64,000 bases of DNA. It comes from Halostreptopolyspora alba (GTDB taxonomy: Bacteria > Actinomycetota > Actinomycetes > Streptosporangiales > Streptosporangiaceae). Below the pieces are notes generated by a model. It worked only from the letters and a program-made list of their open reading frames with translations. It made no database searches and was not told the DNA's origin. The translations under genes and the position numbers were made by a program. This document shows positions 1-64,000 of the stretch, piece after piece (the stretch's first letter is position 1; every line of letters starts with the position of its first letter). The stretch covers positions 310,001 through 374,000 of the forward strand of contig RJMB01000001.1 in assembly GCA_003725585.1 (NCBI GenBank), given 5' to 3'.

Positions 1-860
1 GCGACCAGTGGGCCACCGCCGCGGCCCTGAACGCGCGCGCCTGGATCGCCCAGGCGGAGGGCCGCCTCGCCCGGTTCGAGGACGACGCCCGCCGCGCGCT
101 GGAACTGTTCCGGGAGCTCGGTGACCGGTGGGGGCAGCTACAGGCGATGCCGGTCCTCAGCCAGCGGGCGAAGGCTGTCGGTGACTACGACGCGGCCCTC
201 CGTGTCGAACGGGAGGGGCTGCGCATGGCCGAGGACCTGGGCCTGTGGACGGAGGTCTCCTACCGGTTGTCGGAACTGGGGCGACTGTCCCTGCTCAACG
301 GTGACCACCGCGGGGCCGAGGAGTTCCACAGCCGGGCCGCCGATCTCGCCCGGGAGCAGGGCGACCGGTTCGGTGAGCGCTTCGCCGAGCTGGGGCTGGC
401 CATGGGGGACCGCCGCGAGGGCCGGCTCGACCGCGCGGCGACCCGCCTCGGCGACTGGCTCGCCCGGCACCGCGACTCCCAGGGGCCCTCGGCTCTGGCT
501 CTGGTCCTGGCGGAGCTGGGATTCGTCGCCGAGCAACGGGGGGACGCGGACGAGGCGCTGCGCGTCCACACCGAGGGTCTGGCGGCCGCGCGCGCCACGG
601 GCTCACCACTGGCCGTGGCTCTGGCGCTGGAAGGGCTGGCCGGCGCGTGGACACTGGCGGGCGCGGCCGACCGTGGCGCCCGCCTGCTCGGGGCGGCCAC
701 CGCGGCGCGTGAGTCGGTGGGGGTCCCGCTCCCACCGGCCGAGCGAGGAGACGTCGACCGGGTGTCGGCGGCCGCGCGCGCGGCATTGGGCGATTCGGGT
801 TTCGCGGCGGAGACGCGTTCCGGGCGTGCGGCGGGACCGGAGGGGGTCGACGCGCCGTAG
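1..860 (+). CDS. C-terminal part of a TPR-rich regulator (AfsR/SARP- or LuxR-type), 5' truncated by window edge
   Basis: The open frame enters from the left edge (first full codon at base 3) and ends with TAG at 858-860, so only about 285 C-terminal residues are visible. They form repeated helix pairs of the tetratricopeptide type, with the alternating Ala/Gly/Leu pattern and repeated EGL, ELG and RAL-like motifs seen in the C-terminal halves of large actinobacterial ATPase regulators (AfsR/SARP with BTAD, or LuxR-type). DNA-binding and NTPase domains would lie upstream, outside the window, so the exact family cannot be fixed. It could be a pathway regulator for the cluster starting 6 kb away, but several unrelated genes lie between. 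Confidence 0.6.
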   Translation, partial: DQWATAAALNARAWIAQAEGRLARFEDDARRALELFRELGDRWGQLQAMPVLSQRAKAVGDYDAALRVEREGLRMAEDLGLWTEVSYRLSELGRLSLLNGDHRGAEEFHSRAADLAREQGDRFGERFAELGLAMGDRREGRLDRAATRLGDWLARHRDSQGPSALALVLAELGFVAEQRGDADEALRVHTEGLAAARATGSPLAVALALEGLAGAWTLAGAADRGARLLGAATAARESVGVPLPPAERGDVDRVSAAARAALGDSGFAAETRSGRAAGPEGVDAP

Positions 861-1374
861 GGGCTCCCGGGCGGGTGTACGGGTGGTTTCGGCCGCGGAC
901 GCGCCCCGCCGGAGCCCGGCGTGCCCGCCGAAACCAACCGGGGCCGCGTCACCAGGGGCGCGGCCAGGACCGTGGCGCCGAGCAAGATGAAGAGGCGCGA
1001 TCTCCATTCACCCGGTCTCCCGCGCCGCGATGCGCACCTTCCTCCACTCGACGGCCCGAGTCGTGCTCCGCTTGGGGGCTCCTGACTCCCGGGTTTCGCG
1101 GCTGGGGGAAACACCGTCCCGTGCGAGCGTTGTCTCCGTGGTGCGGCACGGACGTCGACCGGCGGCGGGTGGCACCCACGCCTCTTCGGATATCTCGTTG
1201 GGTGTGGTCGCGGAGCGGAAGCCGGCCGTGACACCATCATGCTCGGACGCGGGACGCCAGAACCGGAGGATGGAATGGGGCGGGGTGGAGACACCCTGCG
1301 TGTGGGTGGTGACCAGGTGCGGTCCTTCCGGTCGGCGTGGCACCCCCCGCACCGGCGCCGCGCGTTGTCGCGGC
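861..1374. other. Intergenic stretch without a convincing gene
   Basis: High-GC DNA between the TPR regulator and the winged-helix remnant. Open frames exist on both strands but their translations are Arg/Pro/Gly-rich and typical of reading high-GC DNA out of frame. I see no RNA gene or clear promoter here. Confidence 0.5.
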
Positions 1375-1557
1375 GTCGTCCCGCTTGACGGGTGGGTCGT
1401 CGGCGCGTGGAACGTTGGCGAACAGGGTGAGCGGCTGAATGTGAGCGTGAGCGCGTTCGAGTCCCTGGGGGCGCGGGACCGGGAGGCGATCGAACGCGAA
1501 GCCCGGTCTGTCGCGTCGCTCCGCGAGGCTGACCGCGCCGAGGTGATCTTCGACTGA
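1375..1557 (+). pseudogene. Remnant of an AlkZ/YcaQ-like winged-helix protein (C-terminal about 60 residues)
   Basis: The last 60 codons before TGA at 1555-1557 read as a C-terminal segment of the HTH_42 family (winged-helix proteins related to DNA glycosylase AlkZ). It has the VxLDGWVVGAW strand, then LNVSVSAFESL and a helix with REAIEREA, ending in EVIFD; family members end in a very similar order with a GxW motif, an LxxxDREAVxxEG-like helix and a short acidic/aromatic tail. Upstream of about 1375 the same frame loses all resemblance to the family, and the full protein is about 350-400 residues, so this is a decayed 3' fragment. Assignment is from memory of the family pattern; a profile search would confirm it. 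Confidence 0.5.
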
Positions 1558-1649
1558 TCGGGGAGTTCACCGCGCTGTACGGAAAAGCGGGCACTTGCAC
1601 GGGGCCGGGGACTGAGAGGGGACGGATGCCAGTTGGCCGTCCCCGTCTG

Positions 1650-2861
1650 CTAGGACGGCGCCGGGGAGGACTCGGCCGGTTCGGCGGGCTCGGGGGTGGC
1701 GGCGACCCGGGTGAGGGTCGCGGTGGTCAGGACGGCCGCGGCGACGCCCCCCGCGGCGAGGAAACCCGTGGTGTGGGAGGTCGCGGCGATGAGCGGTCCC
1801 GCCAGCAGCGGGGAGAGGAACTGGCCGGTGAACATCGCGGTGCCCTGGAGGGAGGTCGCCCGCCCGCGTAGCCCGGCCGGGGCGTGATCGGCGATCAGCA
1901 CGGTCAGCGCGGGCATGGCCAGCGCGTTGCCCACACCGGCGAACGCCGGGGCCAACAGTAACGGGACCGGGTGGCTCACGGTTCCGTACAGCAGGAAGGC
2001 GCCCAGCCATGAGACAGCCGCCAGGCGGAGGATCGCGGCGTGGCTGAGGCGGGCGCGCACCCGGGCGTAGACCAGCCCGACCAGGCTGGCGGTGACCGCC
2101 GCGAGCGTCACGCCGTAGACGGCCACGAGAAAGGGGGAGGTGATCCCGATCTCCTCCAGCCGCTTGGGCAGGAACACGGCGGGGACGTACATCATTATTC
2201 CGCTGGCCAGCACGATGCCGGCCAGCCCGAGCAGGGCGGGGCTGGTGCGCAGCAGACCGAACAGGCCGCCGGACGTCTCACCGGGGCCGGAGCCGGGGGA
2301 GGCGCCTGTGGGCATGGCGAGCAGCGCCGCCACCCCGAGCGGGATTCCGACCAGGTAGATCCCGAACGCGGCGTGCCAGGACACCCCGCCGAGGACACCG
2401 GCCAACAGTGGCCACAGGACGCCGCCGGCGGTGGTGGCCGTGGTGCGCCAGCCCATGACCCGGTCGCGCATCGACCCCTGGTAGAGGGTGAGTAACGCGA
2501 CGGTGGTGCCGGTGAACACCACGGAGGCGCCCAACCCCAGGGCGAACCGGCTGGCGATGAGACTCGGGTAGTCCGGTGCGACCAGGCCGGCGCCGCCCCC
2601 GAGGCCGTAGAGCACCAGGCCGGCGCCGAGTGGGGCGCGCACGCCCCACCGGTCGATCGCGCACCCGACGAGAGGGCTGGTGACCGCGATGGTCAAGCCG
2701 TGCGTGGTGATGATGAACCCGGCGGCCGTGCCCGATACGTCCAGGTCGTTCTGGATGAGGGCCAGGACCGGGGCGACGGTGGCGCCCGCCATCACGCCCA
2801 GGGTCGAGGCGAGGAGGAGTACCCACAGCACGAGGTGGCGCCGCCAAAATATGCCAGTCAT
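1650..2861 (-). CDS. MFS transporter (drug/efflux type)
   Basis: A 403-residue hydrophobic protein with about twelve predicted membrane helices and the usual major-facilitator layout: helices 1-2 from residue 8, a DRWG-type loop 2-3 motif near residue 64, and a second half after a short cytoplasmic loop near residue 195. The ATG at 2861 is chosen because the protein then begins directly with the first helix; an in-frame extension upstream would run through the control region. It is divergent from the TetR gene at 2937 with only 75 bp between starts, the classic arrangement of an exporter controlled by its own TetR repressor. The substrate cannot be told from sequence; export of a small toxic molecule is inferred. 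Confidence 0.85.
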   Translation of the reverse strand: MTGIFWRRHLVLWVLLLASTLGVMAGATVAPVLALIQNDLDVSGTAAGFIITTHGLTIAVTSPLVGCAIDRWGVRAPLGAGLVLYGLGGGAGLVAPDYPSLIASRFALGLGASVVFTGTTVALLTLYQGSMRDRVMGWRTTATTAGGVLWPLLAGVLGGVSWHAAFGIYLVGIPLGVAALLAMPTGASPGSGPGETSGGLFGLLRTSPALLGLAGIVLASGIMMYVPAVFLPKRLEEIGITSPFLVAVYGVTLAAVTASLVGLVYARVRARLSHAAILRLAAVSWLGAFLLYGTVSHPVPLLLAPAFAGVGNALAMPALTVLIADHAPAGLRGRATSLQGTAMFTGQFLSPLLAGPLIAATSHTTGFLAAGGVAAAVLTTATLTRVAATPEPAEPAESSPAPS

Positions 2862-2918
2862 GGGCACTAAACTATGACTAGCGAAAAACTGTGGCAAGTT
2901 TCTTCGCGTGACTGGCAT
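2851..2918. promoter_or_regulatory. Divergent promoter/operator region with nested inverted repeats (MFS / TetR)
   Basis: Between the two divergent starts lie a perfect 10-bp inverted repeat (ATGCCAGTCA at 2851-2860, its complement at 2909-2918) and, inside it, an imperfect one (GCGAAAAACT at 2881-2890 against AGTTTCTTCGC at 2897-2907). The inner pair has the size of a TetR operator and sits about 30 bp from the repressor's ATG. The left outer arm overlaps the MFS start codon (2859-2861). Confidence 0.5.
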
Positions 2919-2936
2919 CTTGGTAGTGTTGGGTGG

Positions 2937-3593
2937 ATGGAGACGGCATCCACCCAACGCGCTCTCCCGCTGCGCGAGCGCAAGAAGCGTCGCGTCCGCA
3001 GCGCGCTGACCGAGACGGCGCTGCGGCTGTTCGCCGAGCACGGCTTCCACCAGACGACCCTGGAACACCTGGTCGACGAGGCCGAGGTGTCGATGCGGAC
3101 GTTCTTCCGCTACTTCTCCTCCAAGGAGTCCGTCGCCATGGCGGCCGAGGACGAACTGTGGAGCGCCTACCTCGCCCGAGTCGTCGATCACGAGTTCACC
3201 GGCACGGTCCTGGACGGGCTGCGGAGCTGCCTGGTCGACGCGCTGGCGGCCATGGACGCCGACTGGGAACGCAGGTTCATCGCCGGCCGGGGGCTCGCCG
3301 CCCGCACCCCCGAGCTACGCGAGCACAGCGCGCTGGCCACCATCCGCGTGCAGGAGGAGCTGGCCGAGGAACTCGCGACCAGGCTCGGAATTGATGGCCG
3401 TGAAGACGTGCGACTGCGGCTGGCCTGCGAGTTCGCCCTCAGCGCGTGGCGCTGCGGCGCGAAGAACTGGGTGCGCGGCAACCGCCACCGCAGCGAACCG
3501 GAGGGCCGCGAGGCACTGATCACGCACGTGGCGGACGCCTTCGACGCGATCCCGGCAACCCTCACACTGGCCGCGCCGCCCCGCGGTGATTGA
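2937..3593 (+). CDS. TetR-family transcriptional repressor
   Basis: 218 residues. Residues 18-64 form the TetR DNA-binding domain: a basic RERKKRRVRSAL start, then ALRLFAEHGFHQTTLEHLVDEAEVS, then the recognition-helix motif RTFFRYFSSKESV. The rest is the helical ligand/dimer domain with no recognisable pocket. ATG 2937 is preferred over an in-frame ATG at 2874, because the upstream start would place coding sequence across the inverted-repeat operator. It faces away from the MFS transporter and most likely represses it and itself. Confidence 0.85.
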   Translation: METASTQRALPLRERKKRRVRSALTETALRLFAEHGFHQTTLEHLVDEAEVSMRTFFRYFSSKESVAMAAEDELWSAYLARVVDHEFTGTVLDGLRSCLVDALAAMDADWERRFIAGRGLAARTPELREHSALATIRVQEELAEELATRLGIDGREDVRLRLACEFALSAWRCGAKNWVRGNRHRSEPEGREALITHVADAFDAIPATLTLAAPPRGD

Positions 3594-3650
3594 CGTTCGC
3601 GCTCGTGCTCGTGGCGCGGTGCGTTCCGGTTCCACCTCGGGTGAGGGTCA

Positions 3651-3670
3651 CGCGGCGCTCATGCGCCGCG
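3651..3670. terminator. GC-rich hairpin between convergent genes
   Basis: Perfect 8-bp stem CGCGGCGC/GCGCCGCG with a TCAT loop, placed after the TetR gene (ends 3593) and overlapping the stop codon of the DUF2795 gene (3659-3661). There is no clear U-tract, so it would act as an actinobacterial-type hairpin terminator. Confidence 0.4.
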
Positions 3671-3865
3671 GGGGACCTCCGGCAGGTGCTCCCACAGGCT
3701 GCGCAGAGTCGAGAAGGGGCCGTCGGGAAGGCGGCCCAGTGTGGCCAGGATCTCCTGGCGCGCTCCCCGTAGTTCGGCCGCGGCGATGAGTTCCGAGCGT
3801 CGGCGTGGCCCTGCGCCGAAGGCGCCGTCCAGGTGCTCGGCGATCTCCGGGCGGGTGACGTCCAT
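3659..3865 (-). CDS. DUF2795-like small protein
   Basis: 68 residues starting at ATG 3865, preceded by a good GGAGG about 6 bases upstream. The pattern of an N-terminal DVTRPEIAEHL helix, a middle AAELRGARQEILATLGRLP helix and a final SLWEHL segment matches the small DUF2795 domain common in actinobacteria, often found as one or two copies; its function is unknown. It converges on the TetR gene. The N-terminal half could in principle extend upstream but that extension is Arg/Pro-rich and unlike the family. Confidence 0.6.
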   Translation of the reverse strand: MDVTRPEIAEHLDGAFGAGPRRRSELIAAAELRGARQEILATLGRLPDGPFSTLRSLWEHLPEVPRGA

Positions 3866-4318
3866 ACATCCTCCGTAGCTGGTCAGGCGGCCGCGATGGC
3901 ATGGGTACCGACGGGTCCGAGTAGCTCCGGTGCCCGGTCGGGGCGGGTGGGAACGAGAGGCGGATTCGCCACTCTTGGCGGGTCCGGGTATCCCAGGACC
4001 GTCGCGAATCCGGTCGGGCCGGGCGCGCGGTTGGGGCGAGAACGGAAACCCGGTCGCCAGCCGCACGAAACCTTACCCTAACGCAAGGAAAATGTTCTGG
4101 GTGGTTCGGGTGGTCGAAACGGGCGGGACACGATCCACCTCGGAACGGGGGATGGGGGCGGAACCGTGGCACGGGGCCATCGTTGCCCGGGTCGACGCTT
4201 GGGGCTCCGGCTCGGTGACACGTGCCGTGGAACCCAGGGCTTACTCTGACGTGAGAGGTGAGATCGGACGCTGTGGCGGTGGGGTCGTCCCGGCCCCGTC
4301 GCGGTGAGGAGAGTTGCC
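3866..4318. other. Intergenic region carrying a repeated regulatory site
   Basis: About 450 bp between the divergent DUF2795 and zinc-ribbon genes. Apart from the motif at 4242-4257, listed separately, I see no gene or RNA. An Arg-rich frame crossing it is not credible as a protein. Confidence 0.5.
4242..4257 (+). promoter_or_regulatory. Copy 1 of the TACTCTnACGnGnnAG motif
   Basis: TACTCTGACGTGAGAG, near-palindromic (ACTCT...AGAGG), lies 61 bp before the start of the zinc-ribbon gene at 4319. A 13-base core ACTCTGACGTGAG (4243-4255) recurs exactly, inverted, at 6617-6629. Related copies lie at 5851-5866 and 6493-6508, beside a MerR gene. It is likely an operator of that MerR regulator. Confidence 0.5.
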
Positions 4319-4693
4319 ATGCCCCGTCAGATGACGTGCCCCTCCTGCGGAGAGGCCGAGAACCTCGAAGGACGGCGCGGCGACGCGGGCATCGTGGTCA
4401 CGTGTGAGTCCTGCCACGCCCAGTGGCCGCGAGACATCCCCTACACCTGCGCGACCTGTGGGGGCGGCGACATCCACACGCGTCCGCGGGCGCTGACCCA
4501 GTACTCCCGGGGCACGCAGCTGTCGATCGTGGGGCTGCACTGGGTCCCCCTGTGCGCGGTGTGCGACGCGGACATGCTCGCCCGCGCCAACCAGCAGAAG
4601 CCCGTTCCGGGGCAGTACGAGCCCGCGGCCGTGCGCGAGCGCCGGGGTGACGACGGCGACGACGCGACGAACACCCTGATCCTTCCGCGCTGA
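4319..4693 (+). CDS. Small protein with four CxxC zinc knuckles
   Basis: 124 residues. Four CxxC pairs (Cys7/10, 29/32, 44/47, 79/82) could bind two zinc ions in two ribbons. The start ATG 4319 follows GAGGAG at a normal distance; a GTG five codons upstream is less likely. The tail is acidic and Arg-rich, ending ILPR. I do not recognise a named family; similar small zinc-ribbon proteins in actinobacteria are annotated as hypothetical. The repeated motif at 4242-4257 in its promoter region suggests MerR-type control. Confidence 0.7.
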   Translation: MPRQMTCPSCGEAENLEGRRGDAGIVVTCESCHAQWPRDIPYTCATCGGGDIHTRPRALTQYSRGTQLSIVGLHWVPLCAVCDADMLARANQQKPVPGQYEPAAVRERRGDDGDDATNTLILPR

Positions 4694-4806
4694 CGCGACA
4701 GCGGGTCGGGCGCTGTCGCCGGGAGCGCGAAAACGCGTTGCGGGGGCTGCTCGCGGCCGCGTACCAATACCGCGCACGGCCGACACGCCCGAGGAGCACC
4801 GCCACG

Positions 4807-5523
4807 ATGACGAACCCCGCCCCCCGCCCGAACGCGTTCTGCTGGATGGACCTCAAGACCCGCGACATGCCCGGTACGGCGGAGTTCTTCGGCGACGTGC
4901 TCGGCTGGACCTTCGCCGTGGACGAGGAGGACTGGCGACGGGCGACCTACATCCGTGTCGGTGGCCACCGGATCGGCAGTGTCAGCGACCTCGCCGCTCC
5001 CGTCTATCCGCCCGACCTTCCCGCCCACACCGCCTACTACATCGCCGTCGACGACGTCGACCGGCGCACCGAGGCGGCCGCGGCCGCCGGCGCGAGCGTC
5101 GTGCTCGACCCTTTCGACGCCGGGGACCAGGGGCGGATGGCCACACTCGTCGATCCCGCCGGCGCCGCCTTCTCCCTGTGGCGGGGCCACGCCTTCCACG
5201 GATGGACGGCACCGTCGGGCGAGCCGCACGCTCCTGGGAGGATGGTGCTGGCGTGCGAGCATCCACGGCGGGCGGCGGCCTTCTACACCCGCACGCTCGG
5301 CGGCGCCCCGCGCGGTGTCTCTTTCGTCACCGCGCCCGCCTCCGGTAGCGGGGTGCCCCAGTGGGAGCTCGCTCTCAGCGTCGCGGATCCCGAGGGTGTT
5401 GGCGAGCGCGCGCGAGAGCGCGCGGGCACGGCTGTGGCCGGTGCGGGCGGCGAGGACGAACCGCTGGTGCGGATTCTCAGTCCCGAAGGGCTTTCGTTCG
5501 GGTTGCTGGCCGCGGCCGCCTGA
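4807..5523 (+). CDS. VOC (glyoxalase/bleomycin-resistance fold) family protein, two-domain
   Basis: 238 residues built as two beta-alpha-beta-beta-beta halves. The first (about residues 8-127) has the FCWMDLKTRDMPGTAEFFGDVLGW opening and ends in DPAGAAFSLWR; the second (about 142-235) begins MVLACEHPRRAAAFY and ends SPEGLSFGLL, both typical of vicinal-oxygen-chelate proteins of the hydroxylase/antibiotic-binding type. ATG 4807 is chosen because the fold begins at once and GAGGAG lies about 10 bases upstream. Substrate unknown; roles range from small-molecule binding to dioxygenase. Confidence 0.8.
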   Translation: MTNPAPRPNAFCWMDLKTRDMPGTAEFFGDVLGWTFAVDEEDWRRATYIRVGGHRIGSVSDLAAPVYPPDLPAHTAYYIAVDDVDRRTEAAAAAGASVVLDPFDAGDQGRMATLVDPAGAAFSLWRGHAFHGWTAPSGEPHAPGRMVLACEHPRRAAAFYTRTLGGAPRGVSFVTAPASGSGVPQWELALSVADPEGVGERARERAGTAVAGAGGEDEPLVRILSPEGLSFGLLAAAA

Positions 5524-5528
5524 GGGGC

Positions 5529-5544
5529 CGGCGGCGCTCCGCCG
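5529..5544 (+). terminator. Hairpin just after the VOC gene
   Basis: CGGCGG/CCGCCG stem of 6 bp with a CGCT loop, six bases after the stop codon at 5521-5523. Likely the end of the zinc-ribbon/VOC transcript; weak without a U-tract. Confidence 0.35.
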
Positions 5545-5736
5545 ATCGGTGGTCGCGCGCTCGCGGCGGTGTGGGAACGGGCGAGGCGGGGAGACGGCTC
5601 CGAGGCGCTCACCGAGGGCACCGAGGGCTCGGCGCGGAAGGTGGCAGTGGAGGAGGGCGCGCACGCCGGCGGTGACCATCGCCGTGACCTCCGCCTCGGG
5701 CGAGGGGCTGGCCACGGCAGCGTTGGGCCGTGGGCC

Positions 5737-5789
5737 CGCGGTAGCGCGGGCGGCTCGAACCACGGGGAAGGCCGGACCGCGCTACCGCG
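5737..5789. repeat. Perfect 13-bp inverted repeat, 27-bp spacer
   Basis: CGCGGTAGCGCGG at 5737-5749 and its exact complement at 5777-5789. Sits 15 bp before the ATG of the 18-codon frame. Could fold into a stem-loop or be a binding site for a dimeric protein. Confidence 0.6.
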
Positions 5790-5850
5790 ATGGGAGAGGA
5801 AGCGATGGAGTCAGCGGAAGCGGCACCGTTCCCTCGCCGAAGAAACCCTA

Positions 5851-5866
5851 CTATCTCGTAAGAGTA
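5851..5866 (-). promoter_or_regulatory. Copy 2 of the TACTCTnACGnGnnAG motif (inverted)
   Basis: On the minus strand it reads TACTCTTACGAGATAG; on the plus strand CTACT...AGTAG forms a palindrome. It lies about 200 bp beyond the 3' end of the MerR gene. See copies 1, 3 and 4. Confidence 0.45.
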
Positions 5867-6066
5867 GTGTCGCAATCGACCGTTCCGGCAGAGTCGGGAG
5901 GGCCTGGGGGCGTCCGCGTCCTGGCGGCCGGGATACCGAGCCCGCCCCCACCCCGACACCGGCCTTGCCAGGGTGGGGCGTGGGAACTCCACGGGGGCCT
6001 CGTCGCGCGGTCAGCCGCCCCCAACACGGTCGCTGGAAACGCGAACCGCGCCGCTGTCACGTCTCC

Positions 6067-6471
6067 TCAGGCCCGCACCCCGCGCCTGGTGCGCTGGGCG
6101 CGGAGCAGCCCTTGGAACTCGGCGGCCCTCGCCAGCTGTTCGCGTAGCGCATCGCAGCGTGCGGTGATGGCTTCGTCGAATATGTCGAGTCGCGCGTTCA
6201 GCGCGGCGCGATCGTGCTCGGTGAGATCGTCGGCCGACAGTCGATCGAGGACACCGAGTAGTTCGCGGGTCTCCTCCAGGCTGAAGTCGAGCGGCTTCAT
6301 CTGCTTGATCAGCAGCAACCGGTCGACGTCGGATTCGGTGTAGAGGCGGAAGCCGCCGCGTGAGCGGGCGGAGGGCTCCACCAGGCCGACTTCGCCGTAG
6401 TAGCGGATCGTCCGCAGCGACAGGCCCGTGCGCTCGGCGACCCGCCCGATCTGCATGTGCTCCGCGTCCAT
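6067..6471 (-). CDS. MerR-family transcriptional regulator
   Basis: 134 residues. Residues 6-73 are the MerR winged helix: MQIGRVAERTGLSLRTIRYY, then the wing with RGGFRLYTESDVDRL, followed by KQMKPLDFSLEETRELL. The C-terminal half is a long dimerisation helix without the Cys ligands of metal sensors, so a small-molecule or unknown signal is likely. The start ATG 6471 follows GGAGG at 8 bases. A copy of the repeated near-palindrome lies 21 bp upstream of the start (6493-6508) and three more within 2.3 kb, arguing that this protein controls itself and its small neighbours. Confidence 0.85.
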   Translation of the reverse strand: MDAEHMQIGRVAERTGLSLRTIRYYGEVGLVEPSARSRGGFRLYTESDVDRLLLIKQMKPLDFSLEETRELLGVLDRLSADDLTEHDRAALNARLDIFDEAITARCDALREQLARAAEFQGLLRAQRTRRGVRA

Positions 6472-6492
6472 CGAGGCACCTCCAAAGAGACC

Positions 6493-6508
6493 TACTCTAA
6501 CGAGCGAG
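6493..6508 (+). promoter_or_regulatory. Copy 3 of the TACTCTnACGnGnnAG motif, MerR gene promoter
   Basis: TACTCTAACGAGCGAG lies 21 bp upstream of the MerR start codon, matching copy 1 at 13 of 16 positions. MerR-family regulators usually bind within their own promoter, so this is the best-placed autoregulatory site. Confidence 0.55.
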
Positions 6509-6614
6509 ACGGGTTTCCAGTATCAGCCGCGATCGCCTCCGAACGTGGTCACCGGCCGCGGGACCTCCAGCCCCGGCGACGTTCCCCTTCGCTTCCTTCC
6601 CCGTGGAGAGCCAA

Positions 6615-6630
6615 CACTCACGTCAGAGTA
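6615..6630 (-). promoter_or_regulatory. Copy 4 of the TACTCTnACGnGnnAG motif
   Basis: On the minus strand it reads TACTCTGACGTGAGTG; bases 6617-6629 are the exact complement of the 13-base core at 4243-4255. It lies 117 bp before the small gene at 6748 and 143 bp upstream of the MerR start. Confidence 0.5.
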
Positions 6631-6747
6631 GAGTTACGGGTGCGTGGCCCCATGGCCACGCCCGGCGCCCTCATACCTCCCACCGGTCCCAGGGACTCCA
6701 GGAGCGCCGGACGCACCTTGGCCGACCGCGAGCGACGAAGGGAAGCC

Positions 6748-6981
6748 ATGGCCCACTACCGCCTCCGCATGACCGACGGCTCGGTGAGGACCCAGCAGGC
6801 TCTGCGCATGCGCACCGACGCGCGCACCCTCTATCTGGAGGACCGATCCGGCGGAACCTGGCAACCAGTACTCGAACGGCGCCTGGACGAGGTTGAGCTG
6901 CTCCAGCGCCGCTGCACGGAGAACAACGGCAGCTGGACCTGGATCACCGAGCCGCTGCCCACCGCGTCATCAAGACCCTGA
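6748..6981 (+). CDS. Small protein of unknown function (77 aa)
   Basis: Starts at ATG 6748 after GAAGGGA at a normal distance. The 77-residue product is rich in Arg and Glu with a beta-like N-terminal half (MAHYRLRMTDGSVRT, TLYLEDRSGGTW) and no membrane segment. I do not recognise a family. Motif copy 4 lies upstream, so it may belong to the MerR-controlled set. It ends 57 bp before the convergent transporter gene. Confidence 0.55.
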   Translation: MAHYRLRMTDGSVRTQQALRMRTDARTLYLEDRSGGTWQPVLERRLDEVELLQRRCTENNGSWTWITEPLPTASSRP

Positions 6982-7038
6982 CCCCCGGGCCGCCGGTCGG
7001 CCTCCTATCGGCGGAACCTCTCAGGCGCGGTTCGTCGC

Positions 7039-8292
7039 TCAGACCGTCGTCCCACGCCCCGCGCGAAACCCCGCCATTACCAGCACAACCGAGCACACGA
7101 CCAGGGCCGTCAGTGAGGACGCCCAACTCCCGGTGATGTCGTGCAGCGCCCCCATGGTCACGGGGCCCGTGGCGCACAGCATGAAGCCGGCGGTCTGCGC
7201 CATCGCGGTGAGGCGGGCCGCGGTCGCCACGTCCGCGGAGCGGAGTAGCGGAAGCGCGTATCCGATGGCGGTTCCCCCACCCAGCCCGACACCCAGCAGG
7301 ACGCTCCACAGTTCGGTGGCGCCGGTGGCGCCGGACCACAGCCCGAGTATGGGGACTACCAGCAACGCTCCGGTCGCCGCGATCAGCCACACCTGCCCCC
7401 GGGTTCGGCTGATGAGGATTCCCGCGCCCAGAGCCGCGGGGACGGCCGCGATATTGACCAGGGAGAGCATGGCGCCGGCGCGTACCGGGCTCATTCCCTC
7501 CGACATCAGGATCGTCGGCAACCAGGCCGACAGCGCGTAGAACAGCAGGGCCGGGATCGCGAAAACGAGCGTCACGGCCCACGCCGTTGGGCTGGCCCAA
7601 AGCGACGGTCGGGGGGATCCGGGCTGAGTCGGATCGGGCTGCTGCTCCCGGCCGCGTGCCGAACGGTCGAGCGGCATCCGCGCCAGCCACACGAGCAGCG
7701 CCATCGCCGGGAGTACCCCCCACAGAACCACGGCCGAACGCCAACCGATTCCGGCCGCGTGCTGCACCGGCAGCGTCAGACCGGCGCCGAGCGCCGCCCC
7801 GAGGTACAGCGCCATGCTGTACAGGCCGGTCAGCACGCCGGCGTGGTCGGGATGGTCACGCTTGACCAGAGGAGGGAGCAGGACGTTGCCCACCGTGATC
7901 GCGATGCCGAGTACGGCCGTCCCGACGAACAGGCCCGCCTGGTTCGGGAACCAGCGGATCCCGAACCCGACGAGCATGACGACCAGCGAGGCGCCGATCA
8001 TGGTGGACAGCCCCCACCGGTGCCCCATACGGGCCGCGAGCGTGGAGAAGAGCGCGAAGCAGGCCACCGGAATCGACACCAGGAGGCTGGCGACGGCACC
8101 ACTGAACTGTTCCTCGCGCTGGATCTGGTCGAGAACCGGCGGGACCGCTGTGATCGGCAGCCGAAGGTTGAGCGCGACCGCCACGACGCACAGCGCGGCG
8201 AACCACAGAGGGGGAGAGCTGGCGGGTCTGGCGATGTCTGGCGACCCTCCCGTGCGTTCCGCCCTCCGATCCGCCCCGGCGGGTAACCTCAC
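7039..8292 (-). CDS. CynX/NimT-type MFS exporter, last gene of the biosynthetic cluster
   Basis: 417 residues with twelve hydrophobic helices. The start of helix 1 reads ALNLRLPITAVPPVLDQI, a hallmark of the CynX/NimT branch of the major facilitator family (cyanate and 2-nitroimidazole transporters). GTG 8292 is the start: it overlaps the TGA of the diiron oxygenase gene (8289-8291), so the two genes are translationally coupled and transport is tied to the pathway. Export of, or resistance to, the cluster product is inferred. Codon 3 is TTA, rare in high-GC actinobacteria and a typical target of bldA-type tRNA control. Confidence 0.85.
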   Translation of the reverse strand: MRLPAGADRRAERTGGSPDIARPASSPPLWFAALCVVAVALNLRLPITAVPPVLDQIQREEQFSGAVASLLVSIPVACFALFSTLAARMGHRWGLSTMIGASLVVMLVGFGIRWFPNQAGLFVGTAVLGIAITVGNVLLPPLVKRDHPDHAGVLTGLYSMALYLGAALGAGLTLPVQHAAGIGWRSAVVLWGVLPAMALLVWLARMPLDRSARGREQQPDPTQPGSPRPSLWASPTAWAVTLVFAIPALLFYALSAWLPTILMSEGMSPVRAGAMLSLVNIAAVPAALGAGILISRTRGQVWLIAATGALLVVPILGLWSGATGATELWSVLLGVGLGGGTAIGYALPLLRSADVATAARLTAMAQTAGFMLCATGPVTMGALHDITGSWASSLTALVVCSVVLVMAGFRAGRGTTV

Positions 8293-9275
8293 CTCTGTGG
8301 TGCGACCGTGACCGTCGACCAGTCGAAATCCAGCCGATCGAGCAGGTCGAGGTCGGAACAGAAACGGTACAGATCGGTGAAGTTCGTCAGAAGCCGTTGT
8401 GTGGACGGATCCTCCTCCACTTCCCGGACCATATCGTATCCGTTCTTGACCCCAACGAGGTCCATAACGCTACGCCACGAGGAAAAGTCGTTCGCGGCGA
8501 ACGCTTCCAGGCCGTCCACCAGCGCCTCCTCGAAGAGACGTCGCCTTTTCTGGTCGAGCCGGTCGTACACCGCCGCCACGAAGTCCCGCGTTATCGACGA
8601 GTGACAGTACTCGTCGCGATTGTGCATCGTGGCGGTCGCCTTGTGGATCGGCTGGATGACGTCGTCATCTGCCATGAGGTCCAGGTATGAGTTGATCGAG
8701 ATCTCGGCGACCGTGGTGAACGCCAGCGCCGACAGGTCGCTTTCCCACTGCTCCCGTGCGCCCTGGCAACGCCGCTGCAGGCGGCGGGCCTTGTGTCCGA
8801 TCGGTAGGGCGGTCTCGGGCATTCGCCAGCCGCGGTGCCGCCGCATTACGCCGCTCGCGTTGAGGTGCATCAGCGTGTGGTACTGCTCGTCCACCATCGC
8901 CTGGGTGACGGCGGTCGTAACCGTCTCCATGTTCAACCCACTGTCGTAGACACCGCGGGTGATGTTCGCGAAGGTTGGGTTAACCACGTACTGCTCGGTG
9001 TCGATGATGTGCTTGTTGAAGCACACCATCCCCCAGCCGAGAACGCGTTTTCTGGTCTCCTCCGAAAGGGAGAGATACGTGTCGTGCTCCCTGAACGGAA
9101 CCAGGTTCTCCGGATAGTCGGGACGCTCCGGTTCGTACAGGTCCTCCAGTGCCGGTTCGGGTTTCTTCACGGTGGCGCGACGATGCCAGTTTCCGGCGAG
9201 CCTCCTTATGACGGCGCTCTCCACCGGGTCGTTGGGGTCGTGGTCCGGAAGTGAGGCGACGGGGTTCTCTGCCAT
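8289..9275 (-). CDS. AurF-like diiron N-oxygenase
   Basis: 328 residues of the AurF family (non-heme diiron enzymes such as AurF and CmlI, which oxidise aryl amines to hydroxylamine, nitroso and nitro groups). All seven AurF metal ligands are in place with family spacing: Glu94, Glu130-x2-His133, Glu191, and His218-x3-Glu222-x2-His225. ATG 9275 is preferred over an upstream in-frame ATG because GGAGAGG lies just before it. It follows the PKS gene by 25 bp and overlaps the exporter by 4 bp. In this cluster the likely substrate is the hydrazine/hydrazone nitrogen rather than an aromatic amine: I infer oxidation to diazo, azoxy or nitro. The AurF fold is near certain; the substrate is open. Confidence 0.88.
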   Translation of the reverse strand: MAENPVASLPDHDPNDPVESAVIRRLAGNWHRRATVKKPEPALEDLYEPERPDYPENLVPFREHDTYLSLSEETRKRVLGWGMVCFNKHIIDTEQYVVNPTFANITRGVYDSGLNMETVTTAVTQAMVDEQYHTLMHLNASGVMRRHRGWRMPETALPIGHKARRLQRRCQGAREQWESDLSALAFTTVAEISINSYLDLMADDDVIQPIHKATATMHNRDEYCHSSITRDFVAAVYDRLDQKRRRLFEEALVDGLEAFAANDFSSWRSVMDLVGVKNGYDMVREVEEDPSTQRLLTNFTDLYRFCSDLDLLDRLDFDWSTVTVAPQR

Positions 9276-9300
9276 GATTCCTCTCCGATACAACCTGCTG

Positions 9301-12300
9301 TTACAGGTGGTTCGCCGCGATCTCCTCGATCGTCGATTCCAGAACGGTCGTGGCGGGCACGTTCACGCCCCACCGGCGTTCGATCCGTACGCGTACCTCC
9401 CCGGCCGCGAGTGAGTCGGTCCCCAGGAGCCGCAGCGGCTTCTCCCGCGAGACACCCGAGGGGGGCACCCCCAGGACATCGGCGATCTCCTTGGCGAGCT
9501 CCGTAGCGGTGTCACTCGGCAACGGGGCCGTGGACGTCGGGCGGTCCGCCACGGAGACGTCGCCCTGGCGCGCACCGTCCGACCGGGTACCGTCGTCGTC
9601 CGCCGGCCCGATCTCGACGCGCGCGGGGTGGGACCCTGTTACCGCGCAGCTCCAGCCGGAGCCGTCCCGACGCACGTCGACCCGGATGGTGGGCTGGTCG
9701 TGGGCGCTCGTGCGCGCTCGGGGGCTCGGCGTGAACCAGACCGAGCGGCGTTGCCACGGGTAGCGCGGCATGTCCTCGGGGGCCGGTACAGCCGGGTACC
9801 GCGCCCCCCAGTCGAGATCGACCCCGGCGTTGTAGAGATCCGAGGTAGCCCTGGCCACACCGGAGCTCTCCGGCTCCTCGCGTGTCGGGCCAGCCACAAC
9901 CGAATGTCGCTCGTCCTGGTGCGCGGCCAGGCACTGGCGAAGGACCGGGCTCAGCACGGCACGCGGGCTGATTTCGAGGAACACCGTCCTGCCCTGGGCG
10001 CACTCGGCGGTCACCGCGTCACGGAACCGCACGGGCTCGCGCAGGTTGTCGCCCCAGTAGGCGGCGCCGAGATCCGCTCCGGCCATGACCCGGGTTGTCA
10101 CGGTCGACCGGAAGGACGCTGTGGTGGGTCGTGGGGCGAGCGCGCCGAGGCTGTCGACCAGTGGCCGCCGTAACGGGTCCATGTGGGCGCTGTGCGCGGC
10201 GAACGGGATCCGGACGCGGCTGGTTCGGACACCACGCCCGTCGAACGTGTCGAGCAGTAGCTCCAACGCCTCGGAGTCACCGGAGACCACCGTGGAGCGC
10301 GGCCCATTGTGCGCGGCCACCGCGACGCGATCACCGTACTCGGTGATCTCCGCGGCCACCTCGCCCTCTGGCAGCCCCACTGCGAGCATTCCGCCACGCC
10401 CGTCGGCGTGGCTGGTCAACTCGGCCCGTCGACAGATCAGCCGCGCGCCGTCGGTGAGACCGATAGCTCCGGAGACGCAGGCGGCGGCCACCTCACCGAA
10501 ACTGTGCCCCAGCACCGAGTCCGGCCGTACACCCCAGGAGCGCCAGTACGCGGCCAGTGCCATGTGCATCGCCCAGCACGCCGGCTGGATCGTCTCGGAG
10601 CCCCGTAGGGCTCCCGGGGCGTCACCGGTGAGCAGCTCCGTCACCGACCATCCGGACTCGGCCCGGATCGCCGCGTCGCACTCGTGCAACGCGTCGCGGA
10701 AGGCCGGTGACGTCGCCAGGAGCGCCCGCCCCATGCCGTGCCACTGGCCACCGTGGCCGCCGAAGACGAACGCGATCCGGGGCCTCTCACCCACGGGGTC
10801 GACCGCGCCCCGCCGGACCTCCCGTAACGCTGTGGCCAGCCCGGCGCCGTCGTTCGCCGCGACCGCGGCGCGCCACTGGTGATGACTTCGCCCCCGGGCC
10901 GCCGCGGCACAGATCCACTCGGCCTCGGCGGCGCCGGTTCCGTCGATCCGATCCGCGAGGGAGTCGGCCAGTGCCTCCGCGGCGGCCGGGTCACGCGCCG
11001 AGATCGGCAGCACCAGCGGTTGGCCGGAGGGCTCGGGGACCGGGGCCGTCGGGGCCGCCCCGAGCAGCGCGTGCACGTTGGTACCCGACAGCCCGAACGA
11101 CGTGACCCCGGCCACGGGATCGCGGTCGCTCGGCCACGGCACCGGAGCGACCGGGATGTCGAGTGACCTTCGCTGGTCCGCGAGAACCGGGTGCGGGTCG
11201 CGCAGCAGCGGATTGCCGGGGATCTCCCGATGGTGCACGCTCAGTGCCGCCTTGATGAACCCCGCGATTCCGGCCGCGGACTCAGGGTGCCCGATGTTGC
11301 TCTTGGCGGAGCCCACACGGCACGGGCGTTCGGGTTCCCGGCCGGTGCCCAGCGCGTTGGCCAGCGCGCGCAGCTCGATGGCGTCGCCCACCTCGGTACC
11401 GGTGCCGTGCGCCTCGACATAGTCGACATCCGAGGGACGCACGCCAGCGATCTCGACAGCGTCCGCGAGCAACCGCTCTTGGGCCTCCTGGCCGGGCGCT
11501 GTCAACGAGCTCCCACTACGGCCGTCGTTGTTCGCGACGCTGCCCAACACGACCGCGTAGACGCGGTCGCCGTCGGCGCGAGCCCGTGCCAGGGGTTTGA
11601 GCACGACGACGCCCGCACCGTCGGACCGCACGAAACCGTCGCCCGAGGCGTCTCCGAACCGGCAACGTCCGCTGCGGGACATGAGGCCGACCTGTTCGTA
11701 GACCGCGGCGAGTTCGGGCACCAGAACCAGGTTGACTCCACCCGCCAGCGCCAGCGTGGACTCACCGGTGCGCAGGCTCTGGCAGGCCAGATGGACCGCG
11801 AGCAGCGACGAGGAGCACGCGGTGTCCAACGAGACGCTCGGGCCACGCAGGTCCAGGTCGTAGGACAGGCGTCCCGACGTGAACGACGACAGCCCGCTGC
11901 CGACCAACGAGTGCACGTCGACCGAGGTCTGACGGCTCTGGAGATCCCAGTAGTCACGGCCCATCTGACCCATGAACACACCGGTACGTGACCCGCCCAG
12001 CGATGTCGGCGGGACCAGCGCGTCCTCCAGCGCTTCCCAGGCCACTTCGAGGAGGATCCGCTGCTGTGGATCCATACGCGCGGCCTCGCGCTCGGAGATG
12101 TCGAAGAACGTCGGGTCGAACCCGTCCACGTCGTCGAGGAATCCGCCCTGCCGGGGATGGGCGGCTCCACCGAGCAGCGGCGGCAGCTCGGCGAAGACAC
12201 CGTGGTCGCCGCTTCGCGAATCGGGGACGTCGGTCACGGCGTCCACGCCGTCGAGCAGGAGTCGCCAGAAGGCTTCGGGGCCCGACGCGCCCGGGAAACG

Positions 12301-13188
12301 ACAGCCGATCCCGACCACCGCCACGGGTTCGCCACCGGCCGGCCGGATGTCCGGTGCGTCACCGTGGCCGGCGGTACCGGACATTGACGTTGGCCCCTCG
12401 CTCGTGCCGGACACACCGCGCGACGGTGGCTCCGGCGACGAGGAACGACGCAGTTCGGCCAGGACGGTCCGGCTCACCGCCCGCGCGTGCTCGTCGACGA
12501 AGAAGTGGCCGCCCGGGAACGTGTGGACGGTCGACTCCCCACGGGTGACCTCCGACCACGCGGACGTGTCACTCTCCCGCGTAAGTGGGTCCTCCTCGCC
12601 CACGAGGACCGTGACGGGACAGTCGAGCAGCGGGCCCGGCTGGTGCGTGTAGGAGGTGAACAGGGCGACATCGGCGCGCAGGCCGGGCAGGGCGGCCCGC
12701 AGCAGGTCCCGGTTCTCGTGGAGCTGCGGCGGCACACCGCCGAGCTCCTCGATCTCGCTGAGCAGCGCCTCGTCGGAGCTCGGTGCCGCGCTGCGGTCCG
12801 CGGGCCCCTGGTGGGGTGCGCCCACCCCGGCCACCAGCAGCCGTTCCGGAGAGGGCAGCCCTTCACGGTGCAGGTGACGCGCGACCTCGTAGGCGAGCAG
12901 CGCGCCCAGGCTGTGGCCGAACAGGGCGAAGGGACGGTCGGTGTGTGGCGCCACGGCGGCGGTCACGGCGGTGACGATCGAGTCCAGCGACGAGGGGGGC
13001 GCCTCGTCCGCGCGTCGCTCCCGACCGGGAAGCTGTACCGGAACGATGTCGACCCAGGGGGGTACCAGGGTTGGCCAGTCCCGGAAGGCCGAAGGGCCAC
13101 CCCCCGAATGGGGAAAGCAGAATAACCGCACCTTCGCCGAATGCCGCGGTGATCGGGCCAGCCACGGCGACGGTTCATTCCTGTCCAT
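9301..13188 (-). CDS. Single-module type I PKS: thioesterase-KS-AT-ACP
   Basis: 1295 residues in an unusual order. Residues 18-250 are a type II-like thioesterase with FPHSGGG and catalytic GHSLG (Ser93), and a late GGHFF His. Residues 286-712 are a ketosynthase with DTACSSS (Cys458), EAHGTGT (His594) and KSNIGH (His634). Residues about 803-1090 are an acyltransferase with GHSFGE (Ser896); its specificity loop reads FAAHS (996-1000) instead of YASH (methylmalonyl) or HAFH (malonyl), so the extender is not predictable. Residues 1228-1295 are an ACP with LGTDSL (Ser1259). There is no KR, DH or ER, so one extension should leave a beta-keto thioester, and the N-terminal thioesterase may release or cyclise it. 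ATG 13188 follows AAGGTG. Expected donor: the free carrier protein at 16116-16385. Confidence 0.92.
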   Translation of the reverse strand: MDRNEPSPWLARSPRHSAKVRLFCFPHSGGGPSAFRDWPTLVPPWVDIVPVQLPGRERRADEAPPSSLDSIVTAVTAAVAPHTDRPFALFGHSLGALLAYEVARHLHREGLPSPERLLVAGVGAPHQGPADRSAAPSSDEALLSEIEELGGVPPQLHENRDLLRAALPGLRADVALFTSYTHQPGPLLDCPVTVLVGEEDPLTRESDTSAWSEVTRGESTVHTFPGGHFFVDEHARAVSRTVLAELRRSSSPEPPSRGVSGTSEGPTSMSGTAGHGDAPDIRPAGGEPVAVVGIGCRFPGASGPEAFWRLLLDGVDAVTDVPDSRSGDHGVFAELPPLLGGAAHPRQGGFLDDVDGFDPTFFDISEREAARMDPQQRILLEVAWEALEDALVPPTSLGGSRTGVFMGQMGRDYWDLQSRQTSVDVHSLVGSGLSSFTSGRLSYDLDLRGPSVSLDTACSSSLLAVHLACQSLRTGESTLALAGGVNLVLVPELAAVYEQVGLMSRSGRCRFGDASGDGFVRSDGAGVVVLKPLARARADGDRVYAVVLGSVANNDGRSGSSLTAPGQEAQERLLADAVEIAGVRPSDVDYVEAHGTGTEVGDAIELRALANALGTGREPERPCRVGSAKSNIGHPESAAGIAGFIKAALSVHHREIPGNPLLRDPHPVLADQRRSLDIPVAPVPWPSDRDPVAGVTSFGLSGTNVHALLGAAPTAPVPEPSGQPLVLPISARDPAAAEALADSLADRIDGTGAAEAEWICAAAARGRSHHQWRAAVAANDGAGLATALREVRRGAVDPVGERPRIAFVFGGHGGQWHGMGRALLATSPAFRDALHECDAAIRAESGWSVTELLTGDAPGALRGSETIQPACWAMHMALAAYWRSWGVRPDSVLGHSFGEVAAACVSGAIGLTDGARLICRRAELTSHADGRGGMLAVGLPEGEVAAEITEYGDRVAVAAHNGPRSTVVSGDSEALELLLDTFDGRGVRTSRVRIPFAAHSAHMDPLRRPLVDSLGALAPRPTTASFRSTVTTRVMAGADLGAAYWGDNLREPVRFRDAVTAECAQGRTVFLEISPRAVLSPVLRQCLAAHQDERHSVVAGPTREEPESSGVARATSDLYNAGVDLDWGARYPAVPAPEDMPRYPWQRRSVWFTPSPRARTSAHDQPTIRVDVRRDGSGWSCAVTGSHPARVEIGPADDDGTRSDGARQGDVSVADRPTSTAPLPSDTATELAKEIADVLGVPPSGVSREKPLRLLGTDSLAAGEVRVRIERRWGVNVPATTVLESTIEEIAANHL

Positions 13189-13289
13189 CGGGCACCTTGC
13201 CTATCTTGTCAACGTAGGGCCGATTGGTGGGTGTTCTCGTCTCGCTGTCGGGCTCCGGTGCCGACACAGCGGGGTGTTACGCTTCCCCC

Positions 13290-14387
13290 ATGTCGCCGCA
13301 GACGAATGCGAACGGGCCGTTCCGGGTGCGCGGCGTGTTCCTTCCCGAGGAAATCGAACGGGAGATCTTCGTCCACGACGGAGTGGTCAGCGCGGAACCC
13401 ATCCGCGGGGCGGAGACGCTGGTCGACCGGGGGTGGATCCTTCCGGGGCTGGTCGACGCGCACTGCCATATCGGAGCTGGCGACGACGGTCCGATCAGCC
13501 TGGACGAGGCCGCCGAGCACGCGGAGACGGACCGGGACTCCGGGGTGGCGCTGATCAGGGACTGCGGCTCGCCCACGGATACCCGTCCGTTGCAGGAGCG
13601 CCCGGACCTGCCCGAGCTGATTCGCTCCGGTCGCCACATCGCGCTTCCGAAACGCTATATTCGGGGTCTTCCACGCGACGTCGAGGATCCCGAGCTTCTC
13701 CCCGAAGTGGTGCGGGCCGAGGCGGCCGCCGGCGATGGATGGGTCAAGCTGGTCGGAGACTGGATTGACCGCGAGGTTGGCGATCTCGCGCCATTGTGGC
13801 CCGACGATGTGCTGCGCGAGGCGATCGCCGCGGCGCACGAGGCCGGGGCTCGGGTTACCGCGCACGTGTTCGGGGAGGAGGCCCTGCCCGGTCTGCTCGC
13901 GGCCGGCATTGACTGCATCGAGCACGGCCCCGGGCTCACCGAGCCGCTGATCGCGGAGATGGCGCGTAGCGGCACCGCGCTCGTGCCCACGCTGATCAAC
14001 GTCGAACGGTTCCCGCAGATCGCCGCGTCCGCGGAGAAGTTCCCGAGGTACGCCGCGCACATGCGGGAGCTGCACGCCGGGGCCAAGTCGACGGTACGGT
14101 CCGCTGTCGAGGCGGGCGTTCCCGTCTACGCCGGTACGGACGCGAGCGGTGGGGTCGCCCACGGCCGCATCGTCGATGAGGTCATGGCCCTGCACGAGGC
14201 CGGTCTCGCCGCCACCGACGCGCTGGGCGCCGCGAGCTGGGCCGCGCGCTCCTGGCTGGGAAGGCCCGACGTGACGGTGGGCAACCCGGCCACGCTCGCG
14301 GTGTACGGCGCGGACCCGAGAGAGGACCTGTCCGTGCTGCGCGAACCGGAACTCATCCTGCTGCGCGGCCGGCCGTTCCCGCGGTGA
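13290..14387 (+). CDS. Imidazolonepropionase-like amidohydrolase, antisense within the cluster
   Basis: 365 residues of the metal-dependent amidohydrolase superfamily: the LPGLVDAHCHIG motif supplies the first two His ligands (near residues 56-58), Lys or carboxy-Lys is likely in VKLVGDW, His in TAHVFGEE and IEHGPG, and Asp in GTDASG. This set of motifs is that of imidazolonepropionase-like hydrolases with very mixed substrates (cyclic amides, peptides, N-acyl compounds). It is the only gene in the cluster on the plus strand, 101 bp from the PKS start and converging on the Ntn-hydrolase 14 bp apart, so it splits the cluster into two minus-strand operons. It may cleave an N-acyl or cyclised intermediate, or be a passenger. 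Confidence 0.85.
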   Translation: MSPQTNANGPFRVRGVFLPEEIEREIFVHDGVVSAEPIRGAETLVDRGWILPGLVDAHCHIGAGDDGPISLDEAAEHAETDRDSGVALIRDCGSPTDTRPLQERPDLPELIRSGRHIALPKRYIRGLPRDVEDPELLPEVVRAEAAAGDGWVKLVGDWIDREVGDLAPLWPDDVLREAIAAAHEAGARVTAHVFGEEALPGLLAAGIDCIEHGPGLTEPLIAEMARSGTALVPTLINVERFPQIAASAEKFPRYAAHMRELHAGAKSTVRSAVEAGVPVYAGTDASGGVAHGRIVDEVMALHEAGLAATDALGAASWAARSWLGRPDVTVGNPATLAVYGADPREDLSVLREPELILLRGRPFPR

Positions 14388-14401
14388 GGTCGACACTTCG
14401 C

Positions 14402-15493
14402 TCACCCACCCGTGTGTGAACCCAGCGGTGCGGGATCCAACGTGTAGGTCCTGGTCGCGGCGGTGGAGGGATCACCGGCACGCAGGTGGAGCTCGCCCAG
14501 CTCAGGAAACAGGGCGACCGCCGCCACCGTCCGCTCCGTCCGAATGTCGCCGTTGGGGGCCACATTGATCGGCGGGTCGGACAACAGGGCCAGGTGTTGC
14601 TCCCGGGACGCGTCGAAGTCGAGCAGGTCGAGCCGCTCCCGGCAGCTCGTGAGTCGGCGTGATGAGGAGTTGCGCGCGAACACGTTCAGCTCGTCCAGCG
14701 GTGACAGCTCGGGGTCCAGGAAGTGGTTCGTGTGTACCGACTCCACGTCTCGCCGCACCGCGCAGCCGCTGGCGGGCCCGGGACGTGGGATCTCCACGAC
14801 CGCCGTCGTACTCTGGTCGCACAGCATCAATGCCCGTGAGCTGGCGACCTCCAGCCCGCGAAGCTCGTCGACGGCCTCGTCGACGGAGGACGCGTGGTCC
14901 AGCAGATGTCGAACCGCCAGGTACATCGGTAAACCCGGCCCCCAGTCGCCGGCGAGCACCAGGTTGATGCCGACCGCCAGGCCCGAGTCGTTGATCCCGA
15001 GGTAGCCCAGCTGTCCGCCGAAGCTCAGGGTCAGTGTCCTCCTTCCGGAGTCAGCCCGCCGGATGTCGAGTACCGCGATCTGGTCCTCGAGGTCGCCGTT
15101 GAGGTCGACGGTCTGCGCCAGGACGGGAGTCGAGCTGCTCGCGCCGCTGCGGGCGTAGGTGGTGCAGTCCCCAAGGCTCGGAACCCGCTGGTAGCCGAGC
15201 AGCTCACGGCGGGCCTGGAGCAGCACCGCGGCGCGTGGGGTGATCCCCGCCCCGGTGGCGAGGGCGTCCATCTCGACCGCGAGTCCGGGAGTCTGGTCCC
15301 GGATCGCGGCGGCGTAACTGTCGAGTGTCGCGTCGAGGTCACCCGGCGGTGGATCCATCAGGTGGTCGAGCCGGGCGCGCCCGTCCGCGACGAAGGCGCG
15401 CAACCGCGTGGCGAGCTGGCTGCCATGGGCGTGTCCGATCTCCTCGTGCGTGCCCGTCAGCACCAGGTGCGGCACGACTGCGGCCCCGGTCAT
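14402..15493 (-). CDS. C45-type Ntn-hydrolase (acyl-CoA:6-APA acyltransferase-like)
   Basis: 363 residues of the C45/carcinine hydrolase-IAT class of cysteine N-terminal nucleophile hydrolases. The likely self-processing site is at GDCTTYA (Cys110), giving an 11-kDa alpha chain and a beta chain with Cys at its N-terminus; downstream the LNGDLEDQIAVLDI and GYLGINDSGLAVGIN motifs follow as in the family. These enzymes hydrolyse or transfer acyl groups on amide nitrogen. ATG 15493 overlaps the GNAT stop (ATGA), so the two are co-translated. I infer it removes the N-acyl group added by the GNAT once the hydrazine has been oxidised. Confidence 0.8.
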   Translation of the reverse strand: MTGAAVVPHLVLTGTHEEIGHAHGSQLATRLRAFVADGRARLDHLMDPPPGDLDATLDSYAAAIRDQTPGLAVEMDALATGAGITPRAAVLLQARRELLGYQRVPSLGDCTTYARSGASSSTPVLAQTVDLNGDLEDQIAVLDIRRADSGRRTLTLSFGGQLGYLGINDSGLAVGINLVLAGDWGPGLPMYLAVRHLLDHASSVDEAVDELRGLEVASSRALMLCDQSTTAVVEIPRPGPASGCAVRRDVESVHTNHFLDPELSPLDELNVFARNSSSRRLTSCRERLDLLDFDASREQHLALLSDPPINVAPNGDIRTERTVAAVALFPELGELHLRAGDPSTAATRTYTLDPAPLGSHTGG

Positions 15494-16119
15494 GACGCGT
15501 TCTTCCTCTCGGTTTCGGGAGTGAGCGTGCCGGCGAGCCGTGGACGTACCTGTGGCCACTCGGTCGCCAGGACGCTGTAGAACACCGCGTTTCGCCGCCG
15601 GCCATCGGGCATCGGGTTGAAGCTGCGCAGAACCCCTTCCTCACGGGCGCCGATCGCGCTGAGCCCGCGGCGCGCCCGCTCGTTCAGCTCATCGGTCTTG
15701 AACTCGACACGCTCGGCGCCGAGAACCTCGAAGGCGTGCGTCAGTAGCAGGTACTTCGCGTTGCGGTTGATGTTCGCTGTTCCGGTCCCGCCACGGAACT
15801 CTTGGCCGAGCCATGACCACCCGATCTCCAGCCGTCCGTCACGTTCGGCCGTCAGACCGTAGCTCGAGCTCCCCGCCGCGCGACCGGAGGCTGCGTCGAC
15901 GATGCAGAACGGGGCACGGACTCCGGACTCACGGTCGGCGAGCAGACCGTCGAAGAGCGCGTCGAAGTCCTCGTCGGTCACGACCCGGCTCACGAAGTAG
16001 CGCCAGATGTCGGGGTCGAACGCGATCGCCCTCAAGGGTTCGCGGTCTCGTTCGGTGACCGGACGCAACAGGACATGGTCGTTCTTGAGTACGCGGTCAC
16101 AGGCTTCTATCCAGCTCAT
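15490..16119 (-). CDS. GNAT-family N-acyltransferase (RimJ/RimL type)
   Basis: 209 residues. The fold is the RimJ/RimL branch of GNAT: HVLLRPVTERDREPLRAIAFDPDIWRYF at the start, GSSSYGL, then the motif-A strand LEIGWSWLGQEFRGGTGTANINRNAKYLLL with the acyl-CoA pyrophosphate loop, and FEVLGAERVEFKTDELNERARRG. ATG 16119 overlaps the carrier-protein stop (16116-16118). Acyl-CoA-dependent N-acylation of carrier-bound hydrazinoacetate is the likely role, as GNATs have been assigned N-acylation of hydrazinoacetic acid in N-N-bond pathways such as triacsin; the acyl donor is unknown. Confidence 0.82.
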   Translation of the reverse strand: MSWIEACDRVLKNDHVLLRPVTERDREPLRAIAFDPDIWRYFVSRVVTDEDFDALFDGLLADRESGVRAPFCIVDAASGRAAGSSSYGLTAERDGRLEIGWSWLGQEFRGGTGTANINRNAKYLLLTHAFEVLGAERVEFKTDELNERARRGLSAIGAREEGVLRSFNPMPDGRRRNAVFYSVLATEWPQVRPRLAGTLTPETERKNAS

Positions 16120-16385
16120 GAGGCCGCCGCCCCACTCCGCGCGCGCAGCGCGTCGAGAATATTCCGCAGAGTCGTCATACGCGCCAGATCCTGCTCGGTG
16201 AAGTTGTTGAGCCCCACGCCGGTTTCCTGGCAGAGATTGGTGAGCAGCAGTACCTTGTTCAGTGACGACAGGCCGAGATCGCGCGTGAGCTCGGAGTCGA
16301 GATGGACCTCCTCCGGCCTCACACCGTGGGCGAGTACCTCGACGAGGCAGTCCCGGGCCAGCATTTCCCAGTCACTAGGCGGCAT
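16116..16385 (-). CDS. Free-standing acyl carrier protein
   Basis: 89 residues, one carrier domain. The phosphopantetheine site is Ser41 within DLGLSSLNKVLLL; helix 1 is acidic/hydrophobic and the C-terminal helix contains TTLRNILDAL. ATG 16385 lies 11 bp inside the end of the ligase gene, so ligase and carrier are made together. It most likely carries hydrazinoacetate loaded by that ligase while the GNAT, the dehydrogenase and the hydrolase act on it, and then donates the unit to the PKS ketosynthase. Confidence 0.85.
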   Translation of the reverse strand: MPPSDWEMLARDCLVEVLAHGVRPEEVHLDSELTRDLGLSSLNKVLLLTNLCQETGVGLNNFTEQDLARMTTLRNILDALRARSGAAAS

Positions 16386-17898
16386 GAACGCCTTCCTTCC
16401 GATCGTGGATCTCGGTGCGGTACACGTCGTGGATCCGGTTGCGTCTGGGCTTGAACTGCGACGTCAGCAGCTCGTTCTGAACGGTGAAACTCTCGTGCGC
16501 GAGCACTGCCCGAGAAATCCACTCGTCGGGCCGCGAACGGGAATTCGCCACGGCCAGCGCCGTGGCGACGTCCGTGGAGCGCGCGCCCTCGGCCGGTGAG
16601 ACCACGGCGACCAGCTCTGTCTCGTCCGGGCAGTACACCACGCACTCCTGGACACAGGATTCGGATCGCAGGTTCTCCTCGATCGGGCGGACGTTCACCT
16701 TCCGGCCGTTGCCCAGGACCAGGATGTCGTCCGCGCGTCCCTGGACGTGGAGGAACCCTTCGTCGTCGAGGTATCCCACGTCTCCGGTGCGCACCGCTCC
16801 ACCGGGACCGAAGACCCGGTCCGATGCACCGGGCTCCGCGTACAGGTAGCTCTCGGCCACCGGGTGGGCCATGTGGACGACGATCACACCGTCCGGGTCG
16901 ATCTCGACGCGTTTTCCCGGCAGGACCCGACCGACACTGCCTTTCCGGTGCGCTTGGGGACAGTTCTTCGAGACAATACAGGTCTCGTTCAGCCCGTACC
17001 CTTCGTAGATCGCGAGTCCGCATTCCTCGAAGAAATCGAGGACCGATGTCGCGGCGGGTGCGGAGCCGGTCCACAGGTAGCGGATTCGGTCACCGAGAAT
17101 GGCGCGCGCGGCCGAGCGTCGGGCGGTTCGGGGGTCACCGCCGACGCGGGCCGCCCGCCTCTCGATCTGGTGACGGGCCGTCTCGTAGAAGCCGGGGACC
17201 CCCATCACCACTGTGGGCCGACAGCCTCCGACCGCCGCGTACGCCGCCTCGTAGGTGCTGACGGTGACGTCATGGCCGAAGGCGAGCGCCGAGTAGATCC
17301 AGTAGCGCTGCTGCAGCAGCGAGAGTGGCAGGAAGACGAACAGGTCGTCGCCCGGACCGTGGCCGAACATGTCCTGCACCGCGGCCAGTGAGCTCTCGAT
17401 GCTTCCCGCCGAGGCCGCCAGCGCCTTCGGGACCCCCGTGCTCCCGGAGGTGAACTTCAGTGCCGGAGTGTCCCGCGCACCCCATTCGACCGGGGCCGGT
17501 GGTCGCGTGGCGGGCACCGACCCGGCCGCCCGGCGCACCTCCTCGATCGGCACCGCATCCCGGACGTCGGGCCGATCACTGACGACGAGCCCGAGGCCGT
17601 AACGGTGGGCGAACTCCGGGTCGTGGACGAACTTGTCCGGTTCGAGGCCGGCGACCACGGCGCCCACGCGCAGTGAGGCCAGGTCGAGCGCCACCCATTC
17701 CAGGCTGTTCCTGGCGAGGATGCCGACACGGTCTCCGGGACCCACGCCACGGTCGAGGAGCCATCGGGCGATCCGGCCGGCCCGCTCGTGCAGGTCCCCC
17801 AGCGTCACCTCGGTGGTCCCGTCGATCCGAGCGACCCGTAGCCGGCGGTCCGGGTCGACCGGCCCCGCCAGTACCCGCTTGAGAACCCCGCCCGTCAT
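16375..17898 (-). CDS. AMP-forming acyl ligase (ANL family), carrier-loading
   Basis: 507 residues of the adenylate-forming family: P-loop TSGSTGVPK (150-158), YEGYGLNET as motif A5, TGDVGYLDDEG as A7 and the LGNGRK hinge. The C-terminal lysine motif is of the long-chain acyl-CoA synthetase kind (FKPRRNRIHDVY) rather than the NRPS-like form, and residues usually carrying a fatty-acyl tunnel are short, consistent with a small acid substrate. ATG 17898 overlaps the TGA of the cupin-MetRS gene. It presumably activates hydrazinoacetic acid (or its N-acyl form) and loads it on the downstream carrier protein; the substrate is inferred from context. Confidence 0.85.
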   Translation of the reverse strand: MTGGVLKRVLAGPVDPDRRLRVARIDGTTEVTLGDLHERAGRIARWLLDRGVGPGDRVGILARNSLEWVALDLASLRVGAVVAGLEPDKFVHDPEFAHRYGLGLVVSDRPDVRDAVPIEEVRRAAGSVPATRPPAPVEWGARDTPALKFTSGSTGVPKALAASAGSIESSLAAVQDMFGHGPGDDLFVFLPLSLLQQRYWIYSALAFGHDVTVSTYEAAYAAVGGCRPTVVMGVPGFYETARHQIERRAARVGGDPRTARRSAARAILGDRIRYLWTGSAPAATSVLDFFEECGLAIYEGYGLNETCIVSKNCPQAHRKGSVGRVLPGKRVEIDPDGVIVVHMAHPVAESYLYAEPGASDRVFGPGGAVRTGDVGYLDDEGFLHVQGRADDILVLGNGRKVNVRPIEENLRSESCVQECVVYCPDETELVAVVSPAEGARSTDVATALAVANSRSRPDEWISRAVLAHESFTVQNELLTSQFKPRRNRIHDVYRTEIHDRKEGVHAA

Positions 17899-19955
17899 GC
17901 CGGTGCTCCGGTCTCGACCGGCTGGGTGTCCGCGCCGGGTACGACGGGATCGACGGGAGCGAAGAAGTGGGTCTCGGCCAGGGCCACCCGTGTCCCGGGC
18001 TCGAGAAGGGAGACCCGTGAGGGCCAGCGGCCGGGAGGTGTGTCGGATCCGAGTGCCCGCAGGAGCCGCTCCGCGAACCGCGGCATGAGTGGCGCGGACG
18101 TGGTCGCGAGCAATCCGGCGGCGGCCGCCTGCACGGCCGTGGTGGTCCGGTTCTCCGCGTCCCAACCCGCCACGTCGGCAGTGTGGCGCTGTTCCCCGGC
18201 GAACCGGATCGCGTCGGTCACTAGGCCGTCGAGTTCGGCCGCGGCCCGGTTGAGGGAGAACCCGTCGGGAGACAGCGCGGCGGTGACTGCCTGGAGACGG
18301 ATGTCGAGCTGGTCGAGGAACGCTGTGTGCTGGGCGGTCCAGACGCCGGCGTCCGGCAGGCGACCGTCGTGGTGCCGGGCTACTCGCTCGCCGAGTTCGC
18401 GCAGCCATCTCTGCCATCGCCCGACCAGGATTTCGGCGACGGTCGACTCGAAGTCGTCGCGGCGGAAGTCGGTGCGCTCTCCCTCGGGGCGTGTCCAGCA
18501 GAGGAAGAACCGCACGGCGTCGACCGTCTCCGGTGAGAGAACCTCCTTGCCCCAGATGAGGTGGCGCCGGCTCGTGGAGAACTTGTCGCCCTCGAACAGA
18601 TAGAACTCGTTCGGGTGGTAGTCGATCGACGGTTCCCATTCCGGAAGCGCGGCCCGGTAGAGCGCCGGATAGAGAACGGAGTGGTAGAAGCTGTTGTCGT
18701 AGCCGAAGAAGTGGACGATCTTCCAGTCCGGGCTCGGTGCGGTAGCCCGCCAGTCGGCACCGATGCGCTTCCCGAGCGCCTCGATTCCGTACAGGAATCC
18801 GAATGACATCTCTGGCCACACCCAGACCACCTGGTCGCGTGCGGTGCCGGTGAGGTCGTTCCCGGCGGGGCGCACCCCCCAGGAGGAGGGGTGGGTGAGG
18901 GGAACGTCGAGCCGGCCGCGGGCGAAGATCCGCTGGGCCAGCTCACTCAGCCTCGGGGGTGTACGCCCGAGCCGGTGGTGCTCGCGGACCTCCGTGGCGA
19001 ACTCGTGTAGTGGCATCACGAAGTGTTCGACCGCTCGGGCGGCGACCTGGCCGCTGTCCCGGTTGGCGCGCGGCTCGCGCAGGTCGGTACAGACGTTGGG
19101 CTCGCCGCACTCCTCGCAGATGTTTCCGTTGGTGGTCTCGCCACAGCCGGGGCACCCTCCGCGGACGTCGACCTCGTACAGGTAGCGTCCCTCGCTGTCG
19201 AACAGCGCGGTCCCCGACTGGAACCGGATCCGACCGGAACCGACGAGCCGGGAGAAGAAGTCACGGATCGTGGCGGTGTAGTCGGGATCGGTGTGGGTCA
19301 CGGTGAACTGGTCGATACCGATGTCCATGAGACGCAGCGTCTCTCGGATCTCCTGTCCATACTGGGCAGCGACCTCGGCGGGAGCCCGCCCCTCACGTTC
19401 GGCGAGTGCGAGCACGTAGCTCTGGTAGTCGTCACTACCGGTCAGGTGCCAGGCCGTGTTCCCGTTCAGCCGCTGGAACCGAACGTAGGCGTCCGCCCCG
19501 AGATAGGGGCCGGACAGATGACCGAGGTGAAGATCGCCGTTCGGCGTGGGCGGGGTCGAGAACACGAAGACCGGGCGCTCGCCGAACCTGCGTCGGTTTG
19601 GCCGGAGCGCCGCCTGTTGCGCGGCACGGGTGGCGTCTCTCCAGTACAGGTCGGCGAGGATCAGGTCCACCTCACCGGTGTTCTCCACCACGTGGGTCTC
19701 GAACGGCTCGAACACGACCGCGTTTCCAGCCTCGATGCGCTGTCGCGCGCCGTCGACGTGGAGGAGTCCGCTCCCGTGCGTGATGACGAACACCTCGGTC
19801 TCGTCGTGTTGGTGCGCCTCGCTGCGGCTCCCCGGCGCCACACGTGCCCATGAGAGCCCGACGCCGAGGTCGTGTGTGGGGTCCGCCTCGATCTCGGCCA
19901 TGTCGATGCCGAATGCCTCGGTGAGCCGTTCGGGGTCGAATTTCGCGACGATCAT
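17895..19955 (-). CDS. Cupin-methionyl-tRNA-synthetase fusion, hydrazine synthetase
   Basis: 686 residues. Residues 1-110 are a cupin with HxHxxxE (His48, His50, Glu54) and His88 as Zn ligands. Residues from 125 on are a class I synthetase core of the MetRS type: HLGH (143-146) for HIGH, a zinc knuckle with Cys268/271 and Cys280/283, and KFSTS (458-462) for KMSKS. Spb40 of s56-p1 and relatives with this fusion are known to join N6-hydroxylysine and glycine: the synthetase part makes a glycyl ester on the hydroxylamine and the cupin part rearranges it to the N-N bond. A housekeeping MetRS has no cupin domain. ATG 19955 overlaps the oxidase stop. The lysine N6-hydroxylase two genes upstream supplies its substrate. 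Confidence 0.9.
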   Translation of the reverse strand: MIVAKFDPERLTEAFGIDMAEIEADPTHDLGVGLSWARVAPGSRSEAHQHDETEVFVITHGSGLLHVDGARQRIEAGNAVVFEPFETHVVENTGEVDLILADLYWRDATRAAQQAALRPNRRRFGERPVFVFSTPPTPNGDLHLGHLSGPYLGADAYVRFQRLNGNTAWHLTGSDDYQSYVLALAEREGRAPAEVAAQYGQEIRETLRLMDIGIDQFTVTHTDPDYTATIRDFFSRLVGSGRIRFQSGTALFDSEGRYLYEVDVRGGCPGCGETTNGNICEECGEPNVCTDLREPRANRDSGQVAARAVEHFVMPLHEFATEVREHHRLGRTPPRLSELAQRIFARGRLDVPLTHPSSWGVRPAGNDLTGTARDQVVWVWPEMSFGFLYGIEALGKRIGADWRATAPSPDWKIVHFFGYDNSFYHSVLYPALYRAALPEWEPSIDYHPNEFYLFEGDKFSTSRRHLIWGKEVLSPETVDAVRFFLCWTRPEGERTDFRRDDFESTVAEILVGRWQRWLRELGERVARHHDGRLPDAGVWTAQHTAFLDQLDIRLQAVTAALSPDGFSLNRAAAELDGLVTDAIRFAGEQRHTADVAGWDAENRTTTAVQAAAAGLLATTSAPLMPRFAERLLRALGSDTPPGRWPSRVSLLEPGTRVALAETHFFAPVDPVVPGADTQPVETGAPA

Positions 19956-21016
19956 TGTGTGAGTCCCTCTCGGTCGGCACTGCGGGCCAGAAGGTCGGCG
20001 GTTCGAGTGGCGATGGCGGGCCCGAGGCGGTACCCGGAGCCGTTCGCCGCGCCGGCGAACACGATCCGCGGGGTGAGCGCGCGGACATCCGGCTCGCCGG
20101 AGGCCGCGTAGGCGTCGCAGAACACGCGGCCCGAGTGCACGCGGTCGGCGAGGTGCGGCGCCCAGGAACGGAGCACATCGCGCCCCTCGTCGAGGTCCGC
20201 TGAGGTGAGCGCGCTGGGAAGCGTCTCCGGACGGACGTCCCAGTCGTGACTCGTGTAGCTGAAGAGCCAGTGGCCACGGTCCGGCAGGGGAAGGAGAAAG
20301 GCGTCCTCGTCGTGGAACACGACGGTGGGGGACCGGGATGGCGGCACGGCGTCCACGTGGAGCGCCACGACCTTCTTCACACGGACCGGCAGCTCGGCCA
20401 CCAGCGGGCGCCACGCCCGGTGGCTCAGCCACGGTCCGGGCGCGAGCACCACCTCGCGCGCGTGGACCGTCCTTCCCGTCGCCGTGGTCAGAGCCACGTG
20501 ATCGTCCGCTTCCGTGAGGCCGGAAACCTCGACACCCTCGTGTACGGCCGCGGAGTGGCGTAGTCGGGCGGTCAGCGCGGCGGTGACCGACTGGACATCG
20601 GCGTGCTGGGCCCCGGCCACGGACCAGGCGGTCGCGTCGGACGGCAGGCGGTCCAGAGGTTCCGGCGCTCCTTCCCGCGCGGGTACCGGGCGCCCGAGGT
20701 AGATCTCGCTGAGCCGCTCGGGGTGGGTCGAGCGGGTGAGCACGTTCATCGTCAGCGACCGGATGCCCAAGTCCGGCCGTTCCGTGACCAGCTCCCGGTA
20801 ATAGTTCTCGCTCAACCGGGTCCAGGAGCGGACGGTCGGTGTCAGCCCGCGTGGGATGTGCAGGCCGGCGGAACGCCGGCTGGCGCCGTCACCCGCGAAC
20901 CCGCGGTCGAGTATCGCGACGGTGGCGTGAGGACGTCGGCGTAGTACTTCCGTGGCTACCAGGGAACCGACGATCCCGGCCCCGACGACGGCGATGTCGA
21001 CGACTGTCTTGGGCAT
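19952..21016 (-). CDS. FAD-dependent amine oxidase (DAO family), hydrazine-cleaving
   Basis: 354 residues of the D-amino-acid-oxidase/GlpD-like family. The dinucleotide fold VVGAGIVGSLVATEVLRR begins at residue 10, with the substrate-domain motif RRSAGLHIPRG and the C-terminal GAANGSGYRLGPAIA loop contacting FAD. In hydrazine pathways the neighbouring enzyme of this family oxidises the lysine C6 of N6-(carboxymethylamino)lysine, releasing hydrazinoacetic acid and 2-aminoadipate 6-semialdehyde. ATG 21016 is chosen because the nucleotide-binding motif then sits at the usual position; an in-frame extension upstream is Arg/Ser-rich. It overlaps the cupin-MetRS gene by 4 bp. Confidence 0.85.
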   Translation of the reverse strand: MPKTVVDIAVVGAGIVGSLVATEVLRRRPHATVAILDRGFAGDGASRRSAGLHIPRGLTPTVRSWTRLSENYYRELVTERPDLGIRSLTMNVLTRSTHPERLSEIYLGRPVPAREGAPEPLDRLPSDATAWSVAGAQHADVQSVTAALTARLRHSAAVHEGVEVSGLTEADDHVALTTATGRTVHAREVVLAPGPWLSHRAWRPLVAELPVRVKKVVALHVDAVPPSRSPTVVFHDEDAFLLPLPDRGHWLFSYTSHDWDVRPETLPSALTSADLDEGRDVLRSWAPHLADRVHSGRVFCDAYAASGEPDVRALTPRIVFAGAANGSGYRLGPAIATRTADLLARSADREGLTQ

Positions 21017-21062
21017 CACTCGGCCACCTGCGCGTGTCTGCTCATCGTGGGTGCGTTCTCGT

Positions 21063-22475
21063 TCATCGGGGGTGCTCCAGGAGGTGGTCCGGCTCGATCT
21101 GGAGTTGCCAGGTAATGAACGAAGCGAGCTGCCGCGTGCTCCGCGCACCGCGGATCCGGTCGAGGATCTGCTGGCTTCGCCACGCGACGAGACTGAGGTT
21201 CGGGTCGGCCACGCCGCGTTGTTTTCGTGCCGCGTTCTGCAGGAACACGTTCCGGTCGGGTGGGCCGTCCCAGTTCACCGCGAAGTCCTCGTCGATCCGG
21301 AACTCGTCGCCCTCACGCTCGAAACGGTGCGCGATCGGGTCGAGGAAAGAGGTCTCCGCCGTTCGGAACCCCGTAGCCCATATGACGACGTCCGTTTGGA
21401 TGGAGGTTTCCGGCGTGGGACAGTTGTTGTCGACCAGCGACAGCCGCCACGGAAAACCATCCTCGCCTTTTACCGCGGTAACGGTCCTGTTCGGGTGGAG
21501 CTCGAGGAAATCGGTCGATCCCTCAACGAAGCGGTGGACGTACGCGCGCTGGTAGATGTCTTGTAACGTCGCCAGTGAGATTCCGTCGCTCGCGAGGACG
21601 TTCTCGTTGTTGATGCTCTCACGGAGCCGTTGGTCAAGGGCGTAGAAATAGTCGGAGTACGAGGGGGTGAAATAGTCGTTGGTGAACGGTGAGTCGTCGA
21701 TCGGAAGAAAGTTGGCGCGGCGTGAGATCCATTGGACCTTGCGTGGGAGGTCCCGCTCCGGGCGGGATATGAGGTCCAGTACGGCCTCGGCTCCGGACTG
21801 TCCTCCGCCGACCACCGCGACCCGCTTGTTGGCCAGGTCCGAGGACCTGGACACGAACTCGTTCACGTGGAACTGGGTCCGTCCGAGCTGCGCGACCGAG
21901 GGTACGCGGGGCTCGCTTCCGACTCCCACGACAAGGTTGTCCGCGGAGATCCGGCGATGACTGGTGGCGATGACGAAGCGGTCCCGCTCGAAGTGGACGG
22001 ATCGGACGTCCTCACCGAATACGACGTTCTCGTTTTGGCTGCTGGCCCATTTGAGGTAGTTACGGAACTCTTTTCGGGGAACGGCGCTGAACTGGGCGTT
22101 GAGGAAGTGGTAGATCCGACCCTGCTCGTGGAGGTAGGAGAGGAACGAGAACTTGTTCGTGGGGTTGGAGAGGGTGACCAGGTCCTTCAGGGGGGAGACC
22201 TGTAGGGCGGCGCCGTCGATCTGCTGGTCGTCGTGCCAGGAGAACTGATTCTTCCGGTCGAGGAAGATGTTCGATATCTCCGAGTGTTCGTGCAGCAGTG
22301 AAGCAAGGCTGAGATTCGCCGGCCCCGCGCCGACACCCACGCAATGATAGTGCATATTATCGTTTGTTGCGGGTTGTTCCTTGACCCCGGCGTCGAGAGA
22401 GGACACGAAACTGTCATCGTGGGGGTATCCGCCCGGCTCGTGGGGTGCCGGGAATTCAGGCGTGCGACTGGTCAT
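21063..22475 (-). CDS. Lysine N6-hydroxylase (flavin N-monooxygenase)
   Basis: 470 residues of the lysine/ornithine N-hydroxylase family. FAD motif GVGAGPANLSL (47-57), NADPH motif GGGQSGAE (223-230) and the ATGF motif (367-370) are all intact, and FSFLSYLHEQGRIYHF and RREFRNYL-like segments match the class. Length is close to IucD-type enzymes plus an N-terminal extension of about 40 residues. It converts L-lysine with NADPH and O2 to N6-hydroxylysine, the first step of the hydrazinoacetate route. ATG 22475 has GGAG at 8 bases; it follows the saccharopine reductase by 4 bp. Ornithine as substrate cannot be excluded by sequence alone, but the cupin-MetRS partner argues for lysine. Confidence 0.9.
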   Translation of the reverse strand: MTSRTPEFPAPHEPGGYPHDDSFVSSLDAGVKEQPATNDNMHYHCVGVGAGPANLSLASLLHEHSEISNIFLDRKNQFSWHDDQQIDGAALQVSPLKDLVTLSNPTNKFSFLSYLHEQGRIYHFLNAQFSAVPRKEFRNYLKWASSQNENVVFGEDVRSVHFERDRFVIATSHRRISADNLVVGVGSEPRVPSVAQLGRTQFHVNEFVSRSSDLANKRVAVVGGGQSGAEAVLDLISRPERDLPRKVQWISRRANFLPIDDSPFTNDYFTPSYSDYFYALDQRLRESINNENVLASDGISLATLQDIYQRAYVHRFVEGSTDFLELHPNRTVTAVKGEDGFPWRLSLVDNNCPTPETSIQTDVVIWATGFRTAETSFLDPIAHRFEREGDEFRIDEDFAVNWDGPPDRNVFLQNAARKQRGVADPNLSLVAWRSQQILDRIRGARSTRQLASFITWQLQIEPDHLLEHPR

Positions 22476-22479
22476 GGAT

Positions 22480-23682
22480 CTACTCCGAAGAATGTGTGCC
22501 GCCTGATCGAACGCCACCTAATTTCGGGACGATTCTCGCGTGGTGAAGCTCGGTGAGCCACCGTCGGCCCTCGGCGCCGGAGGCGGCGCGCGAGATGCCC
22601 GCTGGAAGTCGCGAGTGGAGAATGGCGCGGATTCCGCACGCCAGAGTCTCCGAGACGCAGCGCGCCATCGCGGTCTCCTGGTCATCACCCACGACGTCCA
22701 GTACGTGGCTGTCCGACCATGAGTGACCGTCGTCCGTCCGGAGGTCCAGGCGAACCTGTAGTACGACGCGGTCCCTGTCCTCGGCGCGCATCGGGTACTG
22801 GCGCGCCAGGTCGTCGGCCAGCGCGCCGATGGCGGCGTCGTCGCCCCGCTCTACCACGGGAAAGACCTCGGACCACGCGTCGTGCCATCCATCGAGGCGC
22901 AGCGTTCCGCGGACGAACCTGTCGACACGCCACGTGTGCGGAATTCCGTACGCCGCTATGAACGGGACGCTGTCCCTGTTCGGGTAGGCTTCGAAGCTCT
23001 CCTCGGCGACCCGGTGGTGCTGGGTCGCTTTCCAGGGGTGGACGGCCGTGCGTTCCCGGCCGTGCTCGATGTATCGGGCGGGAGTACGCAGGGCGGTGAG
23101 CACGCCCGCGGGTGCCCAGCTGAAGCGGTACCGGAACGAGTTTGGCTGGGCTGGCACTCCGCCGCAGAAGGACGTGAACTCCACACGCCCGGGCCGGCTT
23201 CCCACCGCCCCGCTCGCTCGTTCGACCAGGTCGTGGGCGAAGAGGTGGTCGATACCCGGGTCGAGACCCGCCTCGGTGAGAATCACGCTGCCGTTCGCGC
23301 GCGCTTCGGGCTCGACCTCCTCCATGGCCGGTGAGGTGTAGCTGCTGCAGACGAAGTGGCCACCACTCTCGAGGCACCGTCGCAGGAGCTCCGCGTGCTC
23401 GGTGGCGGGGACCATCGAGACGACGATGTCGCCCGGTCGGATCTCCGCGGCGAGAGCCTCAAGGTCGAGTAATCGGAACTCGACTTGGTCCTGGATCCCC
23501 ACCCGCCGCAGGCAGGCGCGTGCCCGATCCGCCGCGCGCCCCCAAACCACGACTGTTTCGGCCTGGTCGCAGACGGCGCGCAGCCCCCGTCCGGTGGAGC
23601 GGCCGGTGCCGACCCAGTGCACGGTGCCCGAAGCGGGACGCGTGTCTCGTCGCGCCCCTCGGTCCGTGATGGTCTCGGTCAT
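22480..23682 (-). CDS. Saccharopine reductase-like dehydrogenase (LYS9 type)
   Basis: 400 residues. An N-terminal Rossmann strand (HWVGTGRSTGRGLRAV) is followed by the LYS9-type core: ILTEAGLDPGIDHLFAHDLV and CGGVPAQPNSFRYRFSWAPAGVL, which are hallmarks of eukaryotic-type saccharopine reductase rather than bacterial amino-acid dehydrogenases. That enzyme reductively couples 2-aminoadipate 6-semialdehyde with glutamate to give saccharopine using NADPH. ATG 23682 overlaps the stop of the LYS1-like gene. The semialdehyde is the by-product of the FAD oxidase in this operon, so a salvage role is the obvious inference. Confidence 0.85.
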   Translation of the reverse strand: MTETITDRGARRDTRPASGTVHWVGTGRSTGRGLRAVCDQAETVVVWGRAADRARACLRRVGIQDQVEFRLLDLEALAAEIRPGDIVVSMVPATEHAELLRRCLESGGHFVCSSYTSPAMEEVEPEARANGSVILTEAGLDPGIDHLFAHDLVERASGAVGSRPGRVEFTSFCGGVPAQPNSFRYRFSWAPAGVLTALRTPARYIEHGRERTAVHPWKATQHHRVAEESFEAYPNRDSVPFIAAYGIPHTWRVDRFVRGTLRLDGWHDAWSEVFPVVERGDDAAIGALADDLARQYPMRAEDRDRVVLQVRLDLRTDDGHSWSDSHVLDVVGDDQETAMARCVSETLACGIRAILHSRLPAGISRAASGAEGRRWLTELHHARIVPKLGGVRSGGTHSSE

Positions 23683-24749
23683 GGAAGGACTCCTTGGTGT
23701 GTGGTTTCGGAGGTGTCGATACCCGCGGTCTCGCAGGCGTGGTCGAAGGCGGTTCGCACGCGCCGCCACACCGGGTCGGACAGTCCGTGACGGCCGAGCC
23801 GGACGAGATGTGGCAGCAGGGCGGCGGAGAACGTGGTGCTGGCCTCGATTGGCAGGAGTGAGGGCAGGTTGTCGATCGCGATGACCTCTCCCCCACGGGG
23901 AAGGGAGAGCACGGGCTCGTCCCACGAAGTTGTGCGGTCGTGCAAGCTCAGGAGGTCGTACGGAGTCCCGACATCGCACGTGACGTCGGCGACGAGACGT
24001 AGCCTGCTGTGGCCTCTGTCGAGGTCCTCGGGGCCGACCAGGGGTGGTCCGGCTTCGTTCGCCCCGACCGCGTGCACCAGCACGTCGTGTGACCGCAGCG
24101 CTTCGCGGTCGATGCTCCTGGTCTGCTCGACGTCCCAGCGTGTTGGTTCGATGCCCGCGCGGGAGACCGCGTCGCACGCTCCCCGACCGGCACGACCAAG
24201 GGCACCGACGACCAGCACCCTCGGTTCGGCGGAGGTCGCCCTGACGAGGGAGGCGTCGAGTTCGCGGCGGGTGGTCGGGTGTAGGGGAGGGGCCAACTGG
24301 TCCCAAAAGCGCAGTATGGCCAGCGCCGCGCCGACGTAGCCGGCCCAGTAGCCGAACGTGACGACACGACGACCAGTGGCGTCGACCAGGCTTTCGAGGT
24401 CGAGCAGTGTTCCGCCGCCCGAGCGGAACCGGCGTAACAGTGCGTGGGCCCCGGGTTGGCCGCGATAGGCGTGGCCGAAGAGGACGTGCCGGGAACGCAG
24501 ATGGGTGGGGAGCTCGGGGAGTTCTTTCAACCCGAGCACGACCTCGTCGGGATGCGAGTCCGCCCAGCTCCCCTCGTCGGCGATGGCGCAGCCGAGCGCC
24601 GCGTAGTCGTTGGTGGGGAAACAGCGACTCCGGGACTTCTCGACCGTGACCCGGATTCCGGCTCGGGTGAGGCGTCCGGCGTCGTCCGGGGTGAGTGGCG
24701 CTCGACGCTCGACGGATCTGGTTTCCGCCCGCATATGTATTGCTGGCAT
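23679..24749 (-). CDS. Saccharopine dehydrogenase, lysine-forming (LYS1 type)
   Basis: 356 residues. The N-terminus RAETRSVERRAPLTPDDAGRL and the GLKELP (Lys) and FGHAYRGQPG (His) motifs are those of LYS1/alanine-dehydrogenase-fold enzymes, and FGYWAGYVGAALAI and LDLESLVD are characteristic of saccharopine dehydrogenases forming lysine. It would oxidise saccharopine with NAD to lysine and 2-oxoglutarate. Of two close ATG codons, 24749 is preferred because GGGAG lies 7 bases upstream; the one at 24755 would abut the ribosome-binding site. With the LYS9-like gene it forms a complete two-step path from semialdehyde to lysine. Bacteria normally make lysine by the diaminopimelate route and rarely carry this pair. 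Confidence 0.85.
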   Translation of the reverse strand: MPAIHMRAETRSVERRAPLTPDDAGRLTRAGIRVTVEKSRSRCFPTNDYAALGCAIADEGSWADSHPDEVVLGLKELPELPTHLRSRHVLFGHAYRGQPGAHALLRRFRSGGGTLLDLESLVDATGRRVVTFGYWAGYVGAALAILRFWDQLAPPLHPTTRRELDASLVRATSAEPRVLVVGALGRAGRGACDAVSRAGIEPTRWDVEQTRSIDREALRSHDVLVHAVGANEAGPPLVGPEDLDRGHSRLRLVADVTCDVGTPYDLLSLHDRTTSWDEPVLSLPRGGEVIAIDNLPSLLPIEASTTFSAALLPHLVRLGRHGLSDPVWRRVRTAFDHACETAGIDTSETTHQGVLP

Positions 24750-24775
24750 CGGCATCTCCCGCGGGGGATGAGGGA

Positions 24776-26011
24776 TTATCGTTCACGGCGGGCCGCACGC
24801 CCCAGTGCGGAATCCGCGATAATCGATCTCTGGATCTCGGATGTGCCTTCGTATATGCGCAGGGACCGCACCTGCCGGTACAGCCGTTCAGGCAGGCTTC
24901 CCGCCTCGACACCCGCGGCTCCGAAGATCTGCACGGTCGCGTCGGCGACCTCTTGGGCGGACTCCGTCGCGTACAGTTTCGCGATGCTGGAACTCTCGGC
25001 GAACCCCCGCCGCTCGTGGTCGAGATCCCACGCGGCACGCGTCACCAGAAGAGACGCGGCGTTCAGTTTGACCTCCATCTCAGCCAGCACGCTGCGGACC
25101 GTTCCCAGGTCGGCCAGGTATCCGGATCCGAGGTTTCGGCCGCGTGCCCGAGCGGCGGCGGCGTTGGCCGCGCGACGGCCGAATCCGAGCGCCGCGGCAC
25201 CGACCGTCATGCGGAAGCGTTCCAGGATCTCCATCGCGATCGAGTACCCCTGTCCGGGGCGCCCGATGACATTACGAGCGGGAACGAAACAGCCGTCGAA
25301 GCGAAGATGCGAGAACGACCGTGGAGCGATGGAGCCAACCGGTTCGACGGTGAGTCCGGGCGTATCGGAGGGGACCAGCAGCAGGGACAACCCGAGTGGT
25401 CCGGGACCCTCACCCGTACGCGCCAGAACGCTGTGGACGTCGGCCGAATCGCCACCGGCGATCCACGCTTTCCGTCCGGTGAGGGCGTAGCCTCCGTCAA
25501 CGGGGGTGGCACGCAGCTCGACCGCGGAGAGATCCGAGCCCGCCGACGGTTCCGAGAGCGCCAGGGTCCCCGAGGAGTCACCGCGTGACATGCCGGGTAA
25601 CCACCTGTTCCGCTGCTCGACGGTGCCGTACCGGACAAGGGGAGCCGCGGCCAGCGCCTGGATCGAGAACGAGAAGTCGGCGAGGTCCTCGGCGTAGGCC
25701 AGGTGCCGCCGGATGAGGCACAACGACCGCGCGTCACCGCGCGTTCGGTCGCCTTCGGACCCCGGGTGCAGGAATTCGAACCAGCGGGCGGCCCCGAGCG
25801 CGCGGCGTATTTCTTTTCCCGTGGTGACGGGAGAACGCCTGTCCTCGGGATCCTCCCAGAGGTCGGAATTATCAAAAACCCACTCCTGGATCGCGTGCGC
25901 GGTCGTGCGGTGGTGGTCATCGAGTAACGGAAGGTCGAGGACGCCGTCGTCCGGTGAGAGGTGATACTCGGACCCACGACGCGAGCTGGACGCCTCGGAT
26001 CTCGCGGTCAT
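24776..26011 (-). CDS. Acyl-CoA dehydrogenase-like flavoenzyme, first gene of the main operon
   Basis: 411 residues with the full acyl-CoA dehydrogenase fold: an N-terminal helical domain, the beta domain with LALSEPSAGSDLSAVE and YALTGRKAWIAGG, and the C-terminal domain ending in LRIYEGTSEIQRSII, which holds the usual catalytic Glu. In hydrazine-derived pathways a dehydrogenase of this kind can oxidise the N-CH2 bond of carrier-bound hydrazinoacetate to a hydrazone (N=CH); the nearby carrier protein and ligase support that use. A normal fatty-acid role is unlikely from context. Start ATG 26011 has only a weak ribosome-binding site, and a candidate promoter lies about 290 bp upstream. Confidence 0.85.
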   Translation of the reverse strand: MTARSEASSSRRGSEYHLSPDDGVLDLPLLDDHHRTTAHAIQEWVFDNSDLWEDPEDRRSPVTTGKEIRRALGAARWFEFLHPGSEGDRTRGDARSLCLIRRHLAYAEDLADFSFSIQALAAAPLVRYGTVEQRNRWLPGMSRGDSSGTLALSEPSAGSDLSAVELRATPVDGGYALTGRKAWIAGGDSADVHSVLARTGEGPGPLGLSLLLVPSDTPGLTVEPVGSIAPRSFSHLRFDGCFVPARNVIGRPGQGYSIAMEILERFRMTVGAAALGFGRRAANAAAARARGRNLGSGYLADLGTVRSVLAEMEVKLNAASLLVTRAAWDLDHERRGFAESSSIAKLYATESAQEVADATVQIFGAAGVEAGSLPERLYRQVRSLRIYEGTSEIQRSIIADSALGRAARRER

Positions 26012-26296
26012 GTGCGTACCGGATCCCGTCTGTCGGTTGGGAGGTGTGAGGTCGCGGCCAGTAGCGAGAATTGGGGGTAGTCCACGGGGGCGAGCGCATG
26101 GAGCCCTTGGTGAGGGTTCCGGTGGGAATTTCTCATTGACGGTCTTCTCCGGAAGTCACCGGTGTTGTCCCCGTGCGGGGGCATCACGGAAAAGTTGATA
26201 CCGCACGTGAACGCGGTTTCGGGGAAACGGAGTTCGGAGTCGCGAAGAGCTGTGCGCGCTCATGGAAAGTTCGGTGTCGATCTCAATTCGCTGGAG

Positions 26297-26326
26297 AAGC
26301 TAGTGGTGCGATGAGAGTCCTGTCAA
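26297..26326 (-). promoter_or_regulatory. Candidate promoter of the main biosynthetic operon
   Basis: Reading leftwards, TTGACA (26326-26321) is a perfect -35 box, followed after 18 bases by TAGCTT (26302-26297) as -10. It points into the operon starting at 26011, leaving a leader of about 280 bases. Confidence 0.5.
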
Positions 26327-26463
26327 GACAGAAATGATCACTCGCTTGATCCCAGATAGAGGAGAGTTCTCCTGGTGGGAGGGCGGGTTGGAAATGATCT
26401 TCGATTCGTGTGTGCGCAGGTCACGGATATGGTTTCGGGCTCGCGATGATTCTCCGTGGAATA

Positions 26464-26510
26464 GATCACTCACCTTTGGGTAAGGCCGCTGCCGCGGCCT
26501 AGGTGTGATC
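26464..26510. repeat. Nested inverted repeat upstream of the biosynthetic operon
   Basis: An inner perfect stem AGGCCGC/GCGGCCT (26483-26489 / 26494-26500, TGCC loop) is flanked by GATCACTCACCT (26464-26475) and AGGTGTGATC (26501-26510), an imperfect outer stem. It lies about 140 bp before the candidate promoter, so it could be a terminator insulating the operon or an operator. Confidence 0.45.
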
Positions 26511-27427
26511 GTGGTCGGGATGCTCGCCGGTGGCGCTAATGAGCCCTTCGCGCTCGGGTCCGATGACGGTTGCCACGCCGCCCTACATCAGCGACGTCGT
26601 TGTGGGTACCGGTGTCCTCCCACGGCCCGCGCGACGGCGAGGAAGGAGTGGGCGAGTATCGTCGGGTACGGCCGCTACTCGCCCCGGCCGGACCCACTAT
26701 GGATAACCAGGCTCGGGTTCCGGTACCGGGTGTGAGGCTGTCCCGCTTTGCCCGTGAGCTTGTTGGGCGGTTGGGTCGGGGACCGGTGTCGACTCCCGTT
26801 TTCTCGGAGAAGAGTGGGACGTGAATGTGGCGATCGCGCTTCGACTGTTGACGTATCGCTTCGGTGCCGCTCCTCGGCGGCGGTCCGTGGTTTTTCGTGT
26901 CCTGGAATTTGGTTCCGGTGTCCAACGAAAAACGTGGGCTCGGTGGATGCGTACGAGGTGGAATTGGGTTCTCCGGGGGATGCGCGAAGCCCGAGTTCTG
27001 TCCTTCTGGTGAACTTTTGGAGACACGTATGAGAGGTCCTCGCCCGTGTGCGGTGTAGGTGTTCGGGAGAGGGGAACCCTTGGATCGCGACGGCTCGGTA
27101 TGCCGTGCGAGACGTAGTGGCTCACCACCTCCAGGAGATCGCCACGCCCCTGGAATCCCCCGGGAATTCGCCGAGCGTTGCCAGATCATACGCGATCGAG
27201 GAGATGAATCCCCACCGGTGGGAGCGGCTCACAGCTCGACCAGCGCGGACCCGGCGCGAGCGCGGGACGGCCCCGGTCGAGGAGGCCCTCGGTGCCGCGC
27301 TCCGTCGCTCCCCGCGGCGCTTCAGCGCCCACGGCGAACAACCACCGAAGCGGTGTCACGATCGCGGCCCGCGGTTTTGCCATGCTTGCTCCGTTTGTGC
27401 CGGGGCCGCTCGGGCTAGGAGGTGCGC

Positions 27428-28741
27428 ATGAGCGGACAGACACCATCCGCGCCGATACTGCTACAGAACGTGCGGATATTCGACGGGGCGAACCCCGAAC
27501 TGCGCCAGGGCCACGTCCTCATCAAGGACGGCAGGATCGACGGGATCATCCCCGCGAGTGAGGAACCACCCTCGCGAGCCGCCGCCACGGTCCTCGACGG
27601 CACCCGCGCTGACGGCACCCCGCGCGTCCTGATTCCCGGGTTGATCGACGCCCACGCCCACGTCATGCTCGCGGGCAGCACCGAAGTCCAGCTGTTGCGG
27701 GGCGGTGCGGGCTTGACCTACTACAACGGTCTGGCCCAGGCCCGCGCCATGCTGATGCGCGGATTCACCACCGTCCGCGACATGTCCGGCGACACGATCG
27801 ACCTGAAGCGGGTCCTGGACGCCGGACTCTTCCCCGGCCCCCGCATCTACCCGTGCCAGGCGGGCATCTCCCAGACCTCGGGCCATGCCGACTTCGGTGC
27901 CGCATACGAAACCCCGACCGCCCTGGGCGGAGCGCCCTCCCGCGCCGAACAGCTGGGGATGTCGCGTATCGCCGACGGAGGCGACCGCGTCCTGGCGGCG
28001 GTGCGCGAGCAACTCAAGAAGGGCGCCAGCCAGATCAAGGTCATGGCCGGAGGCGGGGTGGCCTCGGCCTACGACCCCCTGGACGTGTGCCAGTACACCA
28101 CCGACGAGCTGCGCGCCGCGGTCGCGGCCGCCGAGGACTGGGGCACCTACGTGTCCGTGCACGTCTACGCTCCCGCGGGTATCGAGCGCGCCGTCGCGGC
28201 CGGGGTGAGGTCAATCGAGCACGGCCACCTCGCCGACGAGTCCACCATCGCCTCGCTGGCACACCACGGCGTGTGGCTGAGCACCCAGCCGTTCCTGGAG
28301 GAGGACCACACGTTCCAGGACCCGGACTCGGCGGAGAAGAACCGTCTCGTGTGCGCGGGGGTCGAACGGACCTACCGCTGGGCGCGCGAGTATGGGGTGA
28401 GGACGGCCTTCGGCACCGATCTGCTGCTCAACCCCGCGCAGAGCTATATGCAGGCGCGCATGCTGCCCCGGCTGACCCGATTCGGCTACACCGCCGCCGA
28501 AGCGCTGGCCATGGCCACGTCCGGCAACGCCGAGCTGCTCGCCCTCGCGGGCGGGCGCGACCCCTACCGGCTGGAGGATGGCGAACGGCCCCTGGGGCGC
28601 ATCACCGAGGGGGCCCGGGCCGACGTGCTCCTGGTCGAGGGCGACCCGACACGGAACCTGGATCTGCTGGCCTCCCCGGAGGAGAACCTGGCCGTGATCA
28701 TCAAACACGGCCAGGTCCACAAGAACCTCCTCGGTCCGTGA
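27428..28741 (+). CDS. Metal-dependent amidohydrolase (imidazolonepropionase/prolidase-like)
   Basis: 437 residues of the amidohydrolase superfamily: IPGLIDAHAHVMLAG (first His pair), a probable carboxylated Lys in IKVMAGGG, His in SVHVYA and IEHGHLAD, and the final Asp in FGTDLL. Members of this branch include Xaa-Pro and Xaa-Arg dipeptidases as well as hydrolases of cyclic or aryl amides. ATG 27428 has GGAGG six bases upstream. It precedes a module of symporter, M20 hydrolases and a PucR regulator, so it probably hydrolyses an imported amide or peptide. It is only distantly similar to the amidohydrolase at 13290. Confidence 0.85.
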   Translation: MSGQTPSAPILLQNVRIFDGANPELRQGHVLIKDGRIDGIIPASEEPPSRAAATVLDGTRADGTPRVLIPGLIDAHAHVMLAGSTEVQLLRGGAGLTYYNGLAQARAMLMRGFTTVRDMSGDTIDLKRVLDAGLFPGPRIYPCQAGISQTSGHADFGAAYETPTALGGAPSRAEQLGMSRIADGGDRVLAAVREQLKKGASQIKVMAGGGVASAYDPLDVCQYTTDELRAAVAAAEDWGTYVSVHVYAPAGIERAVAAGVRSIEHGHLADESTIASLAHHGVWLSTQPFLEEDHTFQDPDSAEKNRLVCAGVERTYRWAREYGVRTAFGTDLLLNPAQSYMQARMLPRLTRFGYTAAEALAMATSGNAELLALAGGRDPYRLEDGERPLGRITEGARADVLLVEGDPTRNLDLLASPEENLAVIIKHGQVHKNLLGP

Positions 28742-28823
28742 ACGGGAAGCGGACCGCGTGGGCCGCCCGCGCGTGTGACGCGCGTCGGCTCAGGGCCGGA
28801 CTCGCCCGCGGGGGTGGGTCACC

Positions 28824-29072
28824 GTGAGAAGTGGCATCTGGCGCTGGACGCGGTCGGTGAGGGGGGACCGGGCGTGGCGGTACACCAGTCTGGCCTTTGG
28901 CCAGCGCCGCGAGCGGGTCGGCATCCGCCCCTCCACCGAGCGTAGTGGCTCGCGCTTCGATAACGCGGTGACCGAGAGCTCCTTCGTCTTCCTGGAGACC
29001 GAACTCATCGGCCGCGCCCGCTTGGCCACCCGCGCCTTCCGGGGTGTCCAGGACAAGGCGTCCCACGGCTGA
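28824..29072 (+). pseudogene. Fragment of an IS3-family transposase (OrfB C-terminus)
   Basis: About 80 codons resemble the end of the IS3 integrase core: YTSLAFGQRRERVGIRPS, then a degenerate version of the GxxxDNAxxES motif (RFDNAVTESS) with the catalytic Glu, and a FLETELIGRARLATR tail. The full OrfB is near 280-300 residues, so the N-terminal two thirds are gone and no terminal repeats are seen. It marks an old insertion between the amidohydrolase and the symporter. Confidence 0.65.
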
Positions 29073-29436
29073 GAACCACCGCGGTATCGGTTGAGGAGAG
29101 CCGAGGCCACGGCCCCACCACCCTGGTCGACACGAACGTCACAAAGCGGCGCTCGTGTCGGCCAGTCAGCGGGGGTCGCGGTCATCCCGGGCAGCGGGGT
29201 GACGCCCCGGTGTTCGAACCGCCGGATCCGGCCGCGCGCCCTCACCCGTTCACAAACACCGCCCAGATCCACGGCACCACATCCCCGACGTCGCCGCTGA
29301 ACACGGCGGCCCCCGCCCGGCGGGGGCGGGAGCCGCGATCCGGCGGGCGGGGGCGCCAGAGAGAACGCCACGCCTGCGAACACCGGGTGAGGGGGCCTCC
29401 CGACGCACCTCGACCAGGTGTGGCAAACGGGAGTGC
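29073..29436. other. Intergenic stretch after the IS3 fragment
   Basis: About 360 bp with a strong hairpin at 29309-29327 and no credible gene. Confidence 0.45.
29309..29327 (-). terminator. Very GC-rich hairpin downstream of the symporter operon
   Basis: GCCCCCGCC (29309-29317) pairs perfectly with GGCGGGGGC (29319-29327) across a single base. It lies about 110 bp beyond the stop of the symporter gene (29437) and would end that minus-strand transcript. Confidence 0.5.
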
Positions 29437-30942
29437 TCAGCGAGCGGGGCGCACGGCGTCGCCCAGCTTGTCGATCTCGGCCTGGGTACCCCAGAACTTC
29501 ACCAGCACCTCGCGTCGCGGCGGCGGCCCCACGTAGCTGCCCAGCAGGAACAGCGCCAGGGCGACGGCCGAGGACGTCGCGATCGGGAACATGCCCAGGG
29601 CCAGATCGGGCGCCCAGTTGTTGACGACCGTGTACCAGACCATCCCACCGGCCATCCCCAGTCCGGCGCCCAGCGCGTTGGCGCGTTTCCAGTACAGCCC
29701 CAGCACCAGCGGGAAGAAGAACGCCGTTTCCAGGCCGCCGATGGCGTAGATGACCAGCAGCTCCAGGTAGGCGGGCGGGTCCAGGGCCAGCACGAGGACC
29801 AGCGCCGTCAGCCCCAGCGTGGTCGCCGAGGTGATCGCCGAGGTGCGCCCGTCGCTGATGCGCGGACTGACGTAGGCGGTGTAGAGGTCGCGGATGATGG
29901 TGCCGGCGACGACCAGGATCATAGCGTCGACCGTGGACATCACCGCGGCCAGCGGAGCAGCGAAGAGCACACCGGCGACGCCCGCGGGCAGCACCTCGAC
30001 GATCGTCGTCGGCAGCGCCAGATCGCCGACCTCCATGTCCGGGTGGTAGTAGCGCGCCATCATGCCCATGGTCAGAAAGCCCAGCGTGATGATGGTCATC
30101 ACCAACGGGCCGACCTTCATCGCGGTGTGCACCGAGCGTGAGTCGCGGTAGCTCATCGCCCGCACCGCCAGATGGGGCAGGACACCGAACATCAGGCCCA
30201 GCTGCAGCGAGTAGGAGGCGATCATCTGCGGGGTGAACCCGGCGGGCCCGGGCAGCGTGAACAACTCCGGTGCCGTACTCATGACCTGTTCGTTGACGGC
30301 CCCCATGCCGCCGGCCACGCTGAGCAGCGCCACCCACACCACCACAGCGCCCACGAGCATGATGATGCCCTGCAGCACGTCGCTCGTCGCGTCGGCGAGG
30401 AAACCGCCGAAGGTCGTGTAGATCGCGACGAGCACCGCCAGGCAGATCAGCACCACCTTGTAGTCGGCGCCGGTGGCCGCCTCCAGCAGCCGGCTGCCAC
30501 CGACGAACTGCGGCACCATGTAGGCGGTCAGGAACACCACGATGCCCAGCGAGCTGAGGACGACCACGATCGGGTTCTCGTAGCGGTGGCGCAGCATGTC
30601 CACGATCGACAGCGCACCCAGCTTGCGCCCGACGATGGCCCACTTCTTGCCCAGTACCGCCAACGCGATGAACGCCGTGGGCACCTGGAAGATCGATACG
30701 AGGATCCAGCCGTAGCCCTCGCCGTAGACGAGCCCCGGGCCGCCGATGAAGGTCCCCGCGCTGGCGCCGCTGGCCAGCAGCGTGAACATCAGCAGCATCC
30801 AGCCCAGCGAACGCCCACCCATGTAGTAGTGCTCGGTCTTGCGGCCCTCGGAGACGGCCCGGCGCCGCTGGAAGCTCCACCAGGCGATCACCAGGAGCAC
30901 GGCGGCATATAGCAGGATCGGGATGAGGATGCCCCAGCGCAT
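29437..30942 (-). CDS. Sodium:solute symporter (PanF-like)
   Basis: 501 residues with about thirteen membrane helices of the SSS family. Marks include GGRSLGWMLLMFTLLASGASAGTFIG near residue 42, the Na+-site region in helix 8 (SYRDSRS, then LPAGVAGVLFAAPLAAVMSTVDAM), and the RDLYTAYVSP loop. The DUF997 gene lies six bases upstream; PanF in many bacteria is paired with exactly such a small membrane protein (YhdT). The substrate here need not be pantothenate; peptides or carboxylates fit the neighbouring hydrolases better. Confidence 0.9.
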   Translation of the reverse strand: MRWGILIPILLYAAVLLVIAWWSFQRRRAVSEGRKTEHYYMGGRSLGWMLLMFTLLASGASAGTFIGGPGLVYGEGYGWILVSIFQVPTAFIALAVLGKKWAIVGRKLGALSIVDMLRHRYENPIVVVLSSLGIVVFLTAYMVPQFVGGSRLLEAATGADYKVVLICLAVLVAIYTTFGGFLADATSDVLQGIIMLVGAVVVWVALLSVAGGMGAVNEQVMSTAPELFTLPGPAGFTPQMIASYSLQLGLMFGVLPHLAVRAMSYRDSRSVHTAMKVGPLVMTIITLGFLTMGMMARYYHPDMEVGDLALPTTIVEVLPAGVAGVLFAAPLAAVMSTVDAMILVVAGTIIRDLYTAYVSPRISDGRTSAITSATTLGLTALVLVLALDPPAYLELLVIYAIGGLETAFFFPLVLGLYWKRANALGAGLGMAGGMVWYTVVNNWAPDLALGMFPIATSSAVALALFLLGSYVGPPPRREVLVKFWGTQAEIDKLGDAVRPAR

Positions 30943-30948
30943 TGGCGA

Positions 30949-31269
30949 CTACCTTTCTTCGGTACCGCCGGCGTCGCCGTCGGCGGAAAGGGGGATGTCG
31001 GTAAAGAAGCGGCGGACGAGCGCGTAGGCGATACCGGAGAAGACCAGGCAGGTCACCGGCACGGACCAGAAGAACCAGGCGGGGAAGCCCAGCACGAAGG
31101 TCAGCTCGTCGGCGGTCTTGCCGCCGCCCAGCAGCCAGGCCGTCGCGGTGACGGCGACGGTGAACGCGACCCAGTAGGCCAGTGCGATGGCGAGTTCCCG
31201 CTTGGCAGTCCGGTAGCGCGGATCCTCCTCGAATCCGGCGCCGCGGCCGGGGGATTCGGTGTCGGGCAT
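30949..31269 (-). CDS. DUF997 (YhdT-like) membrane protein, symporter partner
   Basis: 106 residues with two membrane helices: ELAIALAYWVAFTVAVTATAWLLGG (about 25-50) and FPAWFFWSVPVTCLVFSGIAYALV (about 62-85), joined by a short loop, the pattern of DUF997. It ends six bases before the SSS symporter start. The two are probably co-translated and form one transporter; a role in assembly or coupling is inferred from the constant pairing. Confidence 0.8.
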   Translation of the reverse strand: MPDTESPGRGAGFEEDPRYRTAKRELAIALAYWVAFTVAVTATAWLLGGGKTADELTFVLGFPAWFFWSVPVTCLVFSGIAYALVRRFFTDIPLSADGDAGGTEER

Positions 31270-31286
31270 TTGGCTCTCACGTCCCT

Positions 31287-32402
31287 TCAGGGTCCCGGAA
31301 GCGGGTGTTCGGCGAGGCCGTCCACCAGAGCCGAGACCAGCGGAATCCGGTGCAGGGTGGCGTCGAGATCCACCCACTCGTGTTCGGCGTGTGGCCCGCC
31401 GCCCACAGCGCCGAGGCCGTCCAGCGTGGGTATCCCCATCGCGGCGCAGAGGTTGGCGTCGGAGATGCCGCCCACCGCTGCCGACCCCGGGGGCCGCTCG
31501 CCCAGTTCGCGGGCGTGGAGGGCGGCCCGCTCCAGCAGCGCGGCCGCCGCGTCCTCCTCCATCGGTGGCCTGTTGCGCCCGCCCTCGACCTCCACCGCGA
31601 CCTCGGTGGAAGTATCCGCCATGGCGCGGATGCGCTCGTCGACGCTCCACTGGTCGGTGGAACTGGCGGCGCGCACGTCCAGGTGGAGTTCGGCGTGGTC
31701 GGGGACGGTGTTGACGGTCCGGCCGGCCTGCGCCAGCGTCGGGGTGACGGTCAGCCCGCGGTCGGGGGCGTTGAGCCTCTGCGTCTCGGCGACGAGCTCG
31801 GCCATGCGCACCAGCGCGTTGGCGCCCTTGTGCGGCTCCAGCCCGGCGTGGGCCGAGCGGCCCCGGCAGCGCAGGGTATAGATCGACCACCCCTTGCGGG
31901 CGCGCTTGAGCGCGCCACCCTCGGCCGCCCCTTCGAGTACGAGCACGGCTTGGCACTCCCGCGCCTGGGCCTCGATCAGCTCGCGGCTGGAAGCCGATCC
32001 GATCTCCTCGTCGCCGGTGACCAGCAGCGTGACCGGGACCCGCGGATCCAGCCGCGCCAGGACGTGCAGGCCCACCAGCAGACCCGCCTTCATGTCGAAG
32101 ACGCCGGGTCCGTGGATCCGGCCGCCCTCGGTGGCCGGCGGGCGCTGTGCGACCGTGCCCAGCGGCCACACGGTGTCGCGGTGGCCCAGCAGCAGCACCC
32201 GTCCGGGCGCGTCCGCTTCGCCCCGGCGCCACAGCAGCGCCGAAGGACCACCCGCCAGCGGAACGCGTTCCGGTGCCGCGCCGGTGATCGCCTCACCGAC
32301 CTCGGCCAGGCGGTCCCCGCATGTCTCGACCGCGAGCAGGTCGGATGACGGCGACTCCGCCTCGACCAGCGAGCGCAGCGCTGCGGTGAACCCCTCCACC
32401 AT
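31287..32402 (-). CDS. M20-family metallopeptidase (CPG2-like)
   Basis: 371 residues of the glutamate-carboxypeptidase type. Motifs: LLLGHRDTVWP (His and Asp), GPGVFDMKAGL (bridging Asp), TGDEEIGS (catalytic Glu pair), the dimer-domain RCRGRSAHAGLEPHKGANA and a C-terminal HAEHEW supplying the last His. Such enzymes cleave C-terminal amino acids from small peptides or folate-type amides. ATG 32402 has GGAGG upstream. It ends 17 bp before the DUF997 gene, so hydrolase, DUF997 and symporter form one operon, opposite to the PucR gene. Confidence 0.88.
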   Translation of the reverse strand: MVEGFTAALRSLVEAESPSSDLLAVETCGDRLAEVGEAITGAAPERVPLAGGPSALLWRRGEADAPGRVLLLGHRDTVWPLGTVAQRPPATEGGRIHGPGVFDMKAGLLVGLHVLARLDPRVPVTLLVTGDEEIGSASSRELIEAQARECQAVLVLEGAAEGGALKRARKGWSIYTLRCRGRSAHAGLEPHKGANALVRMAELVAETQRLNAPDRGLTVTPTLAQAGRTVNTVPDHAELHLDVRAASSTDQWSVDERIRAMADTSTEVAVEVEGGRNRPPMEEDAAAALLERAALHARELGERPPGSAAVGGISDANLCAAMGIPTLDGLGAVGGGPHAEHEWVDLDATLHRIPLVSALVDGLAEHPLPGP

Positions 32403-32523
32403 GGACCCCGCCTCCTTCGCCGATATCTCGCCGCCAGTCTCGACGGTTGATCATCGCGCTGTAATGATGCGCTGGTATGAAGAACGGGACGGGACTTGTC
32501 GTCTGCGACAAGGGGGTGGGCAC

Positions 32524-34149
32524 ATGCAGGGGCCGCCGCTGAGTACCGTCCTCGACGCGATCGGCGTGAGTGTGCTGTCGGTGTGGGCCGAGGCGCCGGA
32601 CGCCGGGGTGTGCTGCCACGACGTCGTGATCCACGACGCCGCCGACGAGTTCGCCGCCGGGCCCGGCGATCTGCTGCTCGCTGTGGGCCTCGACGAATCG
32701 GGAGCCGAGGAGCTGCTGCGTGAGGCCGCGCGGCGCGGCGTCGCGGCGGTGGTCGTACGCGGAACGGCCGAGTTGCGCGAGCGTCTGAGCGCGTCAGCCC
32801 GGCGCGCCGGGGTCGCGCTGCTGGGCCTGGAGCCGGGGATCGGCTGGGCGCGGTTCAGCGGACAGCTGCGTGGCCTGCTCACCACCACCGGGGCCGACCT
32901 GGACGCCGATGCGTCGGGACCACCCGCCCGCGAGCTCGTGGTCTTCGCCAACGCACTGTGCGAGTCGGTCGGCGGCTCGGTCATGATCTTCAACCCGCAG
33001 CAGGAGGTGCTGGCCTCCTCTCGACTCGTCGAGTCCGACGACGCGATGCGCCGCCAGGCGGCCCTGGACCAACGCGGCCCCACCTGGTTCCGGGCGCGGC
33101 TGCGCGAGCAGGGCGTCTACCGCCGGTTGTGGCGCGGCGACGACGTCGTCGACATCCCCGCCGTGCCCGAGGAAGGCATCAACCGCCGTATGGCGGTGGC
33201 GGTCCGCTCGGGCGACGAGATCCTCGGCTCGATCTGGGTGGCCGAGCGCGACAGTCCGCTGCCCGACGACGCGGCGCTGGTGCTGCGCCGCGCCGCGGCT
33301 TCGGCCGGCCAGTACCTGTCCCGGCTGGGCGTGCGCACACAGACCCGCCGCCGCGCCGCCGAGGCCGTCGCCCGCCGCCTGCTGGCCGGAACGACCACCG
33401 AGGACGAGGCCCTGGAGTGGCTCGACATCGGTGCGGACGGCCCCTGCGCCGTCCTCAGCTGCGTCTTCGCCGGCGAACGCACCCATGACGCGCGCGCCTT
33501 CGCCGATCTGCTGTGCGTCCACCTGCCCGCCCTGGACTGCGCGGCAGTGCCGGTGCCCTCGCGCGGGCGGGTGGACGTGCTGCTGTGCCGGGTGGAGGGG
33601 CGCGGTGGCGCCGAGCTCGCCCGGGCCGCCCGCGAGGTCCTCGACCGCGCCGCCGCTGCGGCCGGCTGCGCGGTGCTGGGCGCGCTGGGCCGCGTCGTAC
33701 CCGAAACGGGCAGGGCGCCCGACTCCCTCGCCGAAGCCGACCTGGTACTGCGGGTGCTGCGCGACCGGCGCGCCGCACACACCTGCGTGGCGGTGCTGGA
33801 CGAGGTGCGCGCCGCCGCCGGCGCGTTGGTGCTGGCCGACGCGGCGGCCGCCGACCCGCGCTTCGCCGAAGGGCCAGTGCCCCGGCTGCTCGACTACGAC
33901 AGCCGGCACCACACCTCCTACGCCGCGAGCCTGGCGGCCTACCTCGACGCCTTCGGCGACGTCATCGCCGCCTCACGCGCGCTGCACGTCCACTCCAACA
34001 CGCTGCGCTACCGGCTGCGCCGGATGCGGCCGATCTGCGGGATCGACCTGGACGACCCGGACGATCGGCTGGTCGCCGCCGTGTGCCTGCGCCGCGCCGG
34101 TTTGGACCTGCGGACAAGGACCGCTCCGGAAGTTCGGAGTCCGGCATGA
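32524..34149 (+). CDS. PucR/CdaR-family transcriptional regulator
   Basis: 541 residues. An N-terminal PucR-like domain (about 1-130) is followed by a GAF-like middle part and a C-terminal helix-turn-helix of the HTH_30 type: YLDAFGDVIAASRALHVHSNTLRYRLRRM, near residue 485. Regulators of this family control purine, amino-acid or peptide catabolism. ATG 32524 is preceded by a G-rich AGGGGGTGGG; upstream in-frame codons would run into the divergent peptidase gene. Placement between two divergent hydrolase operons makes it the likely activator of both. Confidence 0.85.
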   Translation: MQGPPLSTVLDAIGVSVLSVWAEAPDAGVCCHDVVIHDAADEFAAGPGDLLLAVGLDESGAEELLREAARRGVAAVVVRGTAELRERLSASARRAGVALLGLEPGIGWARFSGQLRGLLTTTGADLDADASGPPARELVVFANALCESVGGSVMIFNPQQEVLASSRLVESDDAMRRQAALDQRGPTWFRARLREQGVYRRLWRGDDVVDIPAVPEEGINRRMAVAVRSGDEILGSIWVAERDSPLPDDAALVLRRAAASAGQYLSRLGVRTQTRRRAAEAVARRLLAGTTTEDEALEWLDIGADGPCAVLSCVFAGERTHDARAFADLLCVHLPALDCAAVPVPSRGRVDVLLCRVEGRGGAELARAAREVLDRAAAAAGCAVLGALGRVVPETGRAPDSLAEADLVLRVLRDRRAAHTCVAVLDEVRAAAGALVLADAAAADPRFAEGPVPRLLDYDSRHHTSYAASLAAYLDAFGDVIAASRALHVHSNTLRYRLRRMRPICGIDLDDPDDRLVAAVCLRRAGLDLRTRTAPEVRSPA

Positions 34150-34247
34150 GGACCCGCGCCGCCTGCCGCCCCCATACTGACTGCCGTGATCATCCCAGCT
34201 GAGCACGCAACATTTGGCGGCGCGCCCGTCCGCCGAGGCGGACGCCC

Positions 34248-35588
34248 ATGAGCGGCGCCGCCGCGCGCCTGAAGGAGGCCGCGCACGCTGCCGTCGAACG
34301 CCGCGCCGACGAAATCGCCGCCCTCAGCGACGAGCTGATGCGCCGCCCCGAGCCGGGCTACGCCGAACACGCCACCGCGGAGCGTTTCGCCACCTGGCTG
34401 GCGGAGGAGGGCCTGCGGCCGCGCACCGGGCTCGCCCGCACCGGGGTCAGGGCCGTACTGCCCGGCGGCGGCGCGGGCCCGTGTGTGGCCCTCGTCGGCG
34501 AACTCGACGCGCTCACCCTCCCCGAGCACCCGCTGGCCGACCCCGCCACCGGCGCGGCGCACGCCTGCGGCCACCACGCCCAGATCGCGGCCGTCGCCGG
34601 GGCCGCGGTCGGACTGGGCGAAGTCATGGCCGAACTCGACGGCTCCGTCGTGCTGATCGCCACCCCCGCTGAAGAACTGGGCGGCGTCGACGGGATCATC
34701 GACGCCGCCGACACACCCGCCGACGACTCCGATCGCGTCGAGTTCCCCGTCGGCAAGGCCGAACTGCTGCGCCTGGGCGCCTTCGACGACGTCGACATGG
34801 CCCTGCTCGCCCACACCGGGCGCGGCGGCGGCCCGCGCTTCTCCGTCGGCGACACCCTCAACGGTTCCTGTGTCGTCCGCTCCCGCTTCACCGGCCGCTC
34901 CGCCCACGCCGGCTCCAGCCCGTGGCTGGGCGTCAACGCCCTCAAGGCCGCCACCGTGGCCGCCCACGCACTCGACGCCCAGCGCGAGACGTTCCCCGAC
35001 GGCGACGACGCGCGGCTGAACTACCACATCACCGGCGACGCGGGCGCACTGGGCTCGGTGCCCTCCTCGGCCGTGCTGCGCACCATGGTCCGTGCCCGCA
35101 GCGCCGAGGCGCTGGAGCGCGCCGCCGAGGCGGTCGCCCGCGCGGCACGCGCCGGGGCACTCGCCCTGGGCGCGCGGGTGGAGACCGACACGCTGCTGGC
35201 CTACCTGCCGCTGAACTCGGCGCCGGAACTGGACGACGTCGTGGAACGCAACGCCCACCCCCTCATGGGCGCGGCGGCGACCGCGCGCGGCCGCCACCTG
35301 GGCGCCTGCACCGATATGGGCGACCTCGCCCACGTCATGCCCGTGTCCCACCCCTACAGCGGCGGAGCCGAGGGCGACCACCACAGCACCGACTACCGGG
35401 TCCTCGACCACCGCGCCGCCGCCGTCGAGCCCGCGCTCTACCTCGCCGGCGCCGTCGTGGACCTGCTCGGCGACGGCGCCGGCGAGGCCCACCGGGTGCT
35501 GCGCGCGTCGCCGCCGCCCCTGTCCGTACCTCAGTACCTGGCCCTGCGCCGGGGCATGAACCGCCACGAGACCCAGGAGGAAGCGTGA
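34248..35588 (+). CDS. M20 amidohydrolase (peptidase M20D type)
   Basis: 446 residues. Metal-site motifs: LVGELDAL, AHACGHHAQIAAV (Cys/His), ATPAEELGG (Glu), dimer-domain GRSAHAG, and a late GGAEGDHHSTDY with His. This is the indole-acetyl-amino-acid/p-aminobenzoyl-glutamate hydrolase branch, acting on N-acyl amino acids. ATG 34248 follows GAGGCGG. The stop overlaps the GTG start of the SDR gene, so the two are coupled. Confidence 0.88.
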   Translation: MSGAAARLKEAAHAAVERRADEIAALSDELMRRPEPGYAEHATAERFATWLAEEGLRPRTGLARTGVRAVLPGGGAGPCVALVGELDALTLPEHPLADPATGAAHACGHHAQIAAVAGAAVGLGEVMAELDGSVVLIATPAEELGGVDGIIDAADTPADDSDRVEFPVGKAELLRLGAFDDVDMALLAHTGRGGGPRFSVGDTLNGSCVVRSRFTGRSAHAGSSPWLGVNALKAATVAAHALDAQRETFPDGDDARLNYHITGDAGALGSVPSSAVLRTMVRARSAEALERAAEAVARAARAGALALGARVETDTLLAYLPLNSAPELDDVVERNAHPLMGAAATARGRHLGACTDMGDLAHVMPVSHPYSGGAEGDHHSTDYRVLDHRAAAVEPALYLAGAVVDLLGDGAGEAHRVLRASPPPLSVPQYLALRRGMNRHETQEEA

Positions 35589-36343
35589 GTCGCACAGTGC
35601 TGGTCACCGGGGCGTCGGGCGGTATCGGAAAGGCGATCGCCCGCCGGTTCCTCGCCGAGGGCGCGAGCGTCGTGCTCAGCGACCGCGACGAGGCGCGATG
35701 CGCCCGGACGGCCGAGGAGCTCGCGGCTCCCGAGCGCGTCAGCGCCGTCGCGGCCGACGTCGCCGACCCCGAGTCGGCCCGCTCCTGCGTGCGCACGGCT
35801 TGGGAACACGCCGACGGGCTGGATGTACTGGTCAACGCGGCGGGTGTGTATCCCAGCCGGCCGCTGCTGGAGATGACCGACGCCCAGTGGCGGGCCGTGC
35901 TCGCGACCAACCTCGACGGCCCCTTCGCGCTGTCCACCGAGTTCGCCCGCGCGCTGGTCGATCGGGGCCGGTCGGGCGACATCGTCAACATCACCTCCGG
36001 CGCCGGAGACCGGGCGCGGCGGGGAGCGGCGCACTACTGCACCTCCAAGGCCGGGCTGACGATGCTCACCAGGGCGCTGGCACTGGAGTTCGCCGAGCAC
36101 CGCATCCGCGCCAACGCCGTCTCCCCGGGATTCGTCGAGGTCGACAGCGACGTCAACCCGCTCAGTGCCGAGTACGTGAGGGCCGTGGAGGCCGGGCGGC
36201 CCTGGCCGCGGCCCGGTGCGCCCGATGACGTCGCCTCGGCCGTGGCCTATCTGTGCTCCGAGGACGCCGAGTGGATCACTGGCACGACCATCGCCGTCGA
36301 CGGGGGAGTGGGGGCCGGCAACGCCGCGCTCCCGCTGGCCTGA
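35585..36343 (+). CDS. Short-chain dehydrogenase/reductase
   Basis: 252 residues of a classical SDR: cofactor motif TGASGGIG (8-15), NAAG near residue 86, catalytic Ser in ITSGAG, and YCTSK (Tyr and Lys). The NADH/NADPH loop SDRDEARC has Asp after beta-2, suggesting NAD(H). GTG 35585 overlaps the previous stop. A 3-oxoacyl- or sugar-alcohol-type oxidoreductase is possible; in this operon it may act on the acyl part released by the M20 hydrolase. Confidence 0.88.
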   Translation: MSRTVLVTGASGGIGKAIARRFLAEGASVVLSDRDEARCARTAEELAAPERVSAVAADVADPESARSCVRTAWEHADGLDVLVNAAGVYPSRPLLEMTDAQWRAVLATNLDGPFALSTEFARALVDRGRSGDIVNITSGAGDRARRGAAHYCTSKAGLTMLTRALALEFAEHRIRANAVSPGFVEVDSDVNPLSAEYVRAVEAGRPWPRPGAPDDVASAVAYLCSEDAEWITGTTIAVDGGVGAGNAALPLA

Positions 36344-36357
36344 AGGGAGCCGCCGCG

Positions 36358-37215
36358 ATGCCGAACGGATACGTCTGCCTCACCTTCGACTTCGACGCGC
36401 TGTCGGTGTGGGTCGACCGCGGGCAGCTGTCGGCGACACCGCGCTCGCGTGGGGAGTTCGGCGCGGTGGCCGCGCCCCGGCTGCTGGACCTGCTGGCGCG
36501 GCGCGGCCTGCCCGCGACCTGGTTCGTGCCCGGCCACACCGCCCGCACCTACCCCGAGCTGTGCCGCAGGATCCGCGACCACGGCCACGAGATCGCCCTG
36601 CATGGCTACGCCCACGAGAACGTCGCCGCCCTGGACGAGGACGCCGAGTCGACGGTCCTGGACCGCTCGGTCGAGGCTCTGCGAGAAGCGGCGGGCGTCG
36701 AGCCCCTGGGGTTCCGCGCACCGGCCTGGGACCTGTCGGAGAACACGGTGGCGCTGCTCAACGAGCGCGGGCTGCGCTACGACAGCAGTTTGATGGGCCA
36801 CGACTACAGCCCCTACCGGTGCCGCACCGGCGACCGGGTGGACGCCGAGAGCGCCAGGTGGGGCGAGGAGACCCCCCTGGTGGAGGTGCCGGTCAGCTGG
36901 ACCCTCGACGATCTGCCGCACCTGGAGTTCCTCAGTTCCCCCGCGCGCACCCTGCCCGGGCTGGGCGACGCCGAGCGGATGTTCGCCGACTGGGAGTTGG
37001 ATCTGCGCTACATGCTGCGCGAAACCGAGCAGGGCGTGCTCACGGTGACCTTCCACCCCCAGGTGATCGGCCGTGGTCACCGGTTGCTGCGACTGGAGGA
37101 GTGGCTGGACCGCATCACGGCCTACGGGGTCGAGTTCGCCACCGTCGGCGCCGTGGCCGACCTCGCGGCCGGCGGCGCGCAGCTGGGCCGGCCCAAGGCG
37201 GCGCCGGCGGAGTGA
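36358..37215 (+). CDS. Polysaccharide deacetylase-like hydrolase (CE4/PuuE type)
   Basis: 285 residues with a NodB-like barrel and no signal peptide. Motif 1 is TFDFDALS (general base and metal Asp), motif 2 HGYAHEN (two metal His), motif 3 FRAPAWDLS, and a late FHPQVIGRG His. The cytoplasmic, peptidoglycan-independent form is close to allantoinase-like PuuE and to deacetylases/deformylases of small amides. It follows the SDR by 14 bp with AAGGGAG before ATG 36358, and closes the operon. Confidence 0.85.
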   Translation: MPNGYVCLTFDFDALSVWVDRGQLSATPRSRGEFGAVAAPRLLDLLARRGLPATWFVPGHTARTYPELCRRIRDHGHEIALHGYAHENVAALDEDAESTVLDRSVEALREAAGVEPLGFRAPAWDLSENTVALLNERGLRYDSSLMGHDYSPYRCRTGDRVDAESARWGEETPLVEVPVSWTLDDLPHLEFLSSPARTLPGLGDAERMFADWELDLRYMLRETEQGVLTVTFHPQVIGRGHRLLRLEEWLDRITAYGVEFATVGAVADLAAGGAQLGRPKAAPAE

Positions 37216-37326
37216 GACCGGCGCCGGGCCGCGCGGCCCGGCCCGGCGCCCACCACGGCCGGTTCCGGCGCACCAGCGAAGCCGGGTAGCGCCGGTGCGG
37301 CGTCGGCGCCGAAACCGGTCCGAAGC

Positions 37327-37512
37327 CGCATCCGCGCGGCGGGCGTGGGCAAGGGGAGCGTCTACCTGTACTGGTCCACCAAGGAGGATCTGCCGGTGGG
37401 CCTGTTCGGCCGCGACCTCCTCGCCCGCCTGGAGGAGGTCCGAGCGGTCCTGGCGGGAGAGGCCGGGCCTCGTGCGGCCCAGCCGCCTGACGCCGCTGGT
37501 CCCCCGCACTGA
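37327..37512 (+). pseudogene. TetR-family fragment
   Basis: About 60 codons open to TGA at 37510-37512 read as the second half of a TetR DNA-binding domain: AAGVGKGSVYLYWSTKEDL, then GLFGRDLLARLEEVRAVL. Neither the first HTH helix nor a full ligand domain is present, so this is a remnant at the left edge of the accessory region. Confidence 0.6.
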
Positions 37513-37864
37513 CCCGGCGCCCCCAGGTGGGGGGCGAGGACGCGCCGAGGTTGATCGCCCACCATGCCTCCAGCCGGGATACGTTCTCGCGCGCCTGCGG
37601 GAACTCACGGTCTCCTCTGCCGGAGGATGAGAAGCCACCCCTGCGGTCACGCCCTTGAACAGGGGGGATGCGGGAGTTCGCCGCGTCCCATACCGCCGCC
37701 CTCACCTTCGACGGACGACTCACCCACCACGCCCATAACCAGGAGGAATAGTTACACCGTTAACTTGACAGGCCCAAGGCGACCTCGGGGACTGATAGAT
37801 GCGTCACTCACGCCCTGAAGCGCATTGTGTGGTTGCGTACCGGATTGCGCGGGCGAGGTCTCAG
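37513..37864. other. Intergenic region at the left border of the defence island
   Basis: About 350 bp, less GC-rich at its right end (around 37740-37800). A 27-codon frame at 37668-37751 follows a G-rich stretch but has no recognisable features. No tRNA or clear attachment repeat is seen. Confidence 0.4.
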
Positions 37865-38284
37865 TTACGCCGAGCTTGCCCCGTGGCGTTCTTGGAGTAG
37901 GTTGACCTGTCTGATCCAGAAGGCGACTTGCTCGTCTTTGGAGGCGTTCGTTGGCAGGAGATGTAGGTCTTTCGCGAACTGGTAGAACCCCGGGCCGGCG
38001 TCGTTGTTGGTCAGATAGTTCACCAGCGCCGAAAGCATGACCGGCGGCTCGCGCGGGTCGAGTTCGCGGTCGCGCACGACGATCGCTCCCAGCAGGTTTC
38101 CCATCGCGGCCCGCTCGTCGGCGCGCTCGAAGTCGAAGGCCCGATAGCCGGTGCGCCGGACCAGGGTGGCGTTGAGTTCGGTGTAGGTGGTGGGTCTGCC
38201 GAGACGTGCCCGCTCGATGAGGAACTCCCGTCCCACGTCGATCAGGACGTCCCACTCGTCTTCGGTACGGCCGTATCCCTGCAT
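37865..38284 (-). CDS. Protein of unknown function (139 aa)
   Basis: 139 residues with strong coding features: GGAGGAGA before ATG 38284 and a well-mixed globular composition. It reads as mostly helical (EDEWDVLIDVGREFLIERARLG; PVMLSALVNYLTNN) with no membrane segment or metal motif. I do not recognise the family. It stands at the edge of the defence island beside a decayed transposase, so an accessory role is possible. Confidence 0.65.
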   Translation of the reverse strand: MQGYGRTEDEWDVLIDVGREFLIERARLGRPTTYTELNATLVRRTGYRAFDFERADERAAMGNLLGAIVVRDRELDPREPPVMLSALVNYLTNNDAGPGFYQFAKDLHLLPTNASKDEQVAFWIRQVNLLQERHGASSA

Positions 38285-38603
38285 CCCGTCTCCTCCCGCG
38301 CCCGTAGCGATTCGTGAGCGTGAACGTACAGCGCGGCCCGCTTCGCTACAAGGTCTGGCAAGCGCGATGCCGCGACCCCCCGTGGCAGTGTTGCGGCCCA
38401 GACCGTGGCAGGGCTCCCCGGTTCCGATCCAGTCCGTGGAGCAAGCGACCGGGATTGCCTGCTGTCGCCCGCCGTATCTCTCGGAGGGATCCTTGGGAGC
38501 GGCGGCGCAACCGTGAGCGCTGCGAATGGAGTCAGGTGAAGGCCCCGGCAGGCGGAGGCTCGATGCCTTTACGAGGGCTGCTCATGGAACATCGACGAGG
38601 GTT

Positions 38604-39341
38604 GTGACACCGCTGCGGAGCGTTGAGCGTGCTGCTGCTGTTGTGCCCCCGTTGACATGGCCGCAGACGGCCGAGGCGCGGCGGATGCGCGCCGCCGAGC
38701 TGCTGGAGCAGGGCCAGTCCCAGGTCGAGGTAGCGCGGATGGGGGAGCCTCGCCCGAGAGCGTGCGGCGTGGAAGCGCCGCATCGAGAGGGCGGCACTGC
38801 CGCGCTGCGGCGGTGTGTGGCCAGCGGGCGCCCGCCCAAGCTCGCCGAGTCCCAAGTGGAGCGGGTGCGTGCTGGACTAGAGGCCGGCGCCCGTGCCCAC
38901 GGATTCGACTCCGAGTTGTGGACCCTGGAGCGGGTGGGCCGCGTGGTGGAGTGGACTACCGGCGTGGCGCTGGCGTGAGCCTCGGTGCGGCGGTTGTTGA
39001 CGGTGCGGCTGGATTACAGCCTGCAACGGCCCGAGCGGCCGCCGCACTGATCTGGGATGGACTCGGCGCGCACTGGAGCGGGCCGTGCGCGACTGGGTCG
39101 CCGGGCGGACTGGCTCACTGCGGAACGCCTACCCGCCTACGCTCCCGAGCTCACCCCGGTCGGGATGCTGTGGGCTGGCCTCAAGACACGCGAACTGGCC
39201 AACTTCGCCGGTGACCACCTCGTCGAGGTCACTGATGCTACCGAGGCCGGCATCACCCGCATCTGCGACGACGAGCACCTCCCCTGGTCCTTCCTCGCCC
39301 GCACCGGGTCGGAAATCCACCATGAAACCCCACCCAACTGA
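38604..39341 (+). pseudogene. Degenerate IS630-family transposase
   Basis: The N-terminal winged-helix half of an IS630 transposase is visible in one frame to TGA near 38978 (RRMRAAELLEQGQSQVEVARM, then GARAHGFDSELWTLERVGRVVEWTTGV). Traces of the next part (LDYSLQRPERP; IWDGLGAHWSG) lie just beyond, and the C-terminal part continues in another frame (LPAYAPELTPVGMLWAGLKTRELANF) to 39341. The central DDE region is mostly deleted, so it is inactive. Terminal inverted repeats were not identified. Confidence 0.75.
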
Positions 39342-39375
39342 TGGAAATATCAGTAATCCTATTTTCAGCCGAGAA

Positions 39376-41244
39376 TCAGTAGTCAACATCTGCACGATGT
39401 TGGTGGACGATCCTGCAAGACACGCCATGAGATTCCAGGACGGCGCGGGCCCGACCGATGCGGTCCGCGTCTAAGGCGAAGGCCAATAGCTGACGAGCGC
39501 GCGTCGCGGCGACATAGAGTACATTGCGTGCTTCGGTCGCCTCCTCGGTGAGCGGTCTTTGAGAAAGCCAAGACTCGACCGCTCGCGTGATCGGATCCGG
39601 GGTGGATACTTCGGCGGGAGGGACGATGACCAGAACCGCATCCCATTCCTCTCCCTTGACCTGATGAATCGTGCTCAGGTGGGCTACTTCTGCCGATGCT
39701 GTGATCGTCGGATCACTGAGTCCACCGATCACGTAGGCGTGCTTACGCCTGTCCTTCGATTGGATCCGCCAGCCCAACTTTCCTTGGGGCCGATCGAGTG
39801 CGGAGCCAGGCTGGTGCTTGCGGAGTATGCGCTTGGCCTCTGTGTTCCACTTCTCAGCGGACTCGTTGAGGGACGGCAGTTCATCGATGACCCGTGCCTC
39901 GGCCCGCAGCAGGCCGTCCTTGGTCAGTCCGAACCGCTCCAGCCGCTGCTCGACGGTGACGCCCGGCTCACCGCACCATAGGTTTAGTAGGTTCTCCCAT
40001 ACGATCCGGTGCGCCCGTTCCAGCCGCTTGCGCGGGGCTCCGGGAGCACGCAGCACCCCAACCGCCCACACCATCCGCCCGAGCAGGGTCCTCGGTGGTC
40101 GTGAGCTTCCGGTCAGCTCCGCAGGCAGGGCCGATCCGATGTTGGAGGCGACGATGCGCTGCGCTTGCGGTATTCCGAGTCGCTGCGCCTCGGCTGCGAA
40201 GCTTCGCACATGCCCGGCCTCTTCGCGATTCTCCATAGGAACGAGCATGATCGGCGCATCTTCCCCATGGTGCTCTCCGGCTGCGACGTCGGCGGGATGT
40301 CCGCTCGTTCGTAGTGTCGCGGCGGCGTCGCAGATGTTCTGTGTACTGCGCCAGTTGTGCCGCAACCGCATCGTTTCCGCTGTGACTGGGACCACCGGCT
40401 GCCCGCGTGAGCCACTCGGATCGCGGAATCCGTAGATCGCCTGATCGGGGTCCCCCACGAGCAGGACGGGCAGTCCGTGCTCGTTCAGTCGCTGGAGGAT
40501 TCTGCGGTCCTCATCGGAGCAGTCTTGGGCCTCATCGACGATGAGTTCTGAGAATCGGGCGACGAGTATGTCCAGGATCAGCCGCGCTCGCTTCTGATCG
40601 CTGAGCAGCTTCAATGCGATGTCGCGAAGCAGCTCCCCGGTGAAGAAGCCCTCACGGAAGAGCTTCCGGTGTGTTCGCTGGGCCCACCGTGCGTCTCTGT
40701 TCGGGTCCCCGGTGCCCGCATTGCTTTTACCGTTCCTGAGCTTCGCTGGTCCGAGGCGGAGACCGTCCTTCTTGGTGAAGACGAAGTCGTCCAGCGACAA
40801 CCCGCGCTGACGCGCCTTGGGGTGGTCGTGCCAGCTGTCGAGCCGCCGCCAGGACCGGTTTCCCCATTCCGAAGCGGCCAGGTACGGCCGGACGAGGTGC
40901 AACCAGATGAAGGAATCGAGGGTGCCGATGAAGTGCGGCGAGCTGACAAGCTCGGGGCTGCCCGCGTCGTCGCAGCGTCGCCGCAGCTCCCGTCCCGCCA
41001 TCCTGGTGAAGGACACGATCGCCCGGCCCTGTCTCGGCGTGGCAAGAGGCCGCTCCAGATGGCGGTCCACGACCACGCGTGTCTTTCCCGCGCCGGGGCA
41101 GGCCTCCACCCAGAGGAATTGACCCCCGGTCACCTCGGCTTCGACGATCGCCCGTTGGGCCTCGCGAGCGGAGCCTCTGATCGCGTCCACGCGCTGCCTC
41201 GGTTCCGCAGTGGGAGAAGCGGGGGGAATGGCCTCAGCGCTCAT
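39376..41244 (-). CDS. gajB: UvrD-like helicase, Gabija GajB
   Basis: 622 residues of superfamily 1: Walker A ACPGAGKTRVV near residue 50, motif Ia SFTRMAGREL, DEAQD in LIVDEAQDCSDED near residue 250, motif III LLVGDPDQAIYGFRD, and C-terminal STIHQVKGEEWDAVLV and YVAATRARQLL. Paired with an OLD-family nuclease immediately upstream (11-bp overlap), it matches GajB, which senses DNA ends and activates GajA during phage infection. It is longer than the usual 500-residue GajB, mainly in the middle. ATG 41244 lies inside the end of gajA. Confidence 0.85.
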   Translation of the reverse strand: MSAEAIPPASPTAEPRQRVDAIRGSAREAQRAIVEAEVTGGQFLWVEACPGAGKTRVVVDRHLERPLATPRQGRAIVSFTRMAGRELRRRCDDAGSPELVSSPHFIGTLDSFIWLHLVRPYLAASEWGNRSWRRLDSWHDHPKARQRGLSLDDFVFTKKDGLRLGPAKLRNGKSNAGTGDPNRDARWAQRTHRKLFREGFFTGELLRDIALKLLSDQKRARLILDILVARFSELIVDEAQDCSDEDRRILQRLNEHGLPVLLVGDPDQAIYGFRDPSGSRGQPVVPVTAETMRLRHNWRSTQNICDAAATLRTSGHPADVAAGEHHGEDAPIMLVPMENREEAGHVRSFAAEAQRLGIPQAQRIVASNIGSALPAELTGSSRPPRTLLGRMVWAVGVLRAPGAPRKRLERAHRIVWENLLNLWCGEPGVTVEQRLERFGLTKDGLLRAEARVIDELPSLNESAEKWNTEAKRILRKHQPGSALDRPQGKLGWRIQSKDRRKHAYVIGGLSDPTITASAEVAHLSTIHQVKGEEWDAVLVIVPPAEVSTPDPITRAVESWLSQRPLTEEATEARNVLYVAATRARQLLAFALDADRIGRARAVLESHGVSCRIVHQHRADVDY

Positions 41245-43132
41245 CGTCGACCTCGCGGGTGATGTAGGAAAGGGCGTCGCGGAAATACGTGGGCGCAACC
41301 AGGCGAAAGTCAGCTGTCGGATCTCCCGACAGCGCGAGCAGGTCTTGCGCGAAGTCGCCCTTGCGGAGCCCGCACGAGCCGAACATCTCCGTCAGCTTCT
41401 TCGCCTGACGGTCCTCGGGCTCTGCGAGGATGGCCGCCCAGTGCTCGGCCCACGCGCTTTTTCGCTGATTTCGCCAGGCCTCCTGCATGAGGCCGACGTT
41501 TCCGGGATCAGCGGCCATCAACGCCGGCTCCAGGGTGGTCTCGTTCGAGAACACCTCGGCGACCTCGTGCGCGCCCAACTCGACGATTCTCTCGCGCAGC
41601 TTGTCCGCACGGCTCTCCGGACGCTCCTCGTCGGGCCCGTAGTAGTCGCCGTCGGTGATGACCGCCACTCGCTGGCCGATGCGGTGCCCGCTCACCGGGT
41701 CCGGTTTCAGGAGGATCTCCAGGTACGGCTCGAAGTCCACGCCGTCGATGGGGACGACCGCGGTGCCCTGGAAGCGGGGGTACACCTCCTCGCTGAGCAC
41801 CGACTTCGCGAACGCCGGGGCGAGGAGCGCCTCGGCGACCCCTTCGACGAGCAGGACGCGGGGCCCGAACAGCAGTGTGTTGCGTGTGGCGTTGAGGTAC
41901 TGCCTGACCTTGTTCAGCGTGCGCTCGCCCAGTCCCAGGTTCGCCACGGCGACGGCGTTCGAACGGTAGTCCGGGCGCGCGGCGGTCCGGTTGTCCTCTC
42001 CGCCGGTGTCCGGCGTTTCCTGGGGTTTTTCGCCACCATCCTTCGAGTGCCCGTGGCGGTACCTTTGAAGTGCCACCAGGTTCGCCGGATCGGTGGCGGT
42101 GGCGATGTGCGGAGAGTGCGTGGTCACGACCACCTGGATGCGGCCCAGCCAACCGTCGCCTTCAGCTTTCCGGCTGTTGCTTCTGGCCGCCTCCTTGGTC
42201 AGGTAGTCCATCAGGATCGCCTGTAGCTGCGGGTGCAGGTGGGCTTCGGGTTCCTCCACGAGCAGCAGGGTGAGGTCAGACTCCGCGGCGTGCTCCAACT
42301 GGGTGAGCACCGTGGCTATGTACAGCAGATTGGCGTAGCCCAACCCCGTCTCGGCGAGATCGTGCGGATCCAGTCCGGCCTGGTCCAGACGTAGGCGCAG
42401 CGAGCGGACGACCGAGTTGACCGAAGCCTCGGCGAACCCGATACCTGCCTTCTGCCGACGGGCCCCCGAAGTCAGCGGGTCAAGCTGCCGCTGTACAGCC
42501 GAGACGGCACCGGTCAGCGGGGCGAGCCCTTCGATCTCCCGAAACCGCTCGCCCACCTCCTTGGTGAACGCTTCCCGCTCGGGGGTGTCCCGCAGCAGGC
42601 TCTCCACCACGGCCTTGATTCGGTTTCCTGCACTGGAGGCGAGTTCCCGCTGCGCGTCTCGCAGCGGCGGCAGGTACAGGTGGCGGATGCCTTTGCGGGC
42701 GCGCGGCTCCGGATCGTTGTCGTCGCTGTCGGTCTCGCCCGCCTGCCAGGTCACCTTCCCGCGCTGTGCTCCGGGCTGGGGCGGGGTGTAGGTGAGGCGG
42801 TAGCCGATGGAACAGCCGTCGGCGTTGAGAGCCTGGTTGTACATCGCCAGATCCGCCACGTCAGTGGCCATGTAGCGAGCCGTGACCCGGAGGTCGCTAC
42901 GGCAGTCGGCGCCGTGCCGTTCATCGCGGCAGCCGTCGCGGTGCAGGTCACCGGGAGACAGATAGATCTCGCGCCGCCCATCCAGCGGTGGCGTGAGGTG
43001 CCGGATGGCGCTCAGGACGTTGGACTTGCCGGCGTTGTTCTCGCCCACCAGGACGGTGACGTCCGGTTGGAGGGTGACGGTCGCGGAGTCGAGCGAGCGA
43101 AATCCGTCGAGTTCGAGTTGGTGCAGGTACAT
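41234..43132 (-). CDS. gajA: OLD-family ATPase-nuclease, Gabija GajA
   Basis: 632 residues. N-terminal ABC-type ATPase: Walker A GENNAGKSN (30-38), signature-like region and Walker B LLLVEEPEAHLHPQ near residue 287, then a His-loop TTHSPHIA. The C-terminal TOPRIM nuclease has LLVEGVAEAL (Glu) and ITDGDYYG (Asp pair). This is the class 2 OLD nuclease that nicks DNA in Gabija when nucleotide pools fall. ATG 43132 puts the FRSL strand and the P-loop in their usual places. Upstream sits a divergent nuclease gene with an AT-rich 227-bp intergenic region. Confidence 0.88.
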   Translation of the reverse strand: MYLHQLELDGFRSLDSATVTLQPDVTVLVGENNAGKSNVLSAIRHLTPPLDGRREIYLSPGDLHRDGCRDERHGADCRSDLRVTARYMATDVADLAMYNQALNADGCSIGYRLTYTPPQPGAQRGKVTWQAGETDSDDNDPEPRARKGIRHLYLPPLRDAQRELASSAGNRIKAVVESLLRDTPEREAFTKEVGERFREIEGLAPLTGAVSAVQRQLDPLTSGARRQKAGIGFAEASVNSVVRSLRLRLDQAGLDPHDLAETGLGYANLLYIATVLTQLEHAAESDLTLLLVEEPEAHLHPQLQAILMDYLTKEAARSNSRKAEGDGWLGRIQVVVTTHSPHIATATDPANLVALQRYRHGHSKDGGEKPQETPDTGGEDNRTAARPDYRSNAVAVANLGLGERTLNKVRQYLNATRNTLLFGPRVLLVEGVAEALLAPAFAKSVLSEEVYPRFQGTAVVPIDGVDFEPYLEILLKPDPVSGHRIGQRVAVITDGDYYGPDEERPESRADKLRERIVELGAHEVAEVFSNETTLEPALMAADPGNVGLMQEAWRNQRKSAWAEHWAAILAEPEDRQAKKLTEMFGSCGLRKGDFAQDLLALSGDPTADFRLVAPTYFRDALSYITREVDDER

Positions 43133-43251
43133 GTGCGATGTCCGTTCGCGATGGGAGGGGCCGGAGGACATGGCGCTTGTGCTCGGCCACACGCATGGGT
43201 CGGTCGAAGAAGGGCGTAGCCTGACCAACCCAGTTGCCTATGTAAACACCG

Positions 43252-43282
43252 ACACTAACATGAAAGCTGCGTTAACAGTCAA
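43252..43282 (-). promoter_or_regulatory. Candidate promoter of the Gabija operon
   Basis: Reading leftwards, TTGACT (43282-43277) is followed after 19 bases by TAGTGT (43257-43252). It lies about 120 bp before the gajA start in a notably AT-rich stretch. Spacing is one or two bases longer than ideal. Confidence 0.35.
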
Positions 43283-43359
43283 TCATACGAAAGGGCTGTT
43301 GACTTCCCCCTTGGTCACAACCGATGCGTAAACAGCCGAGCTGCGGGAGAATCGTCCGC

Positions 43360-43980
43360 ATGGCATCCGACATCGCCCTCTGGCGGGTCGACCAGGGTTC
43401 TCCCACACGGCTCTGCTCGGCTGGCCTCCCGCTCGAATCCCGGCTGGAGGACCTGATCGAACAGGACCCCGCCGTCCTGGGGGAACAGCTGCTGATCCTC
43501 GGCCGCCAGGTACCGACTGCCCTGGGCAGGCGGGTCGACATGCTCGGCCTGGCCTCTGACGGCACGCTGCATGTCATCGAACTCAAGCGTGACCGGGCAC
43601 CCCGCGACGTTCTCGCCCAGGTGATCGAGTACGGGGCGTGGGCGCGTTTGCGCGCGCACGCCGACATCGTCGCGCTCTACGAGGAGCACCATCCGGGAGG
43701 CGACTTCAGTTCCGCCTTCTACAACGCCTTCGGCAGCCCGCCGCCCGAGGAGCGGCAGCGCTTCACCGATCTGCTGCTGTGGGGCAGCCATGCCAGCGAC
43801 GGCGACCGGGAGGACCGCACACTGGCGGAATACGTGGTGCCGGTGGTGTGGGAGAAGACCCGTGCGCGCGAGGACGCGGTATGGCTGAAGGACATGTTCG
43901 CCAACCAGAACAGCGCGTGCCCGCTGCGGCACGCGCTCACCCAGACCATCCTCCGCGGGGAGTTCGGGGATGGGGAGTGA
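43360..43980 (+). CDS. NucS/DUF91-like PDDEXK nuclease
   Basis: 206 residues. The RRVDMLGLASDGTLHVIELKRDRAPRD segment (about 62-88) holds the Asp, Glu-x-Lys core of the NucS/DUF91 nuclease fold, preceded by LEDLIEQDPAVLGEQLLILGRQ as in the family. The C-terminal part is short and has no extra domain. ATG 43360 is preceded by GGGAGA. It is divergent from gajA and converges on hsdM. Genes of this kind occur as stand-alone nucleases in defence islands; it could restrict DNA left unmodified by the adjacent methylase, which lacks its own restriction subunit here. Confidence 0.75.
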   Translation: MASDIALWRVDQGSPTRLCSAGLPLESRLEDLIEQDPAVLGEQLLILGRQVPTALGRRVDMLGLASDGTLHVIELKRDRAPRDVLAQVIEYGAWARLRAHADIVALYEEHHPGGDFSSAFYNAFGSPPPEERQRFTDLLLWGSHASDGDREDRTLAEYVVPVVWEKTRAREDAVWLKDMFANQNSACPLRHALTQTILRGEFGDGE

Positions 43981-44097
43981 GACGATCGGAGTCCTGTGGG
44001 CCGCGCCGCGGTGGGCGTCGGCGTGCTCGACAGGAAGCAAGGACGAGGACGAACACGCGCGCGGAACCGCGGAGCAAAACGGTGCCCACAGCCGGTG

Positions 44098-46065
44098 CTA
44101 GTCCACTGGATGACGGAATCCGAGCTGGGCAAGCCGGTCGTTCATCCTCGTTGACGCCTCTTCGCTGCGCCGCTGGAGTTCACTGAGCGAGACGGCATAC
44201 CGATCGCCGAGCTTGTGGAAGGTGGCCACAAGCTGTCTCCGCCGGGCCGATAGGACCTTGGTGAGATGGGCGCGCAGGGATTGCTTCAAACCGTCGAGGC
44301 ATCTGTCGGCTTCCGCCGATGCGCTGATGCCACCGAGGCGTTGGAGTGTTTCGACGTTTTCGGCCCACCAGTCGGCGAACGCTCCACATAGCTCGTACTC
44401 GTCCAGTGGTGCATGCGGCCGCAGATGTGCGAGGAACCGCTCCAGCAGTTCGGAGCGCGCGGCGAGGACCCGGCCGCCCTGTGCCTTCTCGTGCAGGTCA
44501 GAACCGACATCGTGCCACATCCGCTGGATCCGAGAGTCGAACTCCGCCGCCGTGGCTTCGCTGCGCTCCCAGATCTCCTCGGCCGTGCGGTTGAGGCCTT
44601 CACTGCGGAAGTCCAGGTAGGTCTCATCGCGGTCGGCGAACAGGGATACCGGGTCCATGCCGAAGGCGTGGAACAACCCGGTGTTAGCCTCCACCTCCGA
44701 ACGCGGTACACCGCCGTACAGCGCAGCCTGCACGTCCAGCAGCCCGCCGGCCTCCCACGGCGGCTGTACGTACCAGCCGATGTTGAGGTTGAAGTCCCGT
44801 TCCGCTATCTCGGCGGGTGGCACCGCGCGCGAGAAGCCGGCCACCTCCACGCCGCGCTCGCAAACACGCGCGATCTTCTCGATGTGCCGCGGCTCCAGCC
44901 GGTTCTGTGTGCGTCCGGTGGTGACCTCCTGCGCGGCGTCGACGAACAGGACCCGCCCCTCGGGAAGGAGGGGGGGACGGTCGCGCCCGCGGAGGACGAT
45001 CAGGCACGCCGGCAGCCCGGTTCCGTAGAAGACGTTGGCGCCGATACCGATCACGGCCTCGATCCGGCCGTCCTCCACCAGCCCGCGCCGAAGATCCCGT
45101 TCGGTGGCGCGGAACAGCGGCCCATGCGGCAACACCACTACCGCCCGCCCTTCGGGACTCACCGACGCCAGAGCGTGCTGGAGCAGCATGAGGTCGGCGT
45201 GTCCCTGGGGGGACCAGCCGTAGCGCATCCGCTGCTCGGAGAGAGCGACGTCCTCCTGCCTGTAGCGCATGGAGAATGGCGGGTTCGTCAGCACCCGGTC
45301 GTAGGTTCGCAGGTGGCCGCCGGGTCGGGTGTGCTGCGGCGCGCTCAGGGTGTCGCCCACCCTGATGTCGGGCTCAGTGCCGTGCAGCAACAGGTTGGTC
45401 GCCGCCAGCGAGAAGGTCGCGTGGTTGAGTTCCTGCCCGGCGATGTCGACCTGTCGTACTCCGTGCCCCATGTCCTGTATCAGTTCCACAGCCTGAGCCA
45501 GGATGCCACCGGATCCGGCGAAAGGGTCGTAAACGGAAACGCGCTCCCGCAGGTCCCCGAGCCGAACGATCAGCTCGTTGACCGAGCGGGGAGTGACGAA
45601 CTCCGCCAGCGTCTTGGCTCCGGCGCGCTCGGTGAGACGCCCGAGAAAGCGGTTGTAGGCGCGGCCGAGGGTGCCGTCGGTCCACACGTCGCTGTCCTCC
45701 GGTGCGAGGTCGTCGATCACCGTGACCAGCTCTCCCAGTCGAACGCCGCGGTAGTCGCGCTGGTAGTCGAGACCGGAGAACAGGCCATTGGTTGAGGCGT
45801 TGCCATCGAGGAGGCGCCGCAGTTCGGCGTTGAGTAACCCTCCCAGCTGCTTTGGGGTGGTCTCGACGATCTGCGGCCACACTCGGGCCTCCCAGAGTTC
45901 CCACCGCTCCCGGAGACAGCCGCGTGCTTTTGACACGTCGGCCCACTTCAGCAGCAGGACACCGGAGACCGCTGCGGCCGCCGTGCCCGCGCTGGATCCG
46001 GTGTCCAGCGCCTCGGCGGCTTTCAACAGCTCATCGCCCATGGCCTTCGAAGTGTGCTGCGGCAT
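44098..46065 (-). CDS. hsdM: Type I restriction-modification methylase (HsdM, N6-adenine)
   Basis: 655 residues. HsdM-type N-terminal helical domain, then the SAM-binding motif YDPFAGSGGILAQAV near residue 180, motif IV TNPPF near 263 and the usual VVLPHGPLF strand. A long C-terminal helical region (about 480-655) replaces or extends the S-contact region. The S subunit lies four bases upstream on the same strand. No HsdR helicase-nuclease is present within 20 kb in this window. Confidence 0.85.
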   Translation of the reverse strand: MPQHTSKAMGDELLKAAEALDTGSSAGTAAAAVSGVLLLKWADVSKARGCLRERWELWEARVWPQIVETTPKQLGGLLNAELRRLLDGNASTNGLFSGLDYQRDYRGVRLGELVTVIDDLAPEDSDVWTDGTLGRAYNRFLGRLTERAGAKTLAEFVTPRSVNELIVRLGDLRERVSVYDPFAGSGGILAQAVELIQDMGHGVRQVDIAGQELNHATFSLAATNLLLHGTEPDIRVGDTLSAPQHTRPGGHLRTYDRVLTNPPFSMRYRQEDVALSEQRMRYGWSPQGHADLMLLQHALASVSPEGRAVVVLPHGPLFRATERDLRRGLVEDGRIEAVIGIGANVFYGTGLPACLIVLRGRDRPPLLPEGRVLFVDAAQEVTTGRTQNRLEPRHIEKIARVCERGVEVAGFSRAVPPAEIAERDFNLNIGWYVQPPWEAGGLLDVQAALYGGVPRSEVEANTGLFHAFGMDPVSLFADRDETYLDFRSEGLNRTAEEIWERSEATAAEFDSRIQRMWHDVGSDLHEKAQGGRVLAARSELLERFLAHLRPHAPLDEYELCGAFADWWAENVETLQRLGGISASAEADRCLDGLKQSLRAHLTKVLSARRRQLVATFHKLGDRYAVSLSELQRRSEEASTRMNDRLAQLGFRHPVD

Positions 46066-46068
46066 CGG

Positions 46069-46713
46069 CTATGCCCTCCCTTCGGCCAGGATCTCGGCCA
46101 CCACCGAGGGTTTGAGGGTTTCCAACCTCGCGGCCATCGCGCGCTGCGCCCTAATCGCCTCGTCCATATCCGCCAGAGTGTCTGTGACGGCTTGCTGGCG
46201 GTCCATCGGTGGGACGTCGATGTGGAACTCACGGAGTGTCGCCGCGTTGATCGATGGCACGGTCCCCGTGAGTTGCGCTCCGAGCAGCTCCTCTTGTGCC
46301 GCCGGTTGGGAAAGGTAGATCGCCAGGAACCTCGGGAGGAGATGGCGCCGGTCGACACGCAGGCGCAGGAACGAGGAGCCGAAGTACCATCTGCCGTTTG
46401 CCACCTCGTCACCGACTACGGCCAGGCGGCCGACCGCACCTTGGCGGACGAGCAGGACGTCGCCCGGCTTGAGACCGAACTTGTCGAGCTTTTTGGCGTC
46501 TTCCTCCGGTACCCGCCGCACGTTCCGCGTATCGATGGTCTGCTCGACGGTGAAGTCGGGCGGAGTGACCACCGGTGGACCGTCGGCGTCCTCCTTCAGT
46601 CGTTTCAGCAACCCACCGGAGGGACCGGCGGAAACGCTGCACACCTCGCTCAGCTTGTGGCGCCCACTGTCGTCGGCCGCCAGGGTTCGGCTCGGGGTGT
46701 CTTCGCTTCGCAC
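46069..46713 (-). CDS. hsdS: Half-size type I specificity subunit (HsdS, one target-recognition domain)
   Basis: About 214 residues with a single target-recognition domain: KLSEVCSVSAGPSGGLLKRL, VVTPPDFT, LKPGDVLLVRQGAVGRLAVVG, SSFLRLRV and a closing coiled-coil PPMDRQQAVTDTLADMDEAIRAQ. Full HsdS proteins have two such units near 400 residues. The start is uncertain: GTG 46713 is taken because a strong terminator (46769-46810) lies just upstream and there is no ATG in between; TTG 46725 is also possible. It may act as a homodimer, or the first half may have been lost. Confidence 0.6.
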   Translation of the reverse strand: MRSEDTPSRTLAADDSGRHKLSEVCSVSAGPSGGLLKRLKEDADGPPVVTPPDFTVEQTIDTRNVRRVPEEDAKKLDKFGLKPGDVLLVRQGAVGRLAVVGDEVANGRWYFGSSFLRLRVDRRHLLPRFLAIYLSQPAAQEELLGAQLTGTVPSINAATLREFHIDVPPMDRQQAVTDTLADMDEAIRAQRAMAARLETLKPSVVAEILAEGRA

Positions 46714-46768
46714 GAGATATTCCAAGTAGTCGGGAGGTGCGGTCGGTTCACTCTTGAGCGGGGAGGGC

Positions 46769-46810
46769 CCTGTGGGTGGGTGCCGCACTCGTGCGGCACC
46801 CACCCACAGG
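46769..46810. terminator. Perfect 20-bp inverted repeat, strong bidirectional terminator
   Basis: Arms at 46769-46788 and 46791-46810 pair without mismatch around a two-base loop. It sits one base beyond the stop codon of the small membrane protein gene (46812) and upstream of hsdS, so it should stop transcription entering hsdS from the right. Confidence 0.7.
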
Positions 46811-46811
46811 C

Positions 46812-47042
46812 TTAGGCCTCGCAGGTGCGGCACCCCAGGACGGTGCGCACGGCCTGCTTCGCGGTCTCCTGTACAGCCTCGCTGAGTAGCGGGACGAGGA
46901 CGAGCGTGACGAGGGCCTGCCACTGTCCGGACAGGATGACGATCAGGAGGAGGATGACGACGGCCGGTGCTGCCCAGGCCGGGGTGGACAGGAACGGACG
47001 CTCCTGTCGCCCCGCGGAACCGGAAGCGGTGGGGTCTGCCAT
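46812..47042 (-). CDS. Small single-span membrane protein with C-terminal CxxC
   Basis: 76 residues: a hydrophilic N-terminus, one membrane helix AAPAVVILLLIVILSGQWQALVTLVLVPLL (about 29-58), then an amphipathic tail ending in CRTC. ATG 47042 has AAGGA nine bases upstream. I do not recognise a family. Its place beside the methylase operon and immediately before a strong terminator suggests an independent, well-expressed transcript. Confidence 0.65.
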   Translation of the reverse strand: MADPTASGSAGRQERPFLSTPAWAAPAVVILLLIVILSGQWQALVTLVLVPLLSEAVQETAKQAVRTVLGCRTCEA

Positions 47043-47206
47043 ACAGTTGTCCTTACCATTGCCGCGTAATACGTGGAGGAGGCTGCGCCGCCCGGCCGAG
47101 GCGACCAAACCGTGCCGGGCGGCGCAGCGGGTTCTGTGTTGTCGGGACCGACCGTACCGCAAAAATGCTTCGCTAAGCGAGTTTCGCAGATTCTTGTGGG
47201 TCTGGG

Positions 47207-47629
47207 ATGCCCTTGGAATCTCGTCGCAACATAGCATCCCCGAAGACCGCATTCGTCCCCTCGGCACATGGCTCCGAGGTTCCCTGCCGCGGGTGTGACC
47301 AGTGTGGAAAGCCGCGGTCGCGCATAGGAGCAGGGGTAGGGCAGGACTGCCGCCGCGTTGACCAAGTAGCGCACCATGTCTTCGGTGCGCTGCGTTCCCG
47401 TAGCTGGCAGGAGCTTCCTACCAGCCCAGCACACCTCCCGGGGGCGGTGGCGCGGGTGTGGCCGCTTTCGGACACGGAACGAGCCGGAGCCCGTGGGAGA
47501 GGCAGGGGTGCTGGCGTAAGGAACGTCGCCGGGTTGGCGAACGCAGCACAGCCGCCGGGCGCGGACGCGCGTCCAGGGCGGGGCCTCGCCGCGCCGGCGG
47601 CGTGCGACAGCGCCCGCGGATGTTCGTGA
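47207..47629 (+). CDS. Doubtful small zinc-knuckle protein
   Basis: A 140-codon frame whose middle reads PCRGCDQCGKPRSRIGAGVGQDCRR, resembling the short Cys-rich DUF6011-like motif of phage and accessory proteins. The rest is Arg/Pro-rich and the ribosome-binding site is poor. It occupies the otherwise empty 700 bp between the small membrane protein and the XRE gene; treat it as tentative. Confidence 0.25.
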   Translation: MPLESRRNIASPKTAFVPSAHGSEVPCRGCDQCGKPRSRIGAGVGQDCRRVDQVAHHVFGALRSRSWQELPTSPAHLPGAVARVWPLSDTERAGARGRGRGAGVRNVAGLANAAQPPGADARPGRGLAAPAACDSARGCS

Positions 47630-47779
47630 CGTAATTTCGCCCCACAGCGGCAGTTTTGGGATTTTCATCGTGATCGTCGACTGTGCCCTGGCAGAGGGCT
47701 GGCGGGGGAACGCCACCCGCCAGGGCACAGCCGTGCCGTGGGAGGCCGCGCGGGCGCCGAGGGCACGTGCGGGCACGCG

Positions 47780-48739
47780 TCACTCGCCCCCCGCGCGGGG
47801 CGGGATCACGGTTCCGGAGGCGGAGGCACTCCCGGCCGCCGCACCGAAGGGGCCCGGGGCGGCCGAGGGCGCGGTTCCCCCGGTGATGGCCTGCCGCGGC
47901 CGCACCCGTTCGGCGGCCTGCTTGAGCAGCGCGAGCGACTCGGCGGTGGGCAGGGCGGCGCCCTGCAGTGTGGCGAACAGGTCGGTGTAGCCCTTGATGT
48001 GGGTGGCGTCGGTGACCAGCGCCCCAGGCCCGCGCGGGTGCGGGGTGTAGGCCAGGGCGTGGCGGGGGGAGAACGACAGCGTCCAGAACGCGCCACGCAG
48101 GCCGGGGTGGTGCGGGGTGCCACTCGGGATCACGTGCACCGTGACATAGGACGCCTGCGCGAGCCGGTGCAGGTGCGCCAGCTGCTCGCGGGTGGTCTCG
48201 GGTGATTCCACGGTGCGGTGCAGCGCGGCCTCGTCGAGCACGAGGCAGTGGTAGGGCGGTCCCGAGCCGGTCGCCATCAGCCGGGGCAGGCGCGGACGGT
48301 CTCGAACGAGACGGTTGGGCTCCAGGGGCCGCTCGGCCCGGTCGAGGGCGCGGGTGTAGGCCTCGGTCTGGAAGTGCTCGGGGATAACCAGCGGGGCGAA
48401 AGCCCGGATCTGGCCCGCCTCCCGGTGCAACTGGTCCACGCGCGAGCCCGTGCGGACGTGGTGGCTGATGTAGACCTGCGCCCAGGCGTCAACGAGAACC
48501 CCCTCGGCGCCGAACTCGCTGTCCAGGAGTTCGACCACCCGGCGGCCGGGGTCGACCTCGCCCGCCTCGACCTGGCGCAGGGTGTACTCCCCGGTGTGGG
48601 TGCGGTCGGCGAGGTCGGTAAGGGAGCGGGAGAGCTTCTCCCGGGCGGTGCGAATGCGGTGGCCGAGACGGGGCCAGTCGGCCTGGTGGTGGGTGGTGGG
48701 GGCGCTCTTGGAGGTTTGTGACAGAGGGGGTCCACTCAT
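47780..48739 (-). CDS. XRE/Scr1-type helix-turn-helix regulator with DUF5753
   Basis: 319 residues. A HTH domain about 22-80 (LGHRIRTAREKLSRSLTDLADRTHTGEYTLRQVEAGEVDP) precedes a DUF5753 ligand domain (about 95-280) with AFAPLVIPEHFQTEAYTRAL and a run LAQASYVTVHVIPSG near 205. Such proteins are abundant in actinobacteria, usually next to a DUF397 partner. ATG 48739 starts 120 bp from the divergent relative at 48860. Confidence 0.8.
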   Translation of the reverse strand: MSGPPLSQTSKSAPTTHHQADWPRLGHRIRTAREKLSRSLTDLADRTHTGEYTLRQVEAGEVDPGRRVVELLDSEFGAEGVLVDAWAQVYISHHVRTGSRVDQLHREAGQIRAFAPLVIPEHFQTEAYTRALDRAERPLEPNRLVRDRPRLPRLMATGSGPPYHCLVLDEAALHRTVESPETTREQLAHLHRLAQASYVTVHVIPSGTPHHPGLRGAFWTLSFSPRHALAYTPHPRGPGALVTDATHIKGYTDLFATLQGAALPTAESLALLKQAAERVRPRQAITGGTAPSAAPGPFGAAAGSASASGTVIPPRAGGE

Positions 48740-48821
48740 GGCGGCTCCTCACGAAGGGACTGATGCCTGCGGCAGCGGCTTGCCTGAGCTTGGGTCTCAA
48801 GCGCTTAGTCACTAGAGTGCA

Positions 48822-48837
48822 ATCATCAATTGATGAT
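48822..48837. promoter_or_regulatory. Perfect 16-bp palindrome in the divergent XRE promoter region
   Basis: ATCATCAATTGATGAT is self-complementary. A further AATTGATG occurs at 48855-48862 over the downstream start. It lies between the two divergent XRE genes and is a good candidate operator for one of them. Confidence 0.55.
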
Positions 48838-48859
48838 ATCAATATGGAGTCTTGAATTG

Positions 48860-49741
48860 ATGGAAAAGTCGAGTTTGGTGACCGATAGTATCTCCGCCAT
48901 GATCGACAGGCAGTCCCCCACGGTTCGGCGCCGTCGCTTGGCGCGTGAACTGCGCCGACTACGGGAAGCTGCGGGGCTCTCGGCTGCTCAGGCAACCAAG
49001 GAACTCGGCTGGGCCGCAGGGCGGATCAATCACCTGGAGAGCGGAAGGCACGGAACGGACCCGAGCGCCCTACGGGACTTGATGCGGCTGTACGGCGTCG
49101 ATGCACCTGACCGGGTCGAAGCGATCCTCGCCCTCGGCCGCCAAGCGCGCCAGCGAGGATGGTGGCATAGCTACACGGACGTACTGGACGGTGATTACCT
49201 CGGCTTCGAAGCCGAAGCGGCAGGAGTCACCACTTACCAGCCGGCCGTGGTCCCAGGCCTACTCCAAACACGTGATTACGCCGCTGCGTCCGCCAAGGCC
49301 AGTGGAGCCGTGACCGAGGCAGACATCGAACGTGTCGTAGCGGCGCGCATGGAACGTCAGGTGCTTCTCAGTAGTGACCTGGAGGTCAACGCCGTCATCG
49401 ACGAAAGCTCCTTGCTGCGCCTCGCTCATCGTCCAGATATAGCGGGGGAGCAGTTGGCTCAACTTGTCTCAATGGCGGAGGAAGCCGCCCGCATCACTAT
49501 CCGCATGCTTCCGCTCAGCGCCGGGCTCCACGCCTCCATGGGATCGGGCTTCGTGATCCTGGACTACACCGATGACCTCGATAAGTCCCTCGTCTACCTC
49601 GAAGGCCGGACAGGTGGAACCTTCCTGGAGAAGGATGAGGAGCTGGATGATTACCGGAAGGTCTACTCATCCCTCGTGCAGTCGTCCTTGAGCCAACTTG
49701 AGACAATCAAGGCGCTCAAGAAGCTGCTGAAAGAGGTCTAG
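48860..49741 (+). CDS. XRE/Scr1-type helix-turn-helix regulator with DUF5753
   Basis: 293 residues. HTH about 19-80 (RRRRLARELRRLREAAGLSAAQATKELGWAAGRINHLESGR), then DUF5753 with the hallmark QPAVVPGLLQTRDYA and the ITIRMLPLSAGLHA strand. ATG 48860 has GGAG ten bases upstream; ATG 48899 is an alternative without one. It is followed after two bases by the DUF397 gene, its usual partner; these pairs act as anti-repressor-like or toxin-antitoxin-like modules in streptomycetes. Confidence 0.85.
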   Translation: MEKSSLVTDSISAMIDRQSPTVRRRRLARELRRLREAAGLSAAQATKELGWAAGRINHLESGRHGTDPSALRDLMRLYGVDAPDRVEAILALGRQARQRGWWHSYTDVLDGDYLGFEAEAAGVTTYQPAVVPGLLQTRDYAAASAKASGAVTEADIERVVAARMERQVLLSSDLEVNAVIDESSLLRLAHRPDIAGEQLAQLVSMAEEAARITIRMLPLSAGLHASMGSGFVILDYTDDLDKSLVYLEGRTGGTFLEKDEELDDYRKVYSSLVQSSLSQLETIKALKKLLKEV

Positions 49742-49743
49742 TC

Positions 49744-49917
49744 GTGGACTTTCGCAAGTCCTCCTACAGTGCTACAGAGAGTCACTGTGTTGAGGTGGCC
49801 GAACAGGATGATGCCGGCGCCATCCGGGACACCAAGCACCGGGACCTCGGCGCCCTCGTCTTCCCCTCCCCGGAGTGGCGCGCCTTCCTCACCGCCGTCA
49901 AGGACGGCGAGGTCTGA
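49744..49917 (+). CDS. DUF397 small partner protein
   Basis: 57 residues with the DUF397 signature: FRKSSYSATESHCVEVAE at the start, IRDTKHRD in the middle and FPSPEWRAFLTAVKDGEV at the end. GTG 49744 follows two bases after the XRE stop, so translation is coupled. Proteins of this type interact with their cognate Scr1-like regulator. Confidence 0.85.
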   Translation: MDFRKSSYSATESHCVEVAEQDDAGAIRDTKHRDLGALVFPSPEWRAFLTAVKDGEV

Positions 49918-50044
49918 CGCAGGGCCTGCCAAGCGCTCCCTTGATGCAGCGGGCGGGTAAGCCAGCGGTGTCCGCGTGGACTGTGTAACGATCAAGGTTC
50001 CGGGCAGGACGGTAGGCCCGAGCAAGCCAGTTTGAGGAGTCCTG

Positions 50045-50314
50045 ATGGAACGCCCTTGGGATGTCAACCCGTCCGCGCGGTTCAAGCGGAGACTCGGCAA
50101 GACCGCGGCCGAACTGGGCGACAGCCGCATCGGTAAGGACTGCCCCGAATTCTGGGAACTCGACGACGGCGATGTCGCCGTTATCGGCCGTGATGCAACC
50201 GCGCTGCTCGCAGACCGCATCCCGGATGACGTCAGTATGGCGCCCGACGAGCGGATCGTCGTCGTTCCCGGTGATCAGTTTCGTTCTACGATTCCGGACG
50301 TGGTTGATGACTAA
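50045..50314 (+). CDS. Small protein of unknown function preceding a DUF6879 gene
   Basis: 89 residues, acidic, starting at ATG 50045 after GAGGAG. The order RFKRRLGKTAAELGDSRIGKDCPEFWELDDGDVAVIGRD suggests a compact alpha/beta fold. It overlaps the DUF6879 gene by 8 bp. Such small partners occur commonly before DUF6879 in actinobacterial accessory loci; the function is unknown. Confidence 0.7.
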   Translation: MERPWDVNPSARFKRRLGKTAAELGDSRIGKDCPEFWELDDGDVAVIGRDATALLADRIPDDVSMAPDERIVVVPGDQFRSTIPDVVDD

Positions 50315-50939
50315 GACGGTGTTCGACCGAATCCGGGCGGCTGAGGGGACCATCCTTGACCGCCCGGCCTATCACGCCGACAGCGACCAGGAAGAGGAGA
50401 AGCTTGACGGCGGCGTGATCTGGAAGCTGGAGCGTGCCCAGTACTTCAACGAACTCGACGATCCCGCGTGGGACGCCTTCGTCGCTGGCGACTGGGCGCG
50501 GGTTATGGAGATCTTCGAGAGCGAGCGCGACGCCGTCCGGGCGGACGTGGGACGCTACGTCCATCAGGGACTGGAGTTCCGGCGGCTGCGGATCGTCGAG
50601 GACCCGCCGACGCCCTACCTTCAGTGGGAGTCCCACAGCCACCGGATCTTCGCGGAGTGCGGGCACGCGATCCGCGCGCTCGACACACCCGAGGTAGCGC
50701 ATCTCGAAGGCGCCAATCCGCTGCCCGAGCTGATGATCTACGGCACGCGCGTGCTCTACCAGGTGCGGTACGACGAGGCGTGGACCCCGATCGGCGCGAA
50801 GCGCGTCGACGATCCCGAACTGGTCGCGGGCGCGGCGGCGGCGATCGCCGAGCTGTGGGAGCGTGGCGAGGCGTTTTCGGACTACTTCGATCGTTGCATC
50901 GCGGCACGGTCGATATCCCGACCCGCAGGCGGGAACTGA
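50307..50939 (+). CDS. DUF6879-family protein
   Basis: 210 residues. The core WKLERAQYFNELDDPAWDAFVAGDWARVMEIFE and the following RRLRIVEDPPTPYLQWESHSHRI match DUF6879, a family found next to XRE/DUF397 regulators. ATG 50307 overlaps the end of the preceding gene. No catalytic motif is evident; roles in regulation or defence are guesses. Confidence 0.75.
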   Translation: MTKTVFDRIRAAEGTILDRPAYHADSDQEEEKLDGGVIWKLERAQYFNELDDPAWDAFVAGDWARVMEIFESERDAVRADVGRYVHQGLEFRRLRIVEDPPTPYLQWESHSHRIFAECGHAIRALDTPEVAHLEGANPLPELMIYGTRVLYQVRYDEAWTPIGAKRVDDPELVAGAAAAIAELWERGEAFSDYFDRCIAARSISRPAGGN

Positions 50940-50953
50940 TTGAATTAGGCGCA

Positions 50954-51757
50954 GTGCGTAGACGAGTTGACGGAGGCGCGATCGGCGCCAGGTATCTGAC
51001 GACGATTCTGATCATTGTCCTTGCGAGCGTGGCGCTGGTGGTCTCGTCCCCGCTTGCGCTAATGCTCTTCGGGGGCGCCCGGTCACAGTGGGAGCGACTC
51101 AGCTTCATCGGGCAGACCTACGGCGCGGCCGCGGCGCTGATCTCGGTGTTCGCACTGGTCGGGATCGTGCTGACGCTCGTTTACCAAGCGCGCGACAGCC
51201 ATCGCGCCACCGAGGAGTCCCGGCGCCAGGCCATGAGCGAACTGCTGCGGATGGCCATGGAGGATCCGGACCTGGACGCGTGCTGGGGGCCGGTGCCCGC
51301 CGATGAGGATCCGAAAGTCCGCAAGCAGCAGCTCTACACGAACATGATTGTGTCGCAGTGGAGCAGCTCTTTCGAGACCGGTGCACTGCCGGAGTCGCGG
51401 CTACGTGCCGTCGCCGCCGAGATGTTCCAAGGGGAAGTGGGCTACGCCTACTGGACGAAGGCGCGCGAAGCGGCGTCCATGACCGAGGGGACGCGTCGGG
51501 AACGGCGCTTCGTACAGATCCTGGACGAGGTGTACCACCAGACGCCCGCGCCCGAGCCGCAGGGCGCGCGGGCTGAGGCTGAGCCTCAGCCCACGGCGCC
51601 CCGCCGGCACCGGAAGGGCTACGCGGCCGCCGGAGCGGCGAGCGCGGCAGCCGGCGCAGTGGGGGCGGGCGTGGCGATCGCCAGACGGCGAAAGGCGCCG
51701 ACGTCTGCGTCAGCACCGCTCCCGAAGCGCGGGCTGACGAGGTGGTTCACCCGCTAA
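50954..51757 (+). CDS. DUF6082-like membrane protein
   Basis: About 267 residues with two N-terminal membrane helices (TTILIIVLASVALVVSSPLALMLF and GAAAALISVFALVGIVLTLVY) and a cytoplasmic domain with ELLRMAMEDPDLDACWG and WSSSFETGALPESRLRAVAAEMFQ, which resembles DUF6082. The tail is Ala/Pro-rich. GTG 50954 is a tentative start. The gene converges with the methylase gene, their stop codons overlapping in four bases. Confidence 0.65.
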   Translation: MRRRVDGGAIGARYLTTILIIVLASVALVVSSPLALMLFGGARSQWERLSFIGQTYGAAAALISVFALVGIVLTLVYQARDSHRATEESRRQAMSELLRMAMEDPDLDACWGPVPADEDPKVRKQQLYTNMIVSQWSSSFETGALPESRLRAVAAEMFQGEVGYAYWTKAREAASMTEGTRRERRFVQILDEVYHQTPAPEPQGARAEAEPQPTAPRRHRKGYAAAGAASAAAGAVGAGVAIARRRKAPTSASAPLPKRGLTRWFTR

Positions 51758-54700
51758 GCGAGCTCGTGGCGCGGGCCGTGGCCGGGTGGTGGAGTGAGAG
51801 CGGACGTGAAGTTCTCGCCGTCAATCAGCGGAGTGTCGAGCGAGACGCCGGCCTCGGCCATACGGTCGTAGTTCTCCAGGATCAGGTCCTTGGTGCGGTA
51901 GGTGCCGTGCCTGTCCTCATCCTTGCGCTTGACGATCGGGAACGTCTCCATGATGTAGTCCACGTCCTCGCGCTCGATGCCGTAGAGATGGAAGAACAGA
52001 GCGTCCAGCTCGGCACGCATGATCGCGCGGCGCTCCTCGTTCCATCGGAAGGGTGGCCCGTCGTCGCCGAGGTCGCGGGCGAAGGGCGACATGTCGTGAG
52101 CGGTGTAGGTGAGTTCGAGAACCCGCGCCTCGATAGAGGAGATATGCGGCTCAAGGTCACGAGGTTTGGGAACCGGCAACTGCTTCCATGTCATGAGTGG
52201 CATGTGCGCACCGGTGATCTTCTGTCGACTAACGAAGTCGAAGACGAACGAAGCCTGGCACGCATAGAGCGCAGATACAGAATCGGTATCCTTTAGCAAG
52301 AACATGAGCGGAAACGTGTGCCCGACGGCAGTCGCCGGAATAAGTGCTGGTATTGCGGTTCGCTCGTCCGTAGTACGTGCGACGTCGCGCCAACCATAGA
52401 GCCATCCGCGATCCCATCCGACCTCGGAAATCTCTTTTACTACACCGGTTTTCATATCTTTGCCTCGCCGGTCCTTCTTCCCTGTCTTGGAATCGAACTC
52501 GGAAATCCAGTAGCGGGGCATGGCCACCGCATCGGCGCTCTGCTTCTCCTGTTGGGCGAGCGTGCGACGGTCCTCGTCCCCGGTCCCGGTGTAGTGACAC
52601 CAGCGGTGGTCGTAGAGATGGACCATCTTGCCTTCATACAGGGGCAGCATCCGCTGACCGTCTCGGGTGAAGATGTTACCGCCGAGCTGCCACCCCTCAT
52701 CCTTGAGGCTGGTGTAGGTGCGGAACATCCCGGAATCGTCGGTCATATCGAACAAGCGCTTGAACCGGATACTCCAGTGGTTCCCGTTGCGCTCGGACTC
52801 GTTCCACAGTGCCGGGATCCGGCGATATACGGCTGCGGTCAGATCGGCGTCCTTGCGGCTACGGAAGACCGGAAGACCACCCGTATTCGGGTTGATGAGT
52901 GCGATTTCCTCGGGGGCCAGTTGGAATACCTTATCCCGACGCTCCAGCTCGTCGGTGTCGTGCAGGAAGAAGGCGAGTTTCGCCGCCGGCTCGCGCGTTC
53001 CATGACCGACGAGGGAGATGACGCAGAAGGGATAACTTGAATGCACGCTCGGGAACAGTGGCTTCGCGTTCTCAAACCCGTACAGGACTCTGATGGCCCC
53101 ACGCTGGGTGAGCCCTCGGAACAGGCTTTGCGCCGCCGCGCCCGTCGCGATGGTTGTGGGGATGATCGCGGCGTACCTGCCGTGCGGATGGGTTAGCGTG
53201 CCGAACCGCTCGGCGAAGAGGTGGTCCGTCTGCAGCGAGTTCACACCCTTGACGCGGAGCCCCGCGGAACAGTCCGCGAAGGCCCCCGACTGTCCGGCGA
53301 AGTGGAACGTCGACTTCACCGCCCGGCGGGCCTCCAGGTAGCGCCTCCCGCCCTCCGGGTTCTCCTGCATCCACTCGTCAATGCGCTTGCGCCGCGCCGT
53401 CCCGGCGATCGCGGCGATGCTCGGCTCCACACTCGCGAAGTACTTCTTGTCCTCGAAGTCGACCTTGTCCCACGGCGGGTTGCCCAGCACGCAGGCGAAC
53501 CCGCCTGCCCACCCGGTGCCTTCCTCCACGCCCGAGCCGTCGTCCGGGACACGGAACACGTCCGGGAACTCCAGGTGCCAGTGGAAGAACCGGTACTGGT
53601 CGCGTAGCCGGCGGATCTCGGCGTGGGTCTCCTCCGACGCTGCCGAGCCTTCGGGGTCTTGCAGTGCCTTGAAGACGTCGTTGGTCACCGGGTGCGGAGC
53701 CTCGGGCGTCTTTTTCCACATGAAGGCGGCGCACCAGGCGTCGGCGATGTGCAGGGCGGTGAGGTAGTCGCCCGAGTGCGCCCACGCGTGGTACAGCTCC
53801 TCCTGGCGGCGGACCTCCCGCAGGCTGCCCGGTGTCTCATCGGTAATGCGCAGGAGCTGGTTCGCGAACGCCCGGTTGGCGACCTTGACTGCGGGCTCGT
53901 CCTCGACCCCGAGGGCCAACTGGTCGCCGCGCTCCTTGTCGTTGATGCGCTCCAGGTTTGCGGCGTGCTTCCTGTCGTCGCCTTCGACCGGTTTGAAGGC
54001 CGCGTTCGGGACCCCGTCCCGCAACAACGCCGGCGTCGCCCCGATAAGCGCGTTCCCGTACTTCACGTGCGCGTCCAGGAACCCCAGCGGCTTGCCGGGC
54101 TCCAGGGCCTCCAGCCACAGCGACACCTTGGCCAGTTCCACCGCCATGGGGTTCAAATCGACCCCGTAGATGCAGCGCGCCACTACCTCGTGCAACGCGT
54201 GCCGGACCGCGTCCAGTGTGGGTTCCGGGTTCCGCTCCCGCACCGACGCGACCCGCTTGGCGATCCGTCGTGCCGCCGCGACCAGGAAGTGGCCGGACCC
54301 GCAGGCCGGATCGCACACGGTCAGCTCCAGCAGCTCACCCACGATGTGCTCGGCCGGGTCCGGCTCCCCGGCCTCGGTCGCCTTCTGTTCCCCTCGCTTC
54401 ACCGCGTCGTCGATGACCGGCTCCAGGCTGGTGTCAAGTAGCGTCTCGATCAGCGAGGTTGGCGTGTAGTAGGAGCCGGTTCTCTTGCGGTCGTTGCCTT
54501 GAAGATCCACCAGCGCGAAGCTGCGGTCCGCCGCGCTGTGCTTGGGCACCAGCTCCAGCAGCGACTCATAGATCGACCCCAGCTCCTCGGCGTCGAGGTC
54601 CCGGTAGTTGACCCACCGCCACCGGCGCGAGGCCGGGTCGCGCACCTGGGCGAGGTGGCGCACCGCCCCCAACAGAGCCTCGTTGGACAGCTCCAGCCCT

Positions 54701-55854
54701 TCCAGTGGCGCGTCCGCCTCGGTCTCGTCGAAGAGCCCGCCGAGCCCCGGCAGCGCCAGCTCCGGCCGGCCGTCCTCCCGCTGCAACCCCTCCAGCACCA
54801 CCCGCAGCGCCCGGTACTGGTCGCCGTGGGTGGTGCCGCGCCGTCGGCGGGCGTGTCTGCGCAGCCGGGCCGTGGAGAAGTACCTCCGGTACCGCTCCGC
54901 GGCTTTCTCGTCGGCCTCGGGCGGGTGCAGGGCGTCGCGTTCCTCGGCCACGAACAGGAACAGCAAGCGGTACACCAGCCGCAGCAGCGCCCCGTGGAAC
55001 GCGTGCACGTCCAGGTTCTCGCGCAGCCGGACGTTGGCCGGGTGCCGCAGGAACCCGGTGCCCAGCAGGGTAAGCGCCTGGCGTACCTGTTCGCGCAGCT
55101 GCTCGACCGCGCGCGTTCCGGAGTCGATGGCCTCGGTGCGCCACTTCTCCAGCCAGCACGCCGAGGGCGGCTGCCCCTCGGCGACCTCGAACCGGGAGAC
55201 GTGCAGCAACCGGTACAGCAACACGAAGTCGCTGAACAGCTCACCGTCGAAGATCGCTTCCAGGTCGAACTCGACGTAGGCGGCGGTGGCCAGGGCGTTG
55301 GAGTCGCGCAGCAGCCGCAGCTGGCGCCCGTTGGTCAGCACCGCCCACAGGTGCGCCTCGGTGCGGTTCAGGCACTCCTGCACGAGTGACTGGGGTGGCA
55401 CGGTGCCCGCCCCGCCCGGGCGCTTGTCCAGGTCGTGGTTCCACGGGGCGACGTGAAGGGGTACGTGCTGCCAATGGTGACTGATACGGAAGGTCTTCTC
55501 GTTGTCGTCGGCCGCGATGCCGCTTTCTCCCACCGGCGGCACGCGCCCGAACCCCAGTTCGGCCAGTAGCGGTTCCACCCACCGTGACCCCGCCAGGCCC
55601 ATGGGGTCGGCCGGGGCCTCGGTGGGTGGGGCCGGGGGAAGTTCGGTGCGCAGCTCGCGCCACACACCCTTCAGGTAATCCCAATGGCGCTCGGCCTCGT
55701 CGCGCACGGACCGGGGGCCGAAGATGCTGTAGTCGGCGGGTTTGGCGCCGGGAACGTCCTTGCCCTCGCCGATACGGGCGAGCATGTCGGCGGGCAGTAG
55801 CCCGCCGACGGTGTGCACAGCGGAGAGGACCTGGTTGCGGGCGGTGGCGGGCAT
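51754..55854 (-). CDS. Large N6-adenine methyltransferase, DISARM-like DrmMI
   Basis: 1366 residues. An N-terminal half of about 450 residues without obvious motif is followed by YTPTSLIETLLD, the SAM motif CDPACGSGHFLVAAARRI near 510, CIYGVDLNPMAVELAKVSLW and motif IV LGNPPWDKV near 790. This is the Eco57I/PglX-like organisation of adenine methylases in DISARM and BREX systems. Its ATG overlaps the stop of the SNF2 helicase (55854), and that helicase gene follows directly after the DUF1998 helicase gene, so it belongs to a DISARM class 1-like set. It would mark host DNA at adenine. Confidence 0.8.
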   Translation of the reverse strand: MPATARNQVLSAVHTVGGLLPADMLARIGEGKDVPGAKPADYSIFGPRSVRDEAERHWDYLKGVWRELRTELPPAPPTEAPADPMGLAGSRWVEPLLAELGFGRVPPVGESGIAADDNEKTFRISHHWQHVPLHVAPWNHDLDKRPGGAGTVPPQSLVQECLNRTEAHLWAVLTNGRQLRLLRDSNALATAAYVEFDLEAIFDGELFSDFVLLYRLLHVSRFEVAEGQPPSACWLEKWRTEAIDSGTRAVEQLREQVRQALTLLGTGFLRHPANVRLRENLDVHAFHGALLRLVYRLLFLFVAEERDALHPPEADEKAAERYRRYFSTARLRRHARRRRGTTHGDQYRALRVVLEGLQREDGRPELALPGLGGLFDETEADAPLEGLELSNEALLGAVRHLAQVRDPASRRWRWVNYRDLDAEELGSIYESLLELVPKHSAADRSFALVDLQGNDRKRTGSYYTPTSLIETLLDTSLEPVIDDAVKRGEQKATEAGEPDPAEHIVGELLELTVCDPACGSGHFLVAAARRIAKRVASVRERNPEPTLDAVRHALHEVVARCIYGVDLNPMAVELAKVSLWLEALEPGKPLGFLDAHVKYGNALIGATPALLRDGVPNAAFKPVEGDDRKHAANLERINDKERGDQLALGVEDEPAVKVANRAFANQLLRITDETPGSLREVRRQEELYHAWAHSGDYLTALHIADAWCAAFMWKKTPEAPHPVTNDVFKALQDPEGSAASEETHAEIRRLRDQYRFFHWHLEFPDVFRVPDDGSGVEEGTGWAGGFACVLGNPPWDKVDFEDKKYFASVEPSIAAIAGTARRKRIDEWMQENPEGGRRYLEARRAVKSTFHFAGQSGAFADCSAGLRVKGVNSLQTDHLFAERFGTLTHPHGRYAAIIPTTIATGAAAQSLFRGLTQRGAIRVLYGFENAKPLFPSVHSSYPFCVISLVGHGTREPAAKLAFFLHDTDELERRDKVFQLAPEEIALINPNTGGLPVFRSRKDADLTAAVYRRIPALWNESERNGNHWSIRFKRLFDMTDDSGMFRTYTSLKDEGWQLGGNIFTRDGQRMLPLYEGKMVHLYDHRWCHYTGTGDEDRRTLAQQEKQSADAVAMPRYWISEFDSKTGKKDRRGKDMKTGVVKEISEVGWDRGWLYGWRDVARTTDERTAIPALIPATAVGHTFPLMFLLKDTDSVSALYACQASFVFDFVSRQKITGAHMPLMTWKQLPVPKPRDLEPHISSIEARVLELTYTAHDMSPFARDLGDDGPPFRWNEERRAIMRAELDALFFHLYGIEREDVDYIMETFPIVKRKDEDRHGTYRTKDLILENYDRMAEAGVSLDTPLIDGENFTSALTPPPGHGPRHELA

Positions 55855-58800
55855 CAGGCGTTTCCTCCGGCGGGGGCGGTGGTAGACGGGGACGAGGCGG
55901 TGCCGGCCGCGGCGGTGGGCGGCAGGTAGACGTAGGCGCCGAGGATGTCGGCGGGCTTTTGCGCGGTGATCTTCAACCCGCGCACGATTTCGCCGGAGGC
56001 GCTGCGCACCCGGCGGTGCGACTCGTCGAGCTCGCGGGCCAGTTGGTCGCCGTAGTCGTCCAGGTGGTCGCTGGTGTGGTCGAGCGCCTCCAGCACCCGC
56101 TGCATGGTGCGCTCACCGAAGGCCGGGTCGGTGTTCTCGGCCGCCTCGGCGTCCAACAGCGCGGTGGCCTCCGCGCTGCTCAGCCACTCGGCACGGTCGG
56201 GTGCGCCGGCGAAGGCGAGCAGGCGGGCGTCCTCGGCGACCAGCTGGCGGGTGCCGTGGCGCGAGGGCAGGGTCAGGTGGAACCGGTAGCGCACCAGCAG
56301 CAGCGTCGTGCGCCGATCAACCGCGTTGGTGCGCACGACGCCGCAGCGCCGCGCCGGCCGCGGGCCCTCACTGGCTGGGTCCAGGGCGGTGTCGAGCACG
56401 TTGGCCGCGATCGCGCTCACCACGGGGTCGGTGCGCACCAGGGCGGCCTCGCCACGCGCCACGGCCGGGGTGTCGCGGAAGACCACCGACGTTCCGGAGC
56501 TGACCGTGTCCTCGCCCACGACCGGGGCGAGCGCGTCGCGTAGCCCGGCCGAGGTGGTCGACACGTCGGCGGTGAACCCCTCGTCGGTGCTTTCCACTGT
56601 GCCGTCGTCGAGCCGGCGGATGTCGGCGTGCATGGCACGCAGGGCGTGCTCGACGAACTCGCGCACCTCACCTGTGCTGCCCAGCGTGTCGCGCACCGCG
56701 GCGACCTCGCGGGCCACCTCCTCGGGGTGGATGCTGCGCTGGGCGTAGCGGGTGCGCGACTCTTTCTCGCGCTCGGCCGCCGAGCGCCACTCGGCCTCGG
56801 CTTTCTCGGCGTGGACGCCGATTTCCTCCGCGCCGAAGAGGGCCTCCTGCTCACCACGGGTGCCGCGCATCAGCAGCCACTCGACAATGGCATCGGTGAC
56901 GGCGGCCGAAGACTCGTCAGGAACCGAGACGCTGATGCCCAGGTCGGCGCGGATTTGGCGGTGCTTGGCGATGAGGACTTCCAACACCTTGCCGTCGATG
57001 CCGTTGTCCTCGCCCCACAAGGTGAGGACCTTGACCCGGTCGCGCTGCTGGCCGTAGCGGTCGACGCGGCCCTCGCGCTGGTCGTGGCGGGTGGGATTCC
57101 AGGCGAGGTCATAGTGGATCACGGCGTCGAAGTAGTGCTGGAGGTTGACGCCCTCACTCAGGCAGTCGGTGGCCACCAGCACGCGACGGGCGCCGCGCCC
57201 TTCCTCGGTGTCGTGGGCGGCCTGCTCGGCCAGCTCCTCGATGCGCTGCACCCGCTGCTGGGGCGAGAGGGTGCCGGTGACGGCACGCACGGCAGTGGCC
57301 CAGCCGTTGCGGCCGCCCTTGTCCAGCGGACTCTTGGCCTTGGCCGTGTCGCCGGCCGTGCCGGATAGGTGGGCGGCGACGTACTCGGCGGTGTCGATGT
57401 AGCGGCAGAAGACGATGGGGTTGTAGCCCTCGGCCAGCAGCCCTTTGAGGTGTCCGATGAGTGTCTGGAGTTTGGGGTCGTTGTCGGGGCCCTCCAGCGC
57501 GGCGGCGCGCCGGGCGAGTTCGGCCAGGCGCGCGGCCGGTCCACTCGCCGGGGGCGCGCCCTGCGCGCCGACGGGCATGGCGCCATCCCGCTCGCCCATC
57601 TCCTCGTCGGTCTCGGCGCCCGGCACGGTGTCCAGGCCCTCCAGGGTGTCGGCGTCGGCGGCGTCGCGCACCTGCGCCGCACCCAACTCGTCGGCCTCCT
57701 CTGGGGTGGCGGCAGCGGCGGCCGCCGATCGGGTGGTCAGGGTCTTGGCGGCCGCCCGCGGGCTGGAGACGAGGGATCGCAGCAGCGCGATCGCCGACCA
57801 CCAGGCGACACGGGCGTCACGCCGCCCGCGCTGGCGGGCGTCTTCCACGCGCTCCCCGGCATAGGCGATCGCGTCGTCCAACAGTGCTCGGTACTCCGCC
57901 GACAGCCGGTAGGTCTCGTCCTTGAAATAGCGGTCGGAGGGGAAGGCGGTGCGCTCGGCGAGGCTGTCGTCGGCCAGTCCGCTCTCCCGTCCAAGGTAGT
58001 GGCGGACGTCGGCGCGCTTGCGCTGGACGAAATGACGGGCCAGCAGGGCGCGCCCGGTGTCGGTGGTCAGGTCGGCCTCGGCCAGTTCCGGTTTGACCAG
58101 ACCGATCAGGTTACGGAAAGCCGACTCCTTGCCGCTGTGCGGGGTGGCGGTGACCAGCAGCAGGTGGCGCTGCTCGTCGGCGGCGACCCGCTGCAGCAGC
58201 TCGTAGCGCAGCTGCTCCTGACGCGAGGCGGCGTCGTCGGCGGCCACGCAGGTGTGGGCCTCGTCCACGATGACCAGATCCGGGCAGTGGCGCACGAAGT
58301 CGTCGCGGTGCCGGGTGGACTTGATGAAGTCGGTGGAGATGATGACGTGGCGGTGCTTGTCGAACAGCGACTGCCCCAGATCCAGGCCGCGTTCCAGCCG
58401 AGAGACGGTGGAGGACAGCACCAGTTCGGCGTCGATGCCGAACTTGGTGCGCAACTCGTCCTGCCACTGCTCGGCCAGCGCCGGGGAGCACAGCACCGCC
58501 AGGCCGCGCGCCTCGCCCTGCTCCAGCAGTTCGGCGGCGACCAGCCCAGCCTCGACGGTCTTGCCGATGCCGACATCATCGGCGATGAGCAGGCGCGCGG
58601 TGGGGTGACGCAACGCCATCAGCAGCGGCACCAGCTGATATGCACGTGGCTGCACGGCGATACCGGCCAGGGAACGGAACGGTCCCGCACCGGAGCGGAA
58701 ACCGATGCGCAGTGCCGAGCGCAGCAGCCCGGCGGCGCGGGCGCTGCCCAGGTCGTTGGCGGTGGGCGCGGCGAAGTTCGCGCCCGCCACCTCCTCCAGT

Positions 58801-58940
58801 GCGGGGAACAGGGCGGCCACGTCGTCGTCGCTGCCGCCCAGGGGGCGTAGCACGAGCATGTCGGGCTCGCTTTCGGGCAATACGACCCAGTCGCGGCCGC
58901 GGGCCGAGACCAGCGAGCCCGGGGCGAAGGTGGTTGTCAT
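55854..58940 (-). CDS. SNF2-type helicase, DISARM-like DrmD
   Basis: 1028 residues of superfamily 2. Q-motif region YQLVPLLMAL, Walker A DVGIGKTVEAGL near 123, DEAH in VIVDEAHT near 226, TATPHSGKES, and the C-terminal half with VATDCLSEGVNLQ and the motif VI NPTRHDQREGRVDRYGQ. An Ala/Glu-rich insert about residues 410-480 separates the two halves. ATG 58940 follows GAGGA. It matches DrmD, the helicase that accompanies DrmMI in class 1 DISARM. Confidence 0.8.
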   Translation of the reverse strand: MTTTFAPGSLVSARGRDWVVLPESEPDMLVLRPLGGSDDDVAALFPALEEVAGANFAAPTANDLGSARAAGLLRSALRIGFRSGAGPFRSLAGIAVQPRAYQLVPLLMALRHPTARLLIADDVGIGKTVEAGLVAAELLEQGEARGLAVLCSPALAEQWQDELRTKFGIDAELVLSSTVSRLERGLDLGQSLFDKHRHVIISTDFIKSTRHRDDFVRHCPDLVIVDEAHTCVAADDAASRQEQLRYELLQRVAADEQRHLLLVTATPHSGKESAFRNLIGLVKPELAEADLTTDTGRALLARHFVQRKRADVRHYLGRESGLADDSLAERTAFPSDRYFKDETYRLSAEYRALLDDAIAYAGERVEDARQRGRRDARVAWWSAIALLRSLVSSPRAAAKTLTTRSAAAAAATPEEADELGAAQVRDAADADTLEGLDTVPGAETDEEMGERDGAMPVGAQGAPPASGPAARLAELARRAAALEGPDNDPKLQTLIGHLKGLLAEGYNPIVFCRYIDTAEYVAAHLSGTAGDTAKAKSPLDKGGRNGWATAVRAVTGTLSPQQRVQRIEELAEQAAHDTEEGRGARRVLVATDCLSEGVNLQHYFDAVIHYDLAWNPTRHDQREGRVDRYGQQRDRVKVLTLWGEDNGIDGKVLEVLIAKHRQIRADLGISVSVPDESSAAVTDAIVEWLLMRGTRGEQEALFGAEEIGVHAEKAEAEWRSAAEREKESRTRYAQRSIHPEEVAREVAAVRDTLGSTGEVREFVEHALRAMHADIRRLDDGTVESTDEGFTADVSTTSAGLRDALAPVVGEDTVSSGTSVVFRDTPAVARGEAALVRTDPVVSAIAANVLDTALDPASEGPRPARRCGVVRTNAVDRRTTLLLVRYRFHLTLPSRHGTRQLVAEDARLLAFAGAPDRAEWLSSAEATALLDAEAAENTDPAFGERTMQRVLEALDHTSDHLDDYGDQLARELDESHRRVRSASGEIVRGLKITAQKPADILGAYVYLPPTAAAGTASSPSTTAPAGGNA

Positions 58941-59049
58941 CGATGGTGTCCTCACTGCGGTGGCGACTCCGGGTCGGGTGCCCGGCGAGGGGGACATCAG
59001 GGTGGGGCGGCCGGCCGCGGCGTATCCGATGCTCGCCCCGTCCTGGTGC

Positions 59050-62000
59050 TCAGTGACGCCGTCCCTGACCAAAGTAAGTGGGGTAGGCAGTCACGATGGC
59101 CTGCCAGTCGGCATCATGGGGAACCCGAACCACCTCCAGTCCGGCGTCGATGAGGCGGTCCTCGGCGCGGGCGTCACGCTCGGCGACGTCGCCGTGTTCG
59201 TGGACGGGGCCGTCGACGAACACGGCCACGGTGACCCCGGGCAGACGGTAGAGGAAGTCGGGGCGGGCCTGGGCCTCGGGGATGTAGATCTGCTGTTCAT
59301 CAGGCATCCGGTACCCGTGCTCCTTTAGCCACTCCACGAACCGACCCTCCAACCTGCTGTCGGCGTTGTCCACCAGGCGCCGCATCTGCCCGGTGCGCGA
59401 CTGTCCGAGACCGGTGGGTTCGGTGGCCGAGCCGGCCAGGCGCAGCAGCGGGTCGCGCACCGCGTGCCGGTCGATTTTCTGGTGGTAGGCCTGGTTACCG
59501 TAGGTCAGGAGGCACTCGTAGCAGCCGCGGGCGCACTCGGCACCCCCGAGGTCGGTGCCGTCGGTGTCGAAGTGGCAGATCTCCAGGGCGGTGCGGGCGG
59601 CCTCGGCCAGGTGGTCGCGTTCCGACTGCAACAGACGCAGCACACCGGCGCCGCCCTCGGCGGCCTCGGTGAACAGCATACGGTCGCGGGGGGCGCTGTC
59701 GGAGGAGGCGCTCATGCTGGGCAGCAGTTCGCTGGTGAGTTCGGCGTCCTCCAGTTCGAACGCGGCCTCGATACCGCGCTCCAGCGCATACATCAGGCTC
59801 AGCGCCGTGGTGTGGGGCAGCGCCTCGGCCAGATGTAGCACGACGATGTTGCGACTGTCCTCGACGTAGGGGATGACACGCTTCTTTCGGCCGCGTTCGG
59901 AGCCGTCCTCGTCGACCAGCGGCAGCTCGGAGGAGTCTCCGGAGGCCTGGGCGGCGTCGCGCTCGTTGAGCCAGCGGCCGCTGGCCGGGTCCAGCCAGAA
60001 GCCGTCGGGCTCGTTCTCCTTGGCGCGCAGGCGCCCCATGTTGGCCACGCGCACGGTCGCCGAGTCGCCGTAGTGCAGGGTGGCGATCTGGCCCTCGGCG
60101 TCGGTGACCAGGGCGTCCTGGCGGCCCTCGCGCTCGCCGTGGCGCTGGAACCGGTAGGAGGTGACCAGGCGGAATCCGGCGCGGCGGCGCTCCTCCTCGT
60201 CGGAGGAGATCTTCTCGCGGCGCCGGGTGTAGACGGTGTGCAGGTGGAGCAGGCCGTAGGTGGCGGCGCCGAGTGTACGTCCGCACAGCTTGCACTTGTC
60301 GTCGCGGTCGGCGGGGTCGTGGTGGTAGCCGCAGCTCTCGCACCGGGTGGCCTCGGCGGTGTGCACGTCACCGGAGGAGTCGGGCGGCAGCTGCACCCGG
60401 GTGACCTGGTAGCGGGCGCCTTCGTGGTAGATCAGCGCGCCTGGGCCGAATTCGCGGATGGCCAGAAAACGGGGACGCTGTAGGTAGTCGCCCTCGTCCG
60501 CGCGGTTGGCGGGCGAGGGGATGTAGGCCGCCAGCGGCAGACGCGGGAACGAGTAGCCGGGCAGGAACCCCTCGCTGGCGAGGTAGCGGTAGGGGTTGAA
60601 GTCCGACATCAGCGCCCCGGAGTCCTGGGTCTCGTTCTTGAGCAGGTTGAGCTGGGTCTCGGCCTCCTTACGCCGGCGTACGGCGGCGTTGCGGTCAGCC
60701 TCGGAGAGGGTGTGGTCCAGAATGCGGCGGTGCTGGCCCTCCCGGTCGATCAGCGCGGCCCTGTACAGCGCACGCCAGCGGTCGAAGGCGTGGTTGAACT
60801 CGGTGGGGGCGCGCTCGATGCGACGCTCGATCCAGGAGTCGTCCCACCACACGGGATACTCCTCGGCGTTGTGACCGAAAACCTCGGCGAGCACGGCGCG
60901 GGCGGCCTCGATGGCGCGGCGGCGAGCCTCGGGATCGGCGATGTCCTGGGCGACGTGGTCGTGTAGCGGCAGAGGCGGATCGGGGACGCGGTCGGTCTCG
61001 TCGTGGGCGATATCGATGACTTCGGGCACGGCGCGGCCCAGTGCGAGCCCGGTCTCGGCCAACCACACGGCCTGTACGTGGGCGGCCAGCAGGTCCTCGT
61101 TGGCCAGGTCCAGACGCGGGGGGCGCACCACCCCGGCGACCATCTTCTGGGAGCGGCGGAAGTAGTACTGGTCGTGGCTGTTGCCGGTGGCGCAGTAGGT
61201 GGTGACCAGGGCGGGCTGGCCGCTGCGGCCGGCGCGACCGCTGCGCTGGGCGTAGTTGGCGGGAGTGGGCGGCACGTTGCGCATCATCACCGCGTTGAGG
61301 TCCTTGATGTCCACGCCCAGTTCCATGGTGGGCGAGCAGTACATCAGCCGCAGCTTCGCCTCGGCGAATTCCTTCTCGCGCTGCTCACGCTTGGGCTGCT
61401 CGACCTGGGCGGTGTGCTCCTTGGCGCGCAGGCCGGTCAGCCCGCGGGCGGTCTCGCGGTAGAGGTCGCGGAAGAACGGGTTGACGCGCGGCCCGCCGCC
61501 GGCGGCGTAGGTGCGGGTGAGCGGGTCATGGGCGCCAGTGGTGCCGTCGCCGGCCCGCCACAGCAGCGCACCGGAGTTGACCTGGTACCCGGTGACAACG
61601 GCGCTCGCGGGCATCCGGCGGCGGCCGCCGCGCCGTGGCGCGGACTCAACCTCGACGAGCAGCCCGGCCTCAGCGGCGACCTTCAGCAGCTCAGCGATCA
61701 CCCGCTGCAGATCGTCAGGGCCGAGCGCCAGCGTCTTGAAGTACCGGTGACGCTTGAGGTAGCGGCCGAACTTGCCGCGCCCAGACAGGTACAGCCCGGT
61801 GCGGTCGGCCCCGCGTGTGGAGGGTTGGGGATAGGCCACGGCCACCCGCGGCTGGTCGCCGGGGGCCAGGTGCCAGGGCTCGGTCAGGCGCTGCTCGCTG
61901 GCCAAGCGCAGCGTCTCGAAGTCGTCGCGGAAGTAGCGTACGTCGATGGCCAGAGCACGGCGCATCTCGTCCAGCAGCGCCCGCAGCACCTCGGCGCGGG

Positions 62001-64000
62001 CCTGCGGGTCGGCCGCCTGGAGCTCGGGGCCTGCGTGCTTCTCCCAACGATCGTCCTGGGCGGCGAGCCAGTCGAGGTCCTCGTAGTCGAGACGCAGCAG
62101 ACCGGTCTGTTCCAGGTTGGGCATGGTGACCCGCCAGCCGCGCTCCAGGTCGCGATAAAGACGGAAGGCGATGACGTCACGCAGAGTGGTGGCGGCACGC
62201 CGCAGCTGGCCGGGGGTGGCATCGGGCTGCGCGGCGTAGTCCTCGGGGCCGACCTCCAGGGCCTCGGCCACCCGCTCGGCCAGGTCGTCATGGTTGAGGC
62301 CGCGCTCACCGGCCTCAACCACTGCCCGGTGCAGCGCACCACGCAACTGGGTGACCTGCACGAAGTCGTTGAAATGGCCGGCCTGCAACGAAGCGTCCTG
62401 ACGGTTGTCAACGAAGGTCAACAGCTTGCGAGCCTCATCTTGTAGCGCCCGCTCGGGCAGGGCGGTCAGCGAGCGCACGATGGAGGCCGAGATCAGCGAG
62501 GTCGCTGAGGACCGTCCCTCCTGGGAGAGAGTGGCCAGGTGGGCGAAATCCTTGCCGCGCACGCGTTCGTCACTGACCCCGCAGCGCAGGCAGAACCGGA
62601 ACGGGGCGGGGATGAACGCGGCCTCCAGCTCCCCGCGGCCCTCGATCCCGTACGGGTCGACCGTGACCGGGCGTGGCAGGCGGTCCTGGTAGGTGGGCTT
62701 GACTCGCTCGTTGCCGGACTCGTCGATCTCCAGCCACGACTCCGGGATCTTGCGCTCCTCGATGATCGTCGCGACGTCGTGCGGCCACGGGGCCGAGGGG
62801 GCCACGTAGAGGAAGCCGTCCTGGGCACCGCCGGCGCCGGCGGCGGTATCGGGGCGTGGGGTGTAAACGGCGCTACCCGCCTTCTCCTCGCGCCACACGG
62901 TCAGATACTCCTGCCCGCAGTCGCGGCAGAACGCCATCGGCAACAGGATCTTGCCGCCCGAACCGGGCTGTTCCAGCTGGTAGTCGCGAGTGAGGTGGCG
63001 AGTCTCGGGCCGCTCCAGGGTGGCATAAACCGTGTCGCCCTTGGACAGGAACTGGTGTAACCGGAACGCGAACAAAGGGCGCTCGGTGACGGGGTGGAGG
63101 GCCTCGGCGCCGGATTCGAGGGTGGCGCGTATGGCGACGACGCAGGCCGGCTCGTCCCGGCCTGTTTGTGTGGCGAGCTCGGCCGCGGCGTCCTCGACGC
63201 GGTCGGGAAGGCTGCGTACCAGACGCCCGGTGCTGTCGGTATCCAGGCCGAACCGCGACTCGACCCAGCGCGCGAGCGGGTCGGCGCGCAGCCCGTCGTA
63301 GGAGCGGGGCGGGGCCTGATCGATGCGTTCGGCGGGCACGGAGTCGGGCGCGTCCTCGGTGGCCCGTACCAGGGTCTCAGTGATGACGTTGCCCGGATCG
63401 ATGTGGGTACCGAAGAGGCCGGTGGCGACCTTGGCGACCACGGCACGCTGGTCCTCGCGCTCGCCCTGGGAGGACATGGTGGCCGAGGTGCCCACGCACT
63501 GCACATCGGGAGCGCGGCAGGCCTCCCGGACACGGCGGATGAGCAGCGCGACATCGGCACCTTGACGCCCCCGGTAGGTGTGCAGCTCGTCGAAGACCAA
63601 GAACTCCAGACCGGAGGCCATGGCGATCAGGGAGGCGCGCTCCTCGGGCCGGGTGAGCATCAGCTCCAACATCACGTAGTTGGTGAGCAGGATGTCCGGC
63701 GGGTTCTCGCGTAGCCGCCTGCGGGTGGCGTCGTCCTCCTGGCCCGTGTAGCGGGCGTAGGTCACCTTCTCGCGACCGGGACCGTAGCCGTGGGTGAGGA
63801 ACTTCTCCAACTCGTTCAGCTGGCTGTTGGCCAAGGCGTTCATCGGGTAGACGATGATGGCGCGCACCCGCTTGCCGGCCTTCTCGCCCTCCTGCTCGCG
63901 AACGCGTAACACTCGGTCGACAATGGGCACGATGTAGGCCAGCGACTTTCCCGATCCGGTGCCGGTGGTCAACACATAGGAGGCACCGGTCTTCGCGATC
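59050..64000 (-). CDS. Giant DEAD/DEAH helicase with DUF1998/MZB and C-terminal nuclease domain, 5' end outside window
   Basis: About 1650 residues visible; the frame continues past the right edge (Walker A TTGTGSGKS at the very start). DEIH-like FDELHTYRG, GTSATMSSQ and GRAGRSGQPAL complete the helicase. A DUF1998/MZB zinc region with ARGCYECLLTYGNQAYHQKIDR follows, then a C-terminal Vsr/DUF559-like nuclease domain: RPDFLYRLPGVTVAVFVDG and a final VVRVPHDADW. Separate DrmA (helicase) and DrmB (DUF1998) proteins of DISARM appear here merged in one chain, with a nuclease added. The missing start and any further partner genes lie beyond 64000. Confidence 0.8.
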   Translation of the reverse strand, partial: IAKTGASYVLTTGTGSGKSLAYIVPIVDRVLRVREQEGEKAGKRVRAIIVYPMNALANSQLNELEKFLTHGYGPGREKVTYARYTGQEDDATRRRLRENPPDILLTNYVMLELMLTRPEERASLIAMASGLEFLVFDELHTYRGRQGADVALLIRRVREACRAPDVQCVGTSATMSSQGEREDQRAVVAKVATGLFGTHIDPGNVITETLVRATEDAPDSVPAERIDQAPPRSYDGLRADPLARWVESRFGLDTDSTGRLVRSLPDRVEDAAAELATQTGRDEPACVVAIRATLESGAEALHPVTERPLFAFRLHQFLSKGDTVYATLERPETRHLTRDYQLEQPGSGGKILLPMAFCRDCGQEYLTVWREEKAGSAVYTPRPDTAAGAGGAQDGFLYVAPSAPWPHDVATIIEERKIPESWLEIDESGNERVKPTYQDRLPRPVTVDPYGIEGRGELEAAFIPAPFRFCLRCGVSDERVRGKDFAHLATLSQEGRSSATSLISASIVRSLTALPERALQDEARKLLTFVDNRQDASLQAGHFNDFVQVTQLRGALHRAVVEAGERGLNHDDLAERVAEALEVGPEDYAAQPDATPGQLRRAATTLRDVIAFRLYRDLERGWRVTMPNLEQTGLLRLDYEDLDWLAAQDDRWEKHAGPELQAADPQARAEVLRALLDEMRRALAIDVRYFRDDFETLRLASEQRLTEPWHLAPGDQPRVAVAYPQPSTRGADRTGLYLSGRGKFGRYLKRHRYFKTLALGPDDLQRVIAELLKVAAEAGLLVEVESAPRRGGRRRMPASAVVTGYQVNSGALLWRAGDGTTGAHDPLTRTYAAGGGPRVNPFFRDLYRETARGLTGLRAKEHTAQVEQPKREQREKEFAEAKLRLMYCSPTMELGVDIKDLNAVMMRNVPPTPANYAQRSGRAGRSGQPALVTTYCATGNSHDQYYFRRSQKMVAGVVRPPRLDLANEDLLAAHVQAVWLAETGLALGRAVPEVIDIAHDETDRVPDPPLPLHDHVAQDIADPEARRRAIEAARAVLAEVFGHNAEEYPVWWDDSWIERRIERAPTEFNHAFDRWRALYRAALIDREGQHRRILDHTLSEADRNAAVRRRKEAETQLNLLKNETQDSGALMSDFNPYRYLASEGFLPGYSFPRLPLAAYIPSPANRADEGDYLQRPRFLAIREFGPGALIYHEGARYQVTRVQLPPDSSGDVHTAEATRCESCGYHHDPADRDDKCKLCGRTLGAATYGLLHLHTVYTRRREKISSDEEERRRAGFRLVTSYRFQRHGEREGRQDALVTDAEGQIATLHYGDSATVRVANMGRLRAKENEPDGFWLDPASGRWLNERDAAQASGDSSELPLVDEDGSERGRKKRVIPYVEDSRNIVVLHLAEALPHTTALSLMYALERGIEAAFELEDAELTSELLPSMSASSDSAPRDRMLFTEAAEGGAGVLRLLQSERDHLAEAARTALEICHFDTDGTDLGGAECARGCYECLLTYGNQAYHQKIDRHAVRDPLLRLAGSATEPTGLGQSRTGQMRRLVDNADSRLEGRFVEWLKEHGYRMPDEQQIYIPEAQARPDFLYRLPGVTVAVFVDGPVHEHGDVAERDARAEDRLIDAGLEVVRVPHDADWQAIVTAYPTYFGQGRRH

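Follow-up and report, generated by a model that had tools for sequence, protein, structure and literature searches.

The block at positions 7039 to 26011 of the window, the whole 64,000-nucleotide stretch of DNA analysed here, is most probably (about 85%) a dob-type gene cluster. Its sequence predicts 4-diazo-3-oxobutanoic acid and, from this, diazoacetone as products, with lysine likely being recycled by a Lys9/Lys1 pair of saccharopine enzymes. These products are predicted because the enzyme set equals that of the published Nocardia pathway. According to PMC13061610, the dob cluster of Nocardia ninae (Nature, 2026) yields both compounds via oxidation of a hydrazone; it was expressed in S. 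coelicolor, most steps were reconstituted, and N. ninae plus 14 further Nocardia strains are named as carriers. Thus the gene assembly is not new. The first-pass annotation had held it to be unfamiliar and had looked to a MIBiG entry with the same genes and a known product for its refutation; PMC13061610 comes close to this, as a publication with the same gene set and a known product.

All 13 minus-strand genes of the block are open frames with zero internal stops in their translations. Adjacent genes overlap by 4 bases at six of the 12 minus-strand junctions, in agreement with the repeated overlaps noted at first pass, and every enzyme class named then was recovered in an intact minus-strand frame with Pfam support. 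Three genes were absent from that earlier list, i.e. those of the Lys9-type and the Lys1-type enzyme and of a plus-strand amidohydrolase. Pfam found no NRPS condensation or cyclisation domains in the genes of the block, and the window as a whole gave zero tRNA or Rfam matches. Gyrase B of the genome is nearest to that of Streptomonospora.

Table. Genes of the block, with assigned type and the evidence for it.
Feature	Position	Strand	Evidence
Acyl-CoA dehydrogenase, DobM-type	24776-26011	-	Pfam PF00441/PF02770; 54-57% identity to 4 Nocardia dob loci
Lys1-type saccharopine dehydrogenase (NAD+, L-lysine-forming)	23679-24755	-	phmmer to PDB 3ugk/2q99/2qrj
Lys9-type saccharopine reductase (NADP+, L-glutamate-forming)	22480-23682	-	PF16653/PF03435; PDB 1e5l
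L-lysine N6-hydroxylase, DobG-type	21063-22475	-	PF13434, E 2.7e-96 (query 21063-22415); 56-58% to 4 Nocardia dob loci
FAD oxidase (DAO), DobF/Spb39-type	19952-21016	-	PF01266, E 7.4e-31; 48-50% to 4 Nocardia dob loci
Cupin-MetRS hydrazine synthetase, DobE-type	17895-19955	-	PF07883 and PF09334; 59-60% to 4 Nocardia dob loci
AMP-forming ligase, DobC-type	16375-17898	-	PF00501; 53-55% to 4 Nocardia dob loci
Stand-alone carrier protein, DobQ-type	16116-16385	-	PF00550, E 1.1e-4, over its cut-off; 40-43% to 4 Nocardia dob loci
GNAT, DobB-type, predicted hydrazinoacetic acid succinylation	15490-16119	-	PF13302; 67-68% to 4 Nocardia dob loci
C45/AAT-type Ntn-hydrolase, DobA-type, predicted desuccinylase	14402-15493	-	PF03417; 54-56% to 4 Nocardia dob loci
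Amidohydrolase	13224-14387	+	PF01979, E 5.2e-11
Type I PKS (TE-KS-AT-ACP), Dob2-type	9301-13188	-	Pfam domains; active-site motifs
AurF-type diiron protein, Dob3-type, predicted hydrazone oxidase forming the diazo group	8289-9275	-	Metal-site residues; Nocardia relatives
MFS exporter, Dob4-type (CynX/NimT subfamily)	7039-8292	-	PF07690; TIGR00896 under its cut-off; 51-54% to 4 Nocardia dob loci

By comparison of Pfam assignments with the published set, 11 of the 12 Dob functions were present in the window, including the complete hydrazone-forming set (DobG, E, F, B, C, Q, M and A; 8/8) and an exporter matching Dob4 by its identity to the MFS gene of the Nocardia loci. The same 11 genes occur in four complete Nocardia dob loci, the fetched set on which the comparison rests and among which N. 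ninae itself was not identified, and in a single locus (G339, L031/L032) from the family to which the window belongs. Because these five loci share them, the gene set is not a chance assembly. Together with the published cluster, the Nocardia comparison led us to reject a wholly new pathway. The window and the N. ninae dob cluster have in common the 11 enzyme and exporter functions, the Dob2 domain order and the Dob3 site residues. The arrangement differs: the order in the four Nocardia loci is G-F-E-C-Q-B-A-M-2-3-4 with dobM adjoining the PKS gene, whereas dobM stands at the operon front in the window. In addition, the window has the Lys1/Lys9 pair and the amidohydrolase as extra genes and lacks a detectable Dob1. 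The G339 locus matches every one of the 10 dob enzymes as well as the exporter and both saccharopine enzymes, yet differs from the window in gene order and carries its exporter on the other strand; several of its genes are hit in two or more pieces. A non-exhaustive scan across named genomes returned 16 loci but none of the Nocardia dob loci found by another search. Pseudonocardiaceae was rejected as the family of the window, since the 390 genomes searched from the family to which an Amycolatopsis genome belongs did not include G339, a member of the window's family; they gave one weaker match, G914 at 52%. Open-licence literature on Dob3 with diazo, and on Streptomonospora or Nocardiopsis with hydrazine or diazo, held no report of the window's locus.

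The Dob enzymes of N. ninae suggest, by homology, the following route. DobG would hydroxylate lysine at N6, DobE would join the hydroxylated lysine to glycine through an N-N bond, and DobF would cleave the adduct to hydrazinoacetic acid and 2-aminoadipate 6-semialdehyde. After succinylation of the hydrazine by DobB and loading onto the carrier DobQ by DobC, DobM would convert the carrier-bound hydrazine to the hydrazone and DobA would take off the succinyl group. The Dob2 PKS is expected to add one malonyl-derived C2 unit, its thioesterase to release 4-hydrazono-3-oxobutanoic acid, and the Dob3 diiron enzyme to turn the latter into the diazo compound. Loss of CO2 from 4-diazo-3-oxobutanoic acid would give diazoacetone, and Dob4 would export the diazo product. 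Specific to this locus, Lys9 and Lys1 would likely convert the semialdehyde and glutamate via saccharopine to lysine. The hydrazinoacetic acid chemistry proposed at first pass fits this evidence and the published dob chemistry, as does a small N-N product with one C2 unit; as end product, a diazo compound is expected in place of a hydrazine.

The assignment of the PKS was based on the Nocardia proteins and not on the N. ninae sequence. Among the best 120 of 4564 matches, the top four were Nocardia TE-KS-AT-ACP proteins with 55-59% identity, and the remaining ones covering at least half of the query reached 51% or less. The domain order was that of Dob2, and the active-site motifs of TE, KS, AT and ACP were all found. 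The best named matches of the AurF-type protein were likewise Nocardia proteins (66-68% identity). The metal site of Dob3 (FDO), given in the passages of PMC13061610 as E101, E137, H140, E198, H225, E229 and H232, recurs in the window as E94, E130, H133, E191, H218, E222 and H225, i.e. 7/7 residues with a constant shift of 7. In the Dob3 tree, seven proteins from a dob context (one on a 4.4-kb contig only) fell together in a clade of 17 rows (100/99) that has 10 further rows of unknown context; the protein of the window and the Nocardia dob proteins shared a 13-row clade (100/98). The dob label needed 6 changes versus 6.5 in shuffles and so was no more clustered, because the 10 in-clade rows of unknown context were scored as non-dob. 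For this tree the program also flagged a Stappia branch as very long. The diiron enzyme, initially taken for an N-oxygenase, is best read as the hydrazone oxidase Dob3.

In the cupin domain of the DobE-type protein, H48, H50, E54 and H88 are spaced like the zinc-site residues of RHS1 (D63, H65, E69 and H103), with H instead of D at the first position. By this spacing comparison the zinc-site pattern of the Spb40/PyrN/RHS1 family is present. The DobE tree required 3 changes of the dob label (shuffled mean 5.5) and did not join the dob clusters; the window branched alone with weak support. As the dob loci come apart in this tree, joint inheritance of the hydrazine module, the PKS and the AurF-type gene was not borne out.

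The Lys1-type protein aligned with PDB 3ugk, 2q99 and 2qrj over residues 5-342 of 358 (phmmer, E about 1e-59). K77 and H96 of the yeast enzyme, both with a catalytic role, align with K and H in it. The Lys9-type protein matched PDB 1e5l (E 1e-39, residues 6-253 of 386) and PF16653 over 125-352 (query 22480-23640), and its gene overlaps that of Lys1 by 4 bases. At E <= 1e-20 the Lys1 gene was the sole match in the genome of the window, and the four Nocardia dob genomes had none, while the second dob-type locus of the window's family, in G339, also has the pair. The genome contains a DapB match and therefore likely has a lysine route of its own. The passages of PMC13274452 name 2-aminoadipate 6-semialdehyde as the by-product of Spb39, and the Lys1/Lys9 pair likely turns it back into lysine. 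Because the pair likely restores lysine via saccharopine, lysine would be a recycled nitrogen carrier. Whether the dob pathway regenerates this carrier, such that lysine is catalytic and one of the diazo nitrogens really stems from glutamate, we regard as evenly balanced. Two observations count against recycling: disruption of tri23/tri24 left triacsin production unaffected (passages of PMC10445470), and the four Nocardia loci manage without the pair. The open-licence literature passages found give lysine-supply or PyrL roles and contain no proposal of recycling.

The amidohydrolase sits in a 1213-base gap before the PKS gene, where the Nocardia dob loci have dobM. There was no listed match to it in six other dob-type regions (one only 4.4 kb) and none at E <= 1e-20 in the genomes G001 and G339; its best solved relative aligned only over residues 184-380. 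The protein encoded upstream of dobG in 4/4 Nocardia loci had a sub-threshold HTH_23 match and is tentatively assigned as Dob1. With this Nocardia protein, not the published Dob1, as the query, no match was found in the window and none at E <= 1e-5 in its genome. Between 26000 and 27450 no sigma-70-like promoter was detected, against 0.3 in shuffles.

The last two results would suit a remnant locus, silent or decayed, without any product. This is very improbable given the 13 uninterrupted genes and the retention of the checked site residues of Dob3, the PKS, the DobE cupin and Lys1. A functional cluster might instead make a different small N-N compound, if the PKS used another extender or the AurF-type protein acted as an N-oxygenase to give a nitro, nitroso or azoxy group, and the amidohydrolase may add a step. 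The AT motif is indeed FAAH in the window versus FASH in the four Nocardia Dob2-type proteins, the fold match of the AurF-type protein is to the solved N-oxygenases CmlI and AurF, and the extra amidohydrolase lies inside the block. However, the entire PKS shares 59% identity with Nocardia proteins, the AurF-type protein groups with the Nocardia dob proteins in the 13-row clade, and the only additional biosynthetic enzymes that Pfam revealed on the operon strand are Lys1/Lys9. We thus consider a different product quite unlikely.

Another reading concerns the Lys1/Lys9 pair, which could cleave the hydrazine adduct itself without any recycling of lysine. Such a role has been suggested for PyrL of pyrazomycin biosynthesis, which would turn a lysine-glutamate hydrazine into 2-hydrazinoglutaric acid (passages of PMC8664883). 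Yet a DAO-type DobF homologue is already at hand in the window for the cleavage step, the four Nocardia dob genomes have no Lys1 match at E <= 1e-20, and the presence of both a Lys1-type and a Lys9-type enzyme better fits a two-step return to lysine. Adduct cleavage by the pair is therefore unlikely, and we favor the view of a dob-type cluster in which the pair likely returns lysine.

On the sequence evidence, a diazo-ketone pathway described from Nocardia strains would now be placed in a Streptomonospora-like genome. The locus is a source of Dob2 and Dob3 homologues outside Nocardia, offering a sequence-diverse Dob3 for biocatalysis, and loci with and without Lys1/Lys9 form a natural comparison that renders lysine recycling in hydrazine biosynthesis directly testable. 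Two related clusters are those of azaserine and of triacsin, the latter an N-hydroxytriazene product. According to the passages of PMC10445470, azaserine (azs/aza) shares with the window the route from hydrazinoacetic acid to a hydrazonoacetyl carrier and has saccharopine dehydrogenases (AzsH/AzsI), but employs an NRPS with serine; in those of PMC13061610 the aza cluster is without a ferritin-like diiron enzyme. Triacsin (tri) likewise has the hydrazinoacetic acid module and saccharopine dehydrogenases (Tri23/Tri24), whereas its PKS is a polyene-forming type II system (passages of PMC10445470).

The block at 7039-26011 contained 13 genes on the minus strand, all of which were open frames according to Pfam matches, translations and a check of starts and junctions. 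In transcription order they encode an acyl-CoA dehydrogenase, Lys1- and Lys9-type saccharopine enzymes, a lysine N6-hydroxylase, an FAD oxidase, a cupin-MetRS fusion, an AMP ligase, a carrier protein, a GNAT protein, an AAT-type Ntn-hydrolase, a TE-KS-AT-ACP PKS, an AurF-type protein and an MFS exporter. Thus the enzyme classes named in the first-pass annotation were seen, as were its repeated overlaps, with four bases shared at 6 of 12 junctions.

Features of the window with their coordinates
Feature	Position	Strand	Remark
Amidohydrolase	13224-14387	plus	fills the 1213-base gap from Ntn-hydrolase to PKS
Lys9-type enzyme	22480-23682	minus	
Lys1-type enzyme	23679-24755	minus	
Upstream 1.4 kb	26012-27421		no Pfam-supported gene found; a 217-residue frame has no Pfam match
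Genes beside the cluster	27422-35588		amidohydrolase, sodium:solute symporter, DUF997 frame, two M20 peptidases; may serve the uptake of peptides or amides
UvrD-type helicase and OLD-type nuclease genes	39376-43228		GajB match E 3.7e-108, GajA match E 7.5e-174; likely a Gabija defence system
Methyltransferase and specificity genes	44098-46923		Type I restriction-modification
Three large genes	51754-63975		models DrmMI/type IIG methyltransferase, DpdE (1572 bits) and DruE matched

We know of no system with the set of models matched at 51754-63975.

A Dob3 relative at E ≤ 1e-110 was present in 5 of 150 genomes of a genus search centred on that of Nocardia inohanensis. Four of the five gave complete dob loci, all with the gene order G-F-E-C-Q-B-A-M-2-3-4; the fifth contig, of 4.4 kb, carried PKS, AurF and MFS matches. 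Identities between the window and these four loci were highest for Dob3 (67-69%) and DobB (67-68%), followed by DobE (59-60%), DobG (56-58%), DobM (54-57%), DobA and Dob2 (each 54-56%), DobC (53-55%), Dob4 (51-54%), DobF (48-50%) and DobQ (40-43%). Among the best 120 of 4564 PKS matches, four Nocardia TE-KS-AT-ACP proteins were 55-59% identical to the window PKS, and the others covering at least half of the query reached at most 51%. The AT motif was FAAH in the window and FASH in the four Nocardia proteins. For the AurF-type protein the named Nocardia proteins were 66-68% identical and one further protein 71%. A second AurF-family gene of the window's genome, on a different contig (L001, G000:C49:144174-144998), scored higher against PF11583 than Dob3 (353 and 174 bits).

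By homology, lysine would be N-hydroxylated and joined to glycine; cleavage of the adduct would then release hydrazinoacetic acid together with 2-aminoadipate 6-semialdehyde, the products stated for Spb39 cleavage in the accessible text of PMC13274452. Hydrazinoacetic acid would be succinylated, loaded, oxidized and desuccinylated in turn, before the PKS adds a C2 unit and Dob3 forms the diazo group. Judged from sequence, this is the likely pathway of the window's cluster.

Of the 358 residues of the Lys1-type protein, 5-342 aligned with its yeast counterpart, and the Lys9-type protein matched fungal saccharopine reductase. In established enzymology, Lys9 and Lys1 convert the semialdehyde and glutamate via saccharopine to lysine. 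At E ≤ 1e-20 the cluster gene was the sole Lys1 match in the window's genome; G339, a genome of the same family, had one and the four Nocardia dob genomes none. Because a DapB match in the window's genome leaves the pair without an obvious role in primary lysine synthesis, we infer that it recycles lysine. In the accessible part of PMC10445470 the related AzsH/AzsI are assigned to lysine supply, and triacsin production was unaffected when tri23 and tri24 were disrupted; any benefit of the pair is therefore likely to concern yield rather than the ability to form the product.

The pair was also found in 2 (L003, L006) of 15 hydrazine-synthetase loci of named genomes (L003-L017), fetched with 10 kb on each side (a shorter stretch for L014). 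None of these stretches held a close Dob3, in a scan that was not exhaustive, the Nocardia dob loci being absent from it. Two Stappia loci carried a distant AurF relative of 30% identity (L016 4321-5103, L017 4055-4837), perhaps another diiron architecture. The mark of the dob type here is the pairing of Dob2 with Dob3. The DobE tree (22 rows) did not unite the dob loci; the dob label required 3 changes against a shuffled mean of 5.5, with 10 of 500 shuffles as low. Since rows whose context is unknown were scored as non-dob, the count on the Dob3 tree did not improve on shuffles.

Gyrase B of the window's genome was 93% identical to the best Streptomonospora matches and 92% to Lipingzhangella. 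Among 345 genomes searched in its order, this genome and G339 alone held a Dob3 relative at E ≤ 1e-110, yet Nocardia genomes were positive, from which we infer that Nocardia belongs to another order. The second dob-type locus with Lys1/Lys9 in the window's family, that of G339 (L031/L032), may be decayed or poorly sequenced, since several genes matched in more than one piece. No match to the presumed Dob1 was found in the window or its genome; that in G339 (40%) lay distant from its dob locus.

The first-pass annotation regarded the assembly as unfamiliar, yet it is already published: the subjects of Pfeifer et al. (Nature 2026; PMC13061610) include the dob cluster of N. ninae, whose products are 4-diazo-3-oxobutanoic acid and diazoacetone. 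The accessible text describes formation of a hydrazonoacetyl carrier protein by DobG, E, F, B, C, Q, M and A, malonyl-CoA extension of this unit by Dob2 (TE-KS-AT-ACP), and oxidation of the hydrazone to a diazo group by Dob3, a ferritin-like diiron enzyme, with Dob4 as predicted transporter and Dob1 as predicted regulator. Every Dob function except Dob1 also occurs in the window. The window differs from the Nocardia clusters in its host, the missing presumed Dob1, the amidohydrolase, the Lys1/Lys9 pair and the position of dobM, which heads the operon but lies between A and 2 in Nocardia. Taken together, the block is a cluster of the dob type whose host is new and which carries an additional lysine-handling pair.
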